Shown here: piece by piece, positions 1 to 64,000 of the stretch | Layout: each line of letters begins with the position of its first letter | Position numbering within the stretch: the first letter of the stretch is position 1 | Source of the DNA: an uncultured Clostridia bacterium | Lineage (GTDB): Bacteria; Bacillota; Clostridia; UBA1381 | DNA length: 64,000 nucleotides | Assembly: GCA_944392335.1 (NCBI GenBank) | Contig: CALXWJ010000065.1 | Location: 1 to 64,000 of the forward strand | Reading direction: 5' to 3' | The notes under the pieces: generated by a model | Told to the model about the DNA's origin: nothing | The model's input: only the letters and a program-made list of their open reading frames with translations | Databases searched by the model: none | Program-made: the position numbers and the translations under genes

Positions 1-127
1 AAATCTGATTTGTTCTTGAGTTCCTCACCGTCGGCACTCTTTCCACAGCATTGTTTCGCCTAAGCTGTCAAGGGTGACGGCTCTTTTTATTGCTTTTGCG
101 TTTTTTCATTCCTACTTTACACTACCA
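1..127. other. Unassigned segment downstream of spoIIIAB
   Basis: This short segment at the window edge follows the spoIIIAB stop codon on the minus strand. I see no start codon with a ribosome-binding site and no recognisable beginning of spoIIIAC, which normally follows spoIIIAB closely. On the minus strand a stop-free stretch runs from about position 76 to the edge, but it has no start and I do not recognise it. Confidence 0.3.
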
Positions 128-634
128 TTATACTAATATTATAACTAAAAATATTCCTGCAGTAATTCCCAAACCGCGTATCATTTTAGCCTGATTGTCA
201 TATTCTTGTTTTGCCTCCGATGTTTGAATATCTATCAATGATTTTATATGATCAATATTTTTTAATTGTCCGCTGCGGTCAGTCATTCCAAGCTCTCCGC
301 CCAGTAAAGATATTATTTCACAGTCATGCTTTGTAAGCCTTAAGGAAGCGGCGTCTTGTTCCACCGCGGTTTTCCAGCGCTGTTTTAAAGGAATATCGCG
401 CGACATTGCAGAAGTGTTATAAAATATTTCATTCATTTCAATAATGGAGGAGATGCGGCAAAGTATGGTATCTATGCAATCGCAGGTATAATTTATTTCA
501 TTTTCCATGACCGTAAGCCCGGAAGATATTTTTAAAAGACTTTTGTATCTTTTATATAAAAGTAAAGCCCTTGAAAGACCGAATACAGTTGTCCCACATA
601 TGATCAGAGCGCTGCCGATTATTTTACAGATCAC
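128..634 (-). CDS. spoIIIAB: Stage III sporulation protein AB
   Basis: Mother-cell membrane component of the SpoIIIA-SpoIIQ channel complex that supports the forespore after engulfment (family knowledge). The 168-residue product has a hydrophobic N-terminal segment (about residues 1-20) and a hydrophobic C-terminal tail ending FLVIILV, which is the family's usual layout and length. I chose a GTG start at 634 over an in-frame TTG at 649 because GAGGAGG, embedded in the last codons of spoIIIAA, lies six bases before the GTG. The gene therefore overlaps spoIIIAA by 11 bases and is probably translationally coupled to it. The next expected gene, spoIIIAC, is not visible in the 127 bases before the window edge. 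No sigma-E promoter was identified. Confidence 0.88.
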   Translation of the reverse strand: MICKIIGSALIICGTTVFGLSRALLLYKRYKSLLKISSGLTVMENEINYTCDCIDTILCRISSIIEMNEIFYNTSAMSRDIPLKQRWKTAVEQDAASLRLTKHDCEIISLLGGELGMTDRSGQLKNIDHIKSLIDIQTSEAKQEYDNQAKMIRGLGITAGIFLVIILV

Positions 635-1544
635 AGTATACCTCCTCAATTGTACCGGGACCGTTCCGGTGGCTGAGAGTTACAAAACAGTTGAATTTAT
701 TGATCCATGAAATGCCGGCTTGTTTGAGTGTTAAAAAGCTTTTTGAATGGACGGTCGCGATAACCGCAACACCGGAGGATATTGCTTTTGTTACGGCATT
801 TATATCTTCTTCAAGCCCTATCTCATCGGTTGCTATAACTTGCGGTGACATTGTCCTTAAAAGAATAAGCATTGCTTCCGATTTAGACGCTCCTTCCAAA
901 ACATCGCTGGAATATCCGAGATCATATCCGGTATATCCGTTATAGACCGCGCTTATTTCATTGCGTTCATCAGCAATGGAGACACGATAGCCTTTTTGTG
1001 AGATTAATCGTATCAGATCCCGAAGCATGGTTGTTTTGCCGCAGCCCGGCGGAGAAATAATAAGAGTATTGAGAATGTGCCCGTCCTTTATGCAATGTGG
1101 GATCAATGCTTCGGCAACGCCGGTCACCTCGTGAGAAAGCCTGAAATTAAGACTGCTTATATTTTTTTGAGAAGAAATACTACCGTTTTCCAAAACAGCG
1201 CTTCCGCAGATCCCTACCCTGTGGCCGCCACATACCGTTATATATCCCTGTCTGAGACAATCTTCAAATGCATAAAGGGAGCTTTCGCTGATCAATTCAA
1301 TCGCTTCGTTTATATCGGTACCTTCCACGATTACCGCGTTCGTCTCATTTTTTGAAAGCCTTGCATGTTCATCAATAAAATATCCGCCGTCATTAAAATA
1401 AATCATGAGAGGCCGTCCCCTTCTGAGCCGTATTTCCTCTGCTTGATTAAGTTTTACTAAAGATAAATATTTTCGCAGGCGCTTTGGAATATATTTAATT
1501 ATGGGATGGTATTCAAAAGCTTGTTCGTTATTTAATATTAACAT
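624..1544 (-). CDS. spoIIIAA: Stage III sporulation protein AA, ATPase
   Basis: Secretion-type ATPase thought to power the SpoIIIA complex at the mother-cell face of the outer forespore membrane. The 306-residue protein has a Walker A loop in the context SPPGCGKTTMLRD (roughly residue 160 onward), followed by an aspartate-rich ATPase core (SIADERNEIS, VIATDEIG). Length and motif order match SpoIIIAA. An in-frame GTG at 1553 is possible, but AGAGGTG overlaps that codon and is correctly spaced for the ATG at 1544, so 1544 is used. It is the first gene of the spoIIIAA-AB pair. The 361 bases upstream, up to sigK, contain one copy of the dispersed hairpin repeat. The likely regulator is sigma-E, by family knowledge only. 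Confidence 0.93.
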   Translation of the reverse strand: MLILNNEQAFEYHPIIKYIPKRLRKYLSLVKLNQAEEIRLRRGRPLMIYFNDGGYFIDEHARLSKNETNAVIVEGTDINEAIELISESSLYAFEDCLRQGYITVCGGHRVGICGSAVLENGSISSQKNISSLNFRLSHEVTGVAEALIPHCIKDGHILNTLIISPPGCGKTTMLRDLIRLISQKGYRVSIADERNEISAVYNGYTGYDLGYSSDVLEGASKSEAMLILLRTMSPQVIATDEIGLEEDINAVTKAISSGVAVIATVHSKSFLTLKQAGISWINKFNCFVTLSHRNGPGTIEEVYCDL

Positions 1545-1905
1545 TTGTGACACCTCTTTTTTTTCCTATTCTATTAAAAAATGTAAAGATTTAGAACAAA
1601 AAAATAAGAATCCCGCCCGACAATATGATCGCAGCCCGCGGTAGCTTACTCCAAAACACTGTTGTATGCACAATAAATATCAGGCATGTATCACAAACAT
1701 AAATGACTGGTATCGCTATAACCGCGCACATGTTGTCCCCCGCCGTAATCGGCGGCAGGTTCCATATTGTAATCAGCGAGAGTGCAATCTCCCACTGATT
1801 GCAGCGCAGCACCGTAGGGGAGATTCACGAATCGCCTGTTTTGCTCTTGTCCTCGCTCAAGACGGACAAGCCCTTATTGAATATGTAAAGTTGTTTTCAG
1901 ATAAT
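1545..1905. other. Intergenic region between sigK and spoIIIAA
   Basis: This 361-base gap holds no gene. Its right half is a full copy of the dispersed hairpin repeat (1717-1881, minus orientation). The left part (1545-1716) must contain the spoIIIAA promoter, but I could not identify clear -35/-10 elements. Short open frames across the repeat have no start signals. Confidence 0.6.
1717..1881 (-). repeat. Dispersed hairpin repeat, copy 1 (full length)
   Basis: Read on the minus strand this copy begins TTCAATAAGGGCTTGTCC and ends GCGCGGTTATA, the same ends as the copies at 35697 and 39758. It contains the CTTGTC/GACAAG hairpin, the AATCAGTGGGAGA/CTCTCGCTGATT hairpin and the GCCGCC/GGCGG right hairpin. 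The second module (between GACAAGAGC and GCGCTGCAATCAG) is longer than in other copies. It lies 24 bases downstream of the sigK stop codon. Confidence 0.85.
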
Positions 1906-2595
1906 TTATTTATTGATATTAAACTCATCAGCCAGCTTTTTTATTGCCTTTTTTTCGATTCTTGAAACATAGGAACGGGATATTCCCAAAATATCAGCCA
2001 CTTCCTGCTGTGTAAGTCTTTTTTTGCCGGTCAGGCCGTATCGCCATATTATTATATCCATCTCATTTCTTTTCAAAACTTTACCCATTATATGATATAA
2101 TTTCTTTATATCCATTTTTACGGCAATTTCATCCACTATATCCGAACTGTCCGAAGGCAGGATATCCGCAAAGGTAAGAGCATTTCCTTCCTTGTCGGTA
2201 CCTATACATTCATCAAGGGATATTTCATTGCTTAATTTTTTGGAGCTTCTCAAATGCATAAGAACTTCATTTTCGATACATCTTGAGATATATGCGGCAA
2301 GTTTTGCATTTTTTTCCGGATTAAAGGTGTTTATCCCTTTGATCAGCCCTACAATACCAACCGATATAAGGTCATCGGCATTGGAGTCATTGCTGTACTT
2401 TTTTGTTATGTGGGCGACCAGTCTCAGATTGTGCTCTATGAGAATATTGCGTGCATTTATATCACCTTTGGCATACAGATCCAAATATTTTTTTTCTTCT
2501 TCTGCCGAAAGCTGTTTTGGAAAAGCATTGCCTCCTCCTATGTATCCCGTAAGAAACATCAGCTCATGTAATAATTGAATTAAAAATTCAAACAT
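1906..2595 (-). CDS. sigK: RNA polymerase sporulation sigma factor SigK
   Basis: Late mother-cell sigma factor directing coat and maturation genes. The 229-residue product begins with a short hydrophobic leader (FEFLIQLLHELMFLTGYI), matching the pro-sequence removed from pro-sigma-K. Sigma region 2 follows (ARNILIEHNLRLVAHI, DLISVGIVGLIKGI, ARCIENE-type helix with SRCIENEVLMHL) and then region 4 with a helix-turn-helix (QEVADILGISRSYVSRIEKKA). The gene is continuous, so no skin-type prophage interrupts it here. The ATG at 2595 is preceded by AGAGGA at good spacing. It sits upstream of spoIIIAA-AB on the same strand but is separated by a repeat, so it is probably a separate transcript. It could only be confused with SigE, which lacks this leader arrangement. 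Confidence 0.93.
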   Translation of the reverse strand: MFEFLIQLLHELMFLTGYIGGGNAFPKQLSAEEEKKYLDLYAKGDINARNILIEHNLRLVAHITKKYSNDSNADDLISVGIVGLIKGINTFNPEKNAKLAAYISRCIENEVLMHLRSSKKLSNEISLDECIGTDKEGNALTFADILPSDSSDIVDEIAVKMDIKKLYHIMGKVLKRNEMDIIIWRYGLTGKKRLTQQEVADILGISRSYVSRIEKKAIKKLADEFNINK

Positions 2596-3041
2596 GGTAC
2601 GTCCTCTTTTCTTTATTTTAATAATTAAACCATTTGAATTTGGTATACATGAATATTGTACCCGGACTCGGGAGGGGATGTTTAATTAAACAGTATTATG
2701 TATATGAAAAAAAGATACGGTTGTTTCCTTTGTGCTTATCCTTTATTTTAATGAATTTGAATTTTAAAACAAAATAACCTTGCTGACGATATATATACGA
2801 TATAATCTTTAATCTGCTATCGCAAAAACCGTAACGGTCACGCCGGATATGAGGGTTTTAAATTATTTTTCTTTGAAACCGCCCTTTGTGAAGGCTGTAT
2901 ATGTCTATACGTTGAATATATGTTTATATTGAAAAAATGGAATATTTATGATATAATTGCATTAATGATATTTAATTTAAATACGGCATTATCGTACTGA
3001 CGGTTTTTGTCGTAACATATTTGATAAGAAGGAGTATTATT
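2596..3041. other. Divergent intergenic region sigK / esterase
   Basis: No gene is seen in these 446 bases. The right part carries a well-formed sigma-A promoter for the esterase (2929-2957). The left part must contain the sigK promoter; no convincing sigma-E or sigma-K consensus pair could be placed by eye. Confidence 0.5.
2929..2957 (+). promoter_or_regulatory. Sigma-A promoter of the esterase gene
   Basis: TTGAAA at 2929-2934 and TATAAT at 2952-2957 are separated by 17 bases, on the same strand as and about 85 bases upstream of the ATG at 3042. Matching both hexamers at ideal spacing makes this a strong vegetative promoter candidate. Confidence 0.65.
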
Positions 3042-4052
3042 ATGTTTACTTATAGGGAGGATACACAGGCAGGCAGGAAATATCGGCAGGATTATTTAGA
3101 TTCATTAAACAAGCTGATCGATGACAAAAGAAAAGAAGCAGATATGATTCGTTATCGGCATTTTTGTGAAATGATAAAAAAGAAAGAGGAGTACAGGACC
3201 GAGTTTAAAAATATGCTCGGATGGCCGCTGACAGAAATTGACAATAAAATTCCCGAAGTAAAAAGGGAATTTATTTTCTCAGAAAACGGAATAAATATTT
3301 ATCGCATGCAATTTAATATTTTGGGGAATTTGAAATTTTATGGGATATATTTTGAATCGAAGTGTGAAAAACCCATGCCGCTTGTAATAGCGCAGCACGG
3401 AGGACGTGGTACCCCGGAGCTATGCTCGGGATTTTTCGGTGACAGTGCCAATTATAACGGCATGGTAACAAGGGTTTTAAAATACGGTGTAAATGTATTT
3501 GCCCCGCAATTGCTTTTATGGGATAAAGAGACATATGGAACGGATTATGACAGAGCAGCGCTGGATGCACAATTAAAACAAATAGGCTCGTCAATTACGT
3601 CAGTGGAAATTTATGGAATCATGAAAAGCATAGATTATTTATCATCATTAGAAAATACAGACAGCGATCATATAGGAATGATTGGATTATCATACGGCGG
3701 ATTTTATACATTGTTTACCGCGGCCGTTGATACAAGAATAAAGGCTGCGCTTTCATACAGCCAATATAATAACAGATACGAGTACTCGTGGACAGATTGG
3801 ACATGGTTTTGCTCGGCACAGAAATTTTTGGATAATGAAGCTGCCATATTGATACACCCAAGACATTTGTTTATTGAGGTAGGCGACAAAGATGAATTAT
3901 TTGATTATTCTTTGGCACAAAAGGAATATGAAAAATTATTAAAGATGTGTGATAATACTGATTGGGTAGAATTCAAGATTTTTCATGGGACTCATGAAGT
4001 TGACAGAGATGATGTATTTTTAGATAAATTTATGCAGACAGTAAAAAAATAA
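3042..4052 (+). CDS. Alpha/beta-hydrolase family esterase (acetyl-xylan-esterase / dienelactone-hydrolase-like)
   Basis: Predicted cytoplasmic serine hydrolase of 336 residues without a signal peptide. The nucleophile elbow GLSYGG puts the catalytic serine at residue 217. The family's acid lies in VGDKDELF (about 282-284) and the histidine in FHGTHE (318). An oxyanion-type HGGRG follows strand 3 (residues 119-123). Proteins of this shape deacetylate or hydrolyse sugar esters, which fits the neighbouring polysaccharide locus, but the substrate is inferred. The ATG at 3042 is preferred over an in-frame TTG at 3021 because AGAAGGAG ends eight bases before the ATG. It is monocistronic, with its own sigma-A promoter at 2929-2957, and is followed by a GC-rich hairpin at about 4070-4098. 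It could also be a peptidase of the S9 type. Confidence 0.8.
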   Translation: MFTYREDTQAGRKYRQDYLDSLNKLIDDKRKEADMIRYRHFCEMIKKKEEYRTEFKNMLGWPLTEIDNKIPEVKREFIFSENGINIYRMQFNILGNLKFYGIYFESKCEKPMPLVIAQHGGRGTPELCSGFFGDSANYNGMVTRVLKYGVNVFAPQLLLWDKETYGTDYDRAALDAQLKQIGSSITSVEIYGIMKSIDYLSSLENTDSDHIGMIGLSYGGFYTLFTAAVDTRIKAALSYSQYNNRYEYSWTDWTWFCSAQKFLDNEAAILIHPRHLFIEVGDKDELFDYSLAQKEYEKLLKMCDNTDWVEFKIFHGTHEVDRDDVFLDKFMQTVKK

Positions 4053-4062
4053 ATATAACCTA

Positions 4063-4222
4063 AATAAAGGTGCCCCGCCGCTGCCGGCGGCGGGGTGCAT
4101 ATGTGTAATCAATGTAATATTACGATCTACCGTTGATAATAATGAAGAGCCCACTATTGCCGGCTGCAATCGTTTTCAAGCTCCATTTCAAACAAGCTTG
4201 ATGGAGCGCAGCCCCGATTTAA
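4063..4222 (-). repeat. Diverged hairpin repeat plus second repeat type
   Basis: The part 4070-4098 (CCCCGCCGC/GCGGCGGGG hairpin) followed by GCATATGTGTAATCA resembles the right end and third module of the dispersed hairpin family in minus orientation. The part 4163-4222 (GCTGCAAT, CAAGCTCCATTTCAAA, CAAGCTTGATGGAGCGC, CCGATTTAAA) resembles the element at 31188-31250 and, in reverse complement, the element at 43328-43417. It lies between two convergent genes and may terminate both. The match is weaker than for the core copies. Confidence 0.45.
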
Positions 4223-4233
4223 ATTTATATGAT

Positions 4234-5937
4234 TTATGCGTCTTTGTTAAAATCGGCGGGAAGGGTCAGTCTTACGGTCGCAATACCGTCGGAGCAAAGC
4301 AAATTGCAGCTGTACTGTTTCCCGAATATTAATTTTATTCTTGAATTCACATTCAGCAATCCGATATGCTGAGTATCGGGGTAAACATCACTTTCCAGTT
4401 TTTCGTTTATTTCAAACAATGTTTTTTTATCAATATTGCTTCCGGAATTTATAACATCAATGATAAGATTATTTTTGGACAGATAGCTTTTTATTTTTAT
4501 AAATCCTTTGTGAGGTTCGGGCGTTTTCAATATACCGTGCATTATACTGTTTTCAACCAGGGGCTGGAGCATAAATTTAAGCACGGTCATTTCTTCTGTT
4601 TCGGGAGCGATGTCGGTGCTGAAAGTTATCATATTATCATATTTTATGTTCTGTAGTTTTATATATTTTTCCACAAACAGTATTTCCTGTTCCAATTCTA
4701 TTATATATGTTTTTGAATCAATGGTCGCTCTTAACAAATCCGAAAGTGTTTTTATTATGCTTGTTATTTCGGTAGATTTTCCGTTATTTTGTTCCGCATC
4801 CAAAAGTGTGATCACATTTAACGTATTGAACAGAAAATGCGGGTTGATTTGATTTTGAAGGATCATTGTCTGAGCTTTTTTTAATTTATTATATTGTACT
4901 ACCAGTTCCTTTTCATATACGGAATTTCTTTTTGAGAAGGAAAACAAATTTTTGAGCAAACGGCGGAATTCATTTTTTGTGTATCCGGAGGAGTTTATGT
5001 CGTTATTTACAAGCATTGATATCAAGTCTATCAAGGTCATTGAAAAGCTGTTTGAAAGTATTGAGTTTGAAATTATGATTATGACAAAAAAAACCAAAGT
5101 ATACACGATGAGTATTGCAGAATAGGAATTTGTGAAATTGTCATCGATATTATACTGAAAGGCTATGTCAAACAGTGTTTCATCCGGACACAAAACCATG
5201 TTGTTTAACTCACTGTAGATATTAAAATTTTTGTTGATAGCTTCCGTATCGGTTGAATATATTATTTTGTCTGAATTATCGATCAGATAAAAATCCTTGA
5301 TAAAATTGTTTGAAAAATAAAGTATATCGGAAAGATCATCGCAGTCAACGTTATATACAATCATACCCTCGGGAAAATTGTGCATTGTGAGGTTGGTAGA
5401 AAAAGTAAGAAAGTGTTTTTCTTCATTATTAATTGTGGGGGTGCGGTATACTATATTGTTAAGCTCCGAGCCGACCCAGGCTTTGTCGGGGAAATTTTCC
5501 ACAGACGAATTGATGGAGTTGGATAAAATATAGTCAGCGTTTTTGCTATAGATATATATTGAATCTATATAGTTTGATGACAGGCAAATGTTATTGAGAG
5601 AATTATTTATCTGAGAGGTAATGACTGCCAGCTCATTTTTATCGGTATATTCCGTGTAAAAATAATTTTTTACTTCCGCAGAGGATAAAAGTATATTTTG
5701 TGTTGAATAGATAGAGTTGATTACTTCCGTTAATTGTTCCGGAAGCTTTTCGATATAAAATTCATATTTTGTGGCAATTTGAGATTTAAGGTTTAATTTG
5801 TTGACGCTGTAAAGGAATATTATTGTTATGATCAACAGCGGTAATACAAAAAATATTATTAATTTTTTTATATAATATGAAAATATGCTCGATCGATTCA
5901 GCTTTATTAAATTAAATAATGTATTATCCTTTGACAT
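4234..5937 (-). CDS. YesM-type sensor histidine kinase
   Basis: Membrane sensor kinase of 567 residues. A first transmembrane segment (about 24-46) is followed by a roughly 225-residue extracellular sensing region, a second transmembrane segment (about 270-295), a cytoplasmic linker and the His_kinase domain, with the phospho-acceptor histidine in NQINPHFLFNTLNV (about residue 366). A HATPase_c domain follows, with the N-box QPLVENSIMHG. This is the LytS/YesM class that pairs with AraC-type response regulators and senses extracellular carbohydrates. The gene lies 66 bases downstream of its cognate regulator on the same strand, and the pair diverges from the surface-enzyme operon that starts at 7644, its likely target. 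AAGGATTGAG precedes the ATG at 5937. The ligand is unknown. Confidence 0.92.
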   Translation of the reverse strand: MSKDNTLFNLIKLNRSSIFSYYIKKLIIFFVLPLLIITIIFLYSVNKLNLKSQIATKYEFYIEKLPEQLTEVINSIYSTQNILLSSAEVKNYFYTEYTDKNELAVITSQINNSLNNICLSSNYIDSIYIYSKNADYILSNSINSSVENFPDKAWVGSELNNIVYRTPTINNEEKHFLTFSTNLTMHNFPEGMIVYNVDCDDLSDILYFSNNFIKDFYLIDNSDKIIYSTDTEAINKNFNIYSELNNMVLCPDETLFDIAFQYNIDDNFTNSYSAILIVYTLVFFVIIIISNSILSNSFSMTLIDLISMLVNNDINSSGYTKNEFRRLLKNLFSFSKRNSVYEKELVVQYNKLKKAQTMILQNQINPHFLFNTLNVITLLDAEQNNGKSTEITSIIKTLSDLLRATIDSKTYIIELEQEILFVEKYIKLQNIKYDNMITFSTDIAPETEEMTVLKFMLQPLVENSIMHGILKTPEPHKGFIKIKSYLSKNNLIIDVINSGSNIDKKTLFEINEKLESDVYPDTQHIGLLNVNSRIKLIFGKQYSCNLLCSDGIATVRLTLPADFNKDA

Positions 5938-6003
5938 GGCAACTCAATCCTTTTTTACCGAATATATTGTAAAAATCAAAAAATATATTTAGTATAACTG
6001 CTT

Positions 6004-7194
6004 TTAGGAAAAAAACTTATTTCTGTATTCCGAAGGAGAACAGCCGGTAAAATTTTTGAACACTCTGTAAAATGTCCTTTTGTTGCAAAATCCTGATTGT
6101 GCGGCTATTTCCGATATTTTTGTGTTTGTATTTATCAACAGATTCTTGGCTTTGTTGACTCGGAACTGATTTAGGTTGTTAATAAAAGATTCACCGGTGT
6201 ATTTTTTAAACATTCGGCTTGTATTATATGTTGAAAGGGAAAGATAATCCGCAATTTCCTGAAGGGATATATCTGACTGATAATTTTTTTCGATATATGC
6301 CATCGCCGAATTAATATATGGTTCGATGCCCTGCTCCGATGAATGGGGTTTTATGTTTAACGCGTCAACAATCTCATTGGTAAGGTTTTCAAATAATGTC
6401 ACATTGCTTGTGATCGAATAATGTATATTGTGTTTCAATATTGTTTCGCACAGCTTTATTTGCTGTGAGAGAATATTGTTTATCTCATTTACGTGCATCG
6501 GTTTATTTAAAATACATAAAAAAATGATTCTATTATAATTAAAATGAAGAGGGATGAAAAAAATATTGTTATTTTTCAAAATGTTTTGTACGGCATAGTA
6601 GAGCCTGTCTATGTTATATCCCCAGTTGGATATGAGCATGTCGAAGGTTTCTATGGATAATTGAATAATAAACATATTTCCGCTTTGTATATCAAAGGGG
6701 ATTTTATGCAAATTAAATATATTTACCAATTCATTGGATGTTATTTTACCTGAATAAAAGTCGATCAGCCCCTGCTGACATTCAAGCAATTGGAGATTGG
6801 GCTCGTCATTAAAGGAAGTACTTGTAAGCTGATCCACAATACGGCTGCATAAATTGTCTATATCGGCGACATTAATCGGTTTTAAAAGATAGTCAAATAC
6901 ATTGTTTACAACGGCGGCATGTGTATATTCAAAATCCGTATATGCAGTTATAAAAACAAAAATAATATTTTTATATTTTTCACGGATAGCGCAAAGAAAA
7001 TCTATACCGGACATTTGAGGCATAGCTATGTCTGAAACAATTATATCGATTTTGTTGTTTTCAAGAAAATCCAGTGCGGTCTCAGGGTTTGTAAATGATT
7101 TTTTGATCTCTATATTATATTTATTCCATACAAGAAGTGATGTAAGCTTGTTTATTTCATATGGCTCATCGTCCACCAAAATCATGTTAAACAT
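6004..7194 (-). CDS. YesN-type response regulator with AraC DNA-binding domain
   Basis: Transcription factor of 396 residues. The N-terminal receiver domain shows the acidic pocket VDDEP (residues 7-11), phospho-acceptor Asp55 in VSDIAMP, a threonine near 83 and Lys105 in LLKPI. A middle region of unknown fold follows. The C-terminal AraC domain has two helix-turn-helix units (LQEIADYLSLSTYNTSRMFK and SEIAAQSGFCNKRTFYRVFK). It is the first gene of the two-component pair with the kinase at 4234-5937. It transcribes away from the solute-binding protein gene at 7644, and the intergenic region carries paired direct repeats that suit an AraC-type dimer. It probably activates the 7.6-23.8 kb operon in response to a glycan fragment (inference). 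Confidence 0.92.
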   Translation of the reverse strand: MFNMILVDDEPYEINKLTSLLVWNKYNIEIKKSFTNPETALDFLENNKIDIIVSDIAMPQMSGIDFLCAIREKYKNIIFVFITAYTDFEYTHAAVVNNVFDYLLKPINVADIDNLCSRIVDQLTSTSFNDEPNLQLLECQQGLIDFYSGKITSNELVNIFNLHKIPFDIQSGNMFIIQLSIETFDMLISNWGYNIDRLYYAVQNILKNNNIFFIPLHFNYNRIIFLCILNKPMHVNEINNILSQQIKLCETILKHNIHYSITSNVTLFENLTNEIVDALNIKPHSSEQGIEPYINSAMAYIEKNYQSDISLQEIADYLSLSTYNTSRMFKKYTGESFINNLNQFRVNKAKNLLINTNTKISEIAAQSGFCNKRTFYRVFKNFTGCSPSEYRNKFFS

Positions 7195-7436
7195 ATAATC
7201 TCCATTCTGCTGATTCAGTCTGATACACGGGTTTAAATCATATTAAAAATACAGCCGAACAAAGGACATAAATGAGAGTATGTATTTAAAAATCAACAAA
7301 CCGATGTATGTCAGAATCAGGTAGCTTATTGTAATTATAAATTTTCATTTATCAATATCTTTTTATAAAATTTTGTTTATCAAAATTATATCACAGTAAT
7401 TGTTTTTTTTCAAGTGTATAATTGCGAAGGGACAAA

Positions 7437-7470
7437 AAATGTCACTTGCCAAGCAAGAAATGTCACTTGC
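7437..7470 (+). promoter_or_regulatory. Paired direct repeat, likely response-regulator operator
   Basis: AAATGTCACTTGC occurs at 7437-7449 and again at 7458-7470, starting exactly 21 bases apart (two helical turns). An inverted CAAGTG lies at 7411-7416. The second copy overlaps the -35 hexamer of the downstream promoter, the usual position for a class II activator. The divergent AraC-type response regulator is the obvious candidate protein (inference). Confidence 0.6.
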
Positions 7471-7495
7471 GCAGTAAAAAAGAAAATGATATAAT
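7467..7495 (+). promoter_or_regulatory. Sigma-A promoter of the surface operon
   Basis: TTGCGC at 7467-7472 and TATAAT at 7490-7495 are separated by 17 bases, about 150 bases upstream of the lipoprotein start. The -35 is imperfect and covered by the second operator repeat, consistent with activator dependence. Confidence 0.6.
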
Positions 7496-7643
7496 TATAA
7501 AACAATTAGATTTATTATGGGATAAATGTAATTTAAAATATGTGTTTTGATAATAAAACATGCAGATTATATATTTCTACATTTAATATATGAGAAAATG
7601 TTTTCGTTTTATTTTAAAATATGTAAAAGAAAGTGGGTAATAT

Positions 7644-9095
7644 ATGCAAAAAGCAAAAAAAATTTTTTTGCTGCTTTTGATACAAATAATATTGGTGTCT
7701 CTTTATGCCTGCGGCAGAACAAGCGAAACTGCCGGAATGATACCTACTCTGAAATGGTATGTACACGGCGAGGTACAGCCCGATCAGGAAAGAGTGAACA
7801 AAGAGATAAACAAAATTCTTGAAGATAAAGCGGGATGCCATCTTGACATCATATATCTGGATCCGCAGGTATATGCGGAAAAGATGCAGATGCTTATGGC
7901 AAGCAATGATACATATGATTTGTGTTTCACGGGTTATGTAAATACTTATAAAAAAGCGGCCCAAAAAGGGGGATTGCTTGCGCTTGACGGCTATCTTGAT
8001 GATTTCCCGGGAATAAGGGAAGCCATCCCTGAATATGCGCTTGAAGCGGCAAAGATAGACGGAAAGATATATGCAATCCCCAATATCCAAATAATGGCAC
8101 AATGTACGGGATTGTTTATAAATAAAGAATTATTTGAAGAATACGGGCAAATGGATGTCGAAGATATATCCGGCGTTGAGGATGTTGAGCCGTTTCTTGA
8201 ATGGGTAAAAAATACTCATCCGGAGATACATGCTTTCGGATTGGGTGATGCAAGAGGCTGGAAAAAGAAATTCGATTATAAATTGATTTCCGAAATTTGC
8301 CTTGGCGTGGATATAATTGAAAAGGGCGGAAAAATAGAAGCAGTCAGATCTTTTTCAACCCGCGAAAAGTTGTATGAAGCAAAAAAGATAAGAGAATATT
8401 TTGAAAAAGGATATATGCGTCCGGACATTGCGGTATACGACAGTTTTGACAGTGATAATATTTGCCGGACATCCGCAGTATGGCGAGGAGTATATAAGCC
8501 CGGAGCAAGTGCCGAACTGTATGAAAGAACAGGGATTGAAACAATCTGTATCCCCGTTTCTCAGCCGATAATACGCCATGATACCGGAAAGACGACAATG
8601 ACCGGTGTGGGAAGATACAGCAGATATCCGGATAAAGCCATGCGTATCATCGAGCTTATGAATACAGATAAAGAATTATATAATCTGGTATGTTTTGGGA
8701 TCGAGGGAGTCCATTATAAAATGAAAGATGAAAAGCATATTGAAAAAATACCTGATTCGGGTTATAATGTAGGAAATTCATGGATGTTTGGAAAGCAATT
8801 CAATGCTTTATTGCTGGAGGGACAGGAGGATGATGTATGGGAGCAGACAGAAAGATTCAATGAAAATGCCGAGGTTTCGCCGATAATGGGCTTTTCATTC
8901 GACACCACGGCAGTCAGCAGAGAGATCGCCGGGATCGAGACGATATATGAGCAGTATACAGCATTCACAAAAGGGTTTGAACCGTTAGAAGCATATTATG
9001 ATGAATTTGTTTCCGAGCTTGAAAATGTCGGAATCGATAATGTTGTCAATGAAGTAAACAGACAGCTGGAGGAATTTTTTGAATATAAGAAATAA
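7644..9095 (+). CDS. Extracellular solute-binding lipoprotein (LplA/family 1 type)
   Basis: Lipid-anchored sugar-binding protein of 483 residues. The N-terminus is a lipoprotein signal with lipobox SLYAC (Cys23). The mature part has the family 1 layout with an early LKWYVHGEVQPDQE strand and repeated YMR/YEQY helices near the C-terminus, similar to binding proteins of the LplABC oligosaccharide transporters. No LplB/LplC permease gene lies beside it. Instead it heads a co-directional run of secreted surface proteins and faces a two-component system, so it may deliver ligand to a distant permease or take part in sensing by the kinase at 4234-5937 (inference). It is preceded by the promoter at 7467-7495. 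The gap to the next gene is 35 bases. Confidence 0.85.
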   Translation: MQKAKKIFLLLLIQIILVSLYACGRTSETAGMIPTLKWYVHGEVQPDQERVNKEINKILEDKAGCHLDIIYLDPQVYAEKMQMLMASNDTYDLCFTGYVNTYKKAAQKGGLLALDGYLDDFPGIREAIPEYALEAAKIDGKIYAIPNIQIMAQCTGLFINKELFEEYGQMDVEDISGVEDVEPFLEWVKNTHPEIHAFGLGDARGWKKKFDYKLISEICLGVDIIEKGGKIEAVRSFSTREKLYEAKKIREYFEKGYMRPDIAVYDSFDSDNICRTSAVWRGVYKPGASAELYERTGIETICIPVSQPIIRHDTGKTTMTGVGRYSRYPDKAMRIIELMNTDKELYNLVCFGIEGVHYKMKDEKHIEKIPDSGYNVGNSWMFGKQFNALLLEGQEDDVWEQTERFNENAEVSPIMGFSFDTTAVSREIAGIETIYEQYTAFTKGFEPLEAYYDEFVSELENVGIDNVVNEVNRQLEEFFEYKK

Positions 9096-9130
9096 AAAAT
9101 GTCGGGTAAATTATTAAGGAGGAAAAAATA

Positions 9131-10981
9131 ATGATAATAAAAAAAGGATTGTTGACGGTCATTTTACTGACAGCCATAACTGCAAATTCGGCAAATGCAG
9201 CAATAATAAATGAACCTTTGGGAGAAGAAGTGCTGACCGACACCAGCAAAAAAATCACAATAAGCGGAACGATCCCGTTGGCAGATGACAATAATGAAAT
9301 ATACAATATTGTTACGCTTGAGGTTTTAACAAAGGAGGCTTCACAGCAGATCATAAATTCTACACAAGAAAATAAATATGATTTAATAGATGAATATGTG
9401 ATCGATAAAAATAAAATTGAATATATTGCCCAAACCGAGGCGGACGAGAACGGAAATTACAGTTTTGAATTCGTCAAGACCTCAGAATCGGGAGATTACA
9501 TTATAAGAATAGGATATTATGCAAAGAACGATGAAAATGAATATGTTATAACATATAACTACAAAAGCCCCGAGGATCTTATCGGATTATTTGACGAAAT
9601 GGAACAGGCATACAATGCAAAAAACAAAGAAACCTTGAAGGAGGTTTTGAATAAATACTCCGAATCGGATGTAATCAATATTGAAAAATGGAATGAGATC
9701 ACGGCATCCGGTGATGAAGGCCAAATAGATTTTGTGCTTGGCTACATGCTGAATCAAACGCTGCCGGAAAGTGAAGCGGAGATCGAACAATACATAGAGG
9801 ACGCAAGCCTGATCGAAGAACTCAATAAAAAGACCGTTGATGAGGTCAAAGCGGTATTGGAGCAGGAGGAAAAAAGAAAAGAGTTCGGAATTGACGAAAC
9901 GGTATATGCATGGATGATGTCCGAGGATAATACAGAGGTCCAAGATACTATCTTCAAAAAGCTGTCCGGAAAAAATATGGAGAATATGTCAGTCGAAGAT
10001 GTGACGGATCTCATTCATTATACCATAGTATTTGAGGAGCTTAACGGCGTGCTTTGGACAAATATTTTAAAGGTTATTGAAAATAATAATACAGTGCTGA
10101 ATATCGATTTATCGGAACAGTCTGAATTTGAAGGCCTTAACGAAACACAGCAGGATGAGGCTTTGAAGGATTTTAAATCTTCGGTTTCCAAGGCTGTTGA
10201 GATAGAAGATATAAAAGAAATTTTTGATAGAGCAGTTGAAGACGCAAAGGATTCCGGCGGCGGAACCGGAGGAGGTACACAAGGCGGTCCCGGAGGAGGC
10301 TCCGGAACAGGAAGCAGTGACAGCAGAAATGAAAGCCCAAGCTCAAGCGGGAGTATAATTTCATATCCGTCCGGCACAATTCCCAATACTTCAAACACGG
10401 GAACAAATACTGAAGATGAATCTTCACAGGCGGCATTTAATGATATAGAAGATGTTGCATGGGCGGCGGAAGCAATTACGCGTCTTAAAGAAAAAGGTGT
10501 CTTGGCAGGAAACGGCGACGGAAGCTTCAAACCTCAAGACCCTGTTACGAGAGAAGAATTTCTGAAAATGGTTATAGAGGCATTGGCTTTAAAAAATGAA
10601 TCTGAGGACGTTTCTTTCAGCGATGTCGACAAAAACAGCTGGTATTATCCTTATATATGCGGAGGAGTTTATTATAAATTAATAAACGGAATGGAGGACG
10701 GAAGCTTCGGAATAGGTCAAAGTATTAAAAGAGCTGACGTCGCGGTGATCTTGGTAAGATTACTTAAAATGTACGGAAAAGAATATACATGGAAAAGCAT
10801 TGTGTATAAAGATGTAATAAAAGAAGAATTGGAATATGCATATGACGCGATTTACAGTGTTTCCGAGGCGAGGCTTATGACCGGAACGGGGGATGTTACT
10901 TTTGAACCGTTCAAAAGTTTGACCAGAGCGGAAGCGGCGGTCATTATTGACAGAGTAATAACATTGCTTGAAAATAACTGA
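9131..10981 (+). CDS. Secreted S-layer-homology domain protein
   Basis: Exported wall-bound protein of 616 residues. A signal peptide (MIIKKGLLTVILLTAITANSANAA) is followed by a beta-rich N-terminal region, then a helical acidic region (about 150-375). A glycine/serine-rich linker (about 378-430, GGGTGGGTQGGPGGGSG) leads to three C-terminal SLH repeats (about 435-616, each with a TREEF/KRADV/TRAEA core) that bind pyruvylated secondary wall polymer. It contains no recognisable catalytic motif, so it is probably a scaffold or binding protein. AAGGAGG lies eight bases before the ATG. It is the second gene of the operon and its stop lies 16 bases before the next ATG. Confidence 0.85.
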   Translation: MIIKKGLLTVILLTAITANSANAAIINEPLGEEVLTDTSKKITISGTIPLADDNNEIYNIVTLEVLTKEASQQIINSTQENKYDLIDEYVIDKNKIEYIAQTEADENGNYSFEFVKTSESGDYIIRIGYYAKNDENEYVITYNYKSPEDLIGLFDEMEQAYNAKNKETLKEVLNKYSESDVINIEKWNEITASGDEGQIDFVLGYMLNQTLPESEAEIEQYIEDASLIEELNKKTVDEVKAVLEQEEKRKEFGIDETVYAWMMSEDNTEVQDTIFKKLSGKNMENMSVEDVTDLIHYTIVFEELNGVLWTNILKVIENNNTVLNIDLSEQSEFEGLNETQQDEALKDFKSSVSKAVEIEDIKEIFDRAVEDAKDSGGGTGGGTQGGPGGGSGTGSSDSRNESPSSSGSIISYPSGTIPNTSNTGTNTEDESSQAAFNDIEDVAWAAEAITRLKEKGVLAGNGDGSFKPQDPVTREEFLKMVIEALALKNESEDVSFSDVDKNSWYYPYICGGVYYKLINGMEDGSFGIGQSIKRADVAVILVRLLKMYGKEYTWKSIVYKDVIKEELEYAYDAIYSVSEARLMTGTGDVTFEPFKSLTRAEAAVIIDRVITLLENN

Positions 10982-10997
10982 TAATGGAGGTAATGGG

Positions 10998-13757
10998 ATG
11001 AAAAAGAAGATAGTTAGTTTTATTTTACTGCTTACATATGTCTTTACACTAACCGTTTTTGCGGAGGATACATCAAATTATTCAAAGGAAATCGAGTATT
11101 TGTCGGCATATGGGATAATGTCCGTTCTGAGCGACGAGGCAATGGCTGAAAAAATAACACAGCAAGAGTTCAGAAATGCTGTTTCGGTAATTGTTAACGG
11201 CGATGAACAAAGGATGAACGAGATAGACAGCTTCGGGGAAGTTTACCAGAGCGACGGAGAAGTTACTCTTTTAAAAGCCGTAATGACATTGGTAAAATTG
11301 ATAGGGTATGATAATTTGGCAATCCAAAACGGCGGAACATATAACGGATATATGAGTACCGCGGCTCAAAACGGGATTCTTGACGGAATAAAAGGAACAA
11401 GCGAGTCGGATACCATAACCTATGCGCAGGCAGGAAAGATGATATACAATACCCTGCAGGCTCCTTTGGTTACATTCAGCTTTGAGGACGGAAAAGCCGT
11501 ATATAAGGTTGATAAAAATAAAACGCTTTTAACAGAAGAAATGTCGGTATATGATGTAAAAGGCATTGTGACCGCGACATCCGACTATGCATTGCCTGGA
11601 TATTCAAAAACACGTCAGGGTGTAATTATGATAGGCGATAATGAATATGAAATATCACAGACATCCATGAACGGTTATTTCGGATGCGATATTACCGCGC
11701 AATATCAATATAATGAGGATGACGATGTTTCAAGGATCATAAAAATGGATCTAAGATATTCAGATACGGTTTTGAATATTGATCCGAATGATATTGAAAG
11801 CTTTGATGCTTCAGGAAGATATGTGTACATAGATCCGACAACGGACAGAGAAAAAAATGCAGTAATAGAACAGGATGCAAACTATTATTATAATTATGAT
11901 TATTTGAGTGCAAGCACACCGATCAATAATATAAATTTTATGCCTCAAACAGGGTCTGTTAAATTGATTGATAATGATAAAAACGGAAATTATGACATTG
12001 TTATTATTCTTGATTATGAAGTAAGAGTCGTTGAGCTGGCTGACAGTGAATTTATTTATTCAAAATACGGTGAAGGCTCGGTTGAAATAACATATGATAC
12101 TGTAATAACAGATTCAAGCGGCGCTGTGTTTAATGATGCTTCGGTCTTATCCGAAAATGATGTTGTGCATGTTATTTTTGAAGAAGGAAGCAATAAAGCA
12201 AGATATGTTTACATATATACACAGTCGGTTACGGGCAGAATAACTTATATAGACAAAGATGTAGAAAAGATAATCATAATAGATAATGATAAAGAATACA
12301 CAATCCCCGACAAAAAGTATGACCTTTGTGCAATATTGAATCCAAACATGAATGTCACTCTTTATCTTGATATGAACAGCAATTTTGCAGGATATACAAT
12401 TACACAATCCACTGACTGGGCTTATGGATATATGGTAGATATAAAAACATACTTGTCGGAGGATACCGGAGAAGATGTATTATCCGTAAAGCTTTATGAT
12501 GTAAATGAACGAAAATTAAAGACTCTTTTCTGCCGCGAAAGGGTAAAGGCTGAAGGAATAACATATAAAAGAGCGGCATACCAGACGCTGATTGACAATC
12601 TTGGTCTTTATGAGTATATGGAGGACGGAACAAAGAGAGTATGGGATCAGCTTATAAGATATAAAGTAAATAGTGATGGGCTTATAACAGAAATGGATTT
12701 TGCACCCAATGCTACTGATTATTCCGCGATAATTAATATAATTCCGCCCAGCACTGCTACAGGCCTTTATAAATTAACCGGCTCAATGTCTTATCTTGCT
12801 TCAAATGATGCTTCTACAATAGCGTCGGCAATGGACAGAACACGTTCAAGACTGCCTTATTGGGCAAATTCACATCCGATATATCATAAAAGAATAATTT
12901 TATCTGAAAACGGTCAGGCAAAATATAATACCTGGCATCCTGAAATAACGGTCAGCAATGATACTGTTGCGCTTTTTGTCCCGCAGGACAGGAATAATGA
13001 AGAAGGATACAGAGTATCAACAGCAGGAGTAAGCAGAAGCGAACCTCAGCTGGTTATAGATTTCTTTACGGTGGCAGAAGAATCGGAATCAACAACCATT
13101 ATGGTCATATATGACGGGGACGGAGCCCCAACATCCGATTCGGCAGGCGGTGTAAATAATGATGTAAACATTATAGATCCTCTTTCAACTGCCTATATCA
13201 TAACAGATATAAATGAAGTTTATCTTGAAGACAGTGAACTGGTAACTCATCAAATTGATTTGTGCGGAGTAAACGGAGAAATAACTCTTTACACAAAAAA
13301 TGATCAATGGGTAGATACCGTTGGCATGAAAGAGGGAGATTTCGTAGCAATGTCCTACAGCGGACAGTTTATTGATGCAATCGATATACTGACATCGGTT
13401 GATGAATTTAAGGACTATCAAAATCCTGATTTCAAAAATATGACGGCAGAGGTATTCGGTGACAGAGGGCAGATCGTGGGATATGCATATGAAAACAGAG
13501 ATGGAATAGGACTGGTTACCTCAGATCCCGCGAATATAAACAATCTGACCTGGGGAGAGCTTACGGTAATGCCTATACAGACCGCCGCGCCTATGTATGA
13601 GTATGACGCGAAGAACGGTACCGTTACGGCGGCGGACATAAGCTGTATAAAATGGTATCAGAACACGCATGATCTGGAGAACACTTCGATCGTATATACA
13701 GGTTATCAGAATGCAGATGCAAAATATACGTTTGTAATAAATAATTTATTTGAGTAG
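10998..13757 (+). CDS. Secreted protein with degenerate N-terminal SLH repeats
   Basis: Exported protein of 919 residues. The ATG at 10998 is used rather than an upstream in-frame ATG inside the preceding gene, because GGAGG (10986-10990) is well placed for it and the signal peptide MKKKIVSFILLLTYVFTLTVFA begins there. Residues about 25-165 look like two or three diverged SLH repeats (YSKEIEYLSAYGIM, GEVTLLKAVMTLVKLIGYD, ITYAQAGKMIYNTL). The rest is a long beta-rich region with repeated DNDKxGxYD-like turns and no catalytic motif I recognise. It lies in the middle of the surface operon and probably forms a wall-bound structural or glycan-binding protein. Confidence 0.8.
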   Translation: MKKKIVSFILLLTYVFTLTVFAEDTSNYSKEIEYLSAYGIMSVLSDEAMAEKITQQEFRNAVSVIVNGDEQRMNEIDSFGEVYQSDGEVTLLKAVMTLVKLIGYDNLAIQNGGTYNGYMSTAAQNGILDGIKGTSESDTITYAQAGKMIYNTLQAPLVTFSFEDGKAVYKVDKNKTLLTEEMSVYDVKGIVTATSDYALPGYSKTRQGVIMIGDNEYEISQTSMNGYFGCDITAQYQYNEDDDVSRIIKMDLRYSDTVLNIDPNDIESFDASGRYVYIDPTTDREKNAVIEQDANYYYNYDYLSASTPINNINFMPQTGSVKLIDNDKNGNYDIVIILDYEVRVVELADSEFIYSKYGEGSVEITYDTVITDSSGAVFNDASVLSENDVVHVIFEEGSNKARYVYIYTQSVTGRITYIDKDVEKIIIIDNDKEYTIPDKKYDLCAILNPNMNVTLYLDMNSNFAGYTITQSTDWAYGYMVDIKTYLSEDTGEDVLSVKLYDVNERKLKTLFCRERVKAEGITYKRAAYQTLIDNLGLYEYMEDGTKRVWDQLIRYKVNSDGLITEMDFAPNATDYSAIINIIPPSTATGLYKLTGSMSYLASNDASTIASAMDRTRSRLPYWANSHPIYHKRIILSENGQAKYNTWHPEITVSNDTVALFVPQDRNNEEGYRVSTAGVSRSEPQLVIDFFTVAEESESTTIMVIYDGDGAPTSDSAGGVNNDVNIIDPLSTAYIITDINEVYLEDSELVTHQIDLCGVNGEITLYTKNDQWVDTVGMKEGDFVAMSYSGQFIDAIDILTSVDEFKDYQNPDFKNMTAEVFGDRGQIVGYAYENRDGIGLVTSDPANINNLTWGELTVMPIQTAAPMYEYDAKNGTVTAADISCIKWYQNTHDLENTSIVYTGYQNADAKYTFVINNLFE

Positions 13758-13772
13758 AAAGGAGGAAAAGAC

Positions 13773-15551
13773 ATGAAATTATTAAAATTATTAACGGCTG
13801 TTAATCTTGCGGCGTCAATTGGTATTTGCGCGTCTACGGCGGCTTTTTCGGCGCCGATGAGTGAATTTGTTGTGTTTTATGAGGATTTTTGTTCAAGCGG
13901 TGTTGCAAGCACTGTTTTGCCAAATGAAAAAGACTGGTATTGCAGAGCAGAATATTTAGACGACGGTGAGTATAAGGAAGCAAACAGAACAGGAACGAGA
14001 TTCAGGGCGCTTGTTTCTATATCCGATGAAGGAACGAAGATCAAAAACAGTACAGCTGATTTTAAAGCATGGCTTTACAAAATGTATAACAATAAGTATT
14101 TGTCTTCATTTCTTACCGACAATTATTATATTGAAATGAATATCAGAGTGGATGATTATATTTCGGGATTTGACGGCGAAAACAGATTTTCAGCAATGTT
14201 TCAATTCTCACAGCAAGCCGGAGATGATTTAATAAAATTTTCGGTTGAAGAGGACGGGATAAAATATCTTTCCGACAGCGGATGGCAGACTTATACCGAT
14301 TTTACAGCGGGAAATGAACTGCACACATATAAACTTGAAGTTTCATATATGAACGCAACAATGTATATAGACGGCAATGAGGCTTTCAGCTATACTTTGC
14401 CTGTATCGGATGAATTTACTCATATCAGATTCGGCTGCGGCAGCAGAGGAGAGTTCGATCAGGGACAATGCCTTGTTTCAGACATGAAATTTGCAAAGCA
14501 GTATGAGGACAGCGTTATAATTGATGAGCTTAAAGATTTTGAAAAAGTATCGTCTTATGAAAATGTTACGTTGCTGGATAAGAGTGAAAGATACGGAACG
14601 GCTAACGGTATAGGCTTTAAAAGTGCAGGCTATATTGAATATGATTTAACAGATCAGTCGGGGCTTTCCGATATTATGCTTAATTTCACATCGGAAACCG
14701 GCGCTTATGAAGATGTAAAGATAACAGGATGGGATATTTTTGGCAATGAAATTGAAATATCAAAAGAGCTGTTTGATATGATCGATTTTGCAGGAAGGCT
14801 TTCCGATGAGACTTCCATAAGACGGACGTTCTGTACCAATGAAGATTTTGAAGAATTCATAAGTGCAAACTTTTCAATTACAAAAATCAGGATCGAGTAT
14901 ACTGGAAATACAGACGATGCCCTTGAACTGTTAAATACAGAGATCACATATACCGATGCGCAGTATCCGTATTTTGTAGGTGTTACGGCAGGGTCAAAGG
15001 AAATTACGGACAATATGATTTCCGCAGCGGCCGGGACAGTAGAGCTGGAATTCAGCTGTGATGCAAGAACGATTGATAATAAAGACGGAGATATTAGACT
15101 GTTCTGTGAGGATGAAGAGGTAGTGACTGTAATATCCAAGGAGGGCACAAAAATAATTATAAAGCCCGAAAACGGATTTTTGTACGGTAAAAATTATAGG
15201 CTCACATTGTCGGATTCACTTGTAAATTCGGGAATAAGGGATATGCCGAGCGAAATTGCTTTTGCGACATATTCTTGTGACTATGAAGCAAAAGACGCTG
15301 TATTTGACCAGGGAAGCTGCAACTTTACGCTAAAGAGTAATTATATAGATGATAGAAGCGTTGCGGTAATAATCGTATCATATAAAGACGGCGCGATTCT
15401 TGATATGAATTCAATAGAAGTCAACATTAAAGCCGGAGAGGAAAAACAGATAACAACGGGAAGTATAGTAACAGAGGATGCAGATGATGTCGCTGTGATG
15501 ATATGGGATAGTCTCAGATCCAGAAAAGCACTTGTAAGAACTATTAGATAA
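13773..15551 (+). CDS. Secreted LamG-like protein with C-terminal beta modules
   Basis: Exported protein of 592 residues, beginning with the signal peptide MKLLKLLTAVNLAASIGICA. Residues about 80-240 look like a concanavalin/LamG jelly roll (YYIEMNIRVDDYISGF, HTYKLEVSYMNATMYIDG). A carbohydrate-binding-like middle part (DKSERYGTANGIGFKSAGYI) follows, then an Ig-like domain of the SbsA type (about 410-500, YGKNYRLTLSDSLVNS). A short terminal beta module ends VAVMIWDSLRSRKALV, and variants of it recur in other proteins here. No catalytic residues are recognised, so a glycan-binding accessory role is likely. AAAGGAGG precedes the ATG. The gaps to its neighbours are 15 and 17 bases. Confidence 0.8.
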   Translation: MKLLKLLTAVNLAASIGICASTAAFSAPMSEFVVFYEDFCSSGVASTVLPNEKDWYCRAEYLDDGEYKEANRTGTRFRALVSISDEGTKIKNSTADFKAWLYKMYNNKYLSSFLTDNYYIEMNIRVDDYISGFDGENRFSAMFQFSQQAGDDLIKFSVEEDGIKYLSDSGWQTYTDFTAGNELHTYKLEVSYMNATMYIDGNEAFSYTLPVSDEFTHIRFGCGSRGEFDQGQCLVSDMKFAKQYEDSVIIDELKDFEKVSSYENVTLLDKSERYGTANGIGFKSAGYIEYDLTDQSGLSDIMLNFTSETGAYEDVKITGWDIFGNEIEISKELFDMIDFAGRLSDETSIRRTFCTNEDFEEFISANFSITKIRIEYTGNTDDALELLNTEITYTDAQYPYFVGVTAGSKEITDNMISAAAGTVELEFSCDARTIDNKDGDIRLFCEDEEVVTVISKEGTKIIIKPENGFLYGKNYRLTLSDSLVNSGIRDMPSEIAFATYSCDYEAKDAVFDQGSCNFTLKSNYIDDRSVAVIIVSYKDGAILDMNSIEVNIKAGEEKQITTGSIVTEDADDVAVMIWDSLRSRKALVRTIR

Positions 15552-15568
15552 GGAGCAGAGAACAGTTT

Positions 15569-18500
15569 ATGAGAAAGAACAAACTTATTGTTTTTGCTGT
15601 TGCAGCAGCAATGGCCGTGAGCTGTATTCCTCCAATGAGTATGGCAAGTGCTGCGGATCCGGCGGTAAAAATCTATGTATCTCCTTTCGGCAATGACACA
15701 ACAGGGAACGGAAGTTATGAATTACCGTTTAAAACAATAGTCAAAGCGCAGACATTAATAAATTCATATAAAAATGATGCAAATACGAATGAAATAAAAA
15801 TAATTTTGAGAGAAGGCGATTATCCTCCGTTTTCGGTTAATTCCGAAAACGGAGGGAATGAAAATATCAAAATAAGCTATGAAGCTTATCAGAACGAAAA
15901 AGCAACAATTACAGACGCTGCAAAGCTGTCGCCAGAAAATTTCAAAACCGTAGGGAAAAATTCCGAGCTGTATCTGCGCATACCCTATGAAGCAAGAGCA
16001 AATGTTTTGGAGTATGATCTGACAGAGGATGGAATAAGCGGAGTAATACCGCCGACGCCTTTGGGCGAGGCACAGACAGATACGGCATGTGAGCCGGGGC
16101 TTTTTATTGATGATACCGCAATGCAGACGGCGAGGTGGCCTGACAATGGGTATATAACATTATCGGAATACGCGACTGCAAAAAATCCGGTTTTGGACCC
16201 GGAAACGAACACTTATATAACAGAGATCGAAAATCTTGCCACTACGGACACCACAAAGTGGCTTGATGCGGACAACACATATATATGCGGTTTTTTGACA
16301 AATGTATATTTCTATAAAAGAGCAAAGATAAGAGGGCTGGACGAAGACGGCTTCAAGGCGGAAAGTGAAGTAAGACCGGATGCGCCGGTATTTTTCCTCA
16401 ACATTCCGGAAGAACTTGATTCTCCGGGAGAGTGGTATTATAATCAGGATGAAAATAAGATATATGTGTATCCGCCAGATGATATAAAGGATTCCGATAT
16501 ACGTTTTGTATATAAAGGAGGGAGCCTTATTTCGGGCAATGCGGACAATATCACGATAGACGGGCTTATTCTTAACGGAAGCTACGGTGCCGCTGTGGAT
16601 CTTACCGGGAAAAATATCATCGTAAAAAACTGTATTATCAAAAACGGATGTACAAAAGCATTGCAGATTTCCGGTGAGAGCAACAGGGCAGAGGCAAACC
16701 ATATATATAATATGGGAATGGGAGGAATATTCTTTTATCCCGACTGGGCAAAACAATGGGAGTATATGAAAACGTTTACTGACGACAATAATATTATAAC
16801 CAACAATGATATACATGATTTTAACCAGGTTCAAAGAGCATATGCAAACGGGATATACGCATACGGCGTCAACAGCGTGATATCTCATAATTCATTGCAT
16901 TCGGCGTCGGGTAATGCAATATCCTTTGTGGGAATAGGAATTATATGTGAATATAATGAAATGTATGATGTTGCCACAGAGGTGGGAGATGCAGGCGCAA
17001 TTTATGTAGGCGGTGCATGGCTTAACAGAGGACATGAAATAAGATACAATAAAATCTACAGTACACAGTTGTCCGATTACGTTTCAGGAGTATTTCTTGA
17101 TGATTGTGCCTCCGCAAATACCATAAGCGGAAATATAATTGATGGATTTGCAAGTGCAGTAAAGATACATGGCGGAATGGAAAATGTTATTGAAAACAAT
17201 GTATTTTCCTTTGCTGGAGATAACACAGAGGTACTGGACTGCGGAATATCGGTAATCAGCAAAGCAGGCATTGAACAGATGCCGGATCAGACCGCGCCTA
17301 CACATGGAACTTATAAGCAAGAACTTTATTATTATGCACAAAATCCTGCATGGCAGCAGCGCTGGCCCGGACTGGATTCCTTATTTGACAGGGAGGATTA
17401 CAAATATCCCTCCTTTAATAAGTTTGAAAACAATATCTTTGTGGGAATATCCGCGGATAGAATGATAGACGCGACATCCCAGTCACTTGCAAGCTGGAAT
17501 TGCAGCGTTGACAATAATGTTATATATGAAAATCCTGAGGGCTTTTATAAAGATTACGGCCAAAAAGATTTTAGGTATGAAATACCTCAGGGTGAGGAAA
17601 AAGAATATGTATTCGGTAAAAACAATGATATTTATTACAGAAGATATTTAAGAGATGAAATAGGAAACAACTATAACCTTGAAACAGAAATTGTTATTGA
17701 AGATTTTTCCGAAAATACTGTCGGAAACATGATGCAGGAATACAGAGGAGCAACTGTTGAAGTAGGTAACAGCGGATACAGAATGCAGTTTTCAATTGAG
17801 AAAGATGGAATTTATGTTTTAAATAATGAACGGTTAAGAACAAGGCTTAAGCCGATTACAGTAACAGCAGGAGTAAGCTATAAATACGGTGTAAAGGTAA
17901 GAGATGCAAATGCACAGCTCTATGTAAATGACGAATATGCGGGAAGTTTTGAATTGCCTGAAAAAAATATTGATGCGGGAGATATGGCTGCGGATGATAT
18001 TCAGATTAGTTATCGTATACCCGAAGGTGACAATATTTCATTTGTTATGAAAAGCATAAAATTGGATAAAGTTTATCCCGGAGGTCTGGTTATGGCGGAC
18101 AATTTTGATAAGGAGTATGAAGGCCCCGGAACAAAGACAGCTTCAGGCATTGAGACAGTAAAGCTTTCGGATAATGAAAGCTTTATTTCAAAGGACGGAG
18201 CGTACAGTTCGGATTATATTGCAACTTCAGTACACGGATACGGAGATTATTTGGAGTATACCGTTCCGGAAGGATGTTATATAACGGATATTTCCTGTGT
18301 ATATACCGCAAATCCGGTAAAACAGAATATGAATTTTTGGGCAATGGACGGAGAAAACGGTGTCCCTGTATATTTTGGACTTGGGAATAAAACACTTGTG
18401 AGAAAAGATATTTACGGATGGAATATGTTCAGATGCTCCGTAACTCCTACGGAAGGGGGAAAGGAAAATTTACTTAAAAACCGTTATACAACATTAAGAT

Positions 18501-19099
18501 GCGAATTAAGTGAATATGATGATTCTTCAGAGTACAGAGTGCCGGGATTTTTGTTGGTAGCCATTGCATATACCGGACCGGGGCTTGAAAACAGTGAGGG
18601 TATATATAATATTTATGACCTCGATTTTACAGATTTAACCGAGGATAGATTTTATATGGAATTTTCATCGGTTGATCCGGGAATAAACAGAGAGCCTTAT
18701 GTAACTGTGCAAAATGGTGGTGTAAGGTTTAAAACCACTTCGGAAATGACGCAAAGAGAAATTCTCCCTGTAGAAAAAATGGGGTTATATACCACTTCCG
18801 AAACGGGGCTGAATAATCTTACAAATTACGCGCTTATAAATGTTGATAAAGCATCATATAAAGTATATGATGAAGAGGATCATCTCAGAATAAAATTCAG
18901 CTATGGCGGAGAGAGCAGCTTTGATGCAATAGCCGCAGGGTATAATGATGGAAAACTCGTAACAGTCAGCAAAAAAACAATTACGGGTGATGATGAATTA
19001 ACAGTTTCAAAAGATAATATAACAAGTTTAAAGTTATTTATATGGGATGATATTTCAGGCGGGATACCTATAGAAATTGCCGCGGCAAAGAATTACTGA
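15569..19099 (+). CDS. Secreted right-handed beta-helix protein (putative polysaccharide lyase/hydrolase)
   Basis: Exported protein of 1176 residues with a signal peptide ending near AASAAD. The IYVSPFGNDTTGNGSYELPFKT segment opens a DUF1565-like cap. It is followed by a parallel beta-helix (to about residue 700) with many NN/IxxN turns (IIVKNCIIKNG, NIITNNDIHDF, EIRYNKIY), typical of pectate-lyase-like and GH120/PL-type enzymes. After the helix come LamG-like strands (about 720-830), another jelly roll and the shared C-terminal module ending KLFIWDDISGGIPIEI. The motif ELDSPGEWYY...KIYVYPP is shared with the two paralogues at 19117 and 28932. The specific substrate is not deducible; plant pectin or hemicellulose is likely from the context. 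Confidence 0.82.
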   Translation: MRKNKLIVFAVAAAMAVSCIPPMSMASAADPAVKIYVSPFGNDTTGNGSYELPFKTIVKAQTLINSYKNDANTNEIKIILREGDYPPFSVNSENGGNENIKISYEAYQNEKATITDAAKLSPENFKTVGKNSELYLRIPYEARANVLEYDLTEDGISGVIPPTPLGEAQTDTACEPGLFIDDTAMQTARWPDNGYITLSEYATAKNPVLDPETNTYITEIENLATTDTTKWLDADNTYICGFLTNVYFYKRAKIRGLDEDGFKAESEVRPDAPVFFLNIPEELDSPGEWYYNQDENKIYVYPPDDIKDSDIRFVYKGGSLISGNADNITIDGLILNGSYGAAVDLTGKNIIVKNCIIKNGCTKALQISGESNRAEANHIYNMGMGGIFFYPDWAKQWEYMKTFTDDNNIITNNDIHDFNQVQRAYANGIYAYGVNSVISHNSLHSASGNAISFVGIGIICEYNEMYDVATEVGDAGAIYVGGAWLNRGHEIRYNKIYSTQLSDYVSGVFLDDCASANTISGNIIDGFASAVKIHGGMENVIENNVFSFAGDNTEVLDCGISVISKAGIEQMPDQTAPTHGTYKQELYYYAQNPAWQQRWPGLDSLFDREDYKYPSFNKFENNIFVGISADRMIDATSQSLASWNCSVDNNVIYENPEGFYKDYGQKDFRYEIPQGEEKEYVFGKNNDIYYRRYLRDEIGNNYNLETEIVIEDFSENTVGNMMQEYRGATVEVGNSGYRMQFSIEKDGIYVLNNERLRTRLKPITVTAGVSYKYGVKVRDANAQLYVNDEYAGSFELPEKNIDAGDMAADDIQISYRIPEGDNISFVMKSIKLDKVYPGGLVMADNFDKEYEGPGTKTASGIETVKLSDNESFISKDGAYSSDYIATSVHGYGDYLEYTVPEGCYITDISCVYTANPVKQNMNFWAMDGENGVPVYFGLGNKTLVRKDIYGWNMFRCSVTPTEGGKENLLKNRYTTLRCELSEYDDSSEYRVPGFLLVAIAYTGPGLENSEGIYNIYDLDFTDLTEDRFYMEFSSVDPGINREPYVTVQNGGVRFKTTSEMTQREILPVEKMGLYTTSETGLNNLTNYALINVDKASYKVYDEEDHLRIKFSYGGESSFDAIAAGYNDGKLVTVSKKTITGDDELTVSKDNITSLKLFIWDDISGGIPIEIAAAKNY

Positions 19100-19116
19100 A
19101 AAGAAAGGAAGATAGT

Positions 19117-22100
19117 ATGAATAATTCAAAATTGTCCGGTTCCGGGAAAATCAGACGAATTATAGGCGCATGTATCGCCGTAAGTATGCTGTTTGGTACA
19201 CAGATAAGCTATTTATCCGCAAGTGCAGAGGACACGGAGGTTAGAAGAATATATGTATCGCCTGACAGCACCGGCGGAGACGGAAGCAGCTCAAACCCGG
19301 TTAACTCAATTGAAAAAGCACTTGACCTTGCAAGAGCGGAAAGAGATTCAATGGCATCGGGTACGGTTGAGATCGTTTTAAAGCCGGGAACATACAGAAT
19401 AGAAAAGACAATTACCATAAATAATGTAAATTCAGGTAATGAGAATGTTCAGATTGCTATAGTAGGAGAAGAGGGAGGAAAGGCAAAAATAACAAACTCG
19501 ATTCTTCTTCCAAATGATAAATTTGAAAAAGTAAGCGATCAGGCAGTAAAGGACAGAATTCCCGATGCGGCAAAAAACAATATATACTGTATAAATCTTA
19601 AATCAGTTGGTATTCAAAATGTGGGTGACAGAGGAAGACTGCAAAACGCGACAACAACCCTGGTTGTTATGAATGATGAAAAGTTCGTTACGGCAAAATG
19701 GCCTAATAATTCCGAAGAGCTTGTGGGCGGAATAGGAAGAGCTTTGCTTGGCGAAATAACAGTTTCCGATGATGCCGCACAGACATACGGATTTACTGCA
19801 GATGTTGAAAAGGAAAGAATGGAAAGATGGATGGGTGCAGAGGATGCAACCATATTCGGAAATTTTGAATACGGCTATACCACGGCATTTATGGATATAA
19901 GAGGTCTTGATCCGGAAAAACAAAATATTACAATGGGCGGACAACAGCTTGTATTTAAGAATAACGGCTATTGGTGGATTGAAAATCTTATTGAAGAACT
20001 TGATCAGCCCGGTGAATTTTATGTTGACAGAACCAACGGAATTTTATATCTTTACCCTAACGGAGATATAAGTACCGCGGAAATCGAATATTCCGCAGCA
20101 GACAACAGCGGAGGCGGAATGAATCATATTTTCACCGTAACCGGAGCAAGCAATTTCAGAATAGAGAATGTATGGATAGAAAACAGTCTTGGTATGTCTG
20201 TAAATTGTGACTGGCAGTCGAATGATATAATTATCAAAAACTGCCGTATGAGAAACGCAAATATGGGAGTATATTCTCAGGCTCCGGGAACTATAATTGA
20301 AGGCTGTGACATTTATAATATGTCAGAGGGCGGAATAACCGCATATGCAGGAAACAGAAGCACTTTAACCCCCGGAAGAATGGTTGTGACAAACAATCAT
20401 ATACATAAAACGAATCAGGGCCGAAGACTGGGATGGGTAATGACAACAGAAGGTGTTGACAACGTGTATTCTCATAATTTGCTGCATGACGCACCTCATG
20501 CCGCCATAAATTACGGAGGTAACGGGAATAAAATTGAATATAACGAAATTTATGATGTTATTCAGGATACCACCGATGCGGGAACCATTTACGGAGGACG
20601 TACATGGTCAGCATACGGAAATGTGATTCAGTACAATTATATTCATGATATAAGACATTGGCAAGGTACGGGCGGCAGTGTTTCAATATATCTTGACGAT
20701 ATGATTTCCGGTATTGAGGTAAAAAATAATATTATTCAGAGAACTGCGGGATATATGCTTATCGGAGGCGGACATGACAATGTTGTTACCAATAACATAT
20801 TCCTTGACGGACTTGATACAACAACCGATGCATTGGTATTTGACGCAAGAGGCTACGGTACTCACGGACAAAGCTTTTATACAAACGATCCCGAAAACAG
20901 CGTATTGGTACAATCAATAAAGGCGGTACAGTATGATTCGGACATATGGCTTGAAAAATATCCCGGAGTTGCGGCGGTGCTTGAAGCAGAAAATCCGATA
21001 GACCCGTATAATAACCTTGTTTCGGGAAATCTCGCGGCTAACTGGAGCATGATGCCGTATAACCAGATAGCAAATGAAGTAAAAAAATCCGGTACTGTAG
21101 AAAACAACCATATGACTATGAAAAAATTAAGTTATGAATATAATGATATGGGAGTAATCGAGTTTACAAAACCGGAGGAATTTGATGAATTTGAAGGTGT
21201 TGAATGGTTTGACACATCAACTATAGGCCTTTTGGGCGGAGGCAATTATGATATTCCTTTGGAACGTCAGACATATGCGGATTATGCCGTGGATTTGCAG
21301 AGCGATGCAAGCAACGTAACACTGGTTGATTATCCTGACAAGGTAATTGATGCGGTGGATCTGTTAAGTAATCCTGCAAATCTGGAAATGACAGAGGACG
21401 GATCGGTTACGGCATCAGGATCAAACTATATTGTAACAGGACAGGTTGGATATAAGGCGGAGAAGTTTGATAATTTTGTTTTAAGATATAAATATAAAAT
21501 GTCTGAAGGATTGGGCAGCTCCCAGGTATATATCAGGGCGCTGACGCCGATAGGCGATTGTTGGACCGGCAACTATTCCTATAATTTCTGGTTAAAACCG
21601 GACAGCTTTGAAACTCAGCGGTGGAATCCCGCAAGTACAATGATTGCCGTAAGCTCAGATGCTGTATGGAGACCTAACGGTGAGTGGAACAATATTGAAT
21701 TTGTTTTTGACAATCTTGATAACGGAAGTGTTGCAATTTATGTAAATATAAACGGACATACGGTTTCGAGTACCCAGGATAACAACGTAATGAAGGTGTC
21801 GGATCCGGGGTATATAATGTTTGGTGCACCGGGAGGCTCGGTTGAGATAGGGAAATATGATCCGTCATTAAATACAGCCGATCAGACATATCTTGATCAG
21901 AATAAGGAAATACAGGATATTCTTGATCAGGCTCAGGATAATGAGGAAGATACCGTTACAGAACCTGTAGAGAATCCTGTAAGAATAGTGCTTGACGGAA
22001 AAGAACTGGAAACGGATACAGCGCCGTATATAAAAAATGACAGAACCTATGTGCCGGTGAGAACAATATTTGAAGCATTGGGTGCACAGATTGACTGGAA

Positions 22101-23772
22101 TGACCAATCAAGAGGAGTAAGTGCATTTTACAATAACAACAGAATGTATATAGGAATAAACGATACATATGCGGTATTAAACGGTGAAAAAATAGAAACC
22201 GATTCTCCGGCAGAGATAGTTAATGACAGAACAATGGCAGGTGTAAGATTTGTTTCTGAAATGTTCGGATGTCAGGTGGATTGGATAGGAGAGTCAAGAA
22301 TTGTACAGATAAAGACACAGGAATATTTACAGCAACAGCAGTCAACGGCGGGAAACGAAGAAACAGAGCAGAGCGGTGAAACGGAACAAACCGTAGGAGA
22401 TGAAAAAGCTTCTGTAAAATATAATGATAAAGGCAATGTATTGCTTTTCCACAGCGTTCCGCAGCTGATAAATTACAGTTTGTTAAATCCTGTTGCCGAC
22501 GGATTGCTTGATAAGACGGCAAATGTGGAATCGTTAATAGATTTTAATAAGGTTGAAGAAAACTATTATTTAAGAGAAGGGCTGTTAAATGTTAAGACAA
22601 AGCTTAACAATCAGACAGACAGAACTCTGAATGTGGTCTTTTTAGGCGGAAGCATAACAGAACATGACGGTTACAGAAATCATATCTGTGACTGGCTCTC
22701 GGAACAGTTTGGAGAAAACAGGTTTAACTTTATAAATTCCGGATACGGAGGAACAGGTTCAGAATTTGGTAAAAACAGATTCTGGTATGATGTTGCATCG
22801 TATGATCCCGATTTAATTTTTGTTGAATTTGCGGTAAATGACAGCTCACAGCCTGCCAAAACCGTTATGCAGAATATGGAGTCTATTGTAAGACAGGCAT
22901 TAAATTACAATTCGACAACACAGATCGTATTTGTATATACTTTCTGCCCGGGCAGTGACGTCGAACAGGCAGCAGCGGGAAAATGGACCAATATGGCAAA
23001 GATCATGGATTATGTTGCCGCAAATTACGGTATTCCATCGATATTTATAGGTGCAGATGCCGCAATTGATATACAAGAGGGAAGAGCTTTAGGTAAAAAA
23101 GCCGATCAAAATGATACAAATATGGATCTGCCTCTTTATTCGGAGGACGGAGTTCATCCGAGCGAAGCCGGATCGTTGAGATATTTTGATACCATCAGAC
23201 CTTTCCTTGAAGAGCTTTTGGTTTCATCAAGTGCTGTATTGGATAATATGAGTGACGGAGAACAGATCCCGTATCTGTTCAAGGATTCGGCAGGAGACAG
23301 GGTAAACTTCTCACTGGATAATTATATTGAAGGAGAAGGAATGAAAAAGGAAACGGCCGATACCTATGCCGAGGCATATGAACAAATCGAAAATGTATAT
23401 ACATCAGACATACCGGGCGAAGGCGTAACATTTAGTTTTATCGGAACTCAGGCAGGTATCATAACGCTGTCAGGCCCTGATTCAGGTCAGGTCGATGTAT
23501 ATGTGGACGGAGAGCTTGTAAATACACAAAGTGCATGGCATCCGATATTCTCCAACGGCAGTGAAACACCGTATGCGATCTCTACTCCGATACTTGAAAA
23601 TGGTGAACATACGGTAAGCTTTAAAGTGTCTGATAAAATATATGATAAGATTCAGGCATTGGAAACCGTATCTCCGACACAGGTAGAGGCTTATGAGTCA
23701 ATAGGCGATGCAGTCCTTAATTCTACAAAGATCATATTTGAATCCGGCTGGGTCAATGGTACTATGCAATAG
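19117..23772 (+). CDS. Giant secreted beta-helix / copper-amine-oxidase-N / SGNH esterase fusion
   Basis: Exported multidomain protein of 1551 residues. In order it has: a signal peptide ending near SASAED; a beta-helix (about 43-640) opening IYVSPDSTGGDGSS; a LamG-like jelly roll (about 750-920); a copper-amine-oxidase N-terminal-like domain (about 955-1066, YVPVRTIFEALGAQIDW); an SGNH hydrolase (about 1170-1400); and a terminal beta sandwich. The SGNH part shows block I GGSITEH, block III FAVNDS and block V DGVHPSEAG, so the Ser, Asn and Asp/His residues are all present. This suggests one secreted chain that both cuts and deacylates a polysaccharide. It is the last gene of the packed operon; a hairpin at 23795-23844 follows. 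Confidence 0.85.
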   Translation: MNNSKLSGSGKIRRIIGACIAVSMLFGTQISYLSASAEDTEVRRIYVSPDSTGGDGSSSNPVNSIEKALDLARAERDSMASGTVEIVLKPGTYRIEKTITINNVNSGNENVQIAIVGEEGGKAKITNSILLPNDKFEKVSDQAVKDRIPDAAKNNIYCINLKSVGIQNVGDRGRLQNATTTLVVMNDEKFVTAKWPNNSEELVGGIGRALLGEITVSDDAAQTYGFTADVEKERMERWMGAEDATIFGNFEYGYTTAFMDIRGLDPEKQNITMGGQQLVFKNNGYWWIENLIEELDQPGEFYVDRTNGILYLYPNGDISTAEIEYSAADNSGGGMNHIFTVTGASNFRIENVWIENSLGMSVNCDWQSNDIIIKNCRMRNANMGVYSQAPGTIIEGCDIYNMSEGGITAYAGNRSTLTPGRMVVTNNHIHKTNQGRRLGWVMTTEGVDNVYSHNLLHDAPHAAINYGGNGNKIEYNEIYDVIQDTTDAGTIYGGRTWSAYGNVIQYNYIHDIRHWQGTGGSVSIYLDDMISGIEVKNNIIQRTAGYMLIGGGHDNVVTNNIFLDGLDTTTDALVFDARGYGTHGQSFYTNDPENSVLVQSIKAVQYDSDIWLEKYPGVAAVLEAENPIDPYNNLVSGNLAANWSMMPYNQIANEVKKSGTVENNHMTMKKLSYEYNDMGVIEFTKPEEFDEFEGVEWFDTSTIGLLGGGNYDIPLERQTYADYAVDLQSDASNVTLVDYPDKVIDAVDLLSNPANLEMTEDGSVTASGSNYIVTGQVGYKAEKFDNFVLRYKYKMSEGLGSSQVYIRALTPIGDCWTGNYSYNFWLKPDSFETQRWNPASTMIAVSSDAVWRPNGEWNNIEFVFDNLDNGSVAIYVNINGHTVSSTQDNNVMKVSDPGYIMFGAPGGSVEIGKYDPSLNTADQTYLDQNKEIQDILDQAQDNEEDTVTEPVENPVRIVLDGKELETDTAPYIKNDRTYVPVRTIFEALGAQIDWNDQSRGVSAFYNNNRMYIGINDTYAVLNGEKIETDSPAEIVNDRTMAGVRFVSEMFGCQVDWIGESRIVQIKTQEYLQQQQSTAGNEETEQSGETEQTVGDEKASVKYNDKGNVLLFHSVPQLINYSLLNPVADGLLDKTANVESLIDFNKVEENYYLREGLLNVKTKLNNQTDRTLNVVFLGGSITEHDGYRNHICDWLSEQFGENRFNFINSGYGGTGSEFGKNRFWYDVASYDPDLIFVEFAVNDSSQPAKTVMQNMESIVRQALNYNSTTQIVFVYTFCPGSDVEQAAAGKWTNMAKIMDYVAANYGIPSIFIGADAAIDIQEGRALGKKADQNDTNMDLPLYSEDGVHPSEAGSLRYFDTIRPFLEELLVSSSAVLDNMSDGEQIPYLFKDSAGDRVNFSLDNYIEGEGMKKETADTYAEAYEQIENVYTSDIPGEGVTFSFIGTQAGIITLSGPDSGQVDVYVDGELVNTQSAWHPIFSNGSETPYAISTPILENGEHTVSFKVSDKIYDKIQALETVSPTQVEAYESIGDAVLNSTKIIFESGWVNGTMQ

Positions 23773-23794
23773 TGAGATATTAATTTAAAAACGG

Positions 23795-23844
23795 CGGCAG
23801 GAACGGCATGTGAGAAAGAATCACGGTATATGCCGTTTCTGCCG
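23795..23844 (+). terminator. Nested hairpin after the surface operon
   Basis: CGGCAGGAACGGCAT (23795-23809) pairs with ATGCCGTTTCTGCCG (23830-23844), a 15-base stem with one G-U. A smaller GTGA/TCAC hairpin lies inside the loop. There is no uridine run, so it may protect the 3' end or attenuate read-through into the gene at 24035 rather than act as a classical terminator. Confidence 0.5.
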
Positions 23845-24034
23845 ATGCATAAGAAAATACATTCTATACCTGAATAAAATTATTGGATAAAATATTTTTC
23901 GGATTAAAATCAAGGTATGATGTAAAAATCGGAGGTGATCAATAAAATATTTTGCCCGTACATGGAAAATGTTGGATTAAACCTATTAACAAATTTTAAT
24001 TCAAAAAAATTTTAAAATGAAGGGAAGAAAAAAA

Positions 24035-27000
24035 ATGAAAAAAATTATAAGCGTAATTACAACCCTTGTAATGCTTGCATCATTGGTTCCGCAGATGGTA
24101 TCGGCAGCTACGCCCGAATCAGGGACATTAAACGAAACCGTAGGGTATACTTTTGACAGTGAGACAAAAACCCTGACTATTACAGGTACCGGCGCCATGC
24201 CTGATTATTCGGGAAACAGCGATGACTCACGTCCTTGGGACAGTGATGCAAATATTGAAAGAGTAATTATCAGTGAAGGTATCACCACAATAGGAAACGG
24301 TGCATTTGGAGACATGATCGAATTAAGGTATGTTACAATACCTGAATCGGTGACAAAAATAGGCGACCGTGCTTTTCAGTCAAGTTACATGATTCAGAGC
24401 ATGGGATTTGCAAAAGACGCAAAAGTAACATATATCGGTACATATGCTTTGGGATGGTCACAGCAGTTTACTTACATAACGATCCCGGAATCGGTAACAA
24501 GTATCGGATATTCAATGTTTGAAGGACAAAATAATATTAAAAAGATCATTATTCCGGGTGAGAACACACCGCTTCCGGACAACTTCATTTTTCCTGCCGG
24601 ATGTAAATTTTATGTAAAGGAAAATTCTTTGGCTTATGAAACTGTAGTAAGCAATGAATGGGATTATGAAATTATTACCGCGGCGGGAAACACCGGTGAT
24701 AAGAATTTCCAGTGGTATATTACCGACAGCGGCGAACTCAATGTAATAGGCTATGAATACATGAAGGATTATTCGGCATCAGACCCTGCTCCATGGACGG
24801 AATACAGCGATATTATCACATCTATAGTTTACGGTGACAGAAATTCATTATATCAGCCGTATAATGTGGGTGCATATGCATTCAGCGGACTCACAAATGC
24901 AGATGAAATCACATTTAACTGCAATACGGTTACAGAAATAGGAGAGAGCGCATTCAGCAATACCCCTGTAAATACAGTTTCACTTTCGGATAAAATAACA
25001 AAAGTCGGTGCAAATGCATTTGATTCGGCAGCAACGGTTGTGGCAAGAGGAATAGAAACGGATGTTGCACAAAGCGCCGTAGGTGCGGATACAACGGTTT
25101 ATTGTTATCCTGACAGTACGTGGAAAACAGCTTTTCCTGATGCTTTGGACATAAAAACATTCAAAGTTTTGGGTATAGGGAACAGCTTTACAAGAGATGC
25201 AACCGAATATTTATATAATATATCGGAACAGGCTCTCGGAGAAGAAGCAGCGTATACCGATATTGTTATAGGAAGGGCCTACAGAGGCGGAGAAGATATA
25301 TTCGGACACTGGTATCTGATAAACGGTACCGAAGATAAAACAAATTCAATATGGACATATAACACTTTCTCTGCTTTTGGAACTACCGGAAAAGAAGTGT
25401 ATATTGATAAAGCACTTTCAGACCAGGATTGGGATTATATATGGTTCCAGGGATATTACAACAACACGAACCCTGACAGGAACGAGGTTGTAGGAAGCTT
25501 CGGACAGGATGATTATGCATTGAAAGGTATTGTCGATTATGTAAAAGAAAAAGTTCCTGATGCAAAAACCGCATATTATCTTGTATGGCCGAGAAACTGC
25601 GATTATCTGGACAATGATCCTGAAAACATAAATAATGTTTCGACAAGTGCCGAAATGTATGAAAAGCTTATAACTAAAGCAAATCAGGTTATGGAGCTGA
25701 CAGGATCAGACGGGGAAAAACTGTTTGATTATATGCTTCCTGTGGGAACGGCCATTGAAAATGCGCGTACAAGTGCATTGAATAATATCAATTATGAGCC
25801 TGATACGGCAACAAAATATACCAATCTTCAAAGCGATGGCGTTCATTTGAATCCTGTAGGATGTACCATTGCTTCAATGGCAATTTTCAGAACACTTACA
25901 GAGGGAAAATCGATTGACAATATAACATTTAAGCCTACAGAGCAATATCTTGATGAGTATCTTGATATGGCAAAGGAAGCGGCAAATAATGCATATTTAT
26001 ATCCGACCGTAACAACAGAGGCAAGTGCGGCAAATAAATATGATCCGCTTGATGTTCTTGACACAAATGACTATATGGATGTGCTTTGTGATTATATAAA
26101 TAATAATGACGATGTATTGGTTCCTTTCCAAGCATCAAATGAGGTAAAAATCCAGAAAGTTACGGAATATGTAAATGCAAAGGCACAAGAAGACCCGGAT
26201 GAGATTTTAGCGGGTGCGGACTTGAATTATTCCGTAGGATATGATGAGGCGCAGCAGCAGTATTATATTATATCAAATGTAGGCTATCAGACAATTAAAA
26301 AATATTTTGATGTAAATATTGTAGAAGATATTGATCCTGAAATTACAGCCCTTGATAAGGCTATGGAGGTCGTAACAGACGGTCTTATTCCGCTTGAGGC
26401 AAACAGCACATGGGAAAGTAACAGTTCAACGCAGGAAGAAAGAACAGCGGCTGTTCAAAAATATATAGACGCATATCTTGTGGGAGATCTTTCAAGTCTT
26501 ACTGCCGAGGCTACATATAATAACGGAAGCTATGATGTGGAATTTACAAATGCCAGAGGATTAAAGCAGACAAAAACACTTTCGAATATGGAATTTGTTT
26601 ATACATTGGAGGCGGCGAATGAAACCTTTGACGGTTATGCCGATATTAATGATCTTTCAACTACTTTCAAAATAGATAATCCTTATGAATCATATTATGA
26701 TGCACAAAACGGCGAGCTTACAATAAAATCGCAGGTAAATATCCGTAATCAGGTTATAGGCTCTGTTAATCAGTTTGAATTTAACGATGGTTCTATAAAT
26801 GATGCGTATATTTATGAGGTAAGATTCAGAGTAAATGATTACCTTGATCCCGAGGTTATAGACGATACACATTATTCCGCAGGTACACGTATCGCAAACG
26901 GTTTATATGATGTTTTATTTACCGTTGAAAAGGACGGAATATACTATAAAGCCGCAGACGGCTGGAATATGATAAGCCGTGAGGGTGATAATGAATATCA

Positions 27001-28777
27001 CACATATAAGGTTATAGCAAAAGAAGGCGGATATGTATCGTTATTTGTTGATAGTATCAAACTTCTTGATTATAACGCGCCGATAATTACAAGCCCTGAT
27101 TATTGGAGCACTGATATTGTATCATTGGGATATAAAGCAGGCGATAAAACAAGTACAACAGAAACCACTCCGGCATCCATGACAGTGGATAGCCTGAATC
27201 TGAAAAATATCTATGAGAACGAAGTATTTAAGTTAGATGTATCTGTTGATCCTTCCAAAGACGGAAGAAACAATTTGTTTGGCTTCACACCGGGAACGGT
27301 AAGCACAAAGACAATACCGTATTATTCATATGAGTTTACCGGATGGGAAGCAACGGAAGACACCTATGTATATGTAAAATTGCCTAAAAATACCTATATA
27401 ACAAATGTCAAGGCATTCGGTTCAGATACTGCATATTATCAGGATAATCTTTCGCTCCCCGATACGGAAATAAGACTGTACAGATACGGATACGGAAATA
27501 AAACTCCGGAATCTGTTTTGGAAAATGCAGGAGTAAACGTTTCAAATAATATACTCAGAACGGTAATGTGGACAGATGTATGGGGACAAAGATTTACTTT
27601 GAAGAACAAAGACGCCATAGAGGCCGGAAACTATAATATGGTACTTGTAAGGGTCCAGGCACCGAGAGCAGATGGTAAGGGGGTTGCCTTATTACAGGAT
27701 CTTGAAATTGAATACAAGTATTTTTATGATACCGAGGATGAAATAATAATTGCCGATGACATGGAATATCAGACGCCGGGTGATTATGAGGAAGTTCCGG
27801 GCGTTCCGGGATATTACGGATACCAGACCATTACAAACAACAATGTAACAGCTTATGACTGGCAGTTTGACAGCAATTATTTCCCTCTGTCACCCGATAA
27901 TCTTACCGATACTGTTGAATGGTACGGAAACAACAACAGCAGATGGGCTTACAGACCAAATGATCAATTTAACGGTGTTATGCTCTATACATGGTTCGGA
28001 CCGACTGCTACAATATCAATAACTAAACACAATAAGCCCGATTTCGGACCGAATTATACATTAAGCGCCGACTTCCTGTTCAATAAGGAACGGGCATTAG
28101 AAGATCCTCATGCGGACAAGGGAGATTTCATCACATATGTAAATAATGACGGCTATAAGCTGTGGTTTACACCTTGTGTAAATACCTCTGAAATAAGATA
28201 TCTTGAATACAGACTGTTTGGTGATACATGGTCAACTGCATATGCATATGCGGATCTTCCCGCTGAAATTCAGGATAAAGTATGGCATGAGTATAAGGCT
28301 GTTGTTAACGGCGATCAGGCAACATTGTACTTTGACGGAGTGGAAGTTGTAACCTATACAATGCCACCGATGACTGCTGAGGATGTTGAAACAATGTCCT
28401 TTAGCGCACAAAGTGATAAGGAAAACAACGGTCAGTATAAGGTTGCATTGAAGGATGTTCTTGTTACAAGACCTGCCGGACAAACAGAACCGGCTGATGA
28501 ATATATTGAGGGTATTACAGAAGCAGGCGCACAGGCGGCTTATGATGGCGCAAATGTAACAATCACATTCAATGAGAATGTTACGGGTCAGGCATTTAAT
28601 GCATACATCGCAGTATATAATGAAAATGATAAGCTTATTGCAGTTGATGCGGAGGATATTGCAATGACAATTGACGGCACAGACGTTCTTTCGGTACCGT
28701 ATACGGAAGGACAAAAATTAAAGGTATTATTCTGGAATGAACAGATGACGCCTGTACTCGATATGCTGACAAAATAA
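24035..28777 (+). CDS. Giant secreted BspA-LRR / SGNH (DUF4886-like) / LamG protein
   Basis: Exported protein of 1580 residues. The ATG at 24035 is chosen over 24017 because AAGGGAAG lies seven bases before it and the signal peptide MKKIISVITTLVMLASL starts there. Residues about 40-200 are BspA-type leucine-rich repeats (VTIPESVTKIGDRAFQSS). About 370-640 is an SGNH hydrolase of the DUF4886 kind (GIGNSFTRDATEYL and SDGVHLNPVG supply the serine and Asp/His blocks). Two LamG-like jelly rolls follow (about 880-1030 and 1330-1480). The C-terminus ends with the shared beta module (LKVLFWNEQMTPV). It lies 262 bases after the main operon and is closed by a strong terminator, so it may be a separate unit under the same regulator. 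A secreted carbohydrate esterase is the likely role. Confidence 0.83.
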   Translation: MKKIISVITTLVMLASLVPQMVSAATPESGTLNETVGYTFDSETKTLTITGTGAMPDYSGNSDDSRPWDSDANIERVIISEGITTIGNGAFGDMIELRYVTIPESVTKIGDRAFQSSYMIQSMGFAKDAKVTYIGTYALGWSQQFTYITIPESVTSIGYSMFEGQNNIKKIIIPGENTPLPDNFIFPAGCKFYVKENSLAYETVVSNEWDYEIITAAGNTGDKNFQWYITDSGELNVIGYEYMKDYSASDPAPWTEYSDIITSIVYGDRNSLYQPYNVGAYAFSGLTNADEITFNCNTVTEIGESAFSNTPVNTVSLSDKITKVGANAFDSAATVVARGIETDVAQSAVGADTTVYCYPDSTWKTAFPDALDIKTFKVLGIGNSFTRDATEYLYNISEQALGEEAAYTDIVIGRAYRGGEDIFGHWYLINGTEDKTNSIWTYNTFSAFGTTGKEVYIDKALSDQDWDYIWFQGYYNNTNPDRNEVVGSFGQDDYALKGIVDYVKEKVPDAKTAYYLVWPRNCDYLDNDPENINNVSTSAEMYEKLITKANQVMELTGSDGEKLFDYMLPVGTAIENARTSALNNINYEPDTATKYTNLQSDGVHLNPVGCTIASMAIFRTLTEGKSIDNITFKPTEQYLDEYLDMAKEAANNAYLYPTVTTEASAANKYDPLDVLDTNDYMDVLCDYINNNDDVLVPFQASNEVKIQKVTEYVNAKAQEDPDEILAGADLNYSVGYDEAQQQYYIISNVGYQTIKKYFDVNIVEDIDPEITALDKAMEVVTDGLIPLEANSTWESNSSTQEERTAAVQKYIDAYLVGDLSSLTAEATYNNGSYDVEFTNARGLKQTKTLSNMEFVYTLEAANETFDGYADINDLSTTFKIDNPYESYYDAQNGELTIKSQVNIRNQVIGSVNQFEFNDGSINDAYIYEVRFRVNDYLDPEVIDDTHYSAGTRIANGLYDVLFTVEKDGIYYKAADGWNMISREGDNEYHTYKVIAKEGGYVSLFVDSIKLLDYNAPIITSPDYWSTDIVSLGYKAGDKTSTTETTPASMTVDSLNLKNIYENEVFKLDVSVDPSKDGRNNLFGFTPGTVSTKTIPYYSYEFTGWEATEDTYVYVKLPKNTYITNVKAFGSDTAYYQDNLSLPDTEIRLYRYGYGNKTPESVLENAGVNVSNNILRTVMWTDVWGQRFTLKNKDAIEAGNYNMVLVRVQAPRADGKGVALLQDLEIEYKYFYDTEDEIIIADDMEYQTPGDYEEVPGVPGYYGYQTITNNNVTAYDWQFDSNYFPLSPDNLTDTVEWYGNNNSRWAYRPNDQFNGVMLYTWFGPTATISITKHNKPDFGPNYTLSADFLFNKERALEDPHADKGDFITYVNNDGYKLWFTPCVNTSEIRYLEYRLFGDTWSTAYAYADLPAEIQDKVWHEYKAVVNGDQATLYFDGVEVVTYTMPPMTAEDVETMSFSAQSDKENNGQYKVALKDVLVTRPAGQTEPADEYIEGITEAGAQAAYDGANVTITFNENVTGQAFNAYIAVYNENDKLIAVDAEDIAMTIDGTDVLSVPYTEGQKLKVLFWNEQMTPVLDMLTK

Positions 28778-28800
28778 AAATTAAATAGATGATATTTTCG

Positions 28801-28829
28801 ACAAGCCCCATTATTTGGGGCTTGTTTAC
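28801..28829 (+). terminator. Rho-independent terminator after the LRR/SGNH gene
   Basis: ACAAGCCCC and GGGGCTTGT form a nine-base stem with a short ATTATTT-type loop, ending in a TTT tract, 23 bases after the stop codon at 28777. Confidence 0.85.
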
Positions 28830-28866
28830 TGATTATTAAAATATCAGGCTCTATAACAGCGAAACT

Positions 28867-28909
28867 TTGCTCTTGCCCTCGTCGCATGACGGGACAAGCC
28901 CTTATTAAA
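28867..28909 (-). repeat. Dispersed hairpin repeat, partial copy (left module only)
   Basis: On the minus strand this reads TTTAATAAGGGCTTGTCCCG followed by GACGAGGGCAAGAGC, the left end and first hairpin of the repeat family. The remaining modules are absent. It lies just before the ribosome-binding site of the gene at 28932. Confidence 0.75.
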
Positions 28910-28931
28910 TAAAAAATTTAGGAGAGAAAAA

Positions 28932-31091
28932 ATGAATATTTATGTACAAGCAAATAAGAATACAGCCGGCGACGGAAGCTTTGAGGCGCCGTTTAATACA
29001 ATTGAAGAAGCAAGAGATTATATCAAAAATACAGATGAAGAAGATATTACGGTAAACATAAGAGGAGGGCGGTATTTTATAAAAAATACGATCCGTTTTA
29101 CAAAGGATGATAAACCCGCAGTATATAAGGCCTATAATGATGAAAAGGTAATATTTGACGGGGGGATCATACTTGACAATTCTCTGGCAAAGAAAATAAC
29201 GGATAACAGTATAAAAGAGCGAATAATAGAAGAAAAAATAAGAGATGAGGTATATGAACTGGATTTATCCGGATATGATATAGAGCTTGCGGAGTACGGG
29301 ATAAGGGGATTTAGAAGAATGCATATACCGTCTGCAAACGAATTGTTTATAAATTCAAAACCGCAAAAGGTCAGCGAATACCCGAAAGAGAAAAAATTTA
29401 TTCCGATGAACAAGGTCATAGAGGGCGGAAACGATCTTATAAACGGACATGATTTTAATTTAAAGAAGCCGATAATAGGATATGTAATTGAAAGAGGCGA
29501 CAAATGGGCAAAGGCAAAGGATGCGTACATCACCGGTTATCTTTGCGTCGGTTATGCGGATGATACGATAAAAATTGAAAAAATAGATACAAAAAACAGA
29601 ACATTAACACTGTCCACATGCTCGCGTTTTTCAATTAAGGAGGACACGGAAACAAAATGGAAAATCTTAAATTTACTCGAAGAAATTTCAGAGCCGGGAG
29701 AATATTATATTGATATTGAAAATAAAAAATTATATTTTTATCCGCCTCAAGATATAGATATGTCGTCCGCGTTTCTTCAGCTTTCGGTGCTGGATACACC
29801 AATGATTTCATTTATCGGAGCAAAAAATATTAAATTCCAGGGAATTGTATTCGAAAATTCACGGGGATCGGGTGTTTATATAGGCGGCGGAGAAAGCGTT
29901 AACATTGATAATTGCACATTCAGAAATTTGGGAATGATTGCAGTACAGGTTGGACAGGGGACGTCGATCGTCCCGGAAGAAAAAACAACCGGACACGGAG
30001 AATATTTAGAAGGGTTTGAGCCGATACCTCAGCACGAAATGATCGGTGACTGGCACGGATATTTGTATGCATATGCAGCATGGGACGGGAACGGAGGACG
30101 GGATCATCTTATTTCAAACTGTGATATGTATGATCTTGGTTCCGGCGGCGTGCTGCTGGGAGGGGGAAACAGAAAAAAACTTATTCCCGCCAACAATACG
30201 GTATATAATTGCCATATTACACGAATAAACAGACTTGACGTCGCCTCGAAAAGCGCCGTAAATATATGGGGAGTGGGCAATAAGGTAAGCCATTGTGATA
30301 TGCATGATTTGAGCGGTACATGTATATATATTCACGGGAATGACCATATAATAGAATATAATAAAATACATGACGTTGTAAAAACAATTACAGACGGCGC
30401 CGCGATATATCTTGGCAGAGATCCGAGTGAAGTAGGTAATGTCATAAAACATAATTTTATATATAATATAAAAAATCCGCACAGTTATGATTTGTATGGA
30501 TATACCGCAATTTATTTTGACGATCATGCTATATACAATGAAGTATACGGAAATTATTTTTACGATATAGTACAAAGAGGCCCGTTTTTCTTCAGTACAA
30601 TTCATTGGAACGGGGGAGGCGGCACATCGGTTGCAAATAATATTTTTATAGACTGTTATCCCGGAATGGATCCGAACACATATGATAATTCCTATGAGGT
30701 TATGCATAATACCGATTTTCAAAATGGAGATATATTTATAAAACGTGTATCGTCAAAGGATGAAAATGACTTGTCGGGCGTGGATGTTACAAGCGATATC
30801 TGGAAAGAAAAATATCCGTATTTATATGATACATATATGAATGATTTTGTGCAGGAAACAAGAAATTACAATAATTTTGTCTGCTGCGGCCAGTATCAGA
30901 ACTTTGTTGATGAAAATCCAAGCAATCTCAATTTTAAGCTGAGAAAGGATTCATATATGTTTTTCAAATATGCAAGAGTGCATGACAGAATAAAGGGCTA
31001 TGACGGTGAAAAGGTGTATTTCAAAGATATTGATTTTTACTCCATAGGATTGGTTAACGACAAAAGGGCTCTTTTGCGGTATGGGCTGTAA
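28932..31091 (+). CDS. Leaderless right-handed beta-helix protein
   Basis: Paralogue of the two secreted beta-helix proteins (15569, 19117), 719 residues long. It starts directly with NIYVQANKNTAGDGSFEAPF and has no signal peptide, so it should be cytoplasmic. AGGAGAG eight bases before the ATG supports this start. It has a DUF1565-like cap, then the shared motif EISEPGEYYIDIENKKLYFYPP (split across about 250-275), then beta-helix turns rich in N/H (IIEYNKIHDV, NVIKHNFIYNI) to about residue 570. It lacks the C-terminal LamG and terminal beta modules. It could process imported oligosaccharides as a lyase or glycosidase. It is separated from the upstream gene by a terminator and is probably transcribed alone. 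Confidence 0.8.
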   Translation: MNIYVQANKNTAGDGSFEAPFNTIEEARDYIKNTDEEDITVNIRGGRYFIKNTIRFTKDDKPAVYKAYNDEKVIFDGGIILDNSLAKKITDNSIKERIIEEKIRDEVYELDLSGYDIELAEYGIRGFRRMHIPSANELFINSKPQKVSEYPKEKKFIPMNKVIEGGNDLINGHDFNLKKPIIGYVIERGDKWAKAKDAYITGYLCVGYADDTIKIEKIDTKNRTLTLSTCSRFSIKEDTETKWKILNLLEEISEPGEYYIDIENKKLYFYPPQDIDMSSAFLQLSVLDTPMISFIGAKNIKFQGIVFENSRGSGVYIGGGESVNIDNCTFRNLGMIAVQVGQGTSIVPEEKTTGHGEYLEGFEPIPQHEMIGDWHGYLYAYAAWDGNGGRDHLISNCDMYDLGSGGVLLGGGNRKKLIPANNTVYNCHITRINRLDVASKSAVNIWGVGNKVSHCDMHDLSGTCIYIHGNDHIIEYNKIHDVVKTITDGAAIYLGRDPSEVGNVIKHNFIYNIKNPHSYDLYGYTAIYFDDHAIYNEVYGNYFYDIVQRGPFFFSTIHWNGGGGTSVANNIFIDCYPGMDPNTYDNSYEVMHNTDFQNGDIFIKRVSSKDENDLSGVDVTSDIWKEKYPYLYDTYMNDFVQETRNYNNFVCCGQYQNFVDENPSNLNFKLRKDSYMFFKYARVHDRIKGYDGEKVYFKDIDFYSIGLVNDKRALLRYGL

Positions 31092-31250
31092 ATATGGAAC
31101 ACGCCGCTTGCCGGCGGCAGGTTCCATATCTGTAATTGGTGAGAGAGTACAATCTCTCGCTGAAATGCTGAGGAGCTAACGCTCCTATTGCAGATTTCAA
31201 CAGTATCAAGCTCCATTTAAAACAAGCTTGATAACATTACTTTGATTTAA
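31092..31250 (-). repeat. Dispersed hairpin repeat, chimeric copy
   Basis: Starting one base after the stop codon of the beta-helix gene, ATATGGAAC and GTTCCATAT enclose a GCCG/CGGC stem (31093-31129). This corresponds to the right module of the repeat family in minus orientation. Next come TGTAATTGGTGAGAGA/TCTCTCGCTGA and a third hairpin AGGAGC-TAAC-GCTCCT. Beyond it the sequence switches to the CAAGCTCCATTT...CAAGCTTGAT element also seen at 4180-4203. The first hairpin could act as terminator for the gene upstream. Confidence 0.65.
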
Positions 31251-31476
31251 AAACATAATATAAATATCAGATGAGGTTACTGCTAATGGGTTTTATTATA
31301 AAGCTTTATCAATTGTTGAATTTAATGCAGTAACCTTATTTAACTTTTACATCACAATTTATATTAATAAATATAAGAAAATTTTTTTCTTGAAAAAAAA
31401 ATAAATGTATGATATTATATTAATAATAATTTCCGTGTATTATGCCCACTACGGATTTTGAGGAAAGGCGGATTAT
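31251..31476. other. LysR upstream region with inverted repeat
   Basis: AGGTTACTGC (31274-31283) and GCAGTAACCT (31327-31336) form a perfect ten-base inverted repeat around 43 AT-rich bases. It could be a long hairpin, a small insertion scar or a regulator site. The remaining AT-rich sequence should hold the LysR promoter; a TATGAT-like -10 lies near 31408. No gene is seen. Confidence 0.4.
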
Positions 31477-32403
31477 ATGACTCTTCAGCAATTATATTAT
31501 ATTATAACCATTTCCGAAACCGGTTCTCTTAATAAAGCGTCTGAAATTTTATATATAACTCAACCCTCTTTGACAAGTGCAATCAAAGAGCTTGAAAAAG
31601 AAATAGGAATTACAATTTTTCACAGAAGCGGCAGAGGCGTTACGCTTACAAATGACGGTGAAGAATTTATATTATATGCTCGTCAAATATACCAGCAATA
31701 CGAAAACCTGCTTGAAAAATACGGAAAAGACGGGAATTTCAAGAAAAAATTCTGCGTATCCACTCAACACTATTCTTTTGCCGTAAAGGCTTTTGTGGAA
31801 ATGGTGAAAAAATCCGATATTTTAAAATATGAGTTTGCCATTCGTGAAACAAAAACTTATGACGTCATTTCCGATGTTGCAACACTGAAAAGTGAAATCG
31901 GTTTATTATATTTAAGCGAATTTAACAAAAAAATAATAACAAAGCTCTTAAACACAAATAACCTTGAATTTCATAAGCTGATAGTCTGCAAAGCATACGT
32001 ATATCTTTGGAAAGGTCATCCGCTGGCAAAGAATAAATCGATATCCTTTTCACAGTTAAAAAATTATCCGTGTCTTTCCTTTGAACAGGGAGGCAACAGT
32101 TCTTTTTATTTTGCCGAAGAAATTCTCAGTACAAACGAATATCCTCAAAGTATAAAGGTATGCGACAGAGCAACTGTGCTTAATCTGATGGTGGGACTCA
32201 ACGGTTATACTATCTGTTCTGGCATTATCTGCGAAGAGCTTAACGGCACCGATTATGCGGCAATTCCTTTTGAAGATGACGAAACAAACATTAACAACGA
32301 AATGGAAATAGGATATATAATCAAAAAAAATAATTTATTGAGCGATATGGGTAAACTATATATAGAAGAGATCAAGGATTATTTGAATAAATATATAAGC
32401 TGA
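31477..32403 (+). CDS. LysR-family transcriptional regulator
   Basis: DNA-binding regulator of 308 residues. The N-terminal winged helix-turn-helix is clear (LQQLYYIITISETGSLNKASEIL then TQPSLTSAIKELEKEIG), and the C-terminal substrate-binding domain begins near residue 90. Length and layout are normal. It precedes the metQ-metN-metI genes on the same strand, so it probably controls methionine or sulfur-amino-acid uptake in response to a pathway metabolite (inference from neighbourhood). GGAAAGGCGG lies before the ATG. A full hairpin repeat separates it from metQ, so co-transcription is uncertain. Confidence 0.88.
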   Translation: MTLQQLYYIITISETGSLNKASEILYITQPSLTSAIKELEKEIGITIFHRSGRGVTLTNDGEEFILYARQIYQQYENLLEKYGKDGNFKKKFCVSTQHYSFAVKAFVEMVKKSDILKYEFAIRETKTYDVISDVATLKSEIGLLYLSEFNKKIITKLLNTNNLEFHKLIVCKAYVYLWKGHPLAKNKSISFSQLKNYPCLSFEQGGNSSFYFAEEILSTNEYPQSIKVCDRATVLNLMVGLNGYTICSGIICEELNGTDYAAIPFEDDETNINNEMEIGYIIKKNNLLSDMGKLYIEEIKDYLNKYIS

Positions 32404-32751
32404 TTTCCGTTTGAGTTCAATAAGGACTTGTTCCGTTATCAAACGGGAACAAGAGCACAGCTATGCGGCTCTGTATTCAGTGTGAGCTTGTACTCTCATA
32501 TCGATCACAGATATGGGTCCCTGCGCCGATAACGGCGGGAGACATATCGGTCTGAGTTATAGATTTTATTTATATCAAAATATATTTTTCATGTATTAGA
32601 CAAATAAAGCTTTTTATATTATAATATTTAATATCGGAGATGGATATTGCGGTTAATGGATTTAATTTTTGCGTTTTTTGACATAATATTTTCCATAAAC
32701 CGAACATATATTGATATGCCGGTTAAAATAAAAAAGATTGGAGTTTTTATT
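32404..32751. other. Intergenic region LysR / metQ
   Basis: These 348 bases have no gene. The left half is a full hairpin repeat (32416-32562). The right half is very AT-rich and carries the metQ promoter and a possible LysR site. I looked for S-box and T-box leader features and saw none. GGAG lies nine bases before the metQ ATG. Confidence 0.6.
32416..32562 (+). repeat. Dispersed hairpin repeat, full copy upstream of metQ
   Basis: It begins TTCAATAAGGACTTGTTCC and ends TGAGTTATAG. The first stem reads CTTGTTCC/GGGAACAAG where other copies have CTTGTCCC/GGGGACAAG, a compensatory C-G to T-A change. The second stem is AGAGC/GCTCT. The right module has GCGCCG/CGGCGG. It shares the CATATCGATCACAGATATG-like segment with the copy after metQ. 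Confidence 0.85.
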
Positions 32752-33597
32752 ATGAAAAAAACAATATCAATATTATCAGCACTTTTGGTTGTGGCAGGTC
32801 TGACTGCCTGCGGTTCATCAACAGGTCTTGAAATCGCCGTTCCAAACGACACGACAAATGAAGCAAGGGCTTTGTTATTACTTGAAAATAACGGCTACAT
32901 CACACTTGCCGACGGAGCAGGGATTACCGCAACAATAAAGGATATATCAGAAAATCCATACAACCTGCAATTTCAAGAAGTCGAAGCCGCTCAGATCCCC
33001 AATATTTTACAGGATGTTGACTATGCAATAATAAATTCAAATTACGCTATTCCTGCCGGAATAAATCCGGTCAGCGATTCTCTTGCGATTGAAGACTCGT
33101 CTTCTGCATACAGTAATATTCTTGCCGTAAAAGAAGGCAATGAAGAAACACCAAAAATAAAGGCTTTGGTTGCTGCCCTTAAAAGTCAGGCCGTTGCGGA
33201 TTTTATTGAACAAAATTACAACGGGGCTGTTATAAGTATAGTATCAGATCCCGGCGACGGATACGCAACCGATGTAAATTACGATGAATTAAGCGGCAGT
33301 GTTATTACGGTTGCGGCATCTCCTACGCCCCACGCCGAAATTCTTGCGGTTGCAAAAGATATTCTTGCCGCAAGGAACATAACTCTTGATATTATCGAAT
33401 TTACGGATTATATTCAGCCAAATAATGTTGTTGACAGCGGTGAAATTGATGCAAACTATTTCCAGCATGCTCCTTATCTAGAGGATTTTAACAAGGAAAA
33501 CGGAACAAAACTTTCGAATGTTGCTGCGATCCACGTTGAACCGATGGGCATTTACGGTGGAAAACAAACATCTTTGGACGCGATAAAAGCAGAATAG
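32752..33597 (+). CDS. metQ: Circularly permuted MetQ/NlpA substrate-binding lipoprotein
   Basis: Methionine-type binding lipoprotein of 281 residues. The signal ends in lipobox LTAC (Cys20). The usual second half of MetQ comes first: residues 27-161, from LEIAVPNDTTNEARALLLL through VDYAIINSNYA to NYNGAVIS. A linker (162-183) follows, and then the usual first half: residues 184-279, VITVAASPTPHAEIL, EFTDYIQPN, IDANYFQHAPYLEDFN, IHVEPMGIYG, ending SLDAIK. In ordinary MetQ the SLDELK-type segment runs straight into the IAIPND segment. Here that joint is the new N- and C-terminus and the old ends are fused. The frame is unbroken and the ligand-cleft motifs are intact, so the protein is probably functional. 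The ATG at 32752 has GGAG upstream; an in-frame non-ATG start at 32647 is rejected because the signal peptide begins at 32752. metN and metI follow. Confidence 0.9.
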   Translation: MKKTISILSALLVVAGLTACGSSTGLEIAVPNDTTNEARALLLLENNGYITLADGAGITATIKDISENPYNLQFQEVEAAQIPNILQDVDYAIINSNYAIPAGINPVSDSLAIEDSSSAYSNILAVKEGNEETPKIKALVAALKSQAVADFIEQNYNGAVISIVSDPGDGYATDVNYDELSGSVITVAASPTPHAEILAVAKDILAARNITLDIIEFTDYIQPNNVVDSGEIDANYFQHAPYLEDFNKENGTKLSNVAAIHVEPMGIYGGKQTSLDAIKAE

Positions 33598-33628
33598 CAA
33601 AAGAGGGATTAATAATAAATTCACAACA

Positions 33629-33657
33629 CATCGGCTGCAAATATTTTGCGGCTGATG
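33629..33657 (+). terminator. Hairpin after metQ
   Basis: CATCGGCTGCAAA pairs with TTTGCGGCTGATG (two G-U pairs), followed by GCGTTTGT. It lies 32 bases after the metQ stop and could act as a terminator or as a partial read-through site that sets the metQ excess over metNI. Confidence 0.6.
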
Positions 33658-33697
33658 CGTTTGTATTTATGGATACTAAACAATCTCATCTTTTTTG

Positions 33698-33843
33698 TTC
33701 GGCAAGGGCTTGTCCCGTTATCAAACGAGGACAAGAACGCTGCTCAGCAGCGCTGTAATCAGCGGGAGCTTGTACTCTCGCATCGATCACAGATATGAAG
33801 CCCCCGCCAAAACAGGCGGGGACATATTCGCTTAGATTATAAG
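33698..33843 (+). repeat. Dispersed hairpin repeat, full copy between metQ and metN
   Basis: It begins TTCGGCAAGGGCTTGTCCCG, has a first stem CTTGTCC/GGACAAG, a second stem CGCTGC/GCAGCG, a third module TGTAATCAGCGGGAG/CTCTCGC, and a right hairpin CCCCGCC/GGCGGGG. It ends about 40 bases before the metN start. With the copy at 32416 it brackets metQ in direct orientation. Confidence 0.85.
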
Positions 33844-33884
33844 CGATACAATCAGCAAAAGTTTACGAAACGGGAGGGGATAAT

Positions 33885-34895
33885 ATGATAGAGATAAAAA
33901 ACTTATCAAAAAGTTTTACCACTGCAGACAAGCAAATATCTGCACTTAATAATATCGATCTGACGATTCAAGACGGTGATATATATGGTATAATCGGAAT
34001 GAGTGGTGCAGGCAAAAGCACTCTTGTCCGCTGTATTAACATGCTTGAACGTCCGACCGAAGGCTCGGTAATAATAGACGGACAGGATATAGGAACACTG
34101 AAAGAATCACAGCTGCGAAAAGTTCGTCGGAATATAGCAATGATTTTTCAGGGTTTTAATCTGCTGATGCAGAGAAGCTGTCTTGACAATATATGCTTTC
34201 CTCTTGAGCTTGCCGGAGTAAAAAAATCAGAAGCTAAAAAGAAAGCTCTTGAACTTTTAAATATTGTTGAACTGCCCGATAAAGCAAATGCATATCCGGC
34301 ACAGCTTTCCGGCGGGCAGCAGCAAAGAATAGCAATTGCAAGGGCATTGGCAACAAACCCCAAAGTTTTGCTTTGCGATGAGGCAACCAGCGCATTGGAT
34401 CCAAAAACGACACACGCCATTCTTGAATTGATCCGTGATATCAATAAACGTTTGAAAATAACTGTAATTATAATTACCCATCAGATGAGTGTGGTTGAGG
34501 ACATATGCAATAAGGTGGCTATTCTTGACGAGGGTAAAATCGTTGAAGAAGGAGATGTTTCGGAAATCTTTGCAAATCCCCGGTCGGATGCCGCAAAAAG
34601 GCTTGTATTCCCAGACGGTTCAAATGAAGTTTTGCTCAATGACACAGATCAGCGTCAATTAAGAGTTGTATTTAACGGCGCTTTAGCCGCAAGCGAGCCT
34701 ATAATAACGCAAATGGCAATTGATGAACATATTGCGGCGAATATCCTTTACGCTTCCACAAAATGTCTTGGGGATAGGGTATACGGCAGTATGATACTGG
34801 GATTTGAGAATGACGATGATATTATAGCCCGTGCCATAGCATATCTTAATAAAAATAAAAATGTGATTACAGAGGAGGTCAATAACAATGTTTGA
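33885..34895 (+). CDS. metN: Methionine ABC transporter ATP-binding protein
   Basis: Cytoplasmic ATPase of the MetNIQ importer, 336 residues. It has Walker A GMSGAGKST (38-46), a Q-loop in MIFQGFNLL, signature LSGGQQQRIAIARAL, Walker B VLLCDEATSALDP and an H-loop IIITHQMSV. A C-terminal NIL domain (about 255-330), the regulatory domain that binds methionine in MetN, follows. GGGAGGGG precedes the ATG. The end overlaps the metI start by eight bases, indicating translational coupling. Its partner binding protein upstream is the permuted MetQ. Confidence 0.94.
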   Translation: MIEIKNLSKSFTTADKQISALNNIDLTIQDGDIYGIIGMSGAGKSTLVRCINMLERPTEGSVIIDGQDIGTLKESQLRKVRRNIAMIFQGFNLLMQRSCLDNICFPLELAGVKKSEAKKKALELLNIVELPDKANAYPAQLSGGQQQRIAIARALATNPKVLLCDEATSALDPKTTHAILELIRDINKRLKITVIIITHQMSVVEDICNKVAILDEGKIVEEGDVSEIFANPRSDAAKRLVFPDGSNEVLLNDTDQRQLRVVFNGALAASEPIITQMAIDEHIAANILYASTKCLGDRVYGSMILGFENDDDIIARAIAYLNKNKNVITEEVNNNV

Positions 34896-35592
34896 TAAAA
34901 TATTATCCCCGGAAGCGGTATCAGAGGCATTGACAATTATGGTTGAAGAAATGCCGTTTGGCCTATGGGAAACATTTTACGTTACGGTGGTGTCAACCAT
35001 TGCGGCGGTAATAATAGGGCTTCCTTTAGGCGTCTTGCTAGTGGCAGGAGAAAAGGACGGCATACTTCCTCTTCCAAAGGCGTTTATGCATATATTGAAT
35101 GTTGTAATTAATCTTCTCCGCTCCATTCCCTTTCTTCTGCTTATGATTATGGTTTTTCCTTTGGCAAGGCTGATTGTCGGCACGAGCGTTGGAACAACGG
35201 CGTCGATCGTCCCGCTGGTAATTGCGGCGTTCCCGTTTGTCGCGCGCCTGATTGAAAGCAGCTTAAGGGAGATAAACCCTAATATTATAGAAGCTGCGCA
35301 AAGCATGGGCGCATCACCGATACAAATTATAATTAAAGTAATGATCCCTGAAAGTGTACCTTCTCTTATTTCAAATATCACCATTGCAATAACCACCATT
35401 CTCGGTTATACGGCAATGAGCGGTATCATAGGCGGAGGCGGTTTGGGTAAAATTGCGATCAACTACGGCTATTATCGTTATAAATATCTCGTTATGATCA
35501 TTGCGGTGATTATTCTTATAATTTTGGTGCAATTATTCCAAAGTATAGGAACATATCTTGCCGTTAAGCTTGATAAACGTATCAAACATTAA
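34888..35592 (+). CDS. metI: Methionine ABC transporter permease
   Basis: Inner-membrane permease of the MetNIQ importer, 234 residues with about five transmembrane segments. The EAA motif that docks onto MetN is visible (EAAQSMGASPIQIIIKVMIPES), and the family's GGGGLGKIAINYGY stretch follows. GAGGAGG lies inside the end of metN, ten bases before the ATG. It is the last gene of the met cluster. An imperfect hairpin (35641-35691) and a full dispersed repeat follow. Confidence 0.94.
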   Translation: MFDKILSPEAVSEALTIMVEEMPFGLWETFYVTVVSTIAAVIIGLPLGVLLVAGEKDGILPLPKAFMHILNVVINLLRSIPFLLLMIMVFPLARLIVGTSVGTTASIVPLVIAAFPFVARLIESSLREINPNIIEAAQSMGASPIQIIIKVMIPESVPSLISNITIAITTILGYTAMSGIIGGGGLGKIAINYGYYRYKYLVMIIAVIILIILVQLFQSIGTYLAVKLDKRIKH

Positions 35593-35640
35593 AATATCCA
35601 AACAATAAAATGCTTTGTAAAAATATTATAAAGAACAATG

Positions 35641-35691
35641 CCGGACGTGATCCGATCAGAGAAACAGCCCTGAACAGTCACGTCCTACCGG
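35641..35691 (+). terminator. Long-loop hairpin after metI
   Basis: GGACGTGA and TCACGTCC form an eight-base stem about 50 bases after the metI stop, with a smaller imperfect hairpin in the loop, followed by TTATTTTC. It may terminate the met operon; confidence is limited by the long loop. Confidence 0.45.
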
Positions 35692-35696
35692 TTATT

Positions 35697-35847
35697 TTCA
35701 ATAAGGGCTTGTCCCGTTATTCAACGGGGACAAGAGCACTGCACAGCAGTGCTGTAATCAGTGGGAGATTGTACTCTCACACTGATTACAGATATGTAAC
35801 TGCAGCCCGCCTGCAAAGGCGGTGGGAATACCTTGTACGCAGTTATA
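35697..35847 (+). repeat. Dispersed hairpin repeat, best-preserved copy
   Basis: This 151-base copy begins TTCAATAAGGGCTTGTCCCG and ends CGCAGTTATA. It has four hairpins in a row: CTTGTCC...GGACAAG; the perfect AGCACTGC-ACA-GCAGTGCT; TGTAATCAGTG...CACTGATTACA; and CCCGCC-TGCAAA-GGCGGTGGG. Its right end lies two bases from the stop codon of the convergent gene at 35850. Confidence 0.9.
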
Positions 35848-35849
35848 CA

Positions 35850-36998
35850 TTATTGTACCGTTGCATATTCCAGCCAGCGATATATCAGTTCATCATTTTC
35901 ACCATACATGCCAAGCTCGATGCGGTATGTGTTTTTGCTTATAAAGCTTGCGTAATATTCTTCATCCGAATACTTTAAGGTGCTTGACTGCCTTCCATCT
36001 ATGGGCTTTGGCGCATACAGCGTTATCGTTTTTCCGTCGGCAGTTACTTCTGCCTGCGTGCTGTCATTATATATTTTTGCTTTATAGCCGTTTTCATCCT
36101 TTTGGATTCCTCCTAATGAGCTTACTCTGTGACCGTCGGCATTATAGACGCTTGCTTTTATGTTTTTTATTTCATCATATTGCGAATCGGCTTTGATCAC
36201 CATTTTATCATTGGCTGCATAAAGGATTTCTACGTCAATGCCATTGACCGTCCGGTTTTTATAGTTGTTTTTTTCAAAATCCAAAAATAATGATGAATCT
36301 GAAACCGAATTAACAATATTAAGATATGTGCGGTCAAAATCTCCGAGTATATCTGCTTTTTCCGGTCTGAATACAGTATCGGCTATCTCTGACGCATCAA
36401 AATTCATTTCTTCTGATAATTCTAAAAATTCCATTGCAGGATTGATCATAATACCCTCATCATCAAGTTCAAATGTAATGCGTATATGTCTGCCGTCATC
36501 GGGCTGAATATTAAAGTCGTTCGTTAATTCTTCGGGCAGTCCGCTGAAATTCATTATATATCTGTTTTCGTAATCCAAAAGTGAAACAGTCTGACTTAAT
36601 CTTAATATATTGCTTCCCGATGAAAAGGTACCTATGATAGAATTTCTGATATTCCCCTTTGTATCCCTGAATGCATATTCGCCGATATTGACATCTACGG
36701 TACCATTATCGCCTGCAAATTCTTCGGCCCAGTCCGGAATAGGATTATTACCGATATCTATACTGAATTTTATTCCCGATAGATAATATATCTCATTTTT
36801 ATCCCAATGCTCCAACCCGTCATCTTGAGAAACTGCCATAACAACGGTTGCGGCACTAAATGCAATTGTAAGTGCAAGCGTCATAACAAGTGACATTGTT
36901 TTTGCTATTTTGCTGTTTTTGGAACGTATTTTTGCAAATCGCCTTTGCAGCATCCTTTTACTGCTGCTCATTTTGGTTGTGTATAAATTTTCAAGCAT
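35850..36998 (-). CDS. Membrane protein resembling the C-terminal part of a BlaR1-type sensor
   Basis: Product of 382 residues. The start SSSKRMLQRRFAKIRSK, followed by one transmembrane segment (about 33-56, MSLVMTLALTIAFSAATVVMA), looks like the segment that joins the M56 peptidase domain to the extracellular sensor in BlaR1/MecR1 proteins. The remaining 320 residues would be extracellular and beta-rich, with no recognised domain. The M56 HExxH peptidase and the preceding membrane helices are missing. AAAGGATGG sits before the ATG at 36998, so it is probably still translated. It lies directly downstream of a BlaI-type repressor, the normal partner of BlaR1. A partial hairpin repeat lies in the junction. 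Alternatively it may be a membrane protein that never had the protease. Confidence 0.6.
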   Translation of the reverse strand: MLENLYTTKMSSSKRMLQRRFAKIRSKNSKIAKTMSLVMTLALTIAFSAATVVMAVSQDDGLEHWDKNEIYYLSGIKFSIDIGNNPIPDWAEEFAGDNGTVDVNIGEYAFRDTKGNIRNSIIGTFSSGSNILRLSQTVSLLDYENRYIMNFSGLPEELTNDFNIQPDDGRHIRITFELDDEGIMINPAMEFLELSEEMNFDASEIADTVFRPEKADILGDFDRTYLNIVNSVSDSSLFLDFEKNNYKNRTVNGIDVEILYAANDKMVIKADSQYDEIKNIKASVYNADGHRVSSLGGIQKDENGYKAKIYNDSTQAEVTADGKTITLYAPKPIDGRQSSTLKYSDEEYYASFISKNTYRIELGMYGENDELIYRWLEYATVQ

Positions 36999-37033
36999 TT
37001 ATTCCATCCTTTCATACTGATTCCGGAATTGTT

Positions 37034-37083
37034 TTCAATAAGGGCTTGTCCTGTTATTAAACAAGGGCAAAAGCTGTGTTGTT
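37034..37083 (+). repeat. Dispersed hairpin repeat, partial copy between the repressor and the BlaR1-like gene
   Basis: Only the left module is present: TTCAATAAGGGCTTGTCCTG, then AACAAGGGCAAAAGC. The stem keeps pairing through a C-G to T-A exchange relative to other copies. It sits in the 131-base gap between the BlaI-type gene and the truncated sensor gene. Confidence 0.75.
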
Positions 37084-37129
37084 CATTTATAAGAATAGTT
37101 TTTAACGGCCCATATATTCTTCCGGCCTC

Positions 37130-37501
37130 TTATTCAAGCTCAAACATCTTTTTTAAATCATCAATTTCATCTTTTGATATTGCGTCGCTTTGTACGAGTG
37201 ATGCAACAAAATTTTTTAATGAACCGTCATACAGCTTTGAGAGCAATGAACGGGATTCGTTTACATTGTATTCCTCTTGTTTAAGAATGGGATAATAATA
37301 ATTTGCCTTTCCTTTCTTTTCATAACCGATAACACCCTTTTTAGCCAATCTCTGCATAAGTGTCGACACGGTCGATGGCGTCCACTCCTTTCCCTCCAGT
37401 AAATTGCATACATCTCCTACCATCAGCTTTTTATCCTCACGCCATAAAATCTTCATTATTGCGTATTCCGAATCGGTTATAACCTGTTTTACCATTGACA
37501 T
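37130..37501 (-). CDS. BlaI/MecI/CopY-family repressor
   Basis: Winged-helix repressor of 123 residues, the family's normal length. Recognition features include SEYAIMKILWREDKKLMVGD, then TPSTVSTLMQRLAKKGVIGYEKKG, and a C-terminal dimerisation helix. Two family-type operators, TACATTTGTA and TACACTTGTA, lie in its own promoter region, so autoregulation is expected. The ATG at 37501 follows a GGGGGG Shine-Dalgarno. The usual BlaR1 partner downstream has lost its protease half, so the inducing signal must come from elsewhere or the repressor may act constitutively (inference). Confidence 0.9.
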   Translation of the reverse strand: MSMVKQVITDSEYAIMKILWREDKKLMVGDVCNLLEGKEWTPSTVSTLMQRLAKKGVIGYEKKGKANYYYPILKQEEYNVNESRSLLSKLYDGSLKNFVASLVQSDAISKDEIDDLKKMFELE

Positions 37502-37525
37502 ATAAAAACCCCCCGTTTATATAAT

Positions 37526-37535
37526 TACATTTGTA
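37526..37535. promoter_or_regulatory. BlaI-type operator 1
   Basis: TACATTTGTA is a palindrome of the TACA-N2-TGTA form bound by BlaI/MecI repressors. It lies 25 bases upstream of the repressor start codon, between the -10 and the gene. Confidence 0.75.
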
Positions 37536-37547
37536 GCTACTATCTAT

Positions 37548-37576
37548 ATTTTACACTTGTAGCTTTAGTTTGTCAA
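37548..37576 (-). promoter_or_regulatory. Sigma-A promoter of the BlaI-type gene
   Basis: On the minus strand TTGACA (37571-37576) and TAAAAT (37548-37553) are separated by 17 bases. The operator at 37552-37561 overlaps the -10 end of this promoter. Confidence 0.7.
37552..37561. promoter_or_regulatory. BlaI-type operator 2
   Basis: TACACTTGTA is the second TACA-N2-TGTA palindrome, 26 bases from the first. It overlaps the promoter spacer and -10, an ideal position for repression. Confidence 0.75.
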
Positions 37577-37602
37577 TAGTTTTTTTTATTTTAATAAAAA
37601 AA

Positions 37603-37793
37603 TTTAATAAGGGCTTGTCACGTTATTCAATAAAGACAAAAGCCCAGGCTGTGCTTTGCTGTATTCAATGGGAGATTGCACTCTCGCTGATTACAAATAT
37701 TGAAACCCGCCGCTGATTACGGCGGGGGACAACATGTGCGCAGTTATAAATATACCCCCGCTCAAAGGCGGGGGATATCTTATACGCAGTTTT
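37603..37793 (+). repeat. Dispersed hairpin repeat with duplicated right module
   Basis: It begins TTTAATAAGGGCTTGTCACG, has a second stem AAAGC/GCTTT, a third module with GGGAGATTGCACTCTC and a right hairpin CCCGCCG/CGGCGGG ending GCGCAGTTATAA (37749). A second right module follows at once (CCCCCGC-TCAAAG-GCGGGGG, ending ACGCAGTTTTA). The 98 bases from here to the next stop codon hold no gene. Confidence 0.82.
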
Positions 37794-37890
37794 ATTGTTA
37801 CTCATTATCACTGCCACAATCGGCAGCATACATGTCAACAAACTCATATTCTTTCATGAAAAAGGGAGTACATCTTTATGATATATCAAC

Positions 37891-38793
37891 TCAACCCCTG
37901 TAATCAATCCGAATAAATGGTTCTTCAATTTTTTCATCGACTAAAAGCATATATTTTTTCGGATGCCGATATGCATTTGCAAACGCCTCATTTTTACGAT
38001 AATCCCTAAGTTGTTTCAAATTCAACTCGGTAGTATAAATCCCCTCCTCTTTCCCTGCCTGCAAAATACAAATATCCCGAGAGCCCTCCGAATCCGGAAG
38101 ATATGCCATACCGTCAAAGACGCTTGAAGCGCCGTTGCAGTCGGGAACGCCGTAAGGATAATTGCACGTAGCGATCGATAACATATTTTCAAAGGCCCTT
38201 GCACGTAACTGCGAAAGGCGGTTGATTTCCATAGGACAGGCATTGGGAACTAAGATAAGCTCCGCGCCTTTTAGCATTAAGATTCTTGCACTCTCAGGGA
38301 ATTCCCTGTCAAAACAAATCATTGCCCCCACCTTCACATCACCGCAGCCGGTATTAAGCGAACACACATAAAAATCTTCACCCGGCATTAAATTCCGTTC
38401 TACATCAAAATCACAGGTATGTACCTTTGAATAAGTTAATGCTCTTTCTCCGAATCTATCAAAAAGGATTAATGTATTACGCGGCAGATCATTGGTTTTT
38501 TCAAGCAAAGTAATCCCTATTGCCATTTTCAATTCTTTTGCAAGATCACGAAATGAAAGAACAAAATCACTGTTTAGAGAAATTGCTTCAGCCTTCCATT
38601 CTTCAACAGGTCTGTTGTAAATGTTGTATCCGTTGCTCCACATTTCGGGAAATAGAGCAATTTCTGCACCCATCCTGCTTGCTTTTTTGCAAAAATCAGT
38701 TCCTTTATTTAAATTCTCCTCCAACGTTTTACACGGTGATATTTGCAGTAATGCAATCTTTAACATTTGAGAATTTTCTTTTGATTTCGACAT
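37891..38793 (-). CDS. Carbon-nitrogen hydrolase (nitrilase superfamily)
   Basis: Cytoplasmic amidase-type enzyme of 300 residues. All three catalytic residues of the superfamily are visible: Glu in ALFPEMWSNGY, Lys in YSKVHTCDF and Cys in GAMICFDREFPE. Members hydrolyse amides such as N-carbamoyl compounds, omega-amides or deaminated glutathione; the substrate here is not predictable. The N-terminal ten residues before LKIALLQIS are unusually polar, and an internal ATG at residue 10 lacks a good ribosome-binding site, so the longer start is kept. It is probably monocistronic, followed by a 98-base gap and a hairpin repeat. Confidence 0.88.
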   Translation of the reverse strand: MSKSKENSQMLKIALLQISPCKTLEENLNKGTDFCKKASRMGAEIALFPEMWSNGYNIYNRPVEEWKAEAISLNSDFVLSFRDLAKELKMAIGITLLEKTNDLPRNTLILFDRFGERALTYSKVHTCDFDVERNLMPGEDFYVCSLNTGCGDVKVGAMICFDREFPESARILMLKGAELILVPNACPMEINRLSQLRARAFENMLSIATCNYPYGVPDCNGASSVFDGMAYLPDSEGSRDICILQAGKEEGIYTTELNLKQLRDYRKNEAFANAYRHPKKYMLLVDEKIEEPFIRIDYRG

Positions 38794-38913
38794 AACTCAT
38801 ATCTCCTATCTTTTATTTTTACACGGGCGTTCAATCTTGTTGTCCGCGATTACAGTAATTTTTAACATTCCGACACCAGGTCTTATTGTATCAACAGATA
38901 AAAACCATCTTTA

Positions 38914-39192
38914 TCAAGCATTTTTTTCCCCGATCGTTTTTCCCCAACAGCCTATTTTGGTGATCATGTCCTTTTCCGAATAATATGCATTCGGTGAATA
39001 TTCATCATCAGAGTATCGTATGCACATCAATGCAAGCTCTTTCATGAATTTATCAATATTGTGAGGTATTTTTTTCTCATCCGCTTTTATATCAAAGTAT
39101 ACTCTGTAAAATTCAGAACAAAAATATTCAAGCCCTATATATCCGCTTTTAAAACTTTCCAAAAGGTAAATCAGTTCTTCATACCTCGTCAT
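38914..39192 (-). CDS. Small protein, possibly colicin-type immunity family
   Basis: Acidic protein of 92 residues with a good ribosome-binding site (AAGGAG, seven bases before the ATG), so probably real. The pattern YEELIYLLESFKSGYIGLEYFCSEFYR followed by a tail rich in Asp/Glu/Tyr (split here for length) recalls self-protective colicin-like immunity proteins, but the resemblance is weak. No toxin gene is adjacent. It is preceded on the same strand by the small gene at 39289, separated by a terminator hairpin. Confidence 0.55.
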   Translation of the reverse strand: MTRYEELIYLLESFKSGYIGLEYFCSEFYRVYFDIKADEKKIPHNIDKFMKELALMCIRYSDDEYSPNAYYSEKDMITKIGCWGKTIGEKNA

Positions 39193-39242
39193 TGTGAATC
39201 TCCTTTACATATTTTAATGAAACGATTCTTTTTCTTAAAAGA

Positions 39243-39285
39243 AAAGACTGCGCCAAAAATAAAACACATATCGGCAGCAGTCTTT
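39243..39285 (-). terminator. Terminator of the 98-residue gene
   Basis: On the minus strand AAAGACTGC (39285-39277) pairs with GCAGTCTTT (39251-39243) and runs into a T-rich tract (TTCTTTT). It starts four bases after the stop codon at 39289. Confidence 0.75.
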
Positions 39286-39288
39286 GTA

Positions 39289-39585
39289 TTACATTGTACT
39301 TAACGCGTCCTGTAACCACCATGAACCAATATCAAATGCCTTGTAAAGATCATTTCTTTCACCAGTCCGATAATTGATCCCGGTACCTACTTCATCTACG
39401 GTATTATCCTGGATACTGAATTTTACCTTTGTTGAAACATCAATATCACCGACTTTTTTTGTTTCGAGAATTTCAATTTCCAATATTAATTTATCCTCAA
39501 GATTCCCGTAATAGATCTTATTACCCTTCCGGTAGATCGGTTTTCCTTTAAATGTCAGTCCCTTTGCTTTTTTTGCAGCTGCCAT
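39289..39585 (-). CDS. Conserved hypothetical protein of 98 residues
   Basis: A basic N-terminus (AAAKKAKGLTFKGKPIYRKG) leads into a beta-rich core (KIYYGNLEDKLILEIEIL, KVKFSIQD) and ends DLYKAFDIGSWWLQDAL. I associate this layout with a small uncharacterised protein common in gut Clostridia, but can assign no function. AAGGATG precedes the ATG, and a terminator immediately follows the stop. The high lysine content near the start could indicate nucleic-acid or ribosome binding (speculative). Confidence 0.7.
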   Translation of the reverse strand: MAAAKKAKGLTFKGKPIYRKGNKIYYGNLEDKLILEIEILETKKVGDIDVSTKVKFSIQDNTVDEVGTGINYRTGERNDLYKAFDIGSWWLQDALSTM

Positions 39586-39893
39586 ATAAACACATCCTTT
39601 CTTATATATGTAGATGCAGAAACAATTATTGCGATCACTGTATACCGCCTTAACATTTATTAAAATATTCGCTGACGTTCGCTTTTATGAATTGTTGATC
39701 AAATACACTGAAAATATCATATGACAGCGGTAATTTCAAGATTTTTGGCAGTCACTGTTCAATAATGGCTTGTCCCGTCTTGGGCGAGGACAAGAGCGCA
39801 GGCAAAGCTTGCGCTGTAATCAGTGGGAGATTGTACTCTCACTGACTACAAATATGGAACCCGCCGATTACGGCGGGAACATCTTGTCCACAA
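39586..39893. other. Intergenic region between korC-type gene and small protein
   Basis: About half of these 308 bases is a full hairpin repeat (39758-39899, overlapping the neighbouring stop codon). The rest (39586-39757) should carry the promoter of the 98-residue gene; I see no other structure. Confidence 0.5.
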
Positions 39894-39899
39894 TTATAA
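39758..39899 (+). repeat. Dispersed hairpin repeat, full copy ending in a stop codon
   Basis: This 142-base copy begins TTCAATAATGGCTTGTCCCG, has stems CTTGTCC/GGACAAG, GCGCAGGC-AAA-GCTTGCGC, GTAATCAGTG.../CACTGACTAC and CCCGCCG-ATTA-CGGCGGG, and ends CACAATTATAA. Its last six bases include the stop codon (39894-39896) of the convergent gamma-subunit gene. Confidence 0.88.
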
Positions 39900-40424
39900 A
39901 TTATAACCTCTTTCGATTAATTTCATGTTATAATCTATCAAATCTTTCTTTGTGGGTGGTACTGCTTTTTCAACTCCTGCCCTTATTTCTTCCAGTGTAA
40001 ATATTTCAGTATTTTTCAGCAATGCGCCGATCATGATCATATTTGCCATATTAGCCTTTGCTTCCTTTGTTGCAATTCCCGTTGCTTCAACCGGAACGAT
40101 CTTAACGTCATTTCTTTTTATATCTCTGTCAATAAGTGTTTTATCATAAATAATGGTTCCGCCCGGCAATACATCATTTTCAAACTTATCCAGCGACGGC
40201 TTATTCATGCTTATGAGAATATTTGGCGTAATGATGATCGGTGATCCTACCGGTTCATCCGAAACGATAACATGGCAATTTGCGGCGCCGCCTCTCATTT
40301 CAGGTCCGTATGACGGCAACCATGATAATTGCTTGCCTTTAACCAATGCTGTATATGCTAATATCTTTCCGGCAAAGAGGATACCCTGGCCGCCGAATCC
40401 GGTTATAATAATATTATCAGTCAT
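39894..40424 (-). CDS. 2-oxoacid:ferredoxin oxidoreductase, gamma subunit
   Basis: Gamma subunit (176 residues) of a four-subunit enzyme that oxidatively decarboxylates a 2-oxoacid to its acyl-CoA while reducing ferredoxin. The family start is clear: IIITGFGGQGILFAGKILAYTA, then a SWLPSYGPEMRGGAANC segment. It is the last gene of the five-gene operon, 14 bases after the beta subunit, with AAAGGAGG before the ATG. The alpha subunit resembles VorB, favouring branched-chain 2-oxoacids or 2-oxoglutarate over pyruvate. The stop codon lies within the right end of a dispersed repeat. Confidence 0.9.
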   Translation of the reverse strand: MTDNIIITGFGGQGILFAGKILAYTALVKGKQLSWLPSYGPEMRGGAANCHVIVSDEPVGSPIIITPNILISMNKPSLDKFENDVLPGGTIIYDKTLIDRDIKRNDVKIVPVEATGIATKEAKANMANMIMIGALLKNTEIFTLEEIRAGVEKAVPPTKKDLIDYNMKLIERGYNL

Positions 40425-40438
40425 TTTTGTGATCCTCC

Positions 40439-41188
40439 TTACTTATTTTCATTATCAATGTCCTTGTATACACCCAATGGGTAATAAGGAAGCATATCTT
40501 TTTGCAATCTCTTTATTGCTTCTATTGGAGATAATCCCCAGTTTGTAGGACAGGTAGAAAGTACTTCAACAAGTGAAAATCCTTTTCCTTCTATCTGATT
40601 TTGAAATGCCTTTTTAATTGAAGCCTTAGCCTTTTTTATATTCGGTACAGAATCCAATGCAACTCTTGCTATATAACTTGGTCCGTCAAGAGTCGATAAC
40701 ATTTCACAAACTCTTATAGGATTTCCCTGCGTTTTGATATCACGTCCGTACGGCGATGTCTGAGTGACCTGACCCGGAAGTGTTGTCGGAGCCATCTGTC
40801 CTCCGGTCATACCGTAAATTGTATTGTTAATAAATATAATGGTGATATTTTCGCCTCTTGCAGCAGAATGAACTGTTTCAGCTGTTCCGATAGCAGCCAA
40901 ATCACCATCTCCCTGATATGTAAATACTACCTTATCGGGATGTACTCTTTTTATACCTGTTGCAACGGCAGGAGCTCTTCCATGAGCTGCTTCCTGCATA
41001 TCGCAATTAAAATAATCATAAGCCATAACCGCACATCCAACCGGCGCGACACCGATTGCATTGCCCTCAACTCCCAATTCATCCAACACTTCGGCAACAA
41101 GTCTGTGACATATACCGTGTGTGCAGCCCGGGCAATAATGGAAAGGCGCGTCTGTTAAAGCATGTGGTTTTTGAAATACTATAGCCAT
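40439..41188 (-). CDS. 2-oxoacid:ferredoxin oxidoreductase, beta (thiamine diphosphate) subunit
   Basis: Thiamine-diphosphate-binding subunit of 249 residues. The N-terminal CPGCTHGICHRLVAEVLDELG and the GDGDLAAIGTAETVHSAARG motif (Mg/ThDP-binding GDG...N region, with NNTIYGMTGGQ) are diagnostic. Its ATG overlaps the alpha-subunit stop as TAATG, so the two chains are translationally coupled. The C-terminal part carries CPTNWG. It functions with the alpha, gamma and ferredoxin-like subunits in this operon. Confidence 0.92.
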   Translation of the reverse strand: MAIVFQKPHALTDAPFHYCPGCTHGICHRLVAEVLDELGVEGNAIGVAPVGCAVMAYDYFNCDMQEAAHGRAPAVATGIKRVHPDKVVFTYQGDGDLAAIGTAETVHSAARGENITIIFINNTIYGMTGGQMAPTTLPGQVTQTSPYGRDIKTQGNPIRVCEMLSTLDGPSYIARVALDSVPNIKKAKASIKKAFQNQIEGKGFSLVEVLSTCPTNWGLSPIEAIKRLQKDMLPYYPLGVYKDIDNENK

Positions 41189-42252
41189 TATTTTAAACCT
41201 CCTGCAATTTTTCTTACTTCCTCAATTATTTCCTGAGGAGTCGGAATAATACCTCCTGTTCTTCCGAAGAAGTATACGGGTGCTTTTCCGTTTACTGCAA
41301 TTTTTACATCTTCGACCATTTGTCCCATACTCATTTCTACCGAAAGAAATGCCTTAGCGGTTTTTGCAGCTTCTGCAAAAATTTTATCAGGGAACGGCCA
41401 TAATGTAATAGGTCTGATTACACCGACTTTTAAACCTTCACTGCGAAGCGTTTTGACAGCCGATTCAACAACACGGCTCGTTGTCCCGTAAGCAGTTACA
41501 ACGATGTCTGCATCCTCTATATCATGAGCTTCATAGCGCTGCTCTTTTTCCTTTATAATATCATATCTTTTCTGACGCTCAATGATTGTCTTTTCAAGCG
41601 CCTCAGGTGATAAATAAAGCGAATTTATAATGTTATGTTCCCTCTTTAAGCCGGTACCTGTTGTAGCCCAGCTTTTATCGGCTTTTTTCGGTTCGGGAAC
41701 GGAATCAAAGTCTACCGGCTCCATCATCTGGCCCAATGTACCGTCACCGAGAATCATTGCGGGTACTCTGTATTCTTCCGATTTATTAAACGCATCAGCT
41801 GTAAGCGATACAATTTCCTGCACCGAATTCGGCGCAAAAACTATCAAATGATAATCACCGTGTCCGCCGCCCTTTGTCACCTGGAAATAATCCGACTGCG
41901 CCGGCTGGATCCCGCCCAAGCCGGGGCCTCCTCTTACAATATCCACAATAACACACGGCAAATCCGCACCTGCTATGTAAGAAATACCCTCAGACTTCAA
42001 GCTGATACCGGGGCTTGATGAGCTTGTCATCGCGCGCGCGCCCGCACCTGCGGCACCGTATACCATATTAATGGCTGCCACTTCACTCTCAGCCTGTAAA
42101 AATACACCGCCGATTTTCGGCATTTTCTTTGCCATGTATGCGGATAATTCCGTCTGCGGAGTTATCGGATAACCGAAAAAATGTCTGCATCCTGAACGGA
42201 TTGCGGCTTCTCCGATAGCTTCATTTCCTTTCATTAAAACCTTTTCACTCAT
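41188..42252 (-). CDS. 2-oxoacid:ferredoxin oxidoreductase, alpha subunit (VorB-like)
   Basis: Alpha subunit of 354 residues containing the pyrimidine-binding domain (MKGNEAIGEAAIRSGCRHFFGYPITPQ, split) with the conserved Glu in FLQAESEVAAINM, and a C-terminal transketolase-type domain (VVTAYGTTSRVVESAV). It resembles VorB (3-methyl-2-oxobutanoate) or KorA. The ATG at 42252 is preferred over 42261 because GAGAGGTGG lies five bases before it. It sits 15 bases downstream of the ferredoxin-like subunit and overlaps the beta subunit by one base. Confidence 0.92.
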   Translation of the reverse strand: MSEKVLMKGNEAIGEAAIRSGCRHFFGYPITPQTELSAYMAKKMPKIGGVFLQAESEVAAINMVYGAAGAGARAMTSSSSPGISLKSEGISYIAGADLPCVIVDIVRGGPGLGGIQPAQSDYFQVTKGGGHGDYHLIVFAPNSVQEIVSLTADAFNKSEEYRVPAMILGDGTLGQMMEPVDFDSVPEPKKADKSWATTGTGLKREHNIINSLYLSPEALEKTIIERQKRYDIIKEKEQRYEAHDIEDADIVVTAYGTTSRVVESAVKTLRSEGLKVGVIRPITLWPFPDKIFAEAAKTAKAFLSVEMSMGQMVEDVKIAVNGKAPVYFFGRTGGIIPTPQEIIEEVRKIAGGLK

Positions 42253-42267
42253 TATATCCACCTCTCA

Positions 42268-42480
42268 TTATACGTCTTTTTCTACCGTAATTACCACATC
42301 GGGACATACTGTTGCACAAAAAGCGCAGCCTATACATTTTTCCTGTTCGGTAATCCGGGCCGGTCTGAAGCCCTTTGCATTAAGCCTGTCTTCCGCAAGT
42401 TTAATAATTTGCTTCGGGCATGCATTCACACAAAGCTCGCAGCCTTTACATCTGTCTTCACGAAAAGTTACTTTATTCAT
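42268..42480 (-). CDS. 4Fe-4S ferredoxin-like delta subunit
   Basis: Electron-carrier subunit of 70 residues with two [4Fe-4S] motifs, CKGCELCVNACP and CIGCAFCATVCP. It passes electrons from the ThDP site to free ferredoxin. The ATG at 42480, preceded by GAAAGGAAG, is used instead of an in-frame ATG at 42549 that lies inside the upstream ATPase gene and would add 23 residues lacking family similarity. Confidence 0.9.
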   Translation of the reverse strand: MNKVTFREDRCKGCELCVNACPKQIIKLAEDRLNAKGFRPARITEQEKCIGCAFCATVCPDVVITVEKDV

Positions 42481-42536
42481 TGCTTTTCTTCCTTTCTGTA
42501 TGGACTTATGGATAAAACGCTGAGGAAACACAAATT

Positions 42537-43208
42537 CTATAGTTCCCAAGGCATTTTTATATATATATTCATGGGGAATTTCCGGTCATCAAATTCTTTG
42601 GGAAGCTTTGACAAAGACTTTTCCAGTCCGCACTGCATGCTGACAGGTATTCCCATCTTTTCCGACAATTTACTGATCTGCTCATAATTTGAAAGCAAGG
42701 TATCTTCTGTTGTTAACTTGCCAAGATTCGTATTATTCGCAATATCGGTAAATTTAAGGCGTGACGCGTGTTCAATATTTTTTGCCATTTCAAAAAGCTC
42801 ATCGCAAGTTCCCGTAAGCGGTCTTTTTGTACTGACCACAAAAATCATACGATAAGGCTCATTTTTAAAAAAGCTGTTGTATTGACCGAGAACATAAGCG
42901 CCGTCGTCATCTCCGCCTACATCAAAAATAATATTTGATTTTTTATCATAAAATACTTTTTTAATTTCCTGCGGCACCGTCGGCATATCAAGGTTTGAAT
43001 TTGCAAATTCGGAAGCAATAAGCTCAATACCGTGTTCATTTAATATTTTTCTTGCGTCCGCGGTACGAAAATAAGGATTTACAATGTCCAAATCAATGAT
43101 CGTTACTTTTTTCCCCTCATTTGCAAGCTTTATGGCATAATTCAGTGCTACTTCGGTTTTTCCGCTGCCATAATGACCGCAAAAAATATTCAATCTTGCA
43201 CTCATCAT
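42537..43208 (-). CDS. P-loop ATPase (ParA/MinD/CooC-like)
   Basis: Cytoplasmic nucleotide-binding protein of 223 residues. It has a deviant Walker A, FCGHYGSGKTEVALNYA, then TIIDLDIVNPYFRT and a switch region NIIFDVGGDDDGAY. This resembles SIMIBI-class maturation ATPases more than a plasmid partition protein. It is the first gene of the oxidoreductase operon (56 bases before the ferredoxin-like subunit). A role in cluster assembly or enzyme activation is plausible from the context but unproven. CGGAGTG precedes two adjacent ATG codons at 43208 and 43205. Confidence 0.78.
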   Translation of the reverse strand: MMSARLNIFCGHYGSGKTEVALNYAIKLANEGKKVTIIDLDIVNPYFRTADARKILNEHGIELIASEFANSNLDMPTVPQEIKKVFYDKKSNIIFDVGGDDDGAYVLGQYNSFFKNEPYRMIFVVSTKRPLTGTCDELFEMAKNIEHASRLKFTDIANNTNLGKLTTEDTLLSNYEQISKLSEKMGIPVSMQCGLEKSLSKLPKEFDDRKFPMNIYIKMPWEL

Positions 43209-43523
43209 ATCACTCCGTTTGCTGTTATTATTAAATTATACCACAAAAAATTAATTAAATCAATAGTTAAAATCCCAAATAATATATGTTTATATTAAGC
43301 AAATCAGTTATGATTTAACAATAAATTTTTAAATCGGAGCAGCGCTTTGTTAGGCTTATTCGAAACGGAGCATAAAAACATTGCAGCCGTCAATGGCAGC
43401 GTCAGCTCCGATTTAAATGTATCTGCCGTAAAAATATGTCATCAAAACTGCAAAGATATTACTGTCGATCCGAAAAAATCCCCGTATTTTTCCCGCATGA
43501 TGCGGTATAGAATGAAACATATC
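43209..43523. other. Intergenic region with a 90-bp inverted-repeat element
   Basis: These 315 bases have no gene. The centre is the inverted-repeat element at 43328-43417. The left part (43209-43300) is AT-rich and should hold the promoter of the oxidoreductase operon. Confidence 0.5.
43328..43417. repeat. 90-bp element with perfect 13-base terminal inverted repeats
   Basis: TTTAAATCGGAGC (43328-43340) is repeated inverted as GCTCCGATTTAAA (43405-43417). In reverse complement the inside (GGCTGCAAT, ATGCTCCGTTTCGAA, AGC...CTGCTCCGATTTAAA) matches the element at 4163-4222. The small size, terminal inverted repeats and lack of coding capacity resemble a miniature transposable element or a REP-like unit. 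Flanking target duplications are not obvious. Confidence 0.65.
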
Positions 43524-44279
43524 TTATATTTTATATGTTTTATTCCGTTTCATATACTCAGACGGCGTTAATCCGGTTTTTTGTTTAAAAAAACGGCAGA
43601 AATGATACGGATTTGAAAATCCGCATTGTTCGGCAATCGCATTTATTTTCAAAATACCTTCTGCCAGCATTTGTTTTGACTTATTTATTCTCATATTTAT
43701 AACATACTGCTTCGGTGATATCGTGTATATTTTTTTGAACATTTTTCTGAAATACTCCTCGCTCAATTTGCATTGCTGTGCCAGTATTGCATTAGTAATA
43801 TCACGGCAATAATTATTTTCCAAATAATTTATCGCAGCAGCAAGGGGACTTGACGCAAAATTTTCACCGCGGGCAATAATATTTAAAATATTATAAAATA
43901 TACTCATAACGGCTAACCTATTGTTTTTTAAAAGAAACAGCTTTTTCATTTGTTCAAATTCTTTTATTAAAGATTCGACATTTTTGACAGGCAGTACTGT
44001 TATTGTGTCAGAAATAAGATTTTCGCCTTCAAAATTTATGACCGGGAATTTACCTTCTTTATTTCTATGTATAGTGTAGCTCTGCCCCTTTGGTAAAATA
44101 ACTGCGTGATCACGGTCGGATATAAAGGATTTCCCTTTATGGATATATGTTATCTGGCCATCCGCTGTAAAGGACAGGCCGCTGCATTTTCGATTATTCA
44201 TTTTTTCAACCCTTCCCTTAGGGGAGAATATTGTCACAACGTCTAAAATATCCGTAATAATAATATCATTCAGATCCAT
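43524..44279 (-). CDS. AraC-family transcriptional regulator
   Basis: Regulator of 251 residues with an N-terminal cupin-like sensor part (SFISDRDHAVILPKGQSYTI) and a C-terminal AraC domain (TNAILAQQCKLSEEYFRKMF; LKINAIAEQCGFSNPYHFCR). It diverges from the SDR gene at 44441 across 161 bases, so it probably controls the SDR/dehydratase pair. The ligand is unknown, likely a sugar acid or cyclitol given the target enzymes. Confidence 0.88.
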   Translation of the reverse strand: MDLNDIIITDILDVVTIFSPKGRVEKMNNRKCSGLSFTADGQITYIHKGKSFISDRDHAVILPKGQSYTIHRNKEGKFPVINFEGENLISDTITVLPVKNVESLIKEFEQMKKLFLLKNNRLAVMSIFYNILNIIARGENFASSPLAAAINYLENNYCRDITNAILAQQCKLSEEYFRKMFKKIYTISPKQYVINMRINKSKQMLAEGILKINAIAEQCGFSNPYHFCRFFKQKTGLTPSEYMKRNKTYKI

Positions 44280-44440
44280 TATCTGTCACCTCTATGCTAT
44301 TATACCATAATCCTCAATATAAATCAAATTAATTGCACAAAATTATACCATAAACATCAATATTACACCATTTTAATCATTGCAGGCAGATTTTAAATTA
44401 TATACAATAATGTAAAATATTATTAAAAGAGGTGTTATTT

Positions 44441-45202
44441 ATGGATTTCTCAGGAAAAACATCAATTTCCACAGGGGCTGCTTCGGGAATGGGCCTTCTG
44501 TTTGCTCAAAATCTATCAGAGCTTGGCGCAAATGTTGTTCTTTGTGATGTAAATAAGGAAGCGCTTGATGAAAAAGTTGATGAAATAAATTCAAAACATA
44601 ACGGAAAAGCTGTTGGGATCGTGTGTGATGTCCGTGATTATTCTCAGGTCTGTCTTACGGTCAGCAAAACTGTTGAACTTTTTGGCAGCATTGATATTAT
44701 GGCAAACTTTGCAGGCGGTACGGCAGTAAGAATGAGAAATGTCAACCCCAATAAGTACCCCGAATTTCCGGATGTCCCTATAGATGTATATGATTGGGGA
44801 ATTGATGTGAATTTAAAGGGACCCTTTTATTTTGCACATGCCGTTTTAAAACAGATGAGAGAACAAAACAGCGGTCTTATAATAAATATTGGGTCGATAA
44901 CAGGAATGGAGGGGGACGGATACGGCATGGATTATCCCGTATCAAAAGCCGGGCTTATGTTCGGGCTCACAAAATCCATTGCCCGATACGGCGCGAAATA
45001 TAATATAAGATGTGTTTGTATCTCTCCGGGGCCCGTTTTAACAAGGGCAAATATGGCTAATATGAAAACTCTTTTGGGCAGGGCGGCAGACCCTCAGGAA
45101 ATAATTGATTTATGCCTTTTTGTTGCGTCGGAAAAAGGTCAATTTATCAACGGTGAAAATATAATGATTGACGGCGGAAGAAATGCTATGGGAAGGTGTT
45201 AA
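44441..45202 (+). CDS. Short-chain dehydrogenase/reductase
   Basis: NAD(P)-dependent oxidoreductase of 253 residues. The Rossmann glycine motif TGAASGMG (about 10-17), the DVRD adenine-ring motif and the catalytic YPVSK are present, with a serine in INIGSITGMEG. The ATG at 44441 is used because AAAAGAGGTG is correctly placed, rather than the in-frame GTG at 44432. Only four bases separate it from the dehydratase-like gene at 45207, so the two form an operon. The substrate is unknown. Confidence 0.88.
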   Translation: MDFSGKTSISTGAASGMGLLFAQNLSELGANVVLCDVNKEALDEKVDEINSKHNGKAVGIVCDVRDYSQVCLTVSKTVELFGSIDIMANFAGGTAVRMRNVNPNKYPEFPDVPIDVYDWGIDVNLKGPFYFAHAVLKQMREQNSGLIINIGSITGMEGDGYGMDYPVSKAGLMFGLTKSIARYGAKYNIRCVCISPGPVLTRANMANMKTLLGRAADPQEIIDLCLFVASEKGQFINGENIMIDGGRNAMGRC

Positions 45203-45206
45203 CATT

Positions 45207-45956
45207 ATGAAAAAGAGTTTTTTAAACAGCGATAAAGCAATTCTTACCGTTATGGTGCAGGCAGATAATCCCGGCAGAATAAAAGAACTTATTGACAAAT
45301 CCCTGCCATGCGGTGCAGAAGCCTTCGGAATGCAGTTTGAGCAGCTGAAGCCCGAATATCGGAAAACAGAAATATATAAGGAGCTTTTTTCCTATACTGA
45401 TAAGCCTGTGTATGTAACCGACTACCGTTACGCAAGCAACGCCGGGAAAACCGATGAGACTCTTGCGCAAGAGCTTTTGGAATTAGCGGACTGCGGGGCA
45501 ACATTATGCGATGTTATCGGAGATTTGTTTGATAAGCAGCCGGACGAGGTCGCAACATCACCCGATGCAATAAACAAACAAAAAGACCTTATAGAAAAAC
45601 TGCACGCAAAGGGTTCACAGGTGCTGATCTCATCACACATTCAAAAATATACCCCCGCTGAAAGAGTGCTTGAGATTGCTTTGGAGCATCAAAACCGCGG
45701 CGCAGATATTTCAAAAATAGTTACATGGGCAGAAACAATGGAACAACAGCTTGAAAACCTGAAAATTATCAATATGCTAAAGGAAAACATCAATATACCC
45801 TTTCTTTTTCTTGCAGGCGGAGAATGTGGGATTTTGAGAAAAATCGGCGGTGAGCTTGGTTGTTGCATGTATTTGACCGTTTATGAATATGACGAACTTG
45901 CAACAATGTCACAGCCGCTTTTGAAAAAAGTTAAGACCATAAGAGATAATATGTGA
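45207..45956 (+). CDS. Type I 3-dehydroquinate dehydratase-like protein
   Basis: Protein of 249 residues resembling AroD. It has an (alpha/beta)8 barrel with the catalytic His in VLISSHIQKYTP (YHDF-type position) and the Schiff-base Lys in ADISKIVTWAE. Family members dehydrate 3-dehydroquinate in the shikimate pathway or in quinate catabolism. Here the gene sits between two SDR genes under AraC control rather than with aromatic biosynthesis genes, so a catabolic role is inferred. The ATG at 45207 with GGAAGGTG upstream is chosen over 45168, which overlaps the SDR gene. A 58-codon stop-free stretch continues after its TGA. Confidence 0.8.
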   Translation: MKKSFLNSDKAILTVMVQADNPGRIKELIDKSLPCGAEAFGMQFEQLKPEYRKTEIYKELFSYTDKPVYVTDYRYASNAGKTDETLAQELLELADCGATLCDVIGDLFDKQPDEVATSPDAINKQKDLIEKLHAKGSQVLISSHIQKYTPAERVLEIALEHQNRGADISKIVTWAETMEQQLENLKIINMLKENINIPFLFLAGGECGILRKIGGELGCCMYLTVYEYDELATMSQPLLKKVKTIRDNM

Positions 45957-46128
45957 AGAGACAGTATATATGGAAATATTCCCCCGCTTTTGTATAAATA
46001 TGCCCCATTGTATTTTTATTCGGTGGCATATCAGTTGATGCGGAATGACCGTCGTATAAAGGCTTTATCGATCCGATTAAAGGCTTGGAAAATACACCGT
46101 GTTAAACGGATAAAAAAGGAGACCAACT

Positions 46129-46869
46129 ATGATTAATTTAAATAATAAGACAGCGCTTGTAACGGGCGCGGCAGTAGGAATAGGCAGAGCAACGGCGATC
46201 GTACTTGCGCGAAACGGCGCTAGGCTTGTGCTTATAGATATAAACTATAAAAAGCTTGAGGAAGTAAAAAAAGAAGTAGAAGAATACACAAAAGACGTAC
46301 TGATATTTAAATGTGATGTAAGTGACGAAGAAGGCGTTAACGATATTGTAAAAAAAGCGCTAAAAGCTTTCGGCTCAATTGATATACTTGTTAATAACGC
46401 AGCGCTTTGGAGGTGCTGGGATTCATTTTTAAATACGTCCGTTGAAGCTTGGAAAAAATTTATAGATGTTAATATTATGGGTGTTGTATACTGCTGTAGG
46501 GCAGTGCTTCCGAAAATGCTTGAAAACAAGTGGGGAAGAATTATAAACGTATCTTCTGTTGCCGGTGTTTACGGAAATACAAATATGGTACACTATTCAA
46601 CTACAAAAGGCGCTGTAAATTTATTCACAAAAGCTCTTGCAAAAGAGGTAACGTCAGAAGGTGTTCTTGTAAACAGCGTTTGTCCCGGAAGTGTAAGTCC
46701 GGCGGAAAATTCTGATATAGACTATACGCAGGAAAGCGAGCTTTCCTTTATGGGAAGGACGGGCTCGGACAGGGAAAACGCAAATTTGATTTGCTTTCTT
46801 GCCGGTGATGAAGCAAGCTACATATCGGGGCAGAACATACAGATAGACGGCTGCAGGAGGAAAATGTAA
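46129..46869 (+). CDS. Short-chain dehydrogenase/reductase
   Basis: Second SDR of this locus, 246 residues, of classical type: TGAAVGIGRA for the cofactor, CDVSDE, NNAA, catalytic YSTTK and the Ser in INVSSVAGVYG. AAAAGGAG precedes the ATG. It lies 172 bases after the dehydratase-like gene and ends one base before the convergent AraC gene. It probably shares a catabolic pathway with the SDR at 44441; the substrate is unknown. Confidence 0.88.
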   Translation: MINLNNKTALVTGAAVGIGRATAIVLARNGARLVLIDINYKKLEEVKKEVEEYTKDVLIFKCDVSDEEGVNDIVKKALKAFGSIDILVNNAALWRCWDSFLNTSVEAWKKFIDVNIMGVVYCCRAVLPKMLENKWGRIINVSSVAGVYGNTNMVHYSTTKGAVNLFTKALAKEVTSEGVLVNSVCPGSVSPAENSDIDYTQESELSFMGRTGSDRENANLICFLAGDEASYISGQNIQIDGCRRKM

Positions 46870-46870
46870 T

Positions 46871-47626
46871 TTAAAATGCCCGGCTTTTTCTTATTTCCCG
46901 CGGTGTGCATCCGGTATGCTTTTTCAGCACCTTTCTGAAATATGATCCCGAGCTGAAATTCAGCATAGAGGCGATCTCTTCGATTTTTTTATCTGTGGTT
47001 ATCAGCATATCAACCCCCATTTTGCATAGTATCTGCTGTCTGTAATCATTTGGCGTTATGCCGGTAACCTTTTTAAAAAGCGAATACAAATAAGGCCGGC
47101 TTATTGTACACATATCGGCAATTTCCGAAAGCGAGGAATGAGGATGCTTTCGTATACACTGCTTGATTTTGTCAACAGTTATTTCTTCTTTGTTTTCGGT
47201 ATGGTATGTTAAATATGGGATCACATCGGACATAACATCGTAAAAAAGACTAAGGGTTTTGCACTTTACATTGGTGCCGTCAGTGGGAATATTGATGATT
47301 TTATCCGCAATTTGTTTATCATAAGGAAGCTTTTGCAGGTCGAATTTTGCGTTTTCTTTTGCGTGAAGCTCCAAAAATCCAAAAGAAAGAAAGCTGATTT
47401 CATCGGCTCCATACCAGTACGATTGGTATCCTAGGGCATTTGGAATAAAAAAGACATCGCCTTCTTTTATTTCGATTGTTTTGTTTTCGGAAACAATTTT
47501 AGCATGTCCTTTGTGCATATAGGCAAGATAGTTCATAGGCGAGCCTTTTGTGTTGTCCGTATAGTGATAGCTTGTAAAACGCCAATTAAAAAAAAAGAAG
47601 TTATCATCTGAAATTATATTATTCAT
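46871..47626 (-). CDS. AraC-family transcriptional regulator
   Basis: Regulator of 251 residues with an N-terminal cupin-type sensor (YLAYMHKGHAKIVSENKTIE) and a C-terminal AraC domain (SLSEIADMCTISRPYLYSLF; IEEIASMLNFSSGSYFRKVL). Its stop lies next to that of the convergent SDR gene, and it diverges from the MDR dehydrogenase gene at 47741 across 114 bases, the likely target. Confidence 0.88.
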   Translation of the reverse strand: MNNIISDDNFFFFNWRFTSYHYTDNTKGSPMNYLAYMHKGHAKIVSENKTIEIKEGDVFFIPNALGYQSYWYGADEISFLSFGFLELHAKENAKFDLQKLPYDKQIADKIINIPTDGTNVKCKTLSLFYDVMSDVIPYLTYHTENKEEITVDKIKQCIRKHPHSSLSEIADMCTISRPYLYSLFKKVTGITPNDYRQQILCKMGVDMLITTDKKIEEIASMLNFSSGSYFRKVLKKHTGCTPREIRKSRAF

Positions 47627-47740
47627 CTAAAACACCCCGCTTTAGTATATAATTTTACCTCTTTTATATATTATATTGTATTTCTTTGAAAAAGTCAATG
47701 TGATACAATGACTATATAAATATATAAGGAGGTTTTCTGC

Positions 47741-48775
47741 ATGACAAACAAGCAGATCGTATTCACAAAGTTAAATACTGCGGAATTATTGGATGTTGAC
47801 TATCAAAAACCGTCAGCAGACGAAATCGTTGTCAAAACCGCTTTCAGTACGATAAGCTGCGGGACAGAAAAGGCAAATATCACGGGTGATGCAAATGTCA
47901 GCATTTTTTCAGGTGAAAACGAACCTGTTGTGTTTCCGAGAGCGACGGGCTATAGCAGTTCAGGCACGGTTATCGCCAAGGGAAGCAATGTAGTGTCGAT
48001 TAATGTGGGTGACAATGTGGTAATGTCGTGGAGTATGCATAAAAGTATCAATGTCATTTCTGAGGATAACGCGGTGAAATTTGATGAAGAAAATATTTCT
48101 ATGCAGGATGCCGCACTGTGCCATATTGCAACCTTCCCATTGGCAGCACTCAGAAAAACAAGACTTGAGATCGGCGAGTCTATGGTTGTAATGGGACTTG
48201 GTGTTCTGGGGCTTATGGCAGTGCAATTTGCAAAAGCGGCAGGAGCAGTTCCGATCATTGCAGCAGATCCCGTAGCCGAAAGAAGAGAAAAGGCGCTGAA
48301 GTTCGGAGCGGATTATGCATTAGATCCTTTTGAAAAAGATTTTGCACAAAAGGTAAAAGATTTAACCTGCGGCGGCGTGAACGCGGCTATTGAGGTTACC
48401 GGGTCGGGAGCGGGACTTAATCAATGCCTTGACTGCATGGCAAGGTTTGGAAGAATTGCACTTTTAGGCTGCACAAGGGATAAAAATTTTACGGTGGACT
48501 ATTACAGAAAGGTTCACGGCCCCGGGATACAAATTATCGGCGCGCATACAAATGCACGTCCGAAAAATGAATCATATCCGGGATATTTTACTCAGCGGGA
48601 CGATATAAAAGCAATACTTAAACTGTGTGCTATGAACCGAATAAGTCTTAAAGATATGGTAGATGAGGTTTATCTGCCCGAAAATTGCGGTGAGGTTTAT
48701 AACCGTCTGATCAATGATAAAAATTTCCCTGTTGTTGTTCAGTTTGACTGGAGGGAGGCAGAACGAGAAAAATAA
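47741..48775 (+). CDS. Zinc-type medium-chain dehydrogenase (MDR)
   Basis: Oxidoreductase of 344 residues with a GroES-like N-terminal part (STISCGTEKANITGD, with the Cys in the position of the catalytic zinc ligand) and a Rossmann domain (MVVMGLGVLGLMAVQFAKAAG). The residue set fits sorbitol/bacteriochlorophyllide-type MDRs that oxidise polyols or sugar-like substrates. AAGGAGG precedes the ATG. It diverges from an AraC regulator. Its stop overlaps the start of a broken Gfo/Idh/MocA gene, which would originally have been its operon partner. Confidence 0.87.
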   Translation: MTNKQIVFTKLNTAELLDVDYQKPSADEIVVKTAFSTISCGTEKANITGDANVSIFSGENEPVVFPRATGYSSSGTVIAKGSNVVSINVGDNVVMSWSMHKSINVISEDNAVKFDEENISMQDAALCHIATFPLAALRKTRLEIGESMVVMGLGVLGLMAVQFAKAAGAVPIIAADPVAERREKALKFGADYALDPFEKDFAQKVKDLTCGGVNAAIEVTGSGAGLNQCLDCMARFGRIALLGCTRDKNFTVDYYRKVHGPGIQIIGAHTNARPKNESYPGYFTQRDDIKAILKLCAMNRISLKDMVDEVYLPENCGEVYNRLINDKNFPVVVQFDWREAEREK

Positions 48776-48968
48776 AAATAGCACAAATCGGGACAAGCCG
48801 ATATTTTCTCACGAAAATGCCATTTTCGAAAGCTTAAAAAAGCAAAAAGAGAAATTCGAAATAATCGGCTGTGCCCTTCCGGAAAATGAAAGACAAAAAA
48901 TTCCCGAATATATGCGTGTTTTTGGAGGTTATAGGGGAATAAACGCAGAAGAAACAAATATAATTTAA
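48771..48968 (+). pseudogene. Remnant of a Gfo/Idh/MocA-family oxidoreductase
   Basis: Immediately overlapping the MDR stop, the sequence encodes KIAQIGTSRY, then after a two-base insertion in a T run (about 48801-48809) continues SHENAIFESLKKQKEKFEII and CALPENERQKIPEYMRVF, and stops at 48968. This is the start of a sugar-dehydrogenase-like Rossmann domain. The expected start codon reads ATA instead of ATG, the frame is shifted, and about 300 C-terminal residues are missing. No start signal supports translation. A terminator hairpin follows at 48979-49014. Confidence 0.7.
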
Positions 48969-48978
48969 GGATATAAAA

Positions 48979-49014
48979 AAATGTACTTAAAATTCCAAAT
49001 AATTTAAGTACATT
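48979..49014 (+). terminator. Terminator after the MDR / pseudogene unit
   Basis: AATGTACTTAAA and TTTAAGTACATT form an 11-12-base stem with an 11-base loop, followed by a TTTTATT tract. It can also act on the minus strand after the DUF1893 gene. Confidence 0.75.
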
Positions 49015-49064
49015 TTTATTGTATAAAACTATCCTTAAAAATCTTCCCTGTTTGTTACGTTTTT

Positions 49065-49502
49065 TTATTGATCACCTTTTACCGTATTTAGCTCCGTCAT
49101 TTTTTTCTTTATACACAAGAATGCCCCCTGAGGCGTTGAAGCATACATAACTGCCCGTTCCATAGGGCATATATCGGTATCTGTTCTGTTTCGTATCGAT
49201 TCGACTTTAATGTCATACGTATGCCTAATACCATATTTGTCTAAAGTGTCGCATGCAGGCTTACTGATTACTTTGGCATATATTTCTTTAACATTCAAAA
49301 TCACATAAAGATATGCCGCCCCGTTTCCTACGACCCTGTCAGCAACAGAATATCCGCTGTAATCTTTGTCTGCTTCAATAAAATCCACCAGCGGCTTTAC
49401 GCCCCGCTTATCAGATACAATTATTTCATTATTCCTGCAAAAAACACAAGTTATCTCTTTATGTTCCAAAGCTTCTTTTGCTTTTAATATATCGCTGTTC
49501 AT
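49065..49502 (-). CDS. DUF1893-family protein
   Basis: Protein of 145 residues resembling DUF1893 (deaminase-like fold). Characteristic parts are CVFCRNNEIIVSDKRGVKPL, a VVGNGAAYLYVIL strand-helix, CPMERAV and a KPACDTL segment whose cysteines suit a metal or nucleotide site. The function is unknown. Its ATG overlaps the stop of the aldo/keto reductase gene as ATGA, so it is translationally coupled to that enzyme. Confidence 0.78.
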   Translation of the reverse strand: MNSDILKAKEALEHKEITCVFCRNNEIIVSDKRGVKPLVDFIEADKDYSGYSVADRVVGNGAAYLYVILNVKEIYAKVISKPACDTLDKYGIRHTYDIKVESIRNRTDTDICPMERAVMYASTPQGAFLCIKKKMTELNTVKGDQ

Positions 49503-50638
49503 GCATTTATCCTTTTATCAAAATCTCTCATCATTTCCGATATCTTTATCTGCTGAGGACAAACCGCTTCACAGCTTCTGCAGCCGATACAAGCTCCGGG
49601 TTTTTCATCCTCGCTCATTGCCGACAAAGCCATTGGGGCAATAAAAGCAAAATCAACGGTGAAGCAATGTTCATTATAAAGATTGATCAGATAAGGAATA
49701 TTCAAATGCTTGGGGCAATGGCTCATACAGTAATGACATCCGGTACATGGGAGTGACGTTGTATTTGTCATATGGTCTCCAATATTTATCAATAACTGCA
49801 TTTCCTTTTCATTAAGCGGTTTTTCCTCAGAAAAAATTTTAATATTTTCTTCAAGCTGCCGTTCATCCGACATACCGGATAAAATCATTTTAACTCCGGG
49901 AATGGTCTGCAGGAATCTGAAAGCCCAGCCGGCGGCGCTTTCATCGGGACGCAGATCCTTTAATCTTGTTATGTACATATCATCCGGTTTTGCAAGTTTT
50001 CCGCCCCTTAAAGGCTCCATTACCCATATCGGAATATCATATTCCTTTAACAAGTCGATCTTTCCTTTTGCATCCTGAAACTCCCAGTCGATGTAGTTTA
50101 ACTGTATCTGGCAAAACTCCATATATTTTCCGTATTTTTCCAGGAATTTTCTCATTGTTTCAATCGTTCCGTGCGCGGAAAAGCCCAAATGACGGATACG
50201 GCCGTTTTTCTTCTGCTCGATAAGATAGCTGTATGTTTTATATTTCTCATCGTCAAGATATTGATTTATGTTAAGCTCACATACATTATGGAATAAGTAA
50301 AAATCAAAATAATCGACCCGGCATCTTTTAAGCTGTTGTTCAAAAATTTCTTCAACCTTTCCGAAATTGCTTACATCATATCCCGGGAATTTTGTTGCAA
50401 GATAATATTTATCTCTCGGATATTTGCTCAAAGCTTTCCCCACAAACGGTTCTGAGTTTCCTGAATGATATCCCCAGGCAGTATCAAAATAATTTATTCC
50501 CGAATCAATCGCCTTGTCAACCATTCTTTGCGCAGTTGTTTCATCAATTTTTCCGTCATCCGAATCTATCACGGGCAGTCTCATTGTTCCAAGACCCAGC
50601 ATTGACAGCTTCAAACCCTGAAAATCACGATATATCAT
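49499..50638 (-). CDS. Aldo/keto reductase with C-terminal 4Fe-4S clusters
   Basis: Oxidoreductase of 379 residues. An aldo/keto reductase barrel (about 1-290), with the catalytic Asp and Tyr in YFDTAWGYHSG, Lys in LATKFPG and His in FYLFHNV, is fused to a ferredoxin-like tail with CTGCHYCMSHCP and CIGCRSCEAVCP. This fusion is common in anaerobic Clostridia and couples NAD(P)H and ferredoxin electrons. It forms a two-gene unit with the DUF1893 gene. The substrate is unknown. Confidence 0.9.
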   Translation of the reverse strand: MIYRDFQGLKLSMLGLGTMRLPVIDSDDGKIDETTAQRMVDKAIDSGINYFDTAWGYHSGNSEPFVGKALSKYPRDKYYLATKFPGYDVSNFGKVEEIFEQQLKRCRVDYFDFYLFHNVCELNINQYLDDEKYKTYSYLIEQKKNGRIRHLGFSAHGTIETMRKFLEKYGKYMEFCQIQLNYIDWEFQDAKGKIDLLKEYDIPIWVMEPLRGGKLAKPDDMYITRLKDLRPDESAAGWAFRFLQTIPGVKMILSGMSDERQLEENIKIFSEEKPLNEKEMQLLINIGDHMTNTTSLPCTGCHYCMSHCPKHLNIPYLINLYNEHCFTVDFAFIAPMALSAMSEDEKPGACIGCRSCEAVCPQQIKISEMMRDFDKRINA

Positions 50639-50779
50639 TTTCTTACCTCCAGTGCTTTAAATATTTTTTTTCTGAATGTTTTTATTTGACTATATTATAC
50701 TGCATATAGTATCTTTCTTGCAAGTTTTTTTTGAAAATTTACAGTTTTGTTACATATTAATTTTATTGCGTAATCGATC

Positions 50780-51850
50780 CTATTGCTGATTTTTATTGTC
50801 TTCTTTATCAGAATTAGCGGATTGGGTATTTTTTACCATTGTATGTATCATAATATTAAGCTTTTGGATCTCGGTTTTGTAATCATTTATTTCTTTTCTT
50901 AACTTATCGATATATCTTTTCAAGGTTAATATCTCTTCTTGTTTTTTTGTAAATTCATCTTCTTTTTTACACTCCTCTTCGCTTAAAAACGGATCAGCGT
51001 CGGTAAAAACCTTTAGCTTGTTATTTGTATAAATTCCCATATATTCCCTGCAATTTGTTCCGTTTGAATAAACATATATTGAAGGTTTTATTCCGTTTGA
51101 AATATATTTCATTGGTTTAATATTAAAATACTTTTCTTCATACGGTAAATATTTCACAAAATCTCTGTCCTGCCACATAAGTGTCAGCATGCCTTTGTTG
51201 TTTACAATGATCGGATGCTCTGCCGCCGCGTCTTTTGCACAGGCTTGTGCATTGACATAGATCTGATCCCCGTTTTTATATACGATATATTCCTTATTAT
51301 TTATATTTAAAATATAAGGCATCCTGCCGCGTGCAATTTTAACAAAGTCATCGGGTTTTCCGTCGGAAAAATCTCTGCAGCCCAAAATACCGTCTGCATT
51401 GGAATAATATACTTTGTTTCTATTCACAAAAAAGCTTTCGCAATTCATCTTGTCTATAGTAGACGGCATTGCATGATTGCCCAAAACACAGTGAACAAGA
51501 ATATGTTCCTGTTGATACTCTGCCGAATAAAAAAGATTCTGTCCGATACGAGACATTCCAATCATAACCTTTTTTACGATCATGTTTTCATTTATGCTGC
51601 ATATTACATATTGATGCCACTCTTCATCTTTACAATTCATATAAATAAACCGGTTTTTCTTGTCTACGGTTATAAGATGGATCACCCCTTCATTGTCCTT
51701 GTATACAAAAAATACTTCGCTGCCTTCTTTGCAGATACATCTCGGCCCCGACATTCCCCCTGCTTTTTCGTTTACTTCGCAAATACCCTCATATGGCTTA
51801 TATATAAAAATTTTCTTTTTATCCTTTGTTTTGATCAAAAATTTATACAT
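50780..51850 (-). CDS. Uncharacterised beta-rich protein with C-terminal coiled coil
   Basis: Protein of 356 residues without a signal peptide. Residues 1-290 are beta-rich with repeated short strands (FLIKTKDKKKIFIYKPYEG, VYKNGDQIYVNA), possibly a beta-propeller. Residues about 295-345 form a coiled coil (TKKQEEILTLKRYIDKLRKE). The tail is polar and Asn/Asp-rich. I do not recognise the family. It diverges from spoIIP across about 150 bases, but nothing in the sequence ties it to sporulation. GGAGGAGC lies upstream of the ATG. Confidence 0.65.
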   Translation of the reverse strand: MYKFLIKTKDKKKIFIYKPYEGICEVNEKAGGMSGPRCICKEGSEVFFVYKDNEGVIHLITVDKKNRFIYMNCKDEEWHQYVICSINENMIVKKVMIGMSRIGQNLFYSAEYQQEHILVHCVLGNHAMPSTIDKMNCESFFVNRNKVYYSNADGILGCRDFSDGKPDDFVKIARGRMPYILNINNKEYIVYKNGDQIYVNAQACAKDAAAEHPIIVNNKGMLTLMWQDRDFVKYLPYEEKYFNIKPMKYISNGIKPSIYVYSNGTNCREYMGIYTNNKLKVFTDADPFLSEEECKKEDEFTKKQEEILTLKRYIDKLRKEINDYKTEIQKLNIMIHTMVKNTQSANSDKEDNKNQQ

Positions 51851-52004
51851 CGTGCTCCTCCGTTCGTTTTTATATTATTTTACTACAATATATGTATTTC
51901 ATATCATACATATTCTGAAAATACGTATATCAAATTTTTATATAATGTAATATTTTCATATCACAATAAATAGAATAGTAAAAAAACGATAAGGAAGTTC
52001 ATAT

Positions 52005-53156
52005 ATGAAATTTATAAAAAACAAAAGATTTAAGACAATTATAATTACGCGAAAAAATATAATTTTATTTTTATGCATTGCGGTTCTTATCTCTTTTTGT
52101 ATATTTGCGACGATCCATAAAAAAGATTCTTATTCTCCCGAGCAGTATACCTCTGCGGAGGATTTTCATAATATTATACTTTCCTCCGAGCTGCATACCG
52201 AGAGCGACGTATCAAAAGGTATAAAATATATTATCAATAAACTGCTTGGTTTTGATCTGTCCAAACCCGAAACAATTTTATACAATTACTCTTCGGAATT
52301 TGATGAAGCGGATGAAAACATCAATCCCCAAGACGTTATTTATCCTCAGCCAACCCCTTCTCCCGAACCCACGCCAATACCCTCGCCTCAGCCTGCGCAG
52401 GAAGAAGCAAAGCCGGTAGAAGAGATTTCTGTTGCTAAAGGATTGTCAATTTCAAATTCCGCAAATATCGCAGTAGACCCTCAGGAATTAATAAATGAAG
52501 ATTTGGGATTTTCATTGGATTCCGACGGTCCTCAGATTTTGATCGTACATACCCATACAACCGAAAGCTTTACAAATGATGATAAGGCGAAATATACCGC
52601 AACCGACAGTGACAGAAGCACAAACGAAGATGAAAACATATCGGCAGTGGGAAAAGCAATGTGCGAGGTTTTTGATCAAAGGGGGATACAGTATGTACAT
52701 GACGCAACAGTACACGACTACCCTTCATATAACGGCGCATATAACCGTTCAAAGGCTACCGTTCTTGCAAATCTTGAAAAATATCCGTCAATAAAAATTG
52801 TACTTGATGTTCACCGTGACGGTATAGTTCGTTCCGACGGAACAAAGGTCAAAGTTGCAAGTGATATAAACGGGACAAAAGCCGCACAGTGTATGTTTGT
52901 TGTTGGTTCCAATGTTGAACTTACTCATAATAACTGGCGGGAAAACATGAAACTTGCCTGCAAATTACAAAATAAAGCAAACGAGTTATACCCGGGACTT
53001 ATGCGTCCGATAAATCTCAGAAGCGAAAGATTTAATCAGCAGCTTTCGACAGGCGCTTTGATTTTAGAGGTCGGTTCCAACGGCAACACTCTTGAGGAGG
53101 CAGTGACAGGAGCAAAATATATGGCTGATGTCATAGCGTCCCTGTTCGGGTATTAA
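52005..53156 (+). CDS. spoIIP: Stage II sporulation protein P
   Basis: Membrane-anchored cell-wall hydrolase of 383 residues that, with SpoIID and SpoIIM, thins septal peptidoglycan during engulfment. A single N-terminal transmembrane segment (about 20-42) and a proline-rich linker (about 115-135, PTPSPEPTPIPSPQPA) precede the amidase/endopeptidase domain with VHTHTTESF, IVLDVHRDG and a C-terminal LILEVGSNGNTLEEA (Glu). AAGGAAG precedes the ATG. A CATACATA -10-like element (51905-51912) with CAATATA upstream could be a sigma-E promoter, but the 12-base spacing is short. Confidence 0.92.
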   Translation: MKFIKNKRFKTIIITRKNIILFLCIAVLISFCIFATIHKKDSYSPEQYTSAEDFHNIILSSELHTESDVSKGIKYIINKLLGFDLSKPETILYNYSSEFDEADENINPQDVIYPQPTPSPEPTPIPSPQPAQEEAKPVEEISVAKGLSISNSANIAVDPQELINEDLGFSLDSDGPQILIVHTHTTESFTNDDKAKYTATDSDRSTNEDENISAVGKAMCEVFDQRGIQYVHDATVHDYPSYNGAYNRSKATVLANLEKYPSIKIVLDVHRDGIVRSDGTKVKVASDINGTKAAQCMFVVGSNVELTHNNWRENMKLACKLQNKANELYPGLMRPINLRSERFNQQLSTGALILEVGSNGNTLEEAVTGAKYMADVIASLFGY

Positions 53157-53158
53157 AA

Positions 53159-53202
53159 AATGCCTGTATCGGCAGTTCATATATAACCGCCATACAGGCA
53201 TT
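53159..53202. terminator. Bidirectional terminator between spoIIP and the GH13 gene
   Basis: AATGCCTGTAT and ATACAGGCATT form an 11-base perfect stem with a further GGC/GCC-like inner stem, flanked by A and T runs on both sides. It serves both convergent genes. A sequence-related hairpin occurs at 59546-59583. Confidence 0.8.
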
Positions 53203-53233
53203 AAAATACTCAAGCCATATGAGAAATACAATC

Positions 53234-54541
53234 TTATATTTCGGCAACAACATATCCGTAGGGTTTAAATTCAACGGCATTTCCGATAATAACCGCATCA
53301 GATCGCATCAAGATATTATTAACGGTAATTTGGGTATTTACCTTAACCGGCTTATTTTTTGTGTTTACCGTTATCAGCAGTTTCTGATTTTCCGATACCT
53401 TTATATATGAAAGAACCTCATCAGGCGCATTATTATCCACCCATTTCATTTTTCCGTTTTTAAGAGCGTCACAGCTATGACGCAAGTTATGTATATTTTT
53501 TATAAATTTCATTCGGCGAATACCCTTTTCGGTAAAACCCGCCGACCAGTTGATACAGCTTCTTCTGCCGTAAAATCTGTTTGAAAACATATTATTTTCG
53601 GCATTATCGCAAACTTCATAACCATTCCACAAAAACGGCACGCCGTCAAAAGTATTTGTTACGACAAGCGCTGCCTCAACACCTCTGTCTGTCATTATAA
53701 TCTCATTTCTGTCTGATCCGCAGTCGCTTGCAGTATCGTGAGTATCTACGGTTCTTGTCAGCCTTGAGATATTTTCTCCGTACATATCCAGTTCTTCGTA
53801 ATATCTTTCTTTGAGCTTTGAGGCGCTCTCACCTCTTGCAAAAATATTAACAATACAGGAAGTCCATTCAAAACCGTAACCAATATTAAATACATCTTTT
53901 ATGTATTCCGGATTTCTGCCCTCATTAAGGGTAATAAGATTCGGAAAATTCTTTCTCAGCCTTTCAAAAGAGTCTTTCCAGAAGTCAAGGGGAACAGAAT
54001 CCCCCACATCACATCGAAAACCGTCAGCACCGTATTCTGTTATGAAGGTTTCCATATTTGTATAAAGATATTCGCGAAGTTCTTTACTGTCGAAATTTAA
54101 CCTTGCAAATGGCCATATATCCGGCACAAGAATTGTTCCGTCTTCATTTCTCACCACAAAATCCGTATGTTCTTCTACAAATACGGCTCCTTTTCCACAA
54201 TGGAGATACACCAAATCAAATAAAACCTTCAGTCCGCAGTTATGCGCTTCTTTAACAAATTCCTTTAAATCCTCGTTTGTTCCGTACTCTTCATCAACAT
54301 TAAAGTAATCAGCAATTTTATAGGGATTTTTGGGATTTCCCGTCTCCGATGCAATCTGACGAGGACTCCACGTCGATATGTCATCGTCATTTTCCTCAAC
54401 ACAAAAAGGGCATAGATAAACTATATCAACACCTAATGACGCGATATGCGGAAGCAATAATTTTGCTGCATTCAACGTTCCCTCCGGAGTAAAGCTTCGC
54501 AGTGCAAGCTGATAAATTATCAAATTACTTGTTTTTACCAT
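53234..54541 (-). CDS. GH13 alpha-amylase-family glycoside hydrolase
   Basis: Intracellular glucan-active enzyme of 435 residues. The (beta/alpha)8 barrel shows the GH13 blocks: YLCPFCVEEN, DLVYLHCG (region I variant), GFRCDVGDS (nucleophile Asp), TLNEGRNP (acid/base Glu) and TVDTHDTASD (transition-state Asp). A short C-terminal beta domain follows. There is no signal peptide. The ATG at 54541 is preferred over 54577 because GGAG lies seven bases before it and the upstream codons run through a GCCGCCGC/GCGGCGG hairpin. Substrate specificity (alpha-glucan or sucrose-type disaccharide) cannot be fixed. Confidence 0.85.
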   Translation of the reverse strand: MVKTSNLIIYQLALRSFTPEGTLNAAKLLLPHIASLGVDIVYLCPFCVEENDDDISTWSPRQIASETGNPKNPYKIADYFNVDEEYGTNEDLKEFVKEAHNCGLKVLFDLVYLHCGKGAVFVEEHTDFVVRNEDGTILVPDIWPFARLNFDSKELREYLYTNMETFITEYGADGFRCDVGDSVPLDFWKDSFERLRKNFPNLITLNEGRNPEYIKDVFNIGYGFEWTSCIVNIFARGESASKLKERYYEELDMYGENISRLTRTVDTHDTASDCGSDRNEIIMTDRGVEAALVVTNTFDGVPFLWNGYEVCDNAENNMFSNRFYGRRSCINWSAGFTEKGIRRMKFIKNIHNLRHSCDALKNGKMKWVDNNAPDEVLSYIKVSENQKLLITVNTKNKPVKVNTQITVNNILMRSDAVIIGNAVEFKPYGYVVAEI

Positions 54542-54551
54542 TTTAATCTCC

Positions 54552-54571
54552 ATTCCGCCGCCAATGCGGCG
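54552..54571 (-). promoter_or_regulatory. GC-rich hairpin upstream of the GH13 start
   Basis: CCGCCGC-CAAT-GCGGCGG lies a few bases upstream of the Shine-Dalgarno of the GH13 gene. It could limit ribosome access or mark a terminator for upstream transcripts. Confidence 0.4.
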
Positions 54572-54738
54572 GCACAAATCCTAACGTGTAAAAGAAGCAA
54601 GCAGATTGCCGTTTTGAGTGACGACGGCGTATGTGTATACTCCGAGTCACGAAAAAAGGTGAGATGCAAAGCTTATTTTTCACGTTATTCTCCTATCTGA
54701 ATTAAATGTTTGTATTATGTTACAACATTCCCCGTTTT

Positions 54739-55647
54739 TTACAGTGCGGACTGTGTATCGTTGGGATCTCCGTTTATCGCGAGATCGTATTCCAGCGACC
54801 AGTCAAGTCCGCGGTACTGTGCGGCACGTTCGTCCTTTTCAATGAACTCCATAAGCAGATCAAGCATTTCCTTTGTCCATGTGTTTTTATCTATCTGCGC
54901 TGTTGTGAATTTATTAAGAGTAATCATCTCAAAACCAAATAAGTCTTTAACCTGAGTTTTAGCCGCGCCTCCTACAACCTCTTCAACAAGATGGCTCGGA
55001 ATAAAAAGAACTCCTCCCCCTGCTCCGAAAACCACGTCACCGGGCAGGCATACAGCATTTCCGATTCTCGTTACCGTATTATAGCCTGTCATAATAAAAT
55101 TACGGATAGGTGTAGGATCTATACCGCGGTAATATACCTGAGTATTTTCAACCTTTTTCATCTGTTCGGTATCTCTTATGCCGCCCCAGATTACCGCCCC
55201 GCCGTTTTCATTTTTTGTTTTGTTTTTCAGTGCCGTTGTGAGATTTCCTCCGAGAAAGGTGCCCTTATATATTTTATCGTACATATCTATTACCGGCACA
55301 TCTCCCTCCACAAGATTATCAATTACCCATTGATTGTATGTACCGGTTCTGCCCTCTGATCTTCCTATATCCTTCACAACCGCATCTAAATCAGGGCGGA
55401 AAGGACAATAGGTTGCGGTAACCGCTCTGCCTATCAGCTTTCTTCCGTCATCATGGAGAATATGCAGTCTGCCCTCAAACTGACTTTCATATCCCTTTAC
55501 AAATATAGGTTTCCACACCTCCTCTAAGGTAAGCGTCTTTAATGCCTTTAAATATTTGTCTGCAACCTTGGGACGACCGTCATCAAATCTTTCTCCCTTC
55601 CATTGAGGAGTCAGTGCTATTATTTCATCTCTGTCGTTAAAATGCAT
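54739..55647 (-). CDS. RraA / HMG-aldolase-like family protein
   Basis: Protein of 302 residues of the RraA superfamily, whose enzymatic members (HMG/CHA aldolases) split pyruvate from 4-hydroxy-2-oxoacids. The signature GGIRDTEQM (Arg/Asp pair) and the IGNAVCLPGDVVFG...GVLFIP segment are present. The usual Asp-x-Asp-Gly before Val is AGGG here. It is longer than the ~160-residue RraA because of N- and C-terminal extensions. It is the last gene of the sugar-acid operon, 18 bases after the SDR. A pyruvate-releasing lyase at the end of the pathway is the likely role, not RNase E regulation. Confidence 0.8.
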   Translation of the reverse strand: MHFNDRDEIIALTPQWKGERFDDGRPKVADKYLKALKTLTLEEVWKPIFVKGYESQFEGRLHILHDDGRKLIGRAVTATYCPFRPDLDAVVKDIGRSEGRTGTYNQWVIDNLVEGDVPVIDMYDKIYKGTFLGGNLTTALKNKTKNENGGAVIWGGIRDTEQMKKVENTQVYYRGIDPTPIRNFIMTGYNTVTRIGNAVCLPGDVVFGAGGGVLFIPSHLVEEVVGGAAKTQVKDLFGFEMITLNKFTTAQIDKNTWTKEMLDLLMEFIEKDERAAQYRGLDWSLEYDLAINGDPNDTQSAL

Positions 55648-55665
55648 AATAAATTTTCCTTTCAG

Positions 55666-56394
55666 TTATAAACTCATACCTCCGTCCGCCTTTATATCTG
55701 TACCTGTAATATATCTGCCCTCATCAGAGCATAAAAGCAATACTGCAGGTGCAATATCATCGGGTTTTCCGATATAGCCGCAGGGAATACTCTCTAAAAC
55801 CTTCTTTTTAAAAGCAGTATCTTTCAGTGCCTCTTCATTTCTCGGAGTGTCGATTGTCCCCGGTGAAACATTGTTTACCGTTATTCCGTAAGGTGCTAAC
55901 AGGGAAGCAAAATTCTCTGTCATTTTCATCTGCGCGGCCTTTGAAATACCGTAAATGGATAATTGGGGATGCTGATTATATTGATTAACGCTTCCTATTG
56001 TCACAATTCTGCCCCAGCCTTTATTTTTCATGCCCTCCGTGTATTTTTTTATAAGGAAATAACTGCTTTTCACGTTGCAGTTCATCTGATTATCATACTC
56101 TTCCACAGAAAATTTATTCCATTCCCTTTTATATTGAATTGACGCATTCAGAACAAGTATGTCTATATCACCTGTTGTTTCATACAGAATGTCAATATCG
56201 TCAATATGCAGAAGATCAGCTCTTACGGGAACGGATTTCGGAATTTTTTTGCTTGCATTGACGCATTTTTCCATACTTGCTGCACCGTGCACAAAAATCT
56301 TTGCGCCCCGTTTTGCCAACAGGCTTGCAATTTCAAAGCCTATTCCCTGAGTCGAGCCTGTTACAAGAGCGCTTTTCCCCGTCAGATCAAACAT
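55666..56394 (-). CDS. Short-chain dehydrogenase/reductase
   Basis: Classical SDR of 242 residues: TGSTQGIGFEI cofactor motif, VLNAS, catalytic YGISK, Ser in VTIGSVNQY, and the C-terminal ITGTDIKADGG. It overlaps the metallo-hydrolase gene by eight bases and is followed closely by the RraA-like gene. Within the operon it probably oxidises a 2-keto-3-deoxy sugar acid produced by the dehydratase (inference from pathway logic). Confidence 0.88.
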   Translation of the reverse strand: MFDLTGKSALVTGSTQGIGFEIASLLAKRGAKIFVHGAASMEKCVNASKKIPKSVPVRADLLHIDDIDILYETTGDIDILVLNASIQYKREWNKFSVEEYDNQMNCNVKSSYFLIKKYTEGMKNKGWGRIVTIGSVNQYNQHPQLSIYGISKAAQMKMTENFASLLAPYGITVNNVSPGTIDTPRNEEALKDTAFKKKVLESIPCGYIGKPDDIAPAVLLLCSDEGRYITGTDIKADGGMSL

Positions 56395-57082
56395 TTTCCA
56401 ACACCTCTGTTATATCATATTCTTTGTTATATTCCATTTCAAAACCACATTTAAGACGTGATGTATATTTTTTCGGATCTTCGGTATTGCTTTCAAACAT
56501 TCCGTAATGATTTGGTATACCGATTTTTGGGTTAATTATTTTTGTAAGTTTAACAGCCTCATCAACATTCATATTGCCAAGTTTACCGTTAATGCATATA
56601 AACATAATATCTATATTATATTCAGACAGCTTTTCGAGCCTTTTATTATATTCCGTATCGCCCGAAAAATACATTGTTATATCTTTATACCTTACAATAA
56701 CACCCACCGCAGGGACTGTGTGATCCGCATAGGTGGACTCCAGTCTGAAATTACCGATTGTGACGGTCTTTCCCTCATCAAAAGGCTCAAATTTTGTCAC
56801 TCCGCATTTTGTAAGCTGATTTTCCGCATCGGCAGGAGCCAAAAAAATCATATTGTCTTTTTTCATAAGTGGAATCGCATCAATATCCAAGTGATCCAAA
56901 TGATTATGAGTGCATATAACAACATCACTTTTTAATTCTTCCGGCAAAAACGGTGCATCTACCATTCTTTTACGCTGTGCCACACGCTCTACAACATCCG
57001 AAAGATAGGGATCAATACATATTTCCGTTGTGCCGTCCTTTAAAATATATCCGCTTTGTCCGATCCATTTTATTGTAAACAT
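56387..57082 (-). CDS. Metallo-beta-lactamase-fold hydrolase (UlaG/UPF0173-like)
   Basis: Metal-dependent hydrolase of 231 residues. The HxHxDH motif appears as CTHNHLDHLD, with further ligands in YADHTVPAVG and GDTEYNK, and a C-terminal NHYGMFE. The fold class includes UlaG, an L-ascorbate-6-phosphate lactonase, so a sugar-lactonase role would fit this operon (inference). The ATG at 57082 overlaps the stop of the dehydratase gene as TAATG, with GGGAGTGGAG upstream. Confidence 0.85.
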   Translation of the reverse strand: MFTIKWIGQSGYILKDGTTEICIDPYLSDVVERVAQRKRMVDAPFLPEELKSDVVICTHNHLDHLDIDAIPLMKKDNMIFLAPADAENQLTKCGVTKFEPFDEGKTVTIGNFRLESTYADHTVPAVGVIVRYKDITMYFSGDTEYNKRLEKLSEYNIDIMFICINGKLGNMNVDEAVKLTKIINPKIGIPNHYGMFESNTEDPKKYTSRLKCGFEMEYNKEYDITEVLENV

Positions 57083-58428
57083 TAACTCCACTCCCTGTCA
57101 TTTGCCCATTCACTGTTCCATTCGTCCGTGGGTTCCCAGATACCCGGATATTTATCGTGCACATGCTGTGCAATAAGCTCTTCATTTAAACTGTCAATCC
57201 CCAGTCCCGGCTTATTGGGAACATTTACAAATCCATCCTTAAACAGCGGATTTTCAATGCCTATGGCAAGATCATTCCACCAGGGGACGTCAACTGAATG
57301 AAATTCAACCGCAAGAACATTCTGTACTGCCGCCGCGGCATGAATTGCAGCCATGCAGGCAATGGGACTTTCCGCCATATGTATTGCCATTGCAACACCG
57401 TATTTTTCACACATATTTCCCAGCTTCTTCATTTCCATTTCACCGCCGACCGTCAATATGTCGGGATGAACCACAGAAACCCCTCCGTTTGCCATTAAAG
57501 GTTCAAAATTTTCCGCAAGATAAATATCTTCCCCTGTACAGATAGGTATATTGCAGCTGTTTGAGATTTTTTCATATTGACGGGTATAATGCCAGGGCGC
57601 AACATCCTCTATCCATGCTATATTGTATTTTTCAAGACGCTTTGCAAGCATAATACAATCCTGAACAGCTATGTGTCCGAGATGATCGATTGCAAGAGGT
57701 ATTTCATAACCTATTATACTTCTTGCCTCATTCACGTAATTTTCCAGATAATCTATTCCTTTTTGTGTCAGATGAATACCTGTGGCATAATGGGGAACAG
57801 TAAAAACTTCATAATTTTTACCCAGCATCATATCCATATCAACAGACCCCTTCTGATGATTGATTGCCTTCATGGAATATTTCTTTATATCCTCCAAAAG
57901 TCCGGCAGGGGCATTTAAACATCCGGGCTCATCAAGCATAAGTTCTATACCCAAATCCATTTTAAGAAAGGTGAATCCCTGTTTCATTCTTCTTTTAAGC
58001 GCATATCCCATATCTGTTCCGGTATGCTTTCCCTCAACGTCTGTATCACAGTACATTCTTACTTTATCCCGGAACTTTCCTCCAAGCATTTGCCAGACGG
58101 GCACTCCCCATGCCTTGCCGGCCAAATCCCAAAGTGCAATTTCAATGCCCGATACTCCGCCGCCCTGACGGGAATGACCGCCGAATTGCTTTATTCTTCT
58201 GAATAATTTATCCACATTACAGGGATTTTCTCCGATAAGTCTTGATTTCAGCATAAGTGCATAGGTAGTGCTTGACGCGTCCCTTACCTCTCCATAACCT
58301 ATTATTCCCTGATTTGTATAAATTTTAATAAGCGGACAATGTTTAGGCGCACCGTTTATATTCGCCACTCTGATGTCTGTTATTTTTAATTGCGAAGGCT
58401 CCGAAAATCTGTTTGCCTGTATCTCCAT
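57082..58428 (-). CDS. Mandelate racemase/enolase-superfamily sugar-acid dehydratase (ManD-like)
   Basis: Enzyme of 448 residues that probably removes water from an aldonic acid to give a 2-keto-3-deoxy acid. It has the N-terminal capping domain, then a barrel with metal ligands in LAIDHLGH, IEDVAPW and CTGEDIYL, a Lys in FLKMDLG and a His in AIHMAES. The long insert (about 180-235) and C-terminal WEPTDEWNSEW tail resemble gluconate/mannonate-type dehydratases. It is the first gene of the four-gene operon, divergent from an AraC regulator at 58652. Confidence 0.88.
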   Translation of the reverse strand: MEIQANRFSEPSQLKITDIRVANINGAPKHCPLIKIYTNQGIIGYGEVRDASSTTYALMLKSRLIGENPCNVDKLFRRIKQFGGHSRQGGGVSGIEIALWDLAGKAWGVPVWQMLGGKFRDKVRMYCDTDVEGKHTGTDMGYALKRRMKQGFTFLKMDLGIELMLDEPGCLNAPAGLLEDIKKYSMKAINHQKGSVDMDMMLGKNYEVFTVPHYATGIHLTQKGIDYLENYVNEARSIIGYEIPLAIDHLGHIAVQDCIMLAKRLEKYNIAWIEDVAPWHYTRQYEKISNSCNIPICTGEDIYLAENFEPLMANGGVSVVHPDILTVGGEMEMKKLGNMCEKYGVAMAIHMAESPIACMAAIHAAAAVQNVLAVEFHSVDVPWWNDLAIGIENPLFKDGFVNVPNKPGLGIDSLNEELIAQHVHDKYPGIWEPTDEWNSEWANDREWS

Positions 58429-58651
58429 ACTTTTCCTCCTTGACTTGTAAATCCGATTATGCTATACTGTAGCTATGTTTGATTTTATCATGTCATTATA
58501 AAAAATTCAACTATAATATTATGATATTTATCCACTATATTACGATAACATAAAAAATAGGCTATATTGTTGTCGGGGCTTTAAATATTACAGACAGCAA
58601 TCCTATTACCTTTCCTTATATTTCGCTATGGGCAGAAGGGCGGAACTTAAC

Positions 58652-59509
58652 ATGAAATTTGATGAATTAATAATGTATGGAAATACAGGTAATATAATTT
58701 TAAAAACATTCCATTCTACGGTATCCCCTGTAAAACGTGCATATAATGCACATCATCATACAGAATGTGAACTTTCTGTATTTACCGAAGGTAGCGGGAT
58801 ATATTCCGGACAGGGAAGGGAGTATGAATTTGATAAAGGCGATATTTTCCTATTCGGAAGTAATGAGGAACACTGTATTACGGCAATCAACCGGGAAATA
58901 AATCTGTTAAACATTCAATTTGAACCAAGAATTTTATGGGAACATTCAGAAAATATTGAACTTTTAAAATTATTTACCGCACGGAATAAAAATTTTTCAA
59001 ATAAATTTTCAAACTCAGATACAGATCTTTCAAAATATATATTTAATATTGAAAATGAATTACGTAATCAAAAGGCCGGATATAAGATAAAAGTAAAATA
59101 TCTCCTTCTGTCTGCGCTCATACATATTTTAAGAAATTATCCTTATATAAATACGGACGCTGTGATTACATCAGCAAACTCTACAGATCAGCTTATGAAT
59201 GCAATGCAGTATATAGATTCTAATCTGAATAATAAAATGACACTTAAAGATATTGCCGATACCGCCTGCATGGCACAGACATATTTTTCATATATTTTCA
59301 AAAAATTCAACGGCATCAGTCCGTGGGAATATATTACCATAAAAAGGGTGGAAAGAGCAATAGAAATGCTTAAAACGACCAATATGACAAAACTTGAAAT
59401 TGCCGAACAATGCGGTTTTTCCAGCGCATCAAATTTCTATAAAGCGTTTTTAAAAATAACCGGAAAAAAACCGAAAGATTATTGCAATAAAACTTATAAA
59501 CAGAATTAA
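58652..59509 (+). CDS. AraC-family transcriptional regulator
   Basis: Regulator of 285 residues with an N-terminal cupin sensor (HHHTECELSVFTEGSGIYSG) and a C-terminal AraC domain (LKDIADTACMAQTYFSYIFK; KLEIAEQCGFSSASNFYKAF), ending KKPKDYCNKTYKQN. The ATG at 58652 (AAGGGCGG upstream) is preferred over 58628, which has no ribosome-binding site. It diverges from the sugar-acid operon, its probable target. A copy of its last 14 codons survives at 60008-60052. Confidence 0.88.
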   Translation: MKFDELIMYGNTGNIILKTFHSTVSPVKRAYNAHHHTECELSVFTEGSGIYSGQGREYEFDKGDIFLFGSNEEHCITAINREINLLNIQFEPRILWEHSENIELLKLFTARNKNFSNKFSNSDTDLSKYIFNIENELRNQKAGYKIKVKYLLLSALIHILRNYPYINTDAVITSANSTDQLMNAMQYIDSNLNNKMTLKDIADTACMAQTYFSYIFKKFNGISPWEYITIKRVERAIEMLKTTNMTKLEIAEQCGFSSASNFYKAFLKITGKKPKDYCNKTYKQN

Positions 59510-59545
59510 AATGCTACGATTATTATTTCTGATAATATAAAAATG

Positions 59546-59583
59546 CCTGTATTAACGGTTCATGTTTAAACCCGCAATACAGG
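59546..59583. terminator. Terminator hairpin after the AraC gene
   Basis: CCTGTATT and AATACAGG form an eight-base stem around a loop containing ACGGTTCATGTTTAAACCCG, resembling the hairpin at 53159-53202. It can terminate the AraC transcript. Confidence 0.6.
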
Positions 59584-59594
59584 AAGTTGTTTAT

Positions 59595-59699
59595 TTAATA
59601 TGGTTCAAAAGCTGATAATATACTCTCGGGGGTAGTATCTTCAAAAATATTTTTTACTATCATTCCGTTAGCTTCGACAATTCCACCGTCATAAAGTGT
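59595..59699 (-). pseudogene. C-terminal remnant of a second solute-binding/SLH fusion gene
   Basis: The minus strand encodes LYDGGIVEANGMIVKNIFED and TTPESILSAFEPY then a stop, matching (apart from one Pro-to-Leu change) the C-terminus of the gene at 60122-61957. The visible differences in the shared part are mostly silent third positions. No upstream part of the gene remains. Confidence 0.8.
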
Positions 59700-59706
59700 A
59701 AAATAC

Positions 59707-59958
59707 TCATCTAATTAAATACGCAGCTTTTTCAAAATCTTTTTTATGAACATATATTTTATATTCATAAGAATAATCCGGATTTATTCCAAAAATTCCG
59801 GTATGTGCCCTGGTATTGCCAAAAAACGGCGCAGATTGAAGATTTGTTGTTTTTACAATATATTCAATGCCATTTTCAGAAAGAATACTGCGTACCTCTG
59901 CCTGACGCTTCATCTCCATTGTGATAATCAATTCCTTGCGATTAAACAGAGTAATCAT
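59707..59958 (-). CDS. DUF2007-like small protein
   Basis: Protein of 83 residues resembling the putative signal-transducing DUF2007 family: MEMKRQAEVRSILSENGIEY (ferredoxin-like fold start), then VHKKDFEKAAYLI at the C-terminus. GAAAGGAAAA lies before the ATG at 59958. It sits inside the duplication scar, between two gene remnants, so it may have arrived during the rearrangement. The function is unknown. Confidence 0.65.
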   Translation of the reverse strand: MITLFNRKELIITMEMKRQAEVRSILSENGIEYIVKTTNLQSAPFFGNTRAHTGIFGINPDYSYEYKIYVHKKDFEKAAYLIR

Positions 59959-60007
59959 ATCTATTTTCCTTTCATTTCAAGGTATTCGACAATTTTATAA
60001 ATATAAT

Positions 60008-60052
60008 AAAAAACCGAAGGATTATATCAATAAGACCTTTAAACAGAATTAA
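60008..60052 (+). pseudogene. C-terminal remnant of a second AraC gene
   Basis: Fourteen codons reading KKPKDYINKTFKQN then stop match the end of the AraC regulator at 58652-59509 (KKPKDYCNKTYKQN). No start or upstream AraC sequence is present. With the fragment at 59595-59699 it marks a former tandem copy of the AraC / binding-protein gene pair. Confidence 0.75.
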
Positions 60053-60121
60053 CCCCTGCAATTTAAAATATAAAAAGTATGTATTCCGATTTATCAGAGC
60101 CGAAATACAGGCATTGTTTAT

Positions 60122-61957
60122 TTAATAGGGTTCAAATGCTGATAATATACTCTCGGGGGTAGTATCTTCAAAAATATTTTTTACTATCATTCCGTTAGCC
60201 TCAACTATTCCGCCGTCATAAGGTGTAAAGGTTACACTGACCGCAAAATCATCGTCATACAGATACAGATATGTCATCTTTTCCGAAAGCCCGTCAAAAA
60301 GGAATATATCCTTATTGGAAAGCAATGATGCTGCGGCAATCATTTCAACACCGTCACGGGCATTTAAAATGCTTACCATATGAGAATTGAAATCATATTT
60401 TTTCTTAATTATATTCTTTAATTCATCATTAATTTCCAGTCCCTCCGCATTAAAGGCAAGGTCAAAAAGTTTGTCATATTCACCGCTTATCTTTACTGCT
60501 GTGACGGGTGTTTCATAATCCTGCTGTCCGATTTTATCCATAAGCTCCGAAACGCCGTTATCGGCATCCGTAATTGTACGGTATATATCAGACTCTGCAA
60601 GCATATCTATTGTTTTTGCAATTTCAAGGCCTTTATCATAAAGTGTTTCATTTTCCGCCGTTCTTTCGACAGGTTCAATATTTATGACTTCTTTTACCGA
60701 CTCCGGCACACCGGAAACTATAATTTCGGTAGGGCCGTCCGCGCCGCCTATTATGCCTATGCTCGGTTGCTGTGCCGCATACACTCTCATTATGGTTGTA
60801 ATTGCCTGTTCAACAGTGTAACTGTCATTAGGTGCAAAATTGTTTTCTCCCACACCGTTCATAACTCCCATATTACACATTACCTGAACGGCACTGCCTG
60901 CCCAGTCTGATATTTCATCTTCGTCATCAAATACAAAATACATTTCGGTAACCGCAACAGGGATTGTTTCATTTATCATACGGTTAAGAATTACAGCGGC
61001 TTCCTCACGGGTAAGATTGTCATTCGGTGCAAATTCCGTTTCAGTTTTACCGTTAATGATTCCCATTTTATTTAATGCGGCTATCTTTTCACTATCGGTA
61101 TCAGTAAATGGCGAAGAAGCACTTTCGATGTCAATTTCAAGAATATTAATATAATTATATATCATATCGCAGAATTGTTCTCGTGTTATAGGTGCAGAAT
61201 AAACATACTTTTGTGTTTGGTCGATGATACCCATGGCGTTTGCGGCGTCAATGCTTTTCATTGCCCATTCACTCGGTGCGGAAACGGCAACCTCAGAATC
61301 TGCCTGTTGTGCTGCGGCAGATTCTTGAAATTCTTCCTCCGTTGGATAAACTATCTTATATTCATAGTTATATTCAGCTTCTTCGTCAAAGGGCTTATTA
61401 AGCTCGTATTTTTCTATAAGCCCGGTTATCGTTCCATCTTCGATAAGCTGTATGACAGCATTATTGAAAAGGGTATATGTTGTAGGATCGGGATCTCCTG
61501 ATGCTTCTACAATCTTTGATTTTTCAACCGAATTGTCGGGGAATACAATAGCATAGTTTTCAACCGTTGTTCCAACCGTTTCGCCGTTGTTATAGGTTAC
61601 ATCGGCAGTCAGATACGGTATTGTAAAGTCCATGTTCTTTTTCCTTTCGTCGGTAATTGTAAAGGCAGATATTACACAATCAATGTCACCGTTTGAAAGA
61701 GAAGGAACAAGCTCCTCAAAAGGCATATCTACATAGTCAATGTCATAACCTGTTATTTCACCTATTCTATTCATAAGTTCAATGTCAAATCCGGTCAATT
61801 CTTCATTATTGTAATATTCAAAGGGTTTAAATTCAGCATTTATTCCTACAGTAACTGTCCCCTTTGACACAGCCTCACCGTTTTCCTCCGCCATTGCTGC
61901 CGATGATGTCGTCAGAAAAGCGGCAATAGCTAAATATAGCGATAATATTTTTCTCAT
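60122..61957 (-). CDS. Truncated solute-binding domain fused to SLH repeats
   Basis: Exported protein of 611 residues with a signal peptide ending near SSAAMAEE. Residues 33-120 are the first lobe of a family 3 (amino-acid type) binding protein (GTVTVGINAEFKPFEY, SLSNGDIDCVISAFTITDER). The second lobe is mostly missing: after IPYLTADV the chain jumps to YAIVFPDNS...LIEDGTITGLIEKYEL (about 135-186), some 70-80 residues short of the family. Three SLH repeats follow (about 228-395), then GIIGGADGPT (401-410) and a 200-residue C-terminal region of unknown fold. The ATG at 61957 (AGAAGG seven bases before) is used rather than 62002. It is probably a wall-bound protein that may have lost transport function. 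Confidence 0.8.
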   Translation of the reverse strand: MRKILSLYLAIAAFLTTSSAAMAEENGEAVSKGTVTVGINAEFKPFEYYNNEELTGFDIELMNRIGEITGYDIDYVDMPFEELVPSLSNGDIDCVISAFTITDERKKNMDFTIPYLTADVTYNNGETVGTTVENYAIVFPDNSVEKSKIVEASGDPDPTTYTLFNNAVIQLIEDGTITGLIEKYELNKPFDEEAEYNYEYKIVYPTEEEFQESAAAQQADSEVAVSAPSEWAMKSIDAANAMGIIDQTQKYVYSAPITREQFCDMIYNYINILEIDIESASSPFTDTDSEKIAALNKMGIINGKTETEFAPNDNLTREEAAVILNRMINETIPVAVTEMYFVFDDEDEISDWAGSAVQVMCNMGVMNGVGENNFAPNDSYTVEQAITTIMRVYAAQQPSIGIIGGADGPTEIIVSGVPESVKEVINIEPVERTAENETLYDKGLEIAKTIDMLAESDIYRTITDADNGVSELMDKIGQQDYETPVTAVKISGEYDKLFDLAFNAEGLEINDELKNIIKKKYDFNSHMVSILNARDGVEMIAAASLLSNKDIFLFDGLSEKMTYLYLYDDDFAVSVTFTPYDGGIVEANGMIVKNIFEDTTPESILSAFEPY

Positions 61958-62050
61958 GGTCATACCTTCTTTCTGATAAATAATATATAAATAGCCATCC
62001 ATTCTTTTAACTAAATAGTTATTATCTGTCTAACTAAAAAACCTTAAAAG

Positions 62051-64000
62051 TTACATGACGGTTTCCGGCTCTGTTATAGGGATCATATTTTCAAAATCCC
62101 ATACAAAAACCTTTATTTCATCATACACTTCATTTGCATAAAATGGGATAACCGCACTATTGTCATATTCAAATTTGCCGATATAAGCAAGTGTACCGTC
62201 CTTATAGCATGCAAGCATGATACTGTTTCCCTCAGGTATACCCGCAGGAGTTATTATATATATCCCATTTATCTTTGTTGTCGTGGTATAAGAGGTTTTC
62301 TCCCATACGGCATATAAGGTTATATCCTTCATTCCAACCGTAATAGCTTCACCCGGCTGATACTCTGCTTCCGACATATCTGCCGCTTTAGCCCAGCCAA
62401 GAAAAGTATACCCTGTGCGAGACGGAACTTCGTTTGTTAGTAAAACATCAGAATCTATATTTACCTTTAACGTTTTCCATATATCCCCTCCGTCGTTAAT
62501 ACTGTAATTTAAGTTTATTTTTAAAGCATAATGTATATTTGCCTCTAAAACATATCCCTCATCCATACCAATAATAACATTGCTCCATTGTTCTTTGCTT
62601 CCAGTATAATATATATCTGTTAAATTTGTACAATTAATAAATGCACCATTTGCAATGCTTGTAACGCTGTTTGGAATTGTTACACTTTTTAAACGTGTAC
62701 AGGAATCAAACACTCCTTCTCCAATTCTTGTAATGCTGTCAGGAATTATTATGCTTGTTAAGCTTGCACAACTACTAAATGCACACTCTTCAATAATTGT
62801 GACGCTACTGGGAATTATTACACTTTCCAAAGTTTTGCTGCCAAGAAACGCATTATATCCAATTCTCGTCACACTATCCGGAATAATGTAAGTTTTATTT
62901 GTTTTTCCGGCAGGATATGTAATAATGGCTGTTTTTTCTTTATTGTACAACACTCCGTTTATTTCGCTGTACTTAGGATTGTCTTCTTCAACATAAATAT
63001 TTTCAAGGCTTTCACAAAATGAAAACACACCTTTTCCTATAATTATCACACTATCAGGAATTGTTATACCTGTCAAATTCCAACAAGAACTAAACGCACT
63101 TTCTGCAATGACCTCAGTACCGTATTTTATACTATATTCTCCCGTTAAATTTATAATATCTACTGCAATTAAATATTTATTTATATATAATACATTATTT
63201 TCCCAATTCGATTTGTTATTATAATATTCCGTATTATAAAATGCACCTATTCCGATGCTTTTTACATTACCTGAAATTTCTATACTTTTTAAGCTTGTGC
63301 AATTATAAAATGCATAATCGCCAATTCTTATCACGCTGTCGGGGACTTTTATATTTGTAATATTAATATTTGTCATATTGTACGAAGCCCGAAAAGCCCA
63401 GTCACCAATACTGATTGTTCCTGCTTTTACTTCGTATTCTCCTGACAGATCATTATTTGCACGAATTAGGTGATTTCCTATATACAACACACCATTTTCC
63501 CAGTTTGATTTATTATTATAATATGCCGTATTATAAAACGCATCCACACCAATGTTTGTTACACTGTCAGGAATTGTAATACTTTTTAAGCTTATGCATT
63601 CACAAAACGCACTGTACCCAATACTTATTACATTTTCGGGGATTGTTATACTTGTCAGATTGCTGCATCCATAAAATGCATCCACACCGATGTTTGTTAC
63701 ATTATCAGATATTGTTATACTCGTCAAACTTTCGCATGAACTAAATACACCATTTCTAATGCTTGTCACTCCATTCGGGATTGTTATATTTGCCAAACTT
63801 TTACAGCCTTGAAAAGCATAATCACTTATAATTGTTACATTTTCTGAAATTGCTACATTTGTTAAACTGCTGCATCCGGTAAATGCTCCATATCCTATAC
63901 TTACTACACTTTCCGGAATTAATACACTTGTTAAACCGCTGCAACCTTCAAATGCAAAATTGCCTATACTTGAAATGCCATACGGAATAATTAATTCTGT
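62051..64000 (-). CDS. BspA-like leucine-rich repeat protein (5' end outside window)
   Basis: Partial surface protein; the open frame continues past the window edge, so the start and any signal peptide are not seen. At least 649 residues are present. The N-terminal two-thirds are about 23-residue BspA/LRR_5 repeats (TIPDSVTNIGVDAFYGCSNL-type) interrupted by YYNNKSNWENGVLYIG units. An InlB-type B repeat follows (SRTGYTFLGWAKAADMSEAE), then the shared terminal beta module ending IKVFVWDFENMIPI. It probably functions in adhesion or glycan binding. It lies 93 bases upstream of the SLH fusion gene on the same strand. Confidence 0.85.
   Translation of the reverse strand, partial: TELIIPYGISSIGNFAFEGCSGLTSVLIPESVVSIGYGAFTGCSSLTNVAISENVTIISDYAFQGCKSLANITIPNGVTSIRNGVFSSCESLTSITISDNVTNIGVDAFYGCSNLTSITIPENVISIGYSAFCECISLKSITIPDSVTNIGVDAFYNTAYYNNKSNWENGVLYIGNHLIRANNDLSGEYEVKAGTISIGDWAFRASYNMTNINITNIKVPDSVIRIGDYAFYNCTSLKSIEISGNVKSIGIGAFYNTEYYNNKSNWENNVLYINKYLIAVDIINLTGEYSIKYGTEVIAESAFSSCWNLTGITIPDSVIIIGKGVFSFCESLENIYVEEDNPKYSEINGVLYNKEKTAIITYPAGKTNKTYIIPDSVTRIGYNAFLGSKTLESVIIPSSVTIIEECAFSSCASLTSIIIPDSITRIGEGVFDSCTRLKSVTIPNSVTSIANGAFINCTNLTDIYYTGSKEQWSNVIIGMDEGYVLEANIHYALKINLNYSINDGGDIWKTLKVNIDSDVLLTNEVPSRTGYTFLGWAKAADMSEAEYQPGEAITVGMKDITLYAVWEKTSYTTTTKINGIYIITPAGIPEGNSIMLACYKDGTLAYIGKFEYDNSAVIPFYANEVYDEIKVFVWDFENMIPITEPETVM

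Follow-up and report, generated by a model that had tools for sequence, protein, structure and literature searches.

A pair of adjacent genes, coding for an SLH protein and an SLH-like protein (hereafter A and B), occurs about 40 times in the genome of an uncultured Clostridia bacterium. One copy lies in the window, the stretch of 64,000 nucleotides that was analysed, where the original prediction had treated it as part of a single polysaccharide locus; this interpretation was correct in its broad lines and too limited in scope, the pair being a recurrent module. All the genes listed previously were confirmed as open reading frames in their places, and the features of the locus are as follows:

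4234..5937, minus strand: YesM-type sensor histidine kinase, 567 aa (PF06580, 2.6e-20; HATPase_c, 4e-4)
6004..7194, minus strand: YesN-type response regulator (receiver and AraC HTH; PF00072, PF12833), 396 aa, first gene of the divergent pair
7195..7643, no strand: divergent regulatory region separating the regulator from the surface operon (intergenic, flanking genes pointing away)
7644..9095, plus strand: DUF3502 solute-binding lipoprotein (SBP) of an ABC sugar importer (PF12010, 1.4e-15; lipobox LYAC)
9131..10981, plus strand: Protein A, an SLH protein (PF00395, 6.5e-32; AlphaFold2 model, pLDDT 76; SLH Z 21 to 3PYW)
10998..13757, plus strand: Protein B, SLH-like (no Pfam match; AlphaFold2 model, pLDDT 75; about 40 paralogues)
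13773..15551, plus strand: LamG-like secreted protein, 592 aa (no Pfam match)
15315..15545, plus strand: shared C-terminal module, copy 1, in the LamG-like protein (iterated profile)
15569..19099, plus strand: GH141-like beta-helix protein with D474 and D511 (profile alignment to 5MQP/BT1002)
18872..19084, plus strand: shared C-terminal module, copy 2, in the preceding beta-helix protein (iterated profile)
19117..23772, plus strand: GH141-like beta-helix (D487, D527) with Cu_amine_oxidN1 (958-1065) and SGNH/GDSL esterase (1175-1352) (Pfam, alignment)
24017..28777, plus strand: LRR_5 and DUF4886 SGNH-type esterase (GNS 388, DGVH 607) with LamG-like domains (Pfam, motifs)
28544..28765, plus strand: shared C-terminal module, copy 3, in the LRR/SGNH protein (iterated profile)
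28932..31091, plus strand: leaderless GH141-like beta-helix protein with D488 and D530 (profile alignment)

The two-component pair claimed for this locus was upheld by Pfam, which assigned the corresponding domains to both the YesM-type kinase and the YesN-type response regulator. The gaps of 15-35 bases described within the first six surface genes (7644-23772) were also borne out, provided that the ATG at 10998 is the start of B; an earlier in-frame TTG start lies at 10968. The next two gaps, after 23772 and after 28777, measure 244 and 154 bases, respectively, and the locus probably ends at 31091, since a LysR regulator and then a methionine-type NlpA/ABC/NIL cassette come next. On the far side of the regulators lies an esterase-like gene (3021-4052, DLH/AXE1), whose membership of the locus could be argued either way. 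Neither Rfam families nor tRNAs were detected when the window was scanned for them.

As for transport, the window locus contains the SBP and no sugar permeases, the next permease (34888-35592) being part of the NlpA/NIL methionine-type cassette. Given this absence, and given that the whole genome holds only about 20 permease genes, import is not a general part of the unit.

Recurrence of the A-B pair

When the window B was used as a query against the whole genome, 28 matches were obtained, nearly all of them directly behind A-like SLH proteins, and a search with a profile of 34 sequences extended the family to 38 strong and two weaker members. Nearly always in the order A then B, 37 of the 40 B genes adjoin an A-type SLH gene, are fused to it or sit one gene away. 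Among the 38 B genes whose loci were examined, 31 have an SLH gene directly upstream on the same strand, nearly always within 60 bases; the remaining seven comprise one fusion (1438 aa, on contig C37), three cases with one gene in between, one with the SLH gene downstream and two with none. Outside the 38, the B gene at C1:15408 has an SLH gene just upstream by its coordinates and the one on C72 has none in sight, and altogether three B genes (on C63, C72 and C82) are unpaired, with no A nearby. We compared the directly upstream count of 31 (the downstream count being 3) with 2000 shuffles of gene order within each locus, a fair null given that the loci had been chosen for SLH or B genes, in which the count averaged 4.9 and never exceeded 12.

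The two proteins were found to diverge in parallel. Comparing distance matrices within this genome, the part of A that precedes its SLH repeats correlates with the B core at a Mantel r of 0.57, and the SLH part of A does so at 0.43 (permutation p 0.0002), as against 0.27 between B and the nearest beta-helix protein, indicating that A and B track each other more closely than they track their enzymes. Joint duplication accounts for this parallel divergence equally well as binding between the two.

The pair extends well beyond this genome. B was present in 41 of 41 close relatives and, at an E-value of 1e-20, in 173 of 391 genomes of the class, where the weaker matches, near 1e-30, may reflect SLH alone and many families contain B proteins scoring above 400 bits over the full length. 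A scan of named genomes with a B profile built from seven sequences recovered 61 loci, mostly in gut MAGs of Clostridia, and B also occurs in the isolates Acetivibrio sp. MSJd-27 (24 matches) and Lachnospiraceae bacterium MD329 (9). In these other Clostridia, the same upstream SLH gene accompanies 39 of 47 B genes, and the surroundings of B include SBPs, permease-sized genes, YesM/YesN and large surface proteins.

Architecture of A and B

Protein A of the window consists of a signal peptide, an FnIII/Ig-like domain (residues 34-145), a helical domain (147-375), a Gly-rich linker and three canonical SLH repeats (436-616), which carry three TRxE-like motifs, as expected of a wall-anchored SLH protein. 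Across the family, the last SLH repeat ends 3-13 residues from the C-terminus and two to three TRxE-like motifs are usually kept. Pfam matched nothing but SLH in A, and its helical domain matched no related family in a structure comparison against the PDB, this being an absence from a list of matches and not evidence of a new fold.

Protein B is predicted to comprise a signal peptide, a degenerate trimer of SLH repeats and a chain of small beta-barrels. Its predicted SLH fold superposes on SpaA-SLH with a VIA-align Z of 13, and the barrels gave OB-like matches with Z of 7-9, which lie inside the background of that aligner; beyond these two, the structure comparison found no further family in B, which likewise is not evidence of a new fold. 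A Foldseek match to the beta-propeller of DDB1 in the PDB (TM 0.1) was dismissed as noise. Both the A and the B model reached a pTM near 0.48, a middling confidence at which the arrangement of the domains is unreliable. The core of the B family, of about 750 residues, is absent from Pfam, the family's Pfam matches being SLH, in 28 of 34 paralogues, and three weak single ones. TRxE-like motifs are missing altogether from 15 of 36 and from 25 of 44 B proteins, and the window B has neither a TRxE motif nor a Pfam SLH match.

The genome contains a single gene for CsaB, which makes a pyruvylated wall ligand plausible. Given this gene, the canonical C-terminal repeats of A and the frequent loss of motifs in B, we infer from the sequences that A is the anchor and that B depends on it, wholly or in part, for its attachment; the window B, lacking any TRxE motif, may itself not be bound to the wall.

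The same features could be read differently, with B as a glycan-binding or glycan-handing protein, that is, a functional counterpart of SusD, A merely as its wall anchor and the enzymes free in the wall matrix. Canonical SLH in A and its frequent loss in B would fit such a division of labor, as would the co-divergence of the two and the fact that A is variable in length and has acquired enzyme modules, with B the conserved partner; nevertheless, B showed no recognisable carbohydrate-binding fold, its OB-like scores being aligner background, and we regard this reading as rather unlikely.

Enzymes and a shared C-terminal module

The original prediction saw no single characterised enzyme family for any of the large proteins, and this proved wrong for the beta-helix proteins, which can be aligned to GH141 (BT1002). 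Singly, those of the window matched solved structures at about 1e-3 or not at all, but a profile of 32 relatives, of which three are those of the window and the rest come from this genome's other loci, matched 9RX2 (1.6e-88; function unstated), 5MQP/BT1002 (6.1e-44) and then a GH120 xylosidase. The catalytic residues of BT1002 are given as Asp523 and Asp564 in PMC5593877 and PMC12786026, which both cite the original work, and the corresponding columns hold aspartate in all 32 aligned sequences, namely D474/D511, D487/D527 and D488/D530 in the three proteins of the window (by our own count along the 5MQP chain in the printed alignment, the BT1002 aspartates are residues 528 and 569, each five positions further on and likewise 41 apart). 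The right-handed beta-helix expected of GH141 relatives is present as well, with Beta_helix matched by Pfam in 28 of the 32, and so are the N-terminal motif and the GEWY/LYYYP segment shared with BT1002 (5MQP) and Xyn141E. Still, the window proteins are distant from GH141, their nearest solved chain being 9RX2, and as GH141_M scored 18.6 and 16.8 bits in them, below the cut-off of 27 (15 of the 32 relatives matched it, with E-values up to 0.01), we refer to them as GH141-like and not as GH141.

GH141 spans several activities, namely fucosidase, xylanase and fucanase (PMC12786026), too many for a substrate to be assigned by sequence. With this as the closest characterised family, the earlier assignment to lyases and pectin found no support: pectin and pectate lyases matched only near 1e-4 and a PL6 alginate lyase at 1e-12, all surpassed by 9RX2, BT1002 and GH120. 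What did stand is the broader proposal of Gram-positive polysaccharide use with SLH proteins as wall partners, which is consistent with the GH141-like aspartates, the SGNH domains (in the 19117-23772 protein with the motifs GGS 1177, AVND 1239 and DGVHP 1344), the SBP, YesM/YesN and CsaB.

The surroundings of the pair suggest a link to glycan degradation. Pfam analysis of 110 neighboring proteins, taken from loci that had themselves been selected for SLH or B, yielded Beta_helix in 39, GH141_M in 17 and GDSL in 12, with fewer matches to GH95, GH42, GH3, GH4, melibiase, fucosidase, heparinase and CBM6. Free of that choice, a genome-wide test showed a B gene no more than 10 kb away for 50 of the 61 beta-helix ORFs, a range that covers at most 23% of the genome (p 4e-22, under a null that ignores the general clustering of surface genes).

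A module of about 70 residues closes three of the window proteins. Using an iterated profile, we found it in 58 proteins of the loci, C-terminal in 46 of them, one of which carries SLH; genome-wide, and again free of the choice of loci, 76 of 90 copies have a B gene no farther than 20 kb away, with the same caveat that surface genes cluster in general. The module also occurs in loci of other Clostridia. It had no convincing match in Pfam or the PDB, and no Pfam family is common to more than one of its members; a role in docking or wall binding is a guess on our part.

The neighbors of the pairs also bear on whether these might be alternative S-layer or adhesin cassettes, each laying down another coat or attachment layer, with enzymes adjoining because surface genes cluster. 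SLH trimers on both A and B, the strong divergence of the copies (about 20% identity), the adhesin-like appearance of LRR_5 neighbors and a barrel string in B that, as modelled, resembles a coat protein would all suit such cassettes. The neighbors, however, are mainly GH141-like, GDSL, GH and CBM proteins, and the SBPs, permease-sized genes and YesM/YesN found next to B in other genomes fit nutrient use, and so we consider this explanation improbable.

Proposed assembly and comparison with known systems

The explanation we lean towards, with moderate confidence, is that the genome holds about 40 glycan loci, each with its own wall-anchored A-B platform and with enzymes held near it. A would be fixed to a pyruvylated wall polymer through its three canonical C-terminal SLH repeats, its helical and FnIII-like part pointing outward, and B, usually with a degenerate SLH trimer followed by the barrel string, would partner A to form a locus-specific platform at which the secreted GH141-like hydrolases and SGNH esterases of each locus would act. 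The shared C-terminal module may hold many of the surface proteins that lack SLH at this platform. Products would pass to the lipoprotein SBP and then be imported, in the window locus through permeases encoded elsewhere, while YesM would sense the glycan and YesN would turn the operon on.

Much of this occurs in systems already described, and the locus could be an ordinary Gram-positive PUL, of the Roseburia gpPUL or the Paenibacillus SLH-enzyme kind, with SLH anchoring and no more. A gpPUL is defined by a polysaccharide-degrading enzyme, a transport system and a transcriptional regulator (PMC5320581), and the gpPULs of Roseburia and Eubacterium rectale have in common with the present loci an AraC-type regulator, ABC-type uptake and clustered polysaccharide-degrading enzymes, which are putative here (PMC5320581). 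The window locus has the regulator (YesM/YesN) and putative enzymes, judged by the SGNH motifs and by both catalytic aspartates of the GH141-like proteins, and lacks an in-cluster transport system. The term SLH is absent from that paper, whereas the present loci have the SLH pair as their fixed element and often lack a full transporter. Paenibacillus sp. JDR-2, with 77 SLH proteins, 29 of them in carbohydrate processing (PMC4765114), shares the abundance of SLH proteins and the uptake of oligosaccharides by transporters. Precedents exist in these systems for the regulator and the SBP as well as for secreted enzymes and anchoring through SLH (PMC5320581, PMC4765114). There, however, the SLH repeats sit on the multimodular enzymes, whereas here anchoring belongs to a separate two-gene unit, found about 40 times and with a core outside Pfam, and the window enzymes are without SLH. 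For these reasons an ordinary PUL seems to us a doubtful account.

The proposed A-B platform resembles the cellulosome (cohesin/dockerin) in concept, a surface protein anchored by SLH being the place where enzymes that bear a common C-terminal module would collect. A cellulosome at the window locus was considered and rejected, as the genome yielded just three weak cohesin matches, on C14 and C87, contigs without B. Whether the loci amount to a new surface assembly of gut Clostridia, in which A is the wall anchor, B sits on A and the enzymes dock on B through the C-terminal module, giving tens of locus-specific, non-cellulosomal platforms per genome, is a further step that we think unlikely in this full form. 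Our literature searches on SLH pairs, on gpPULs with SLH and on Monoglobus with SLH or S-layers found no description of the pair; most subscription papers fell outside their scope, so that this is weak evidence of novelty.

How glycans and enzymes are gathered at the surface is much less clear for Gram-positive fibre degraders than for Bacteroides with SusC/SusD. In Bacteroidetes, SusC and SusD are divergent surface proteins encoded side by side as a conserved pair, with one pair per glycan locus and tens per genome. The likeness of A-B to that pair lies in genomic habit only and leaves out the transport role: A and B are proteins of a Gram-positive wall, and in Pfam neither family matched a TonB-dependent porin or a SusD-type lipoprotein. 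Present in multiple copies across many families of Clostridia, the A-B pair would mark glycan loci and allow them to be counted even where the enzyme families are unfamiliar, and it offers a defined protein pair for binding tests. By analogy of habit, these data suggest that A-B is a so far undescribed Gram-positive counterpart of the SusC/SusD pair of Bacteroides.

Genes 3' of the locus

The surface glycan gene cluster is immediately followed by a methionine-type importer, and a protein of 382 residues encoded beyond it had no Pfam match at 1e-5.

31477-35592 (+), LysR regulator, NlpA lipoprotein, ABC ATPase with a NIL domain and permease
35850-36998 (-), 382-residue protein
60122-62002 (-) and 62051-64000 (-), an adjacent pair made up of a protein in which SLH repeats are combined with a family-3 solute-binding domain, and a BspA-type LRR protein

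The C-terminal module beyond the locus

The ~70-residue module that ends three of the locus proteins was also found on the BspA-type LRR protein of this pair. In the genome under study, cohesin matches were three and weak, on two contigs without a B gene (C14 and C87), and one of the weakly matching proteins also carries the module.

B: fusions, neighbors and expansion

In one fetched locus, the SLH wall protein A and the SLH-like protein B are fused into a single protein of 1438 residues (L042:4219-8535), and the very long SLH/B-core proteins of L101 and L111 may be similar A-B fusions. Directly 3' of B, several loci encode a secreted protein of ~300 residues harboring Cu_amine_oxidN1, which many of the enzymes likewise carry.

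L046:8703-9605, secreted Cu_amine_oxidN1 protein
L047:8900-9874, the same
L063:12332-13321, the same

The expansion of B is probably even larger in G009, a relative of the same family, whose 4.1 Mb genome yielded 409 B candidates at first look.
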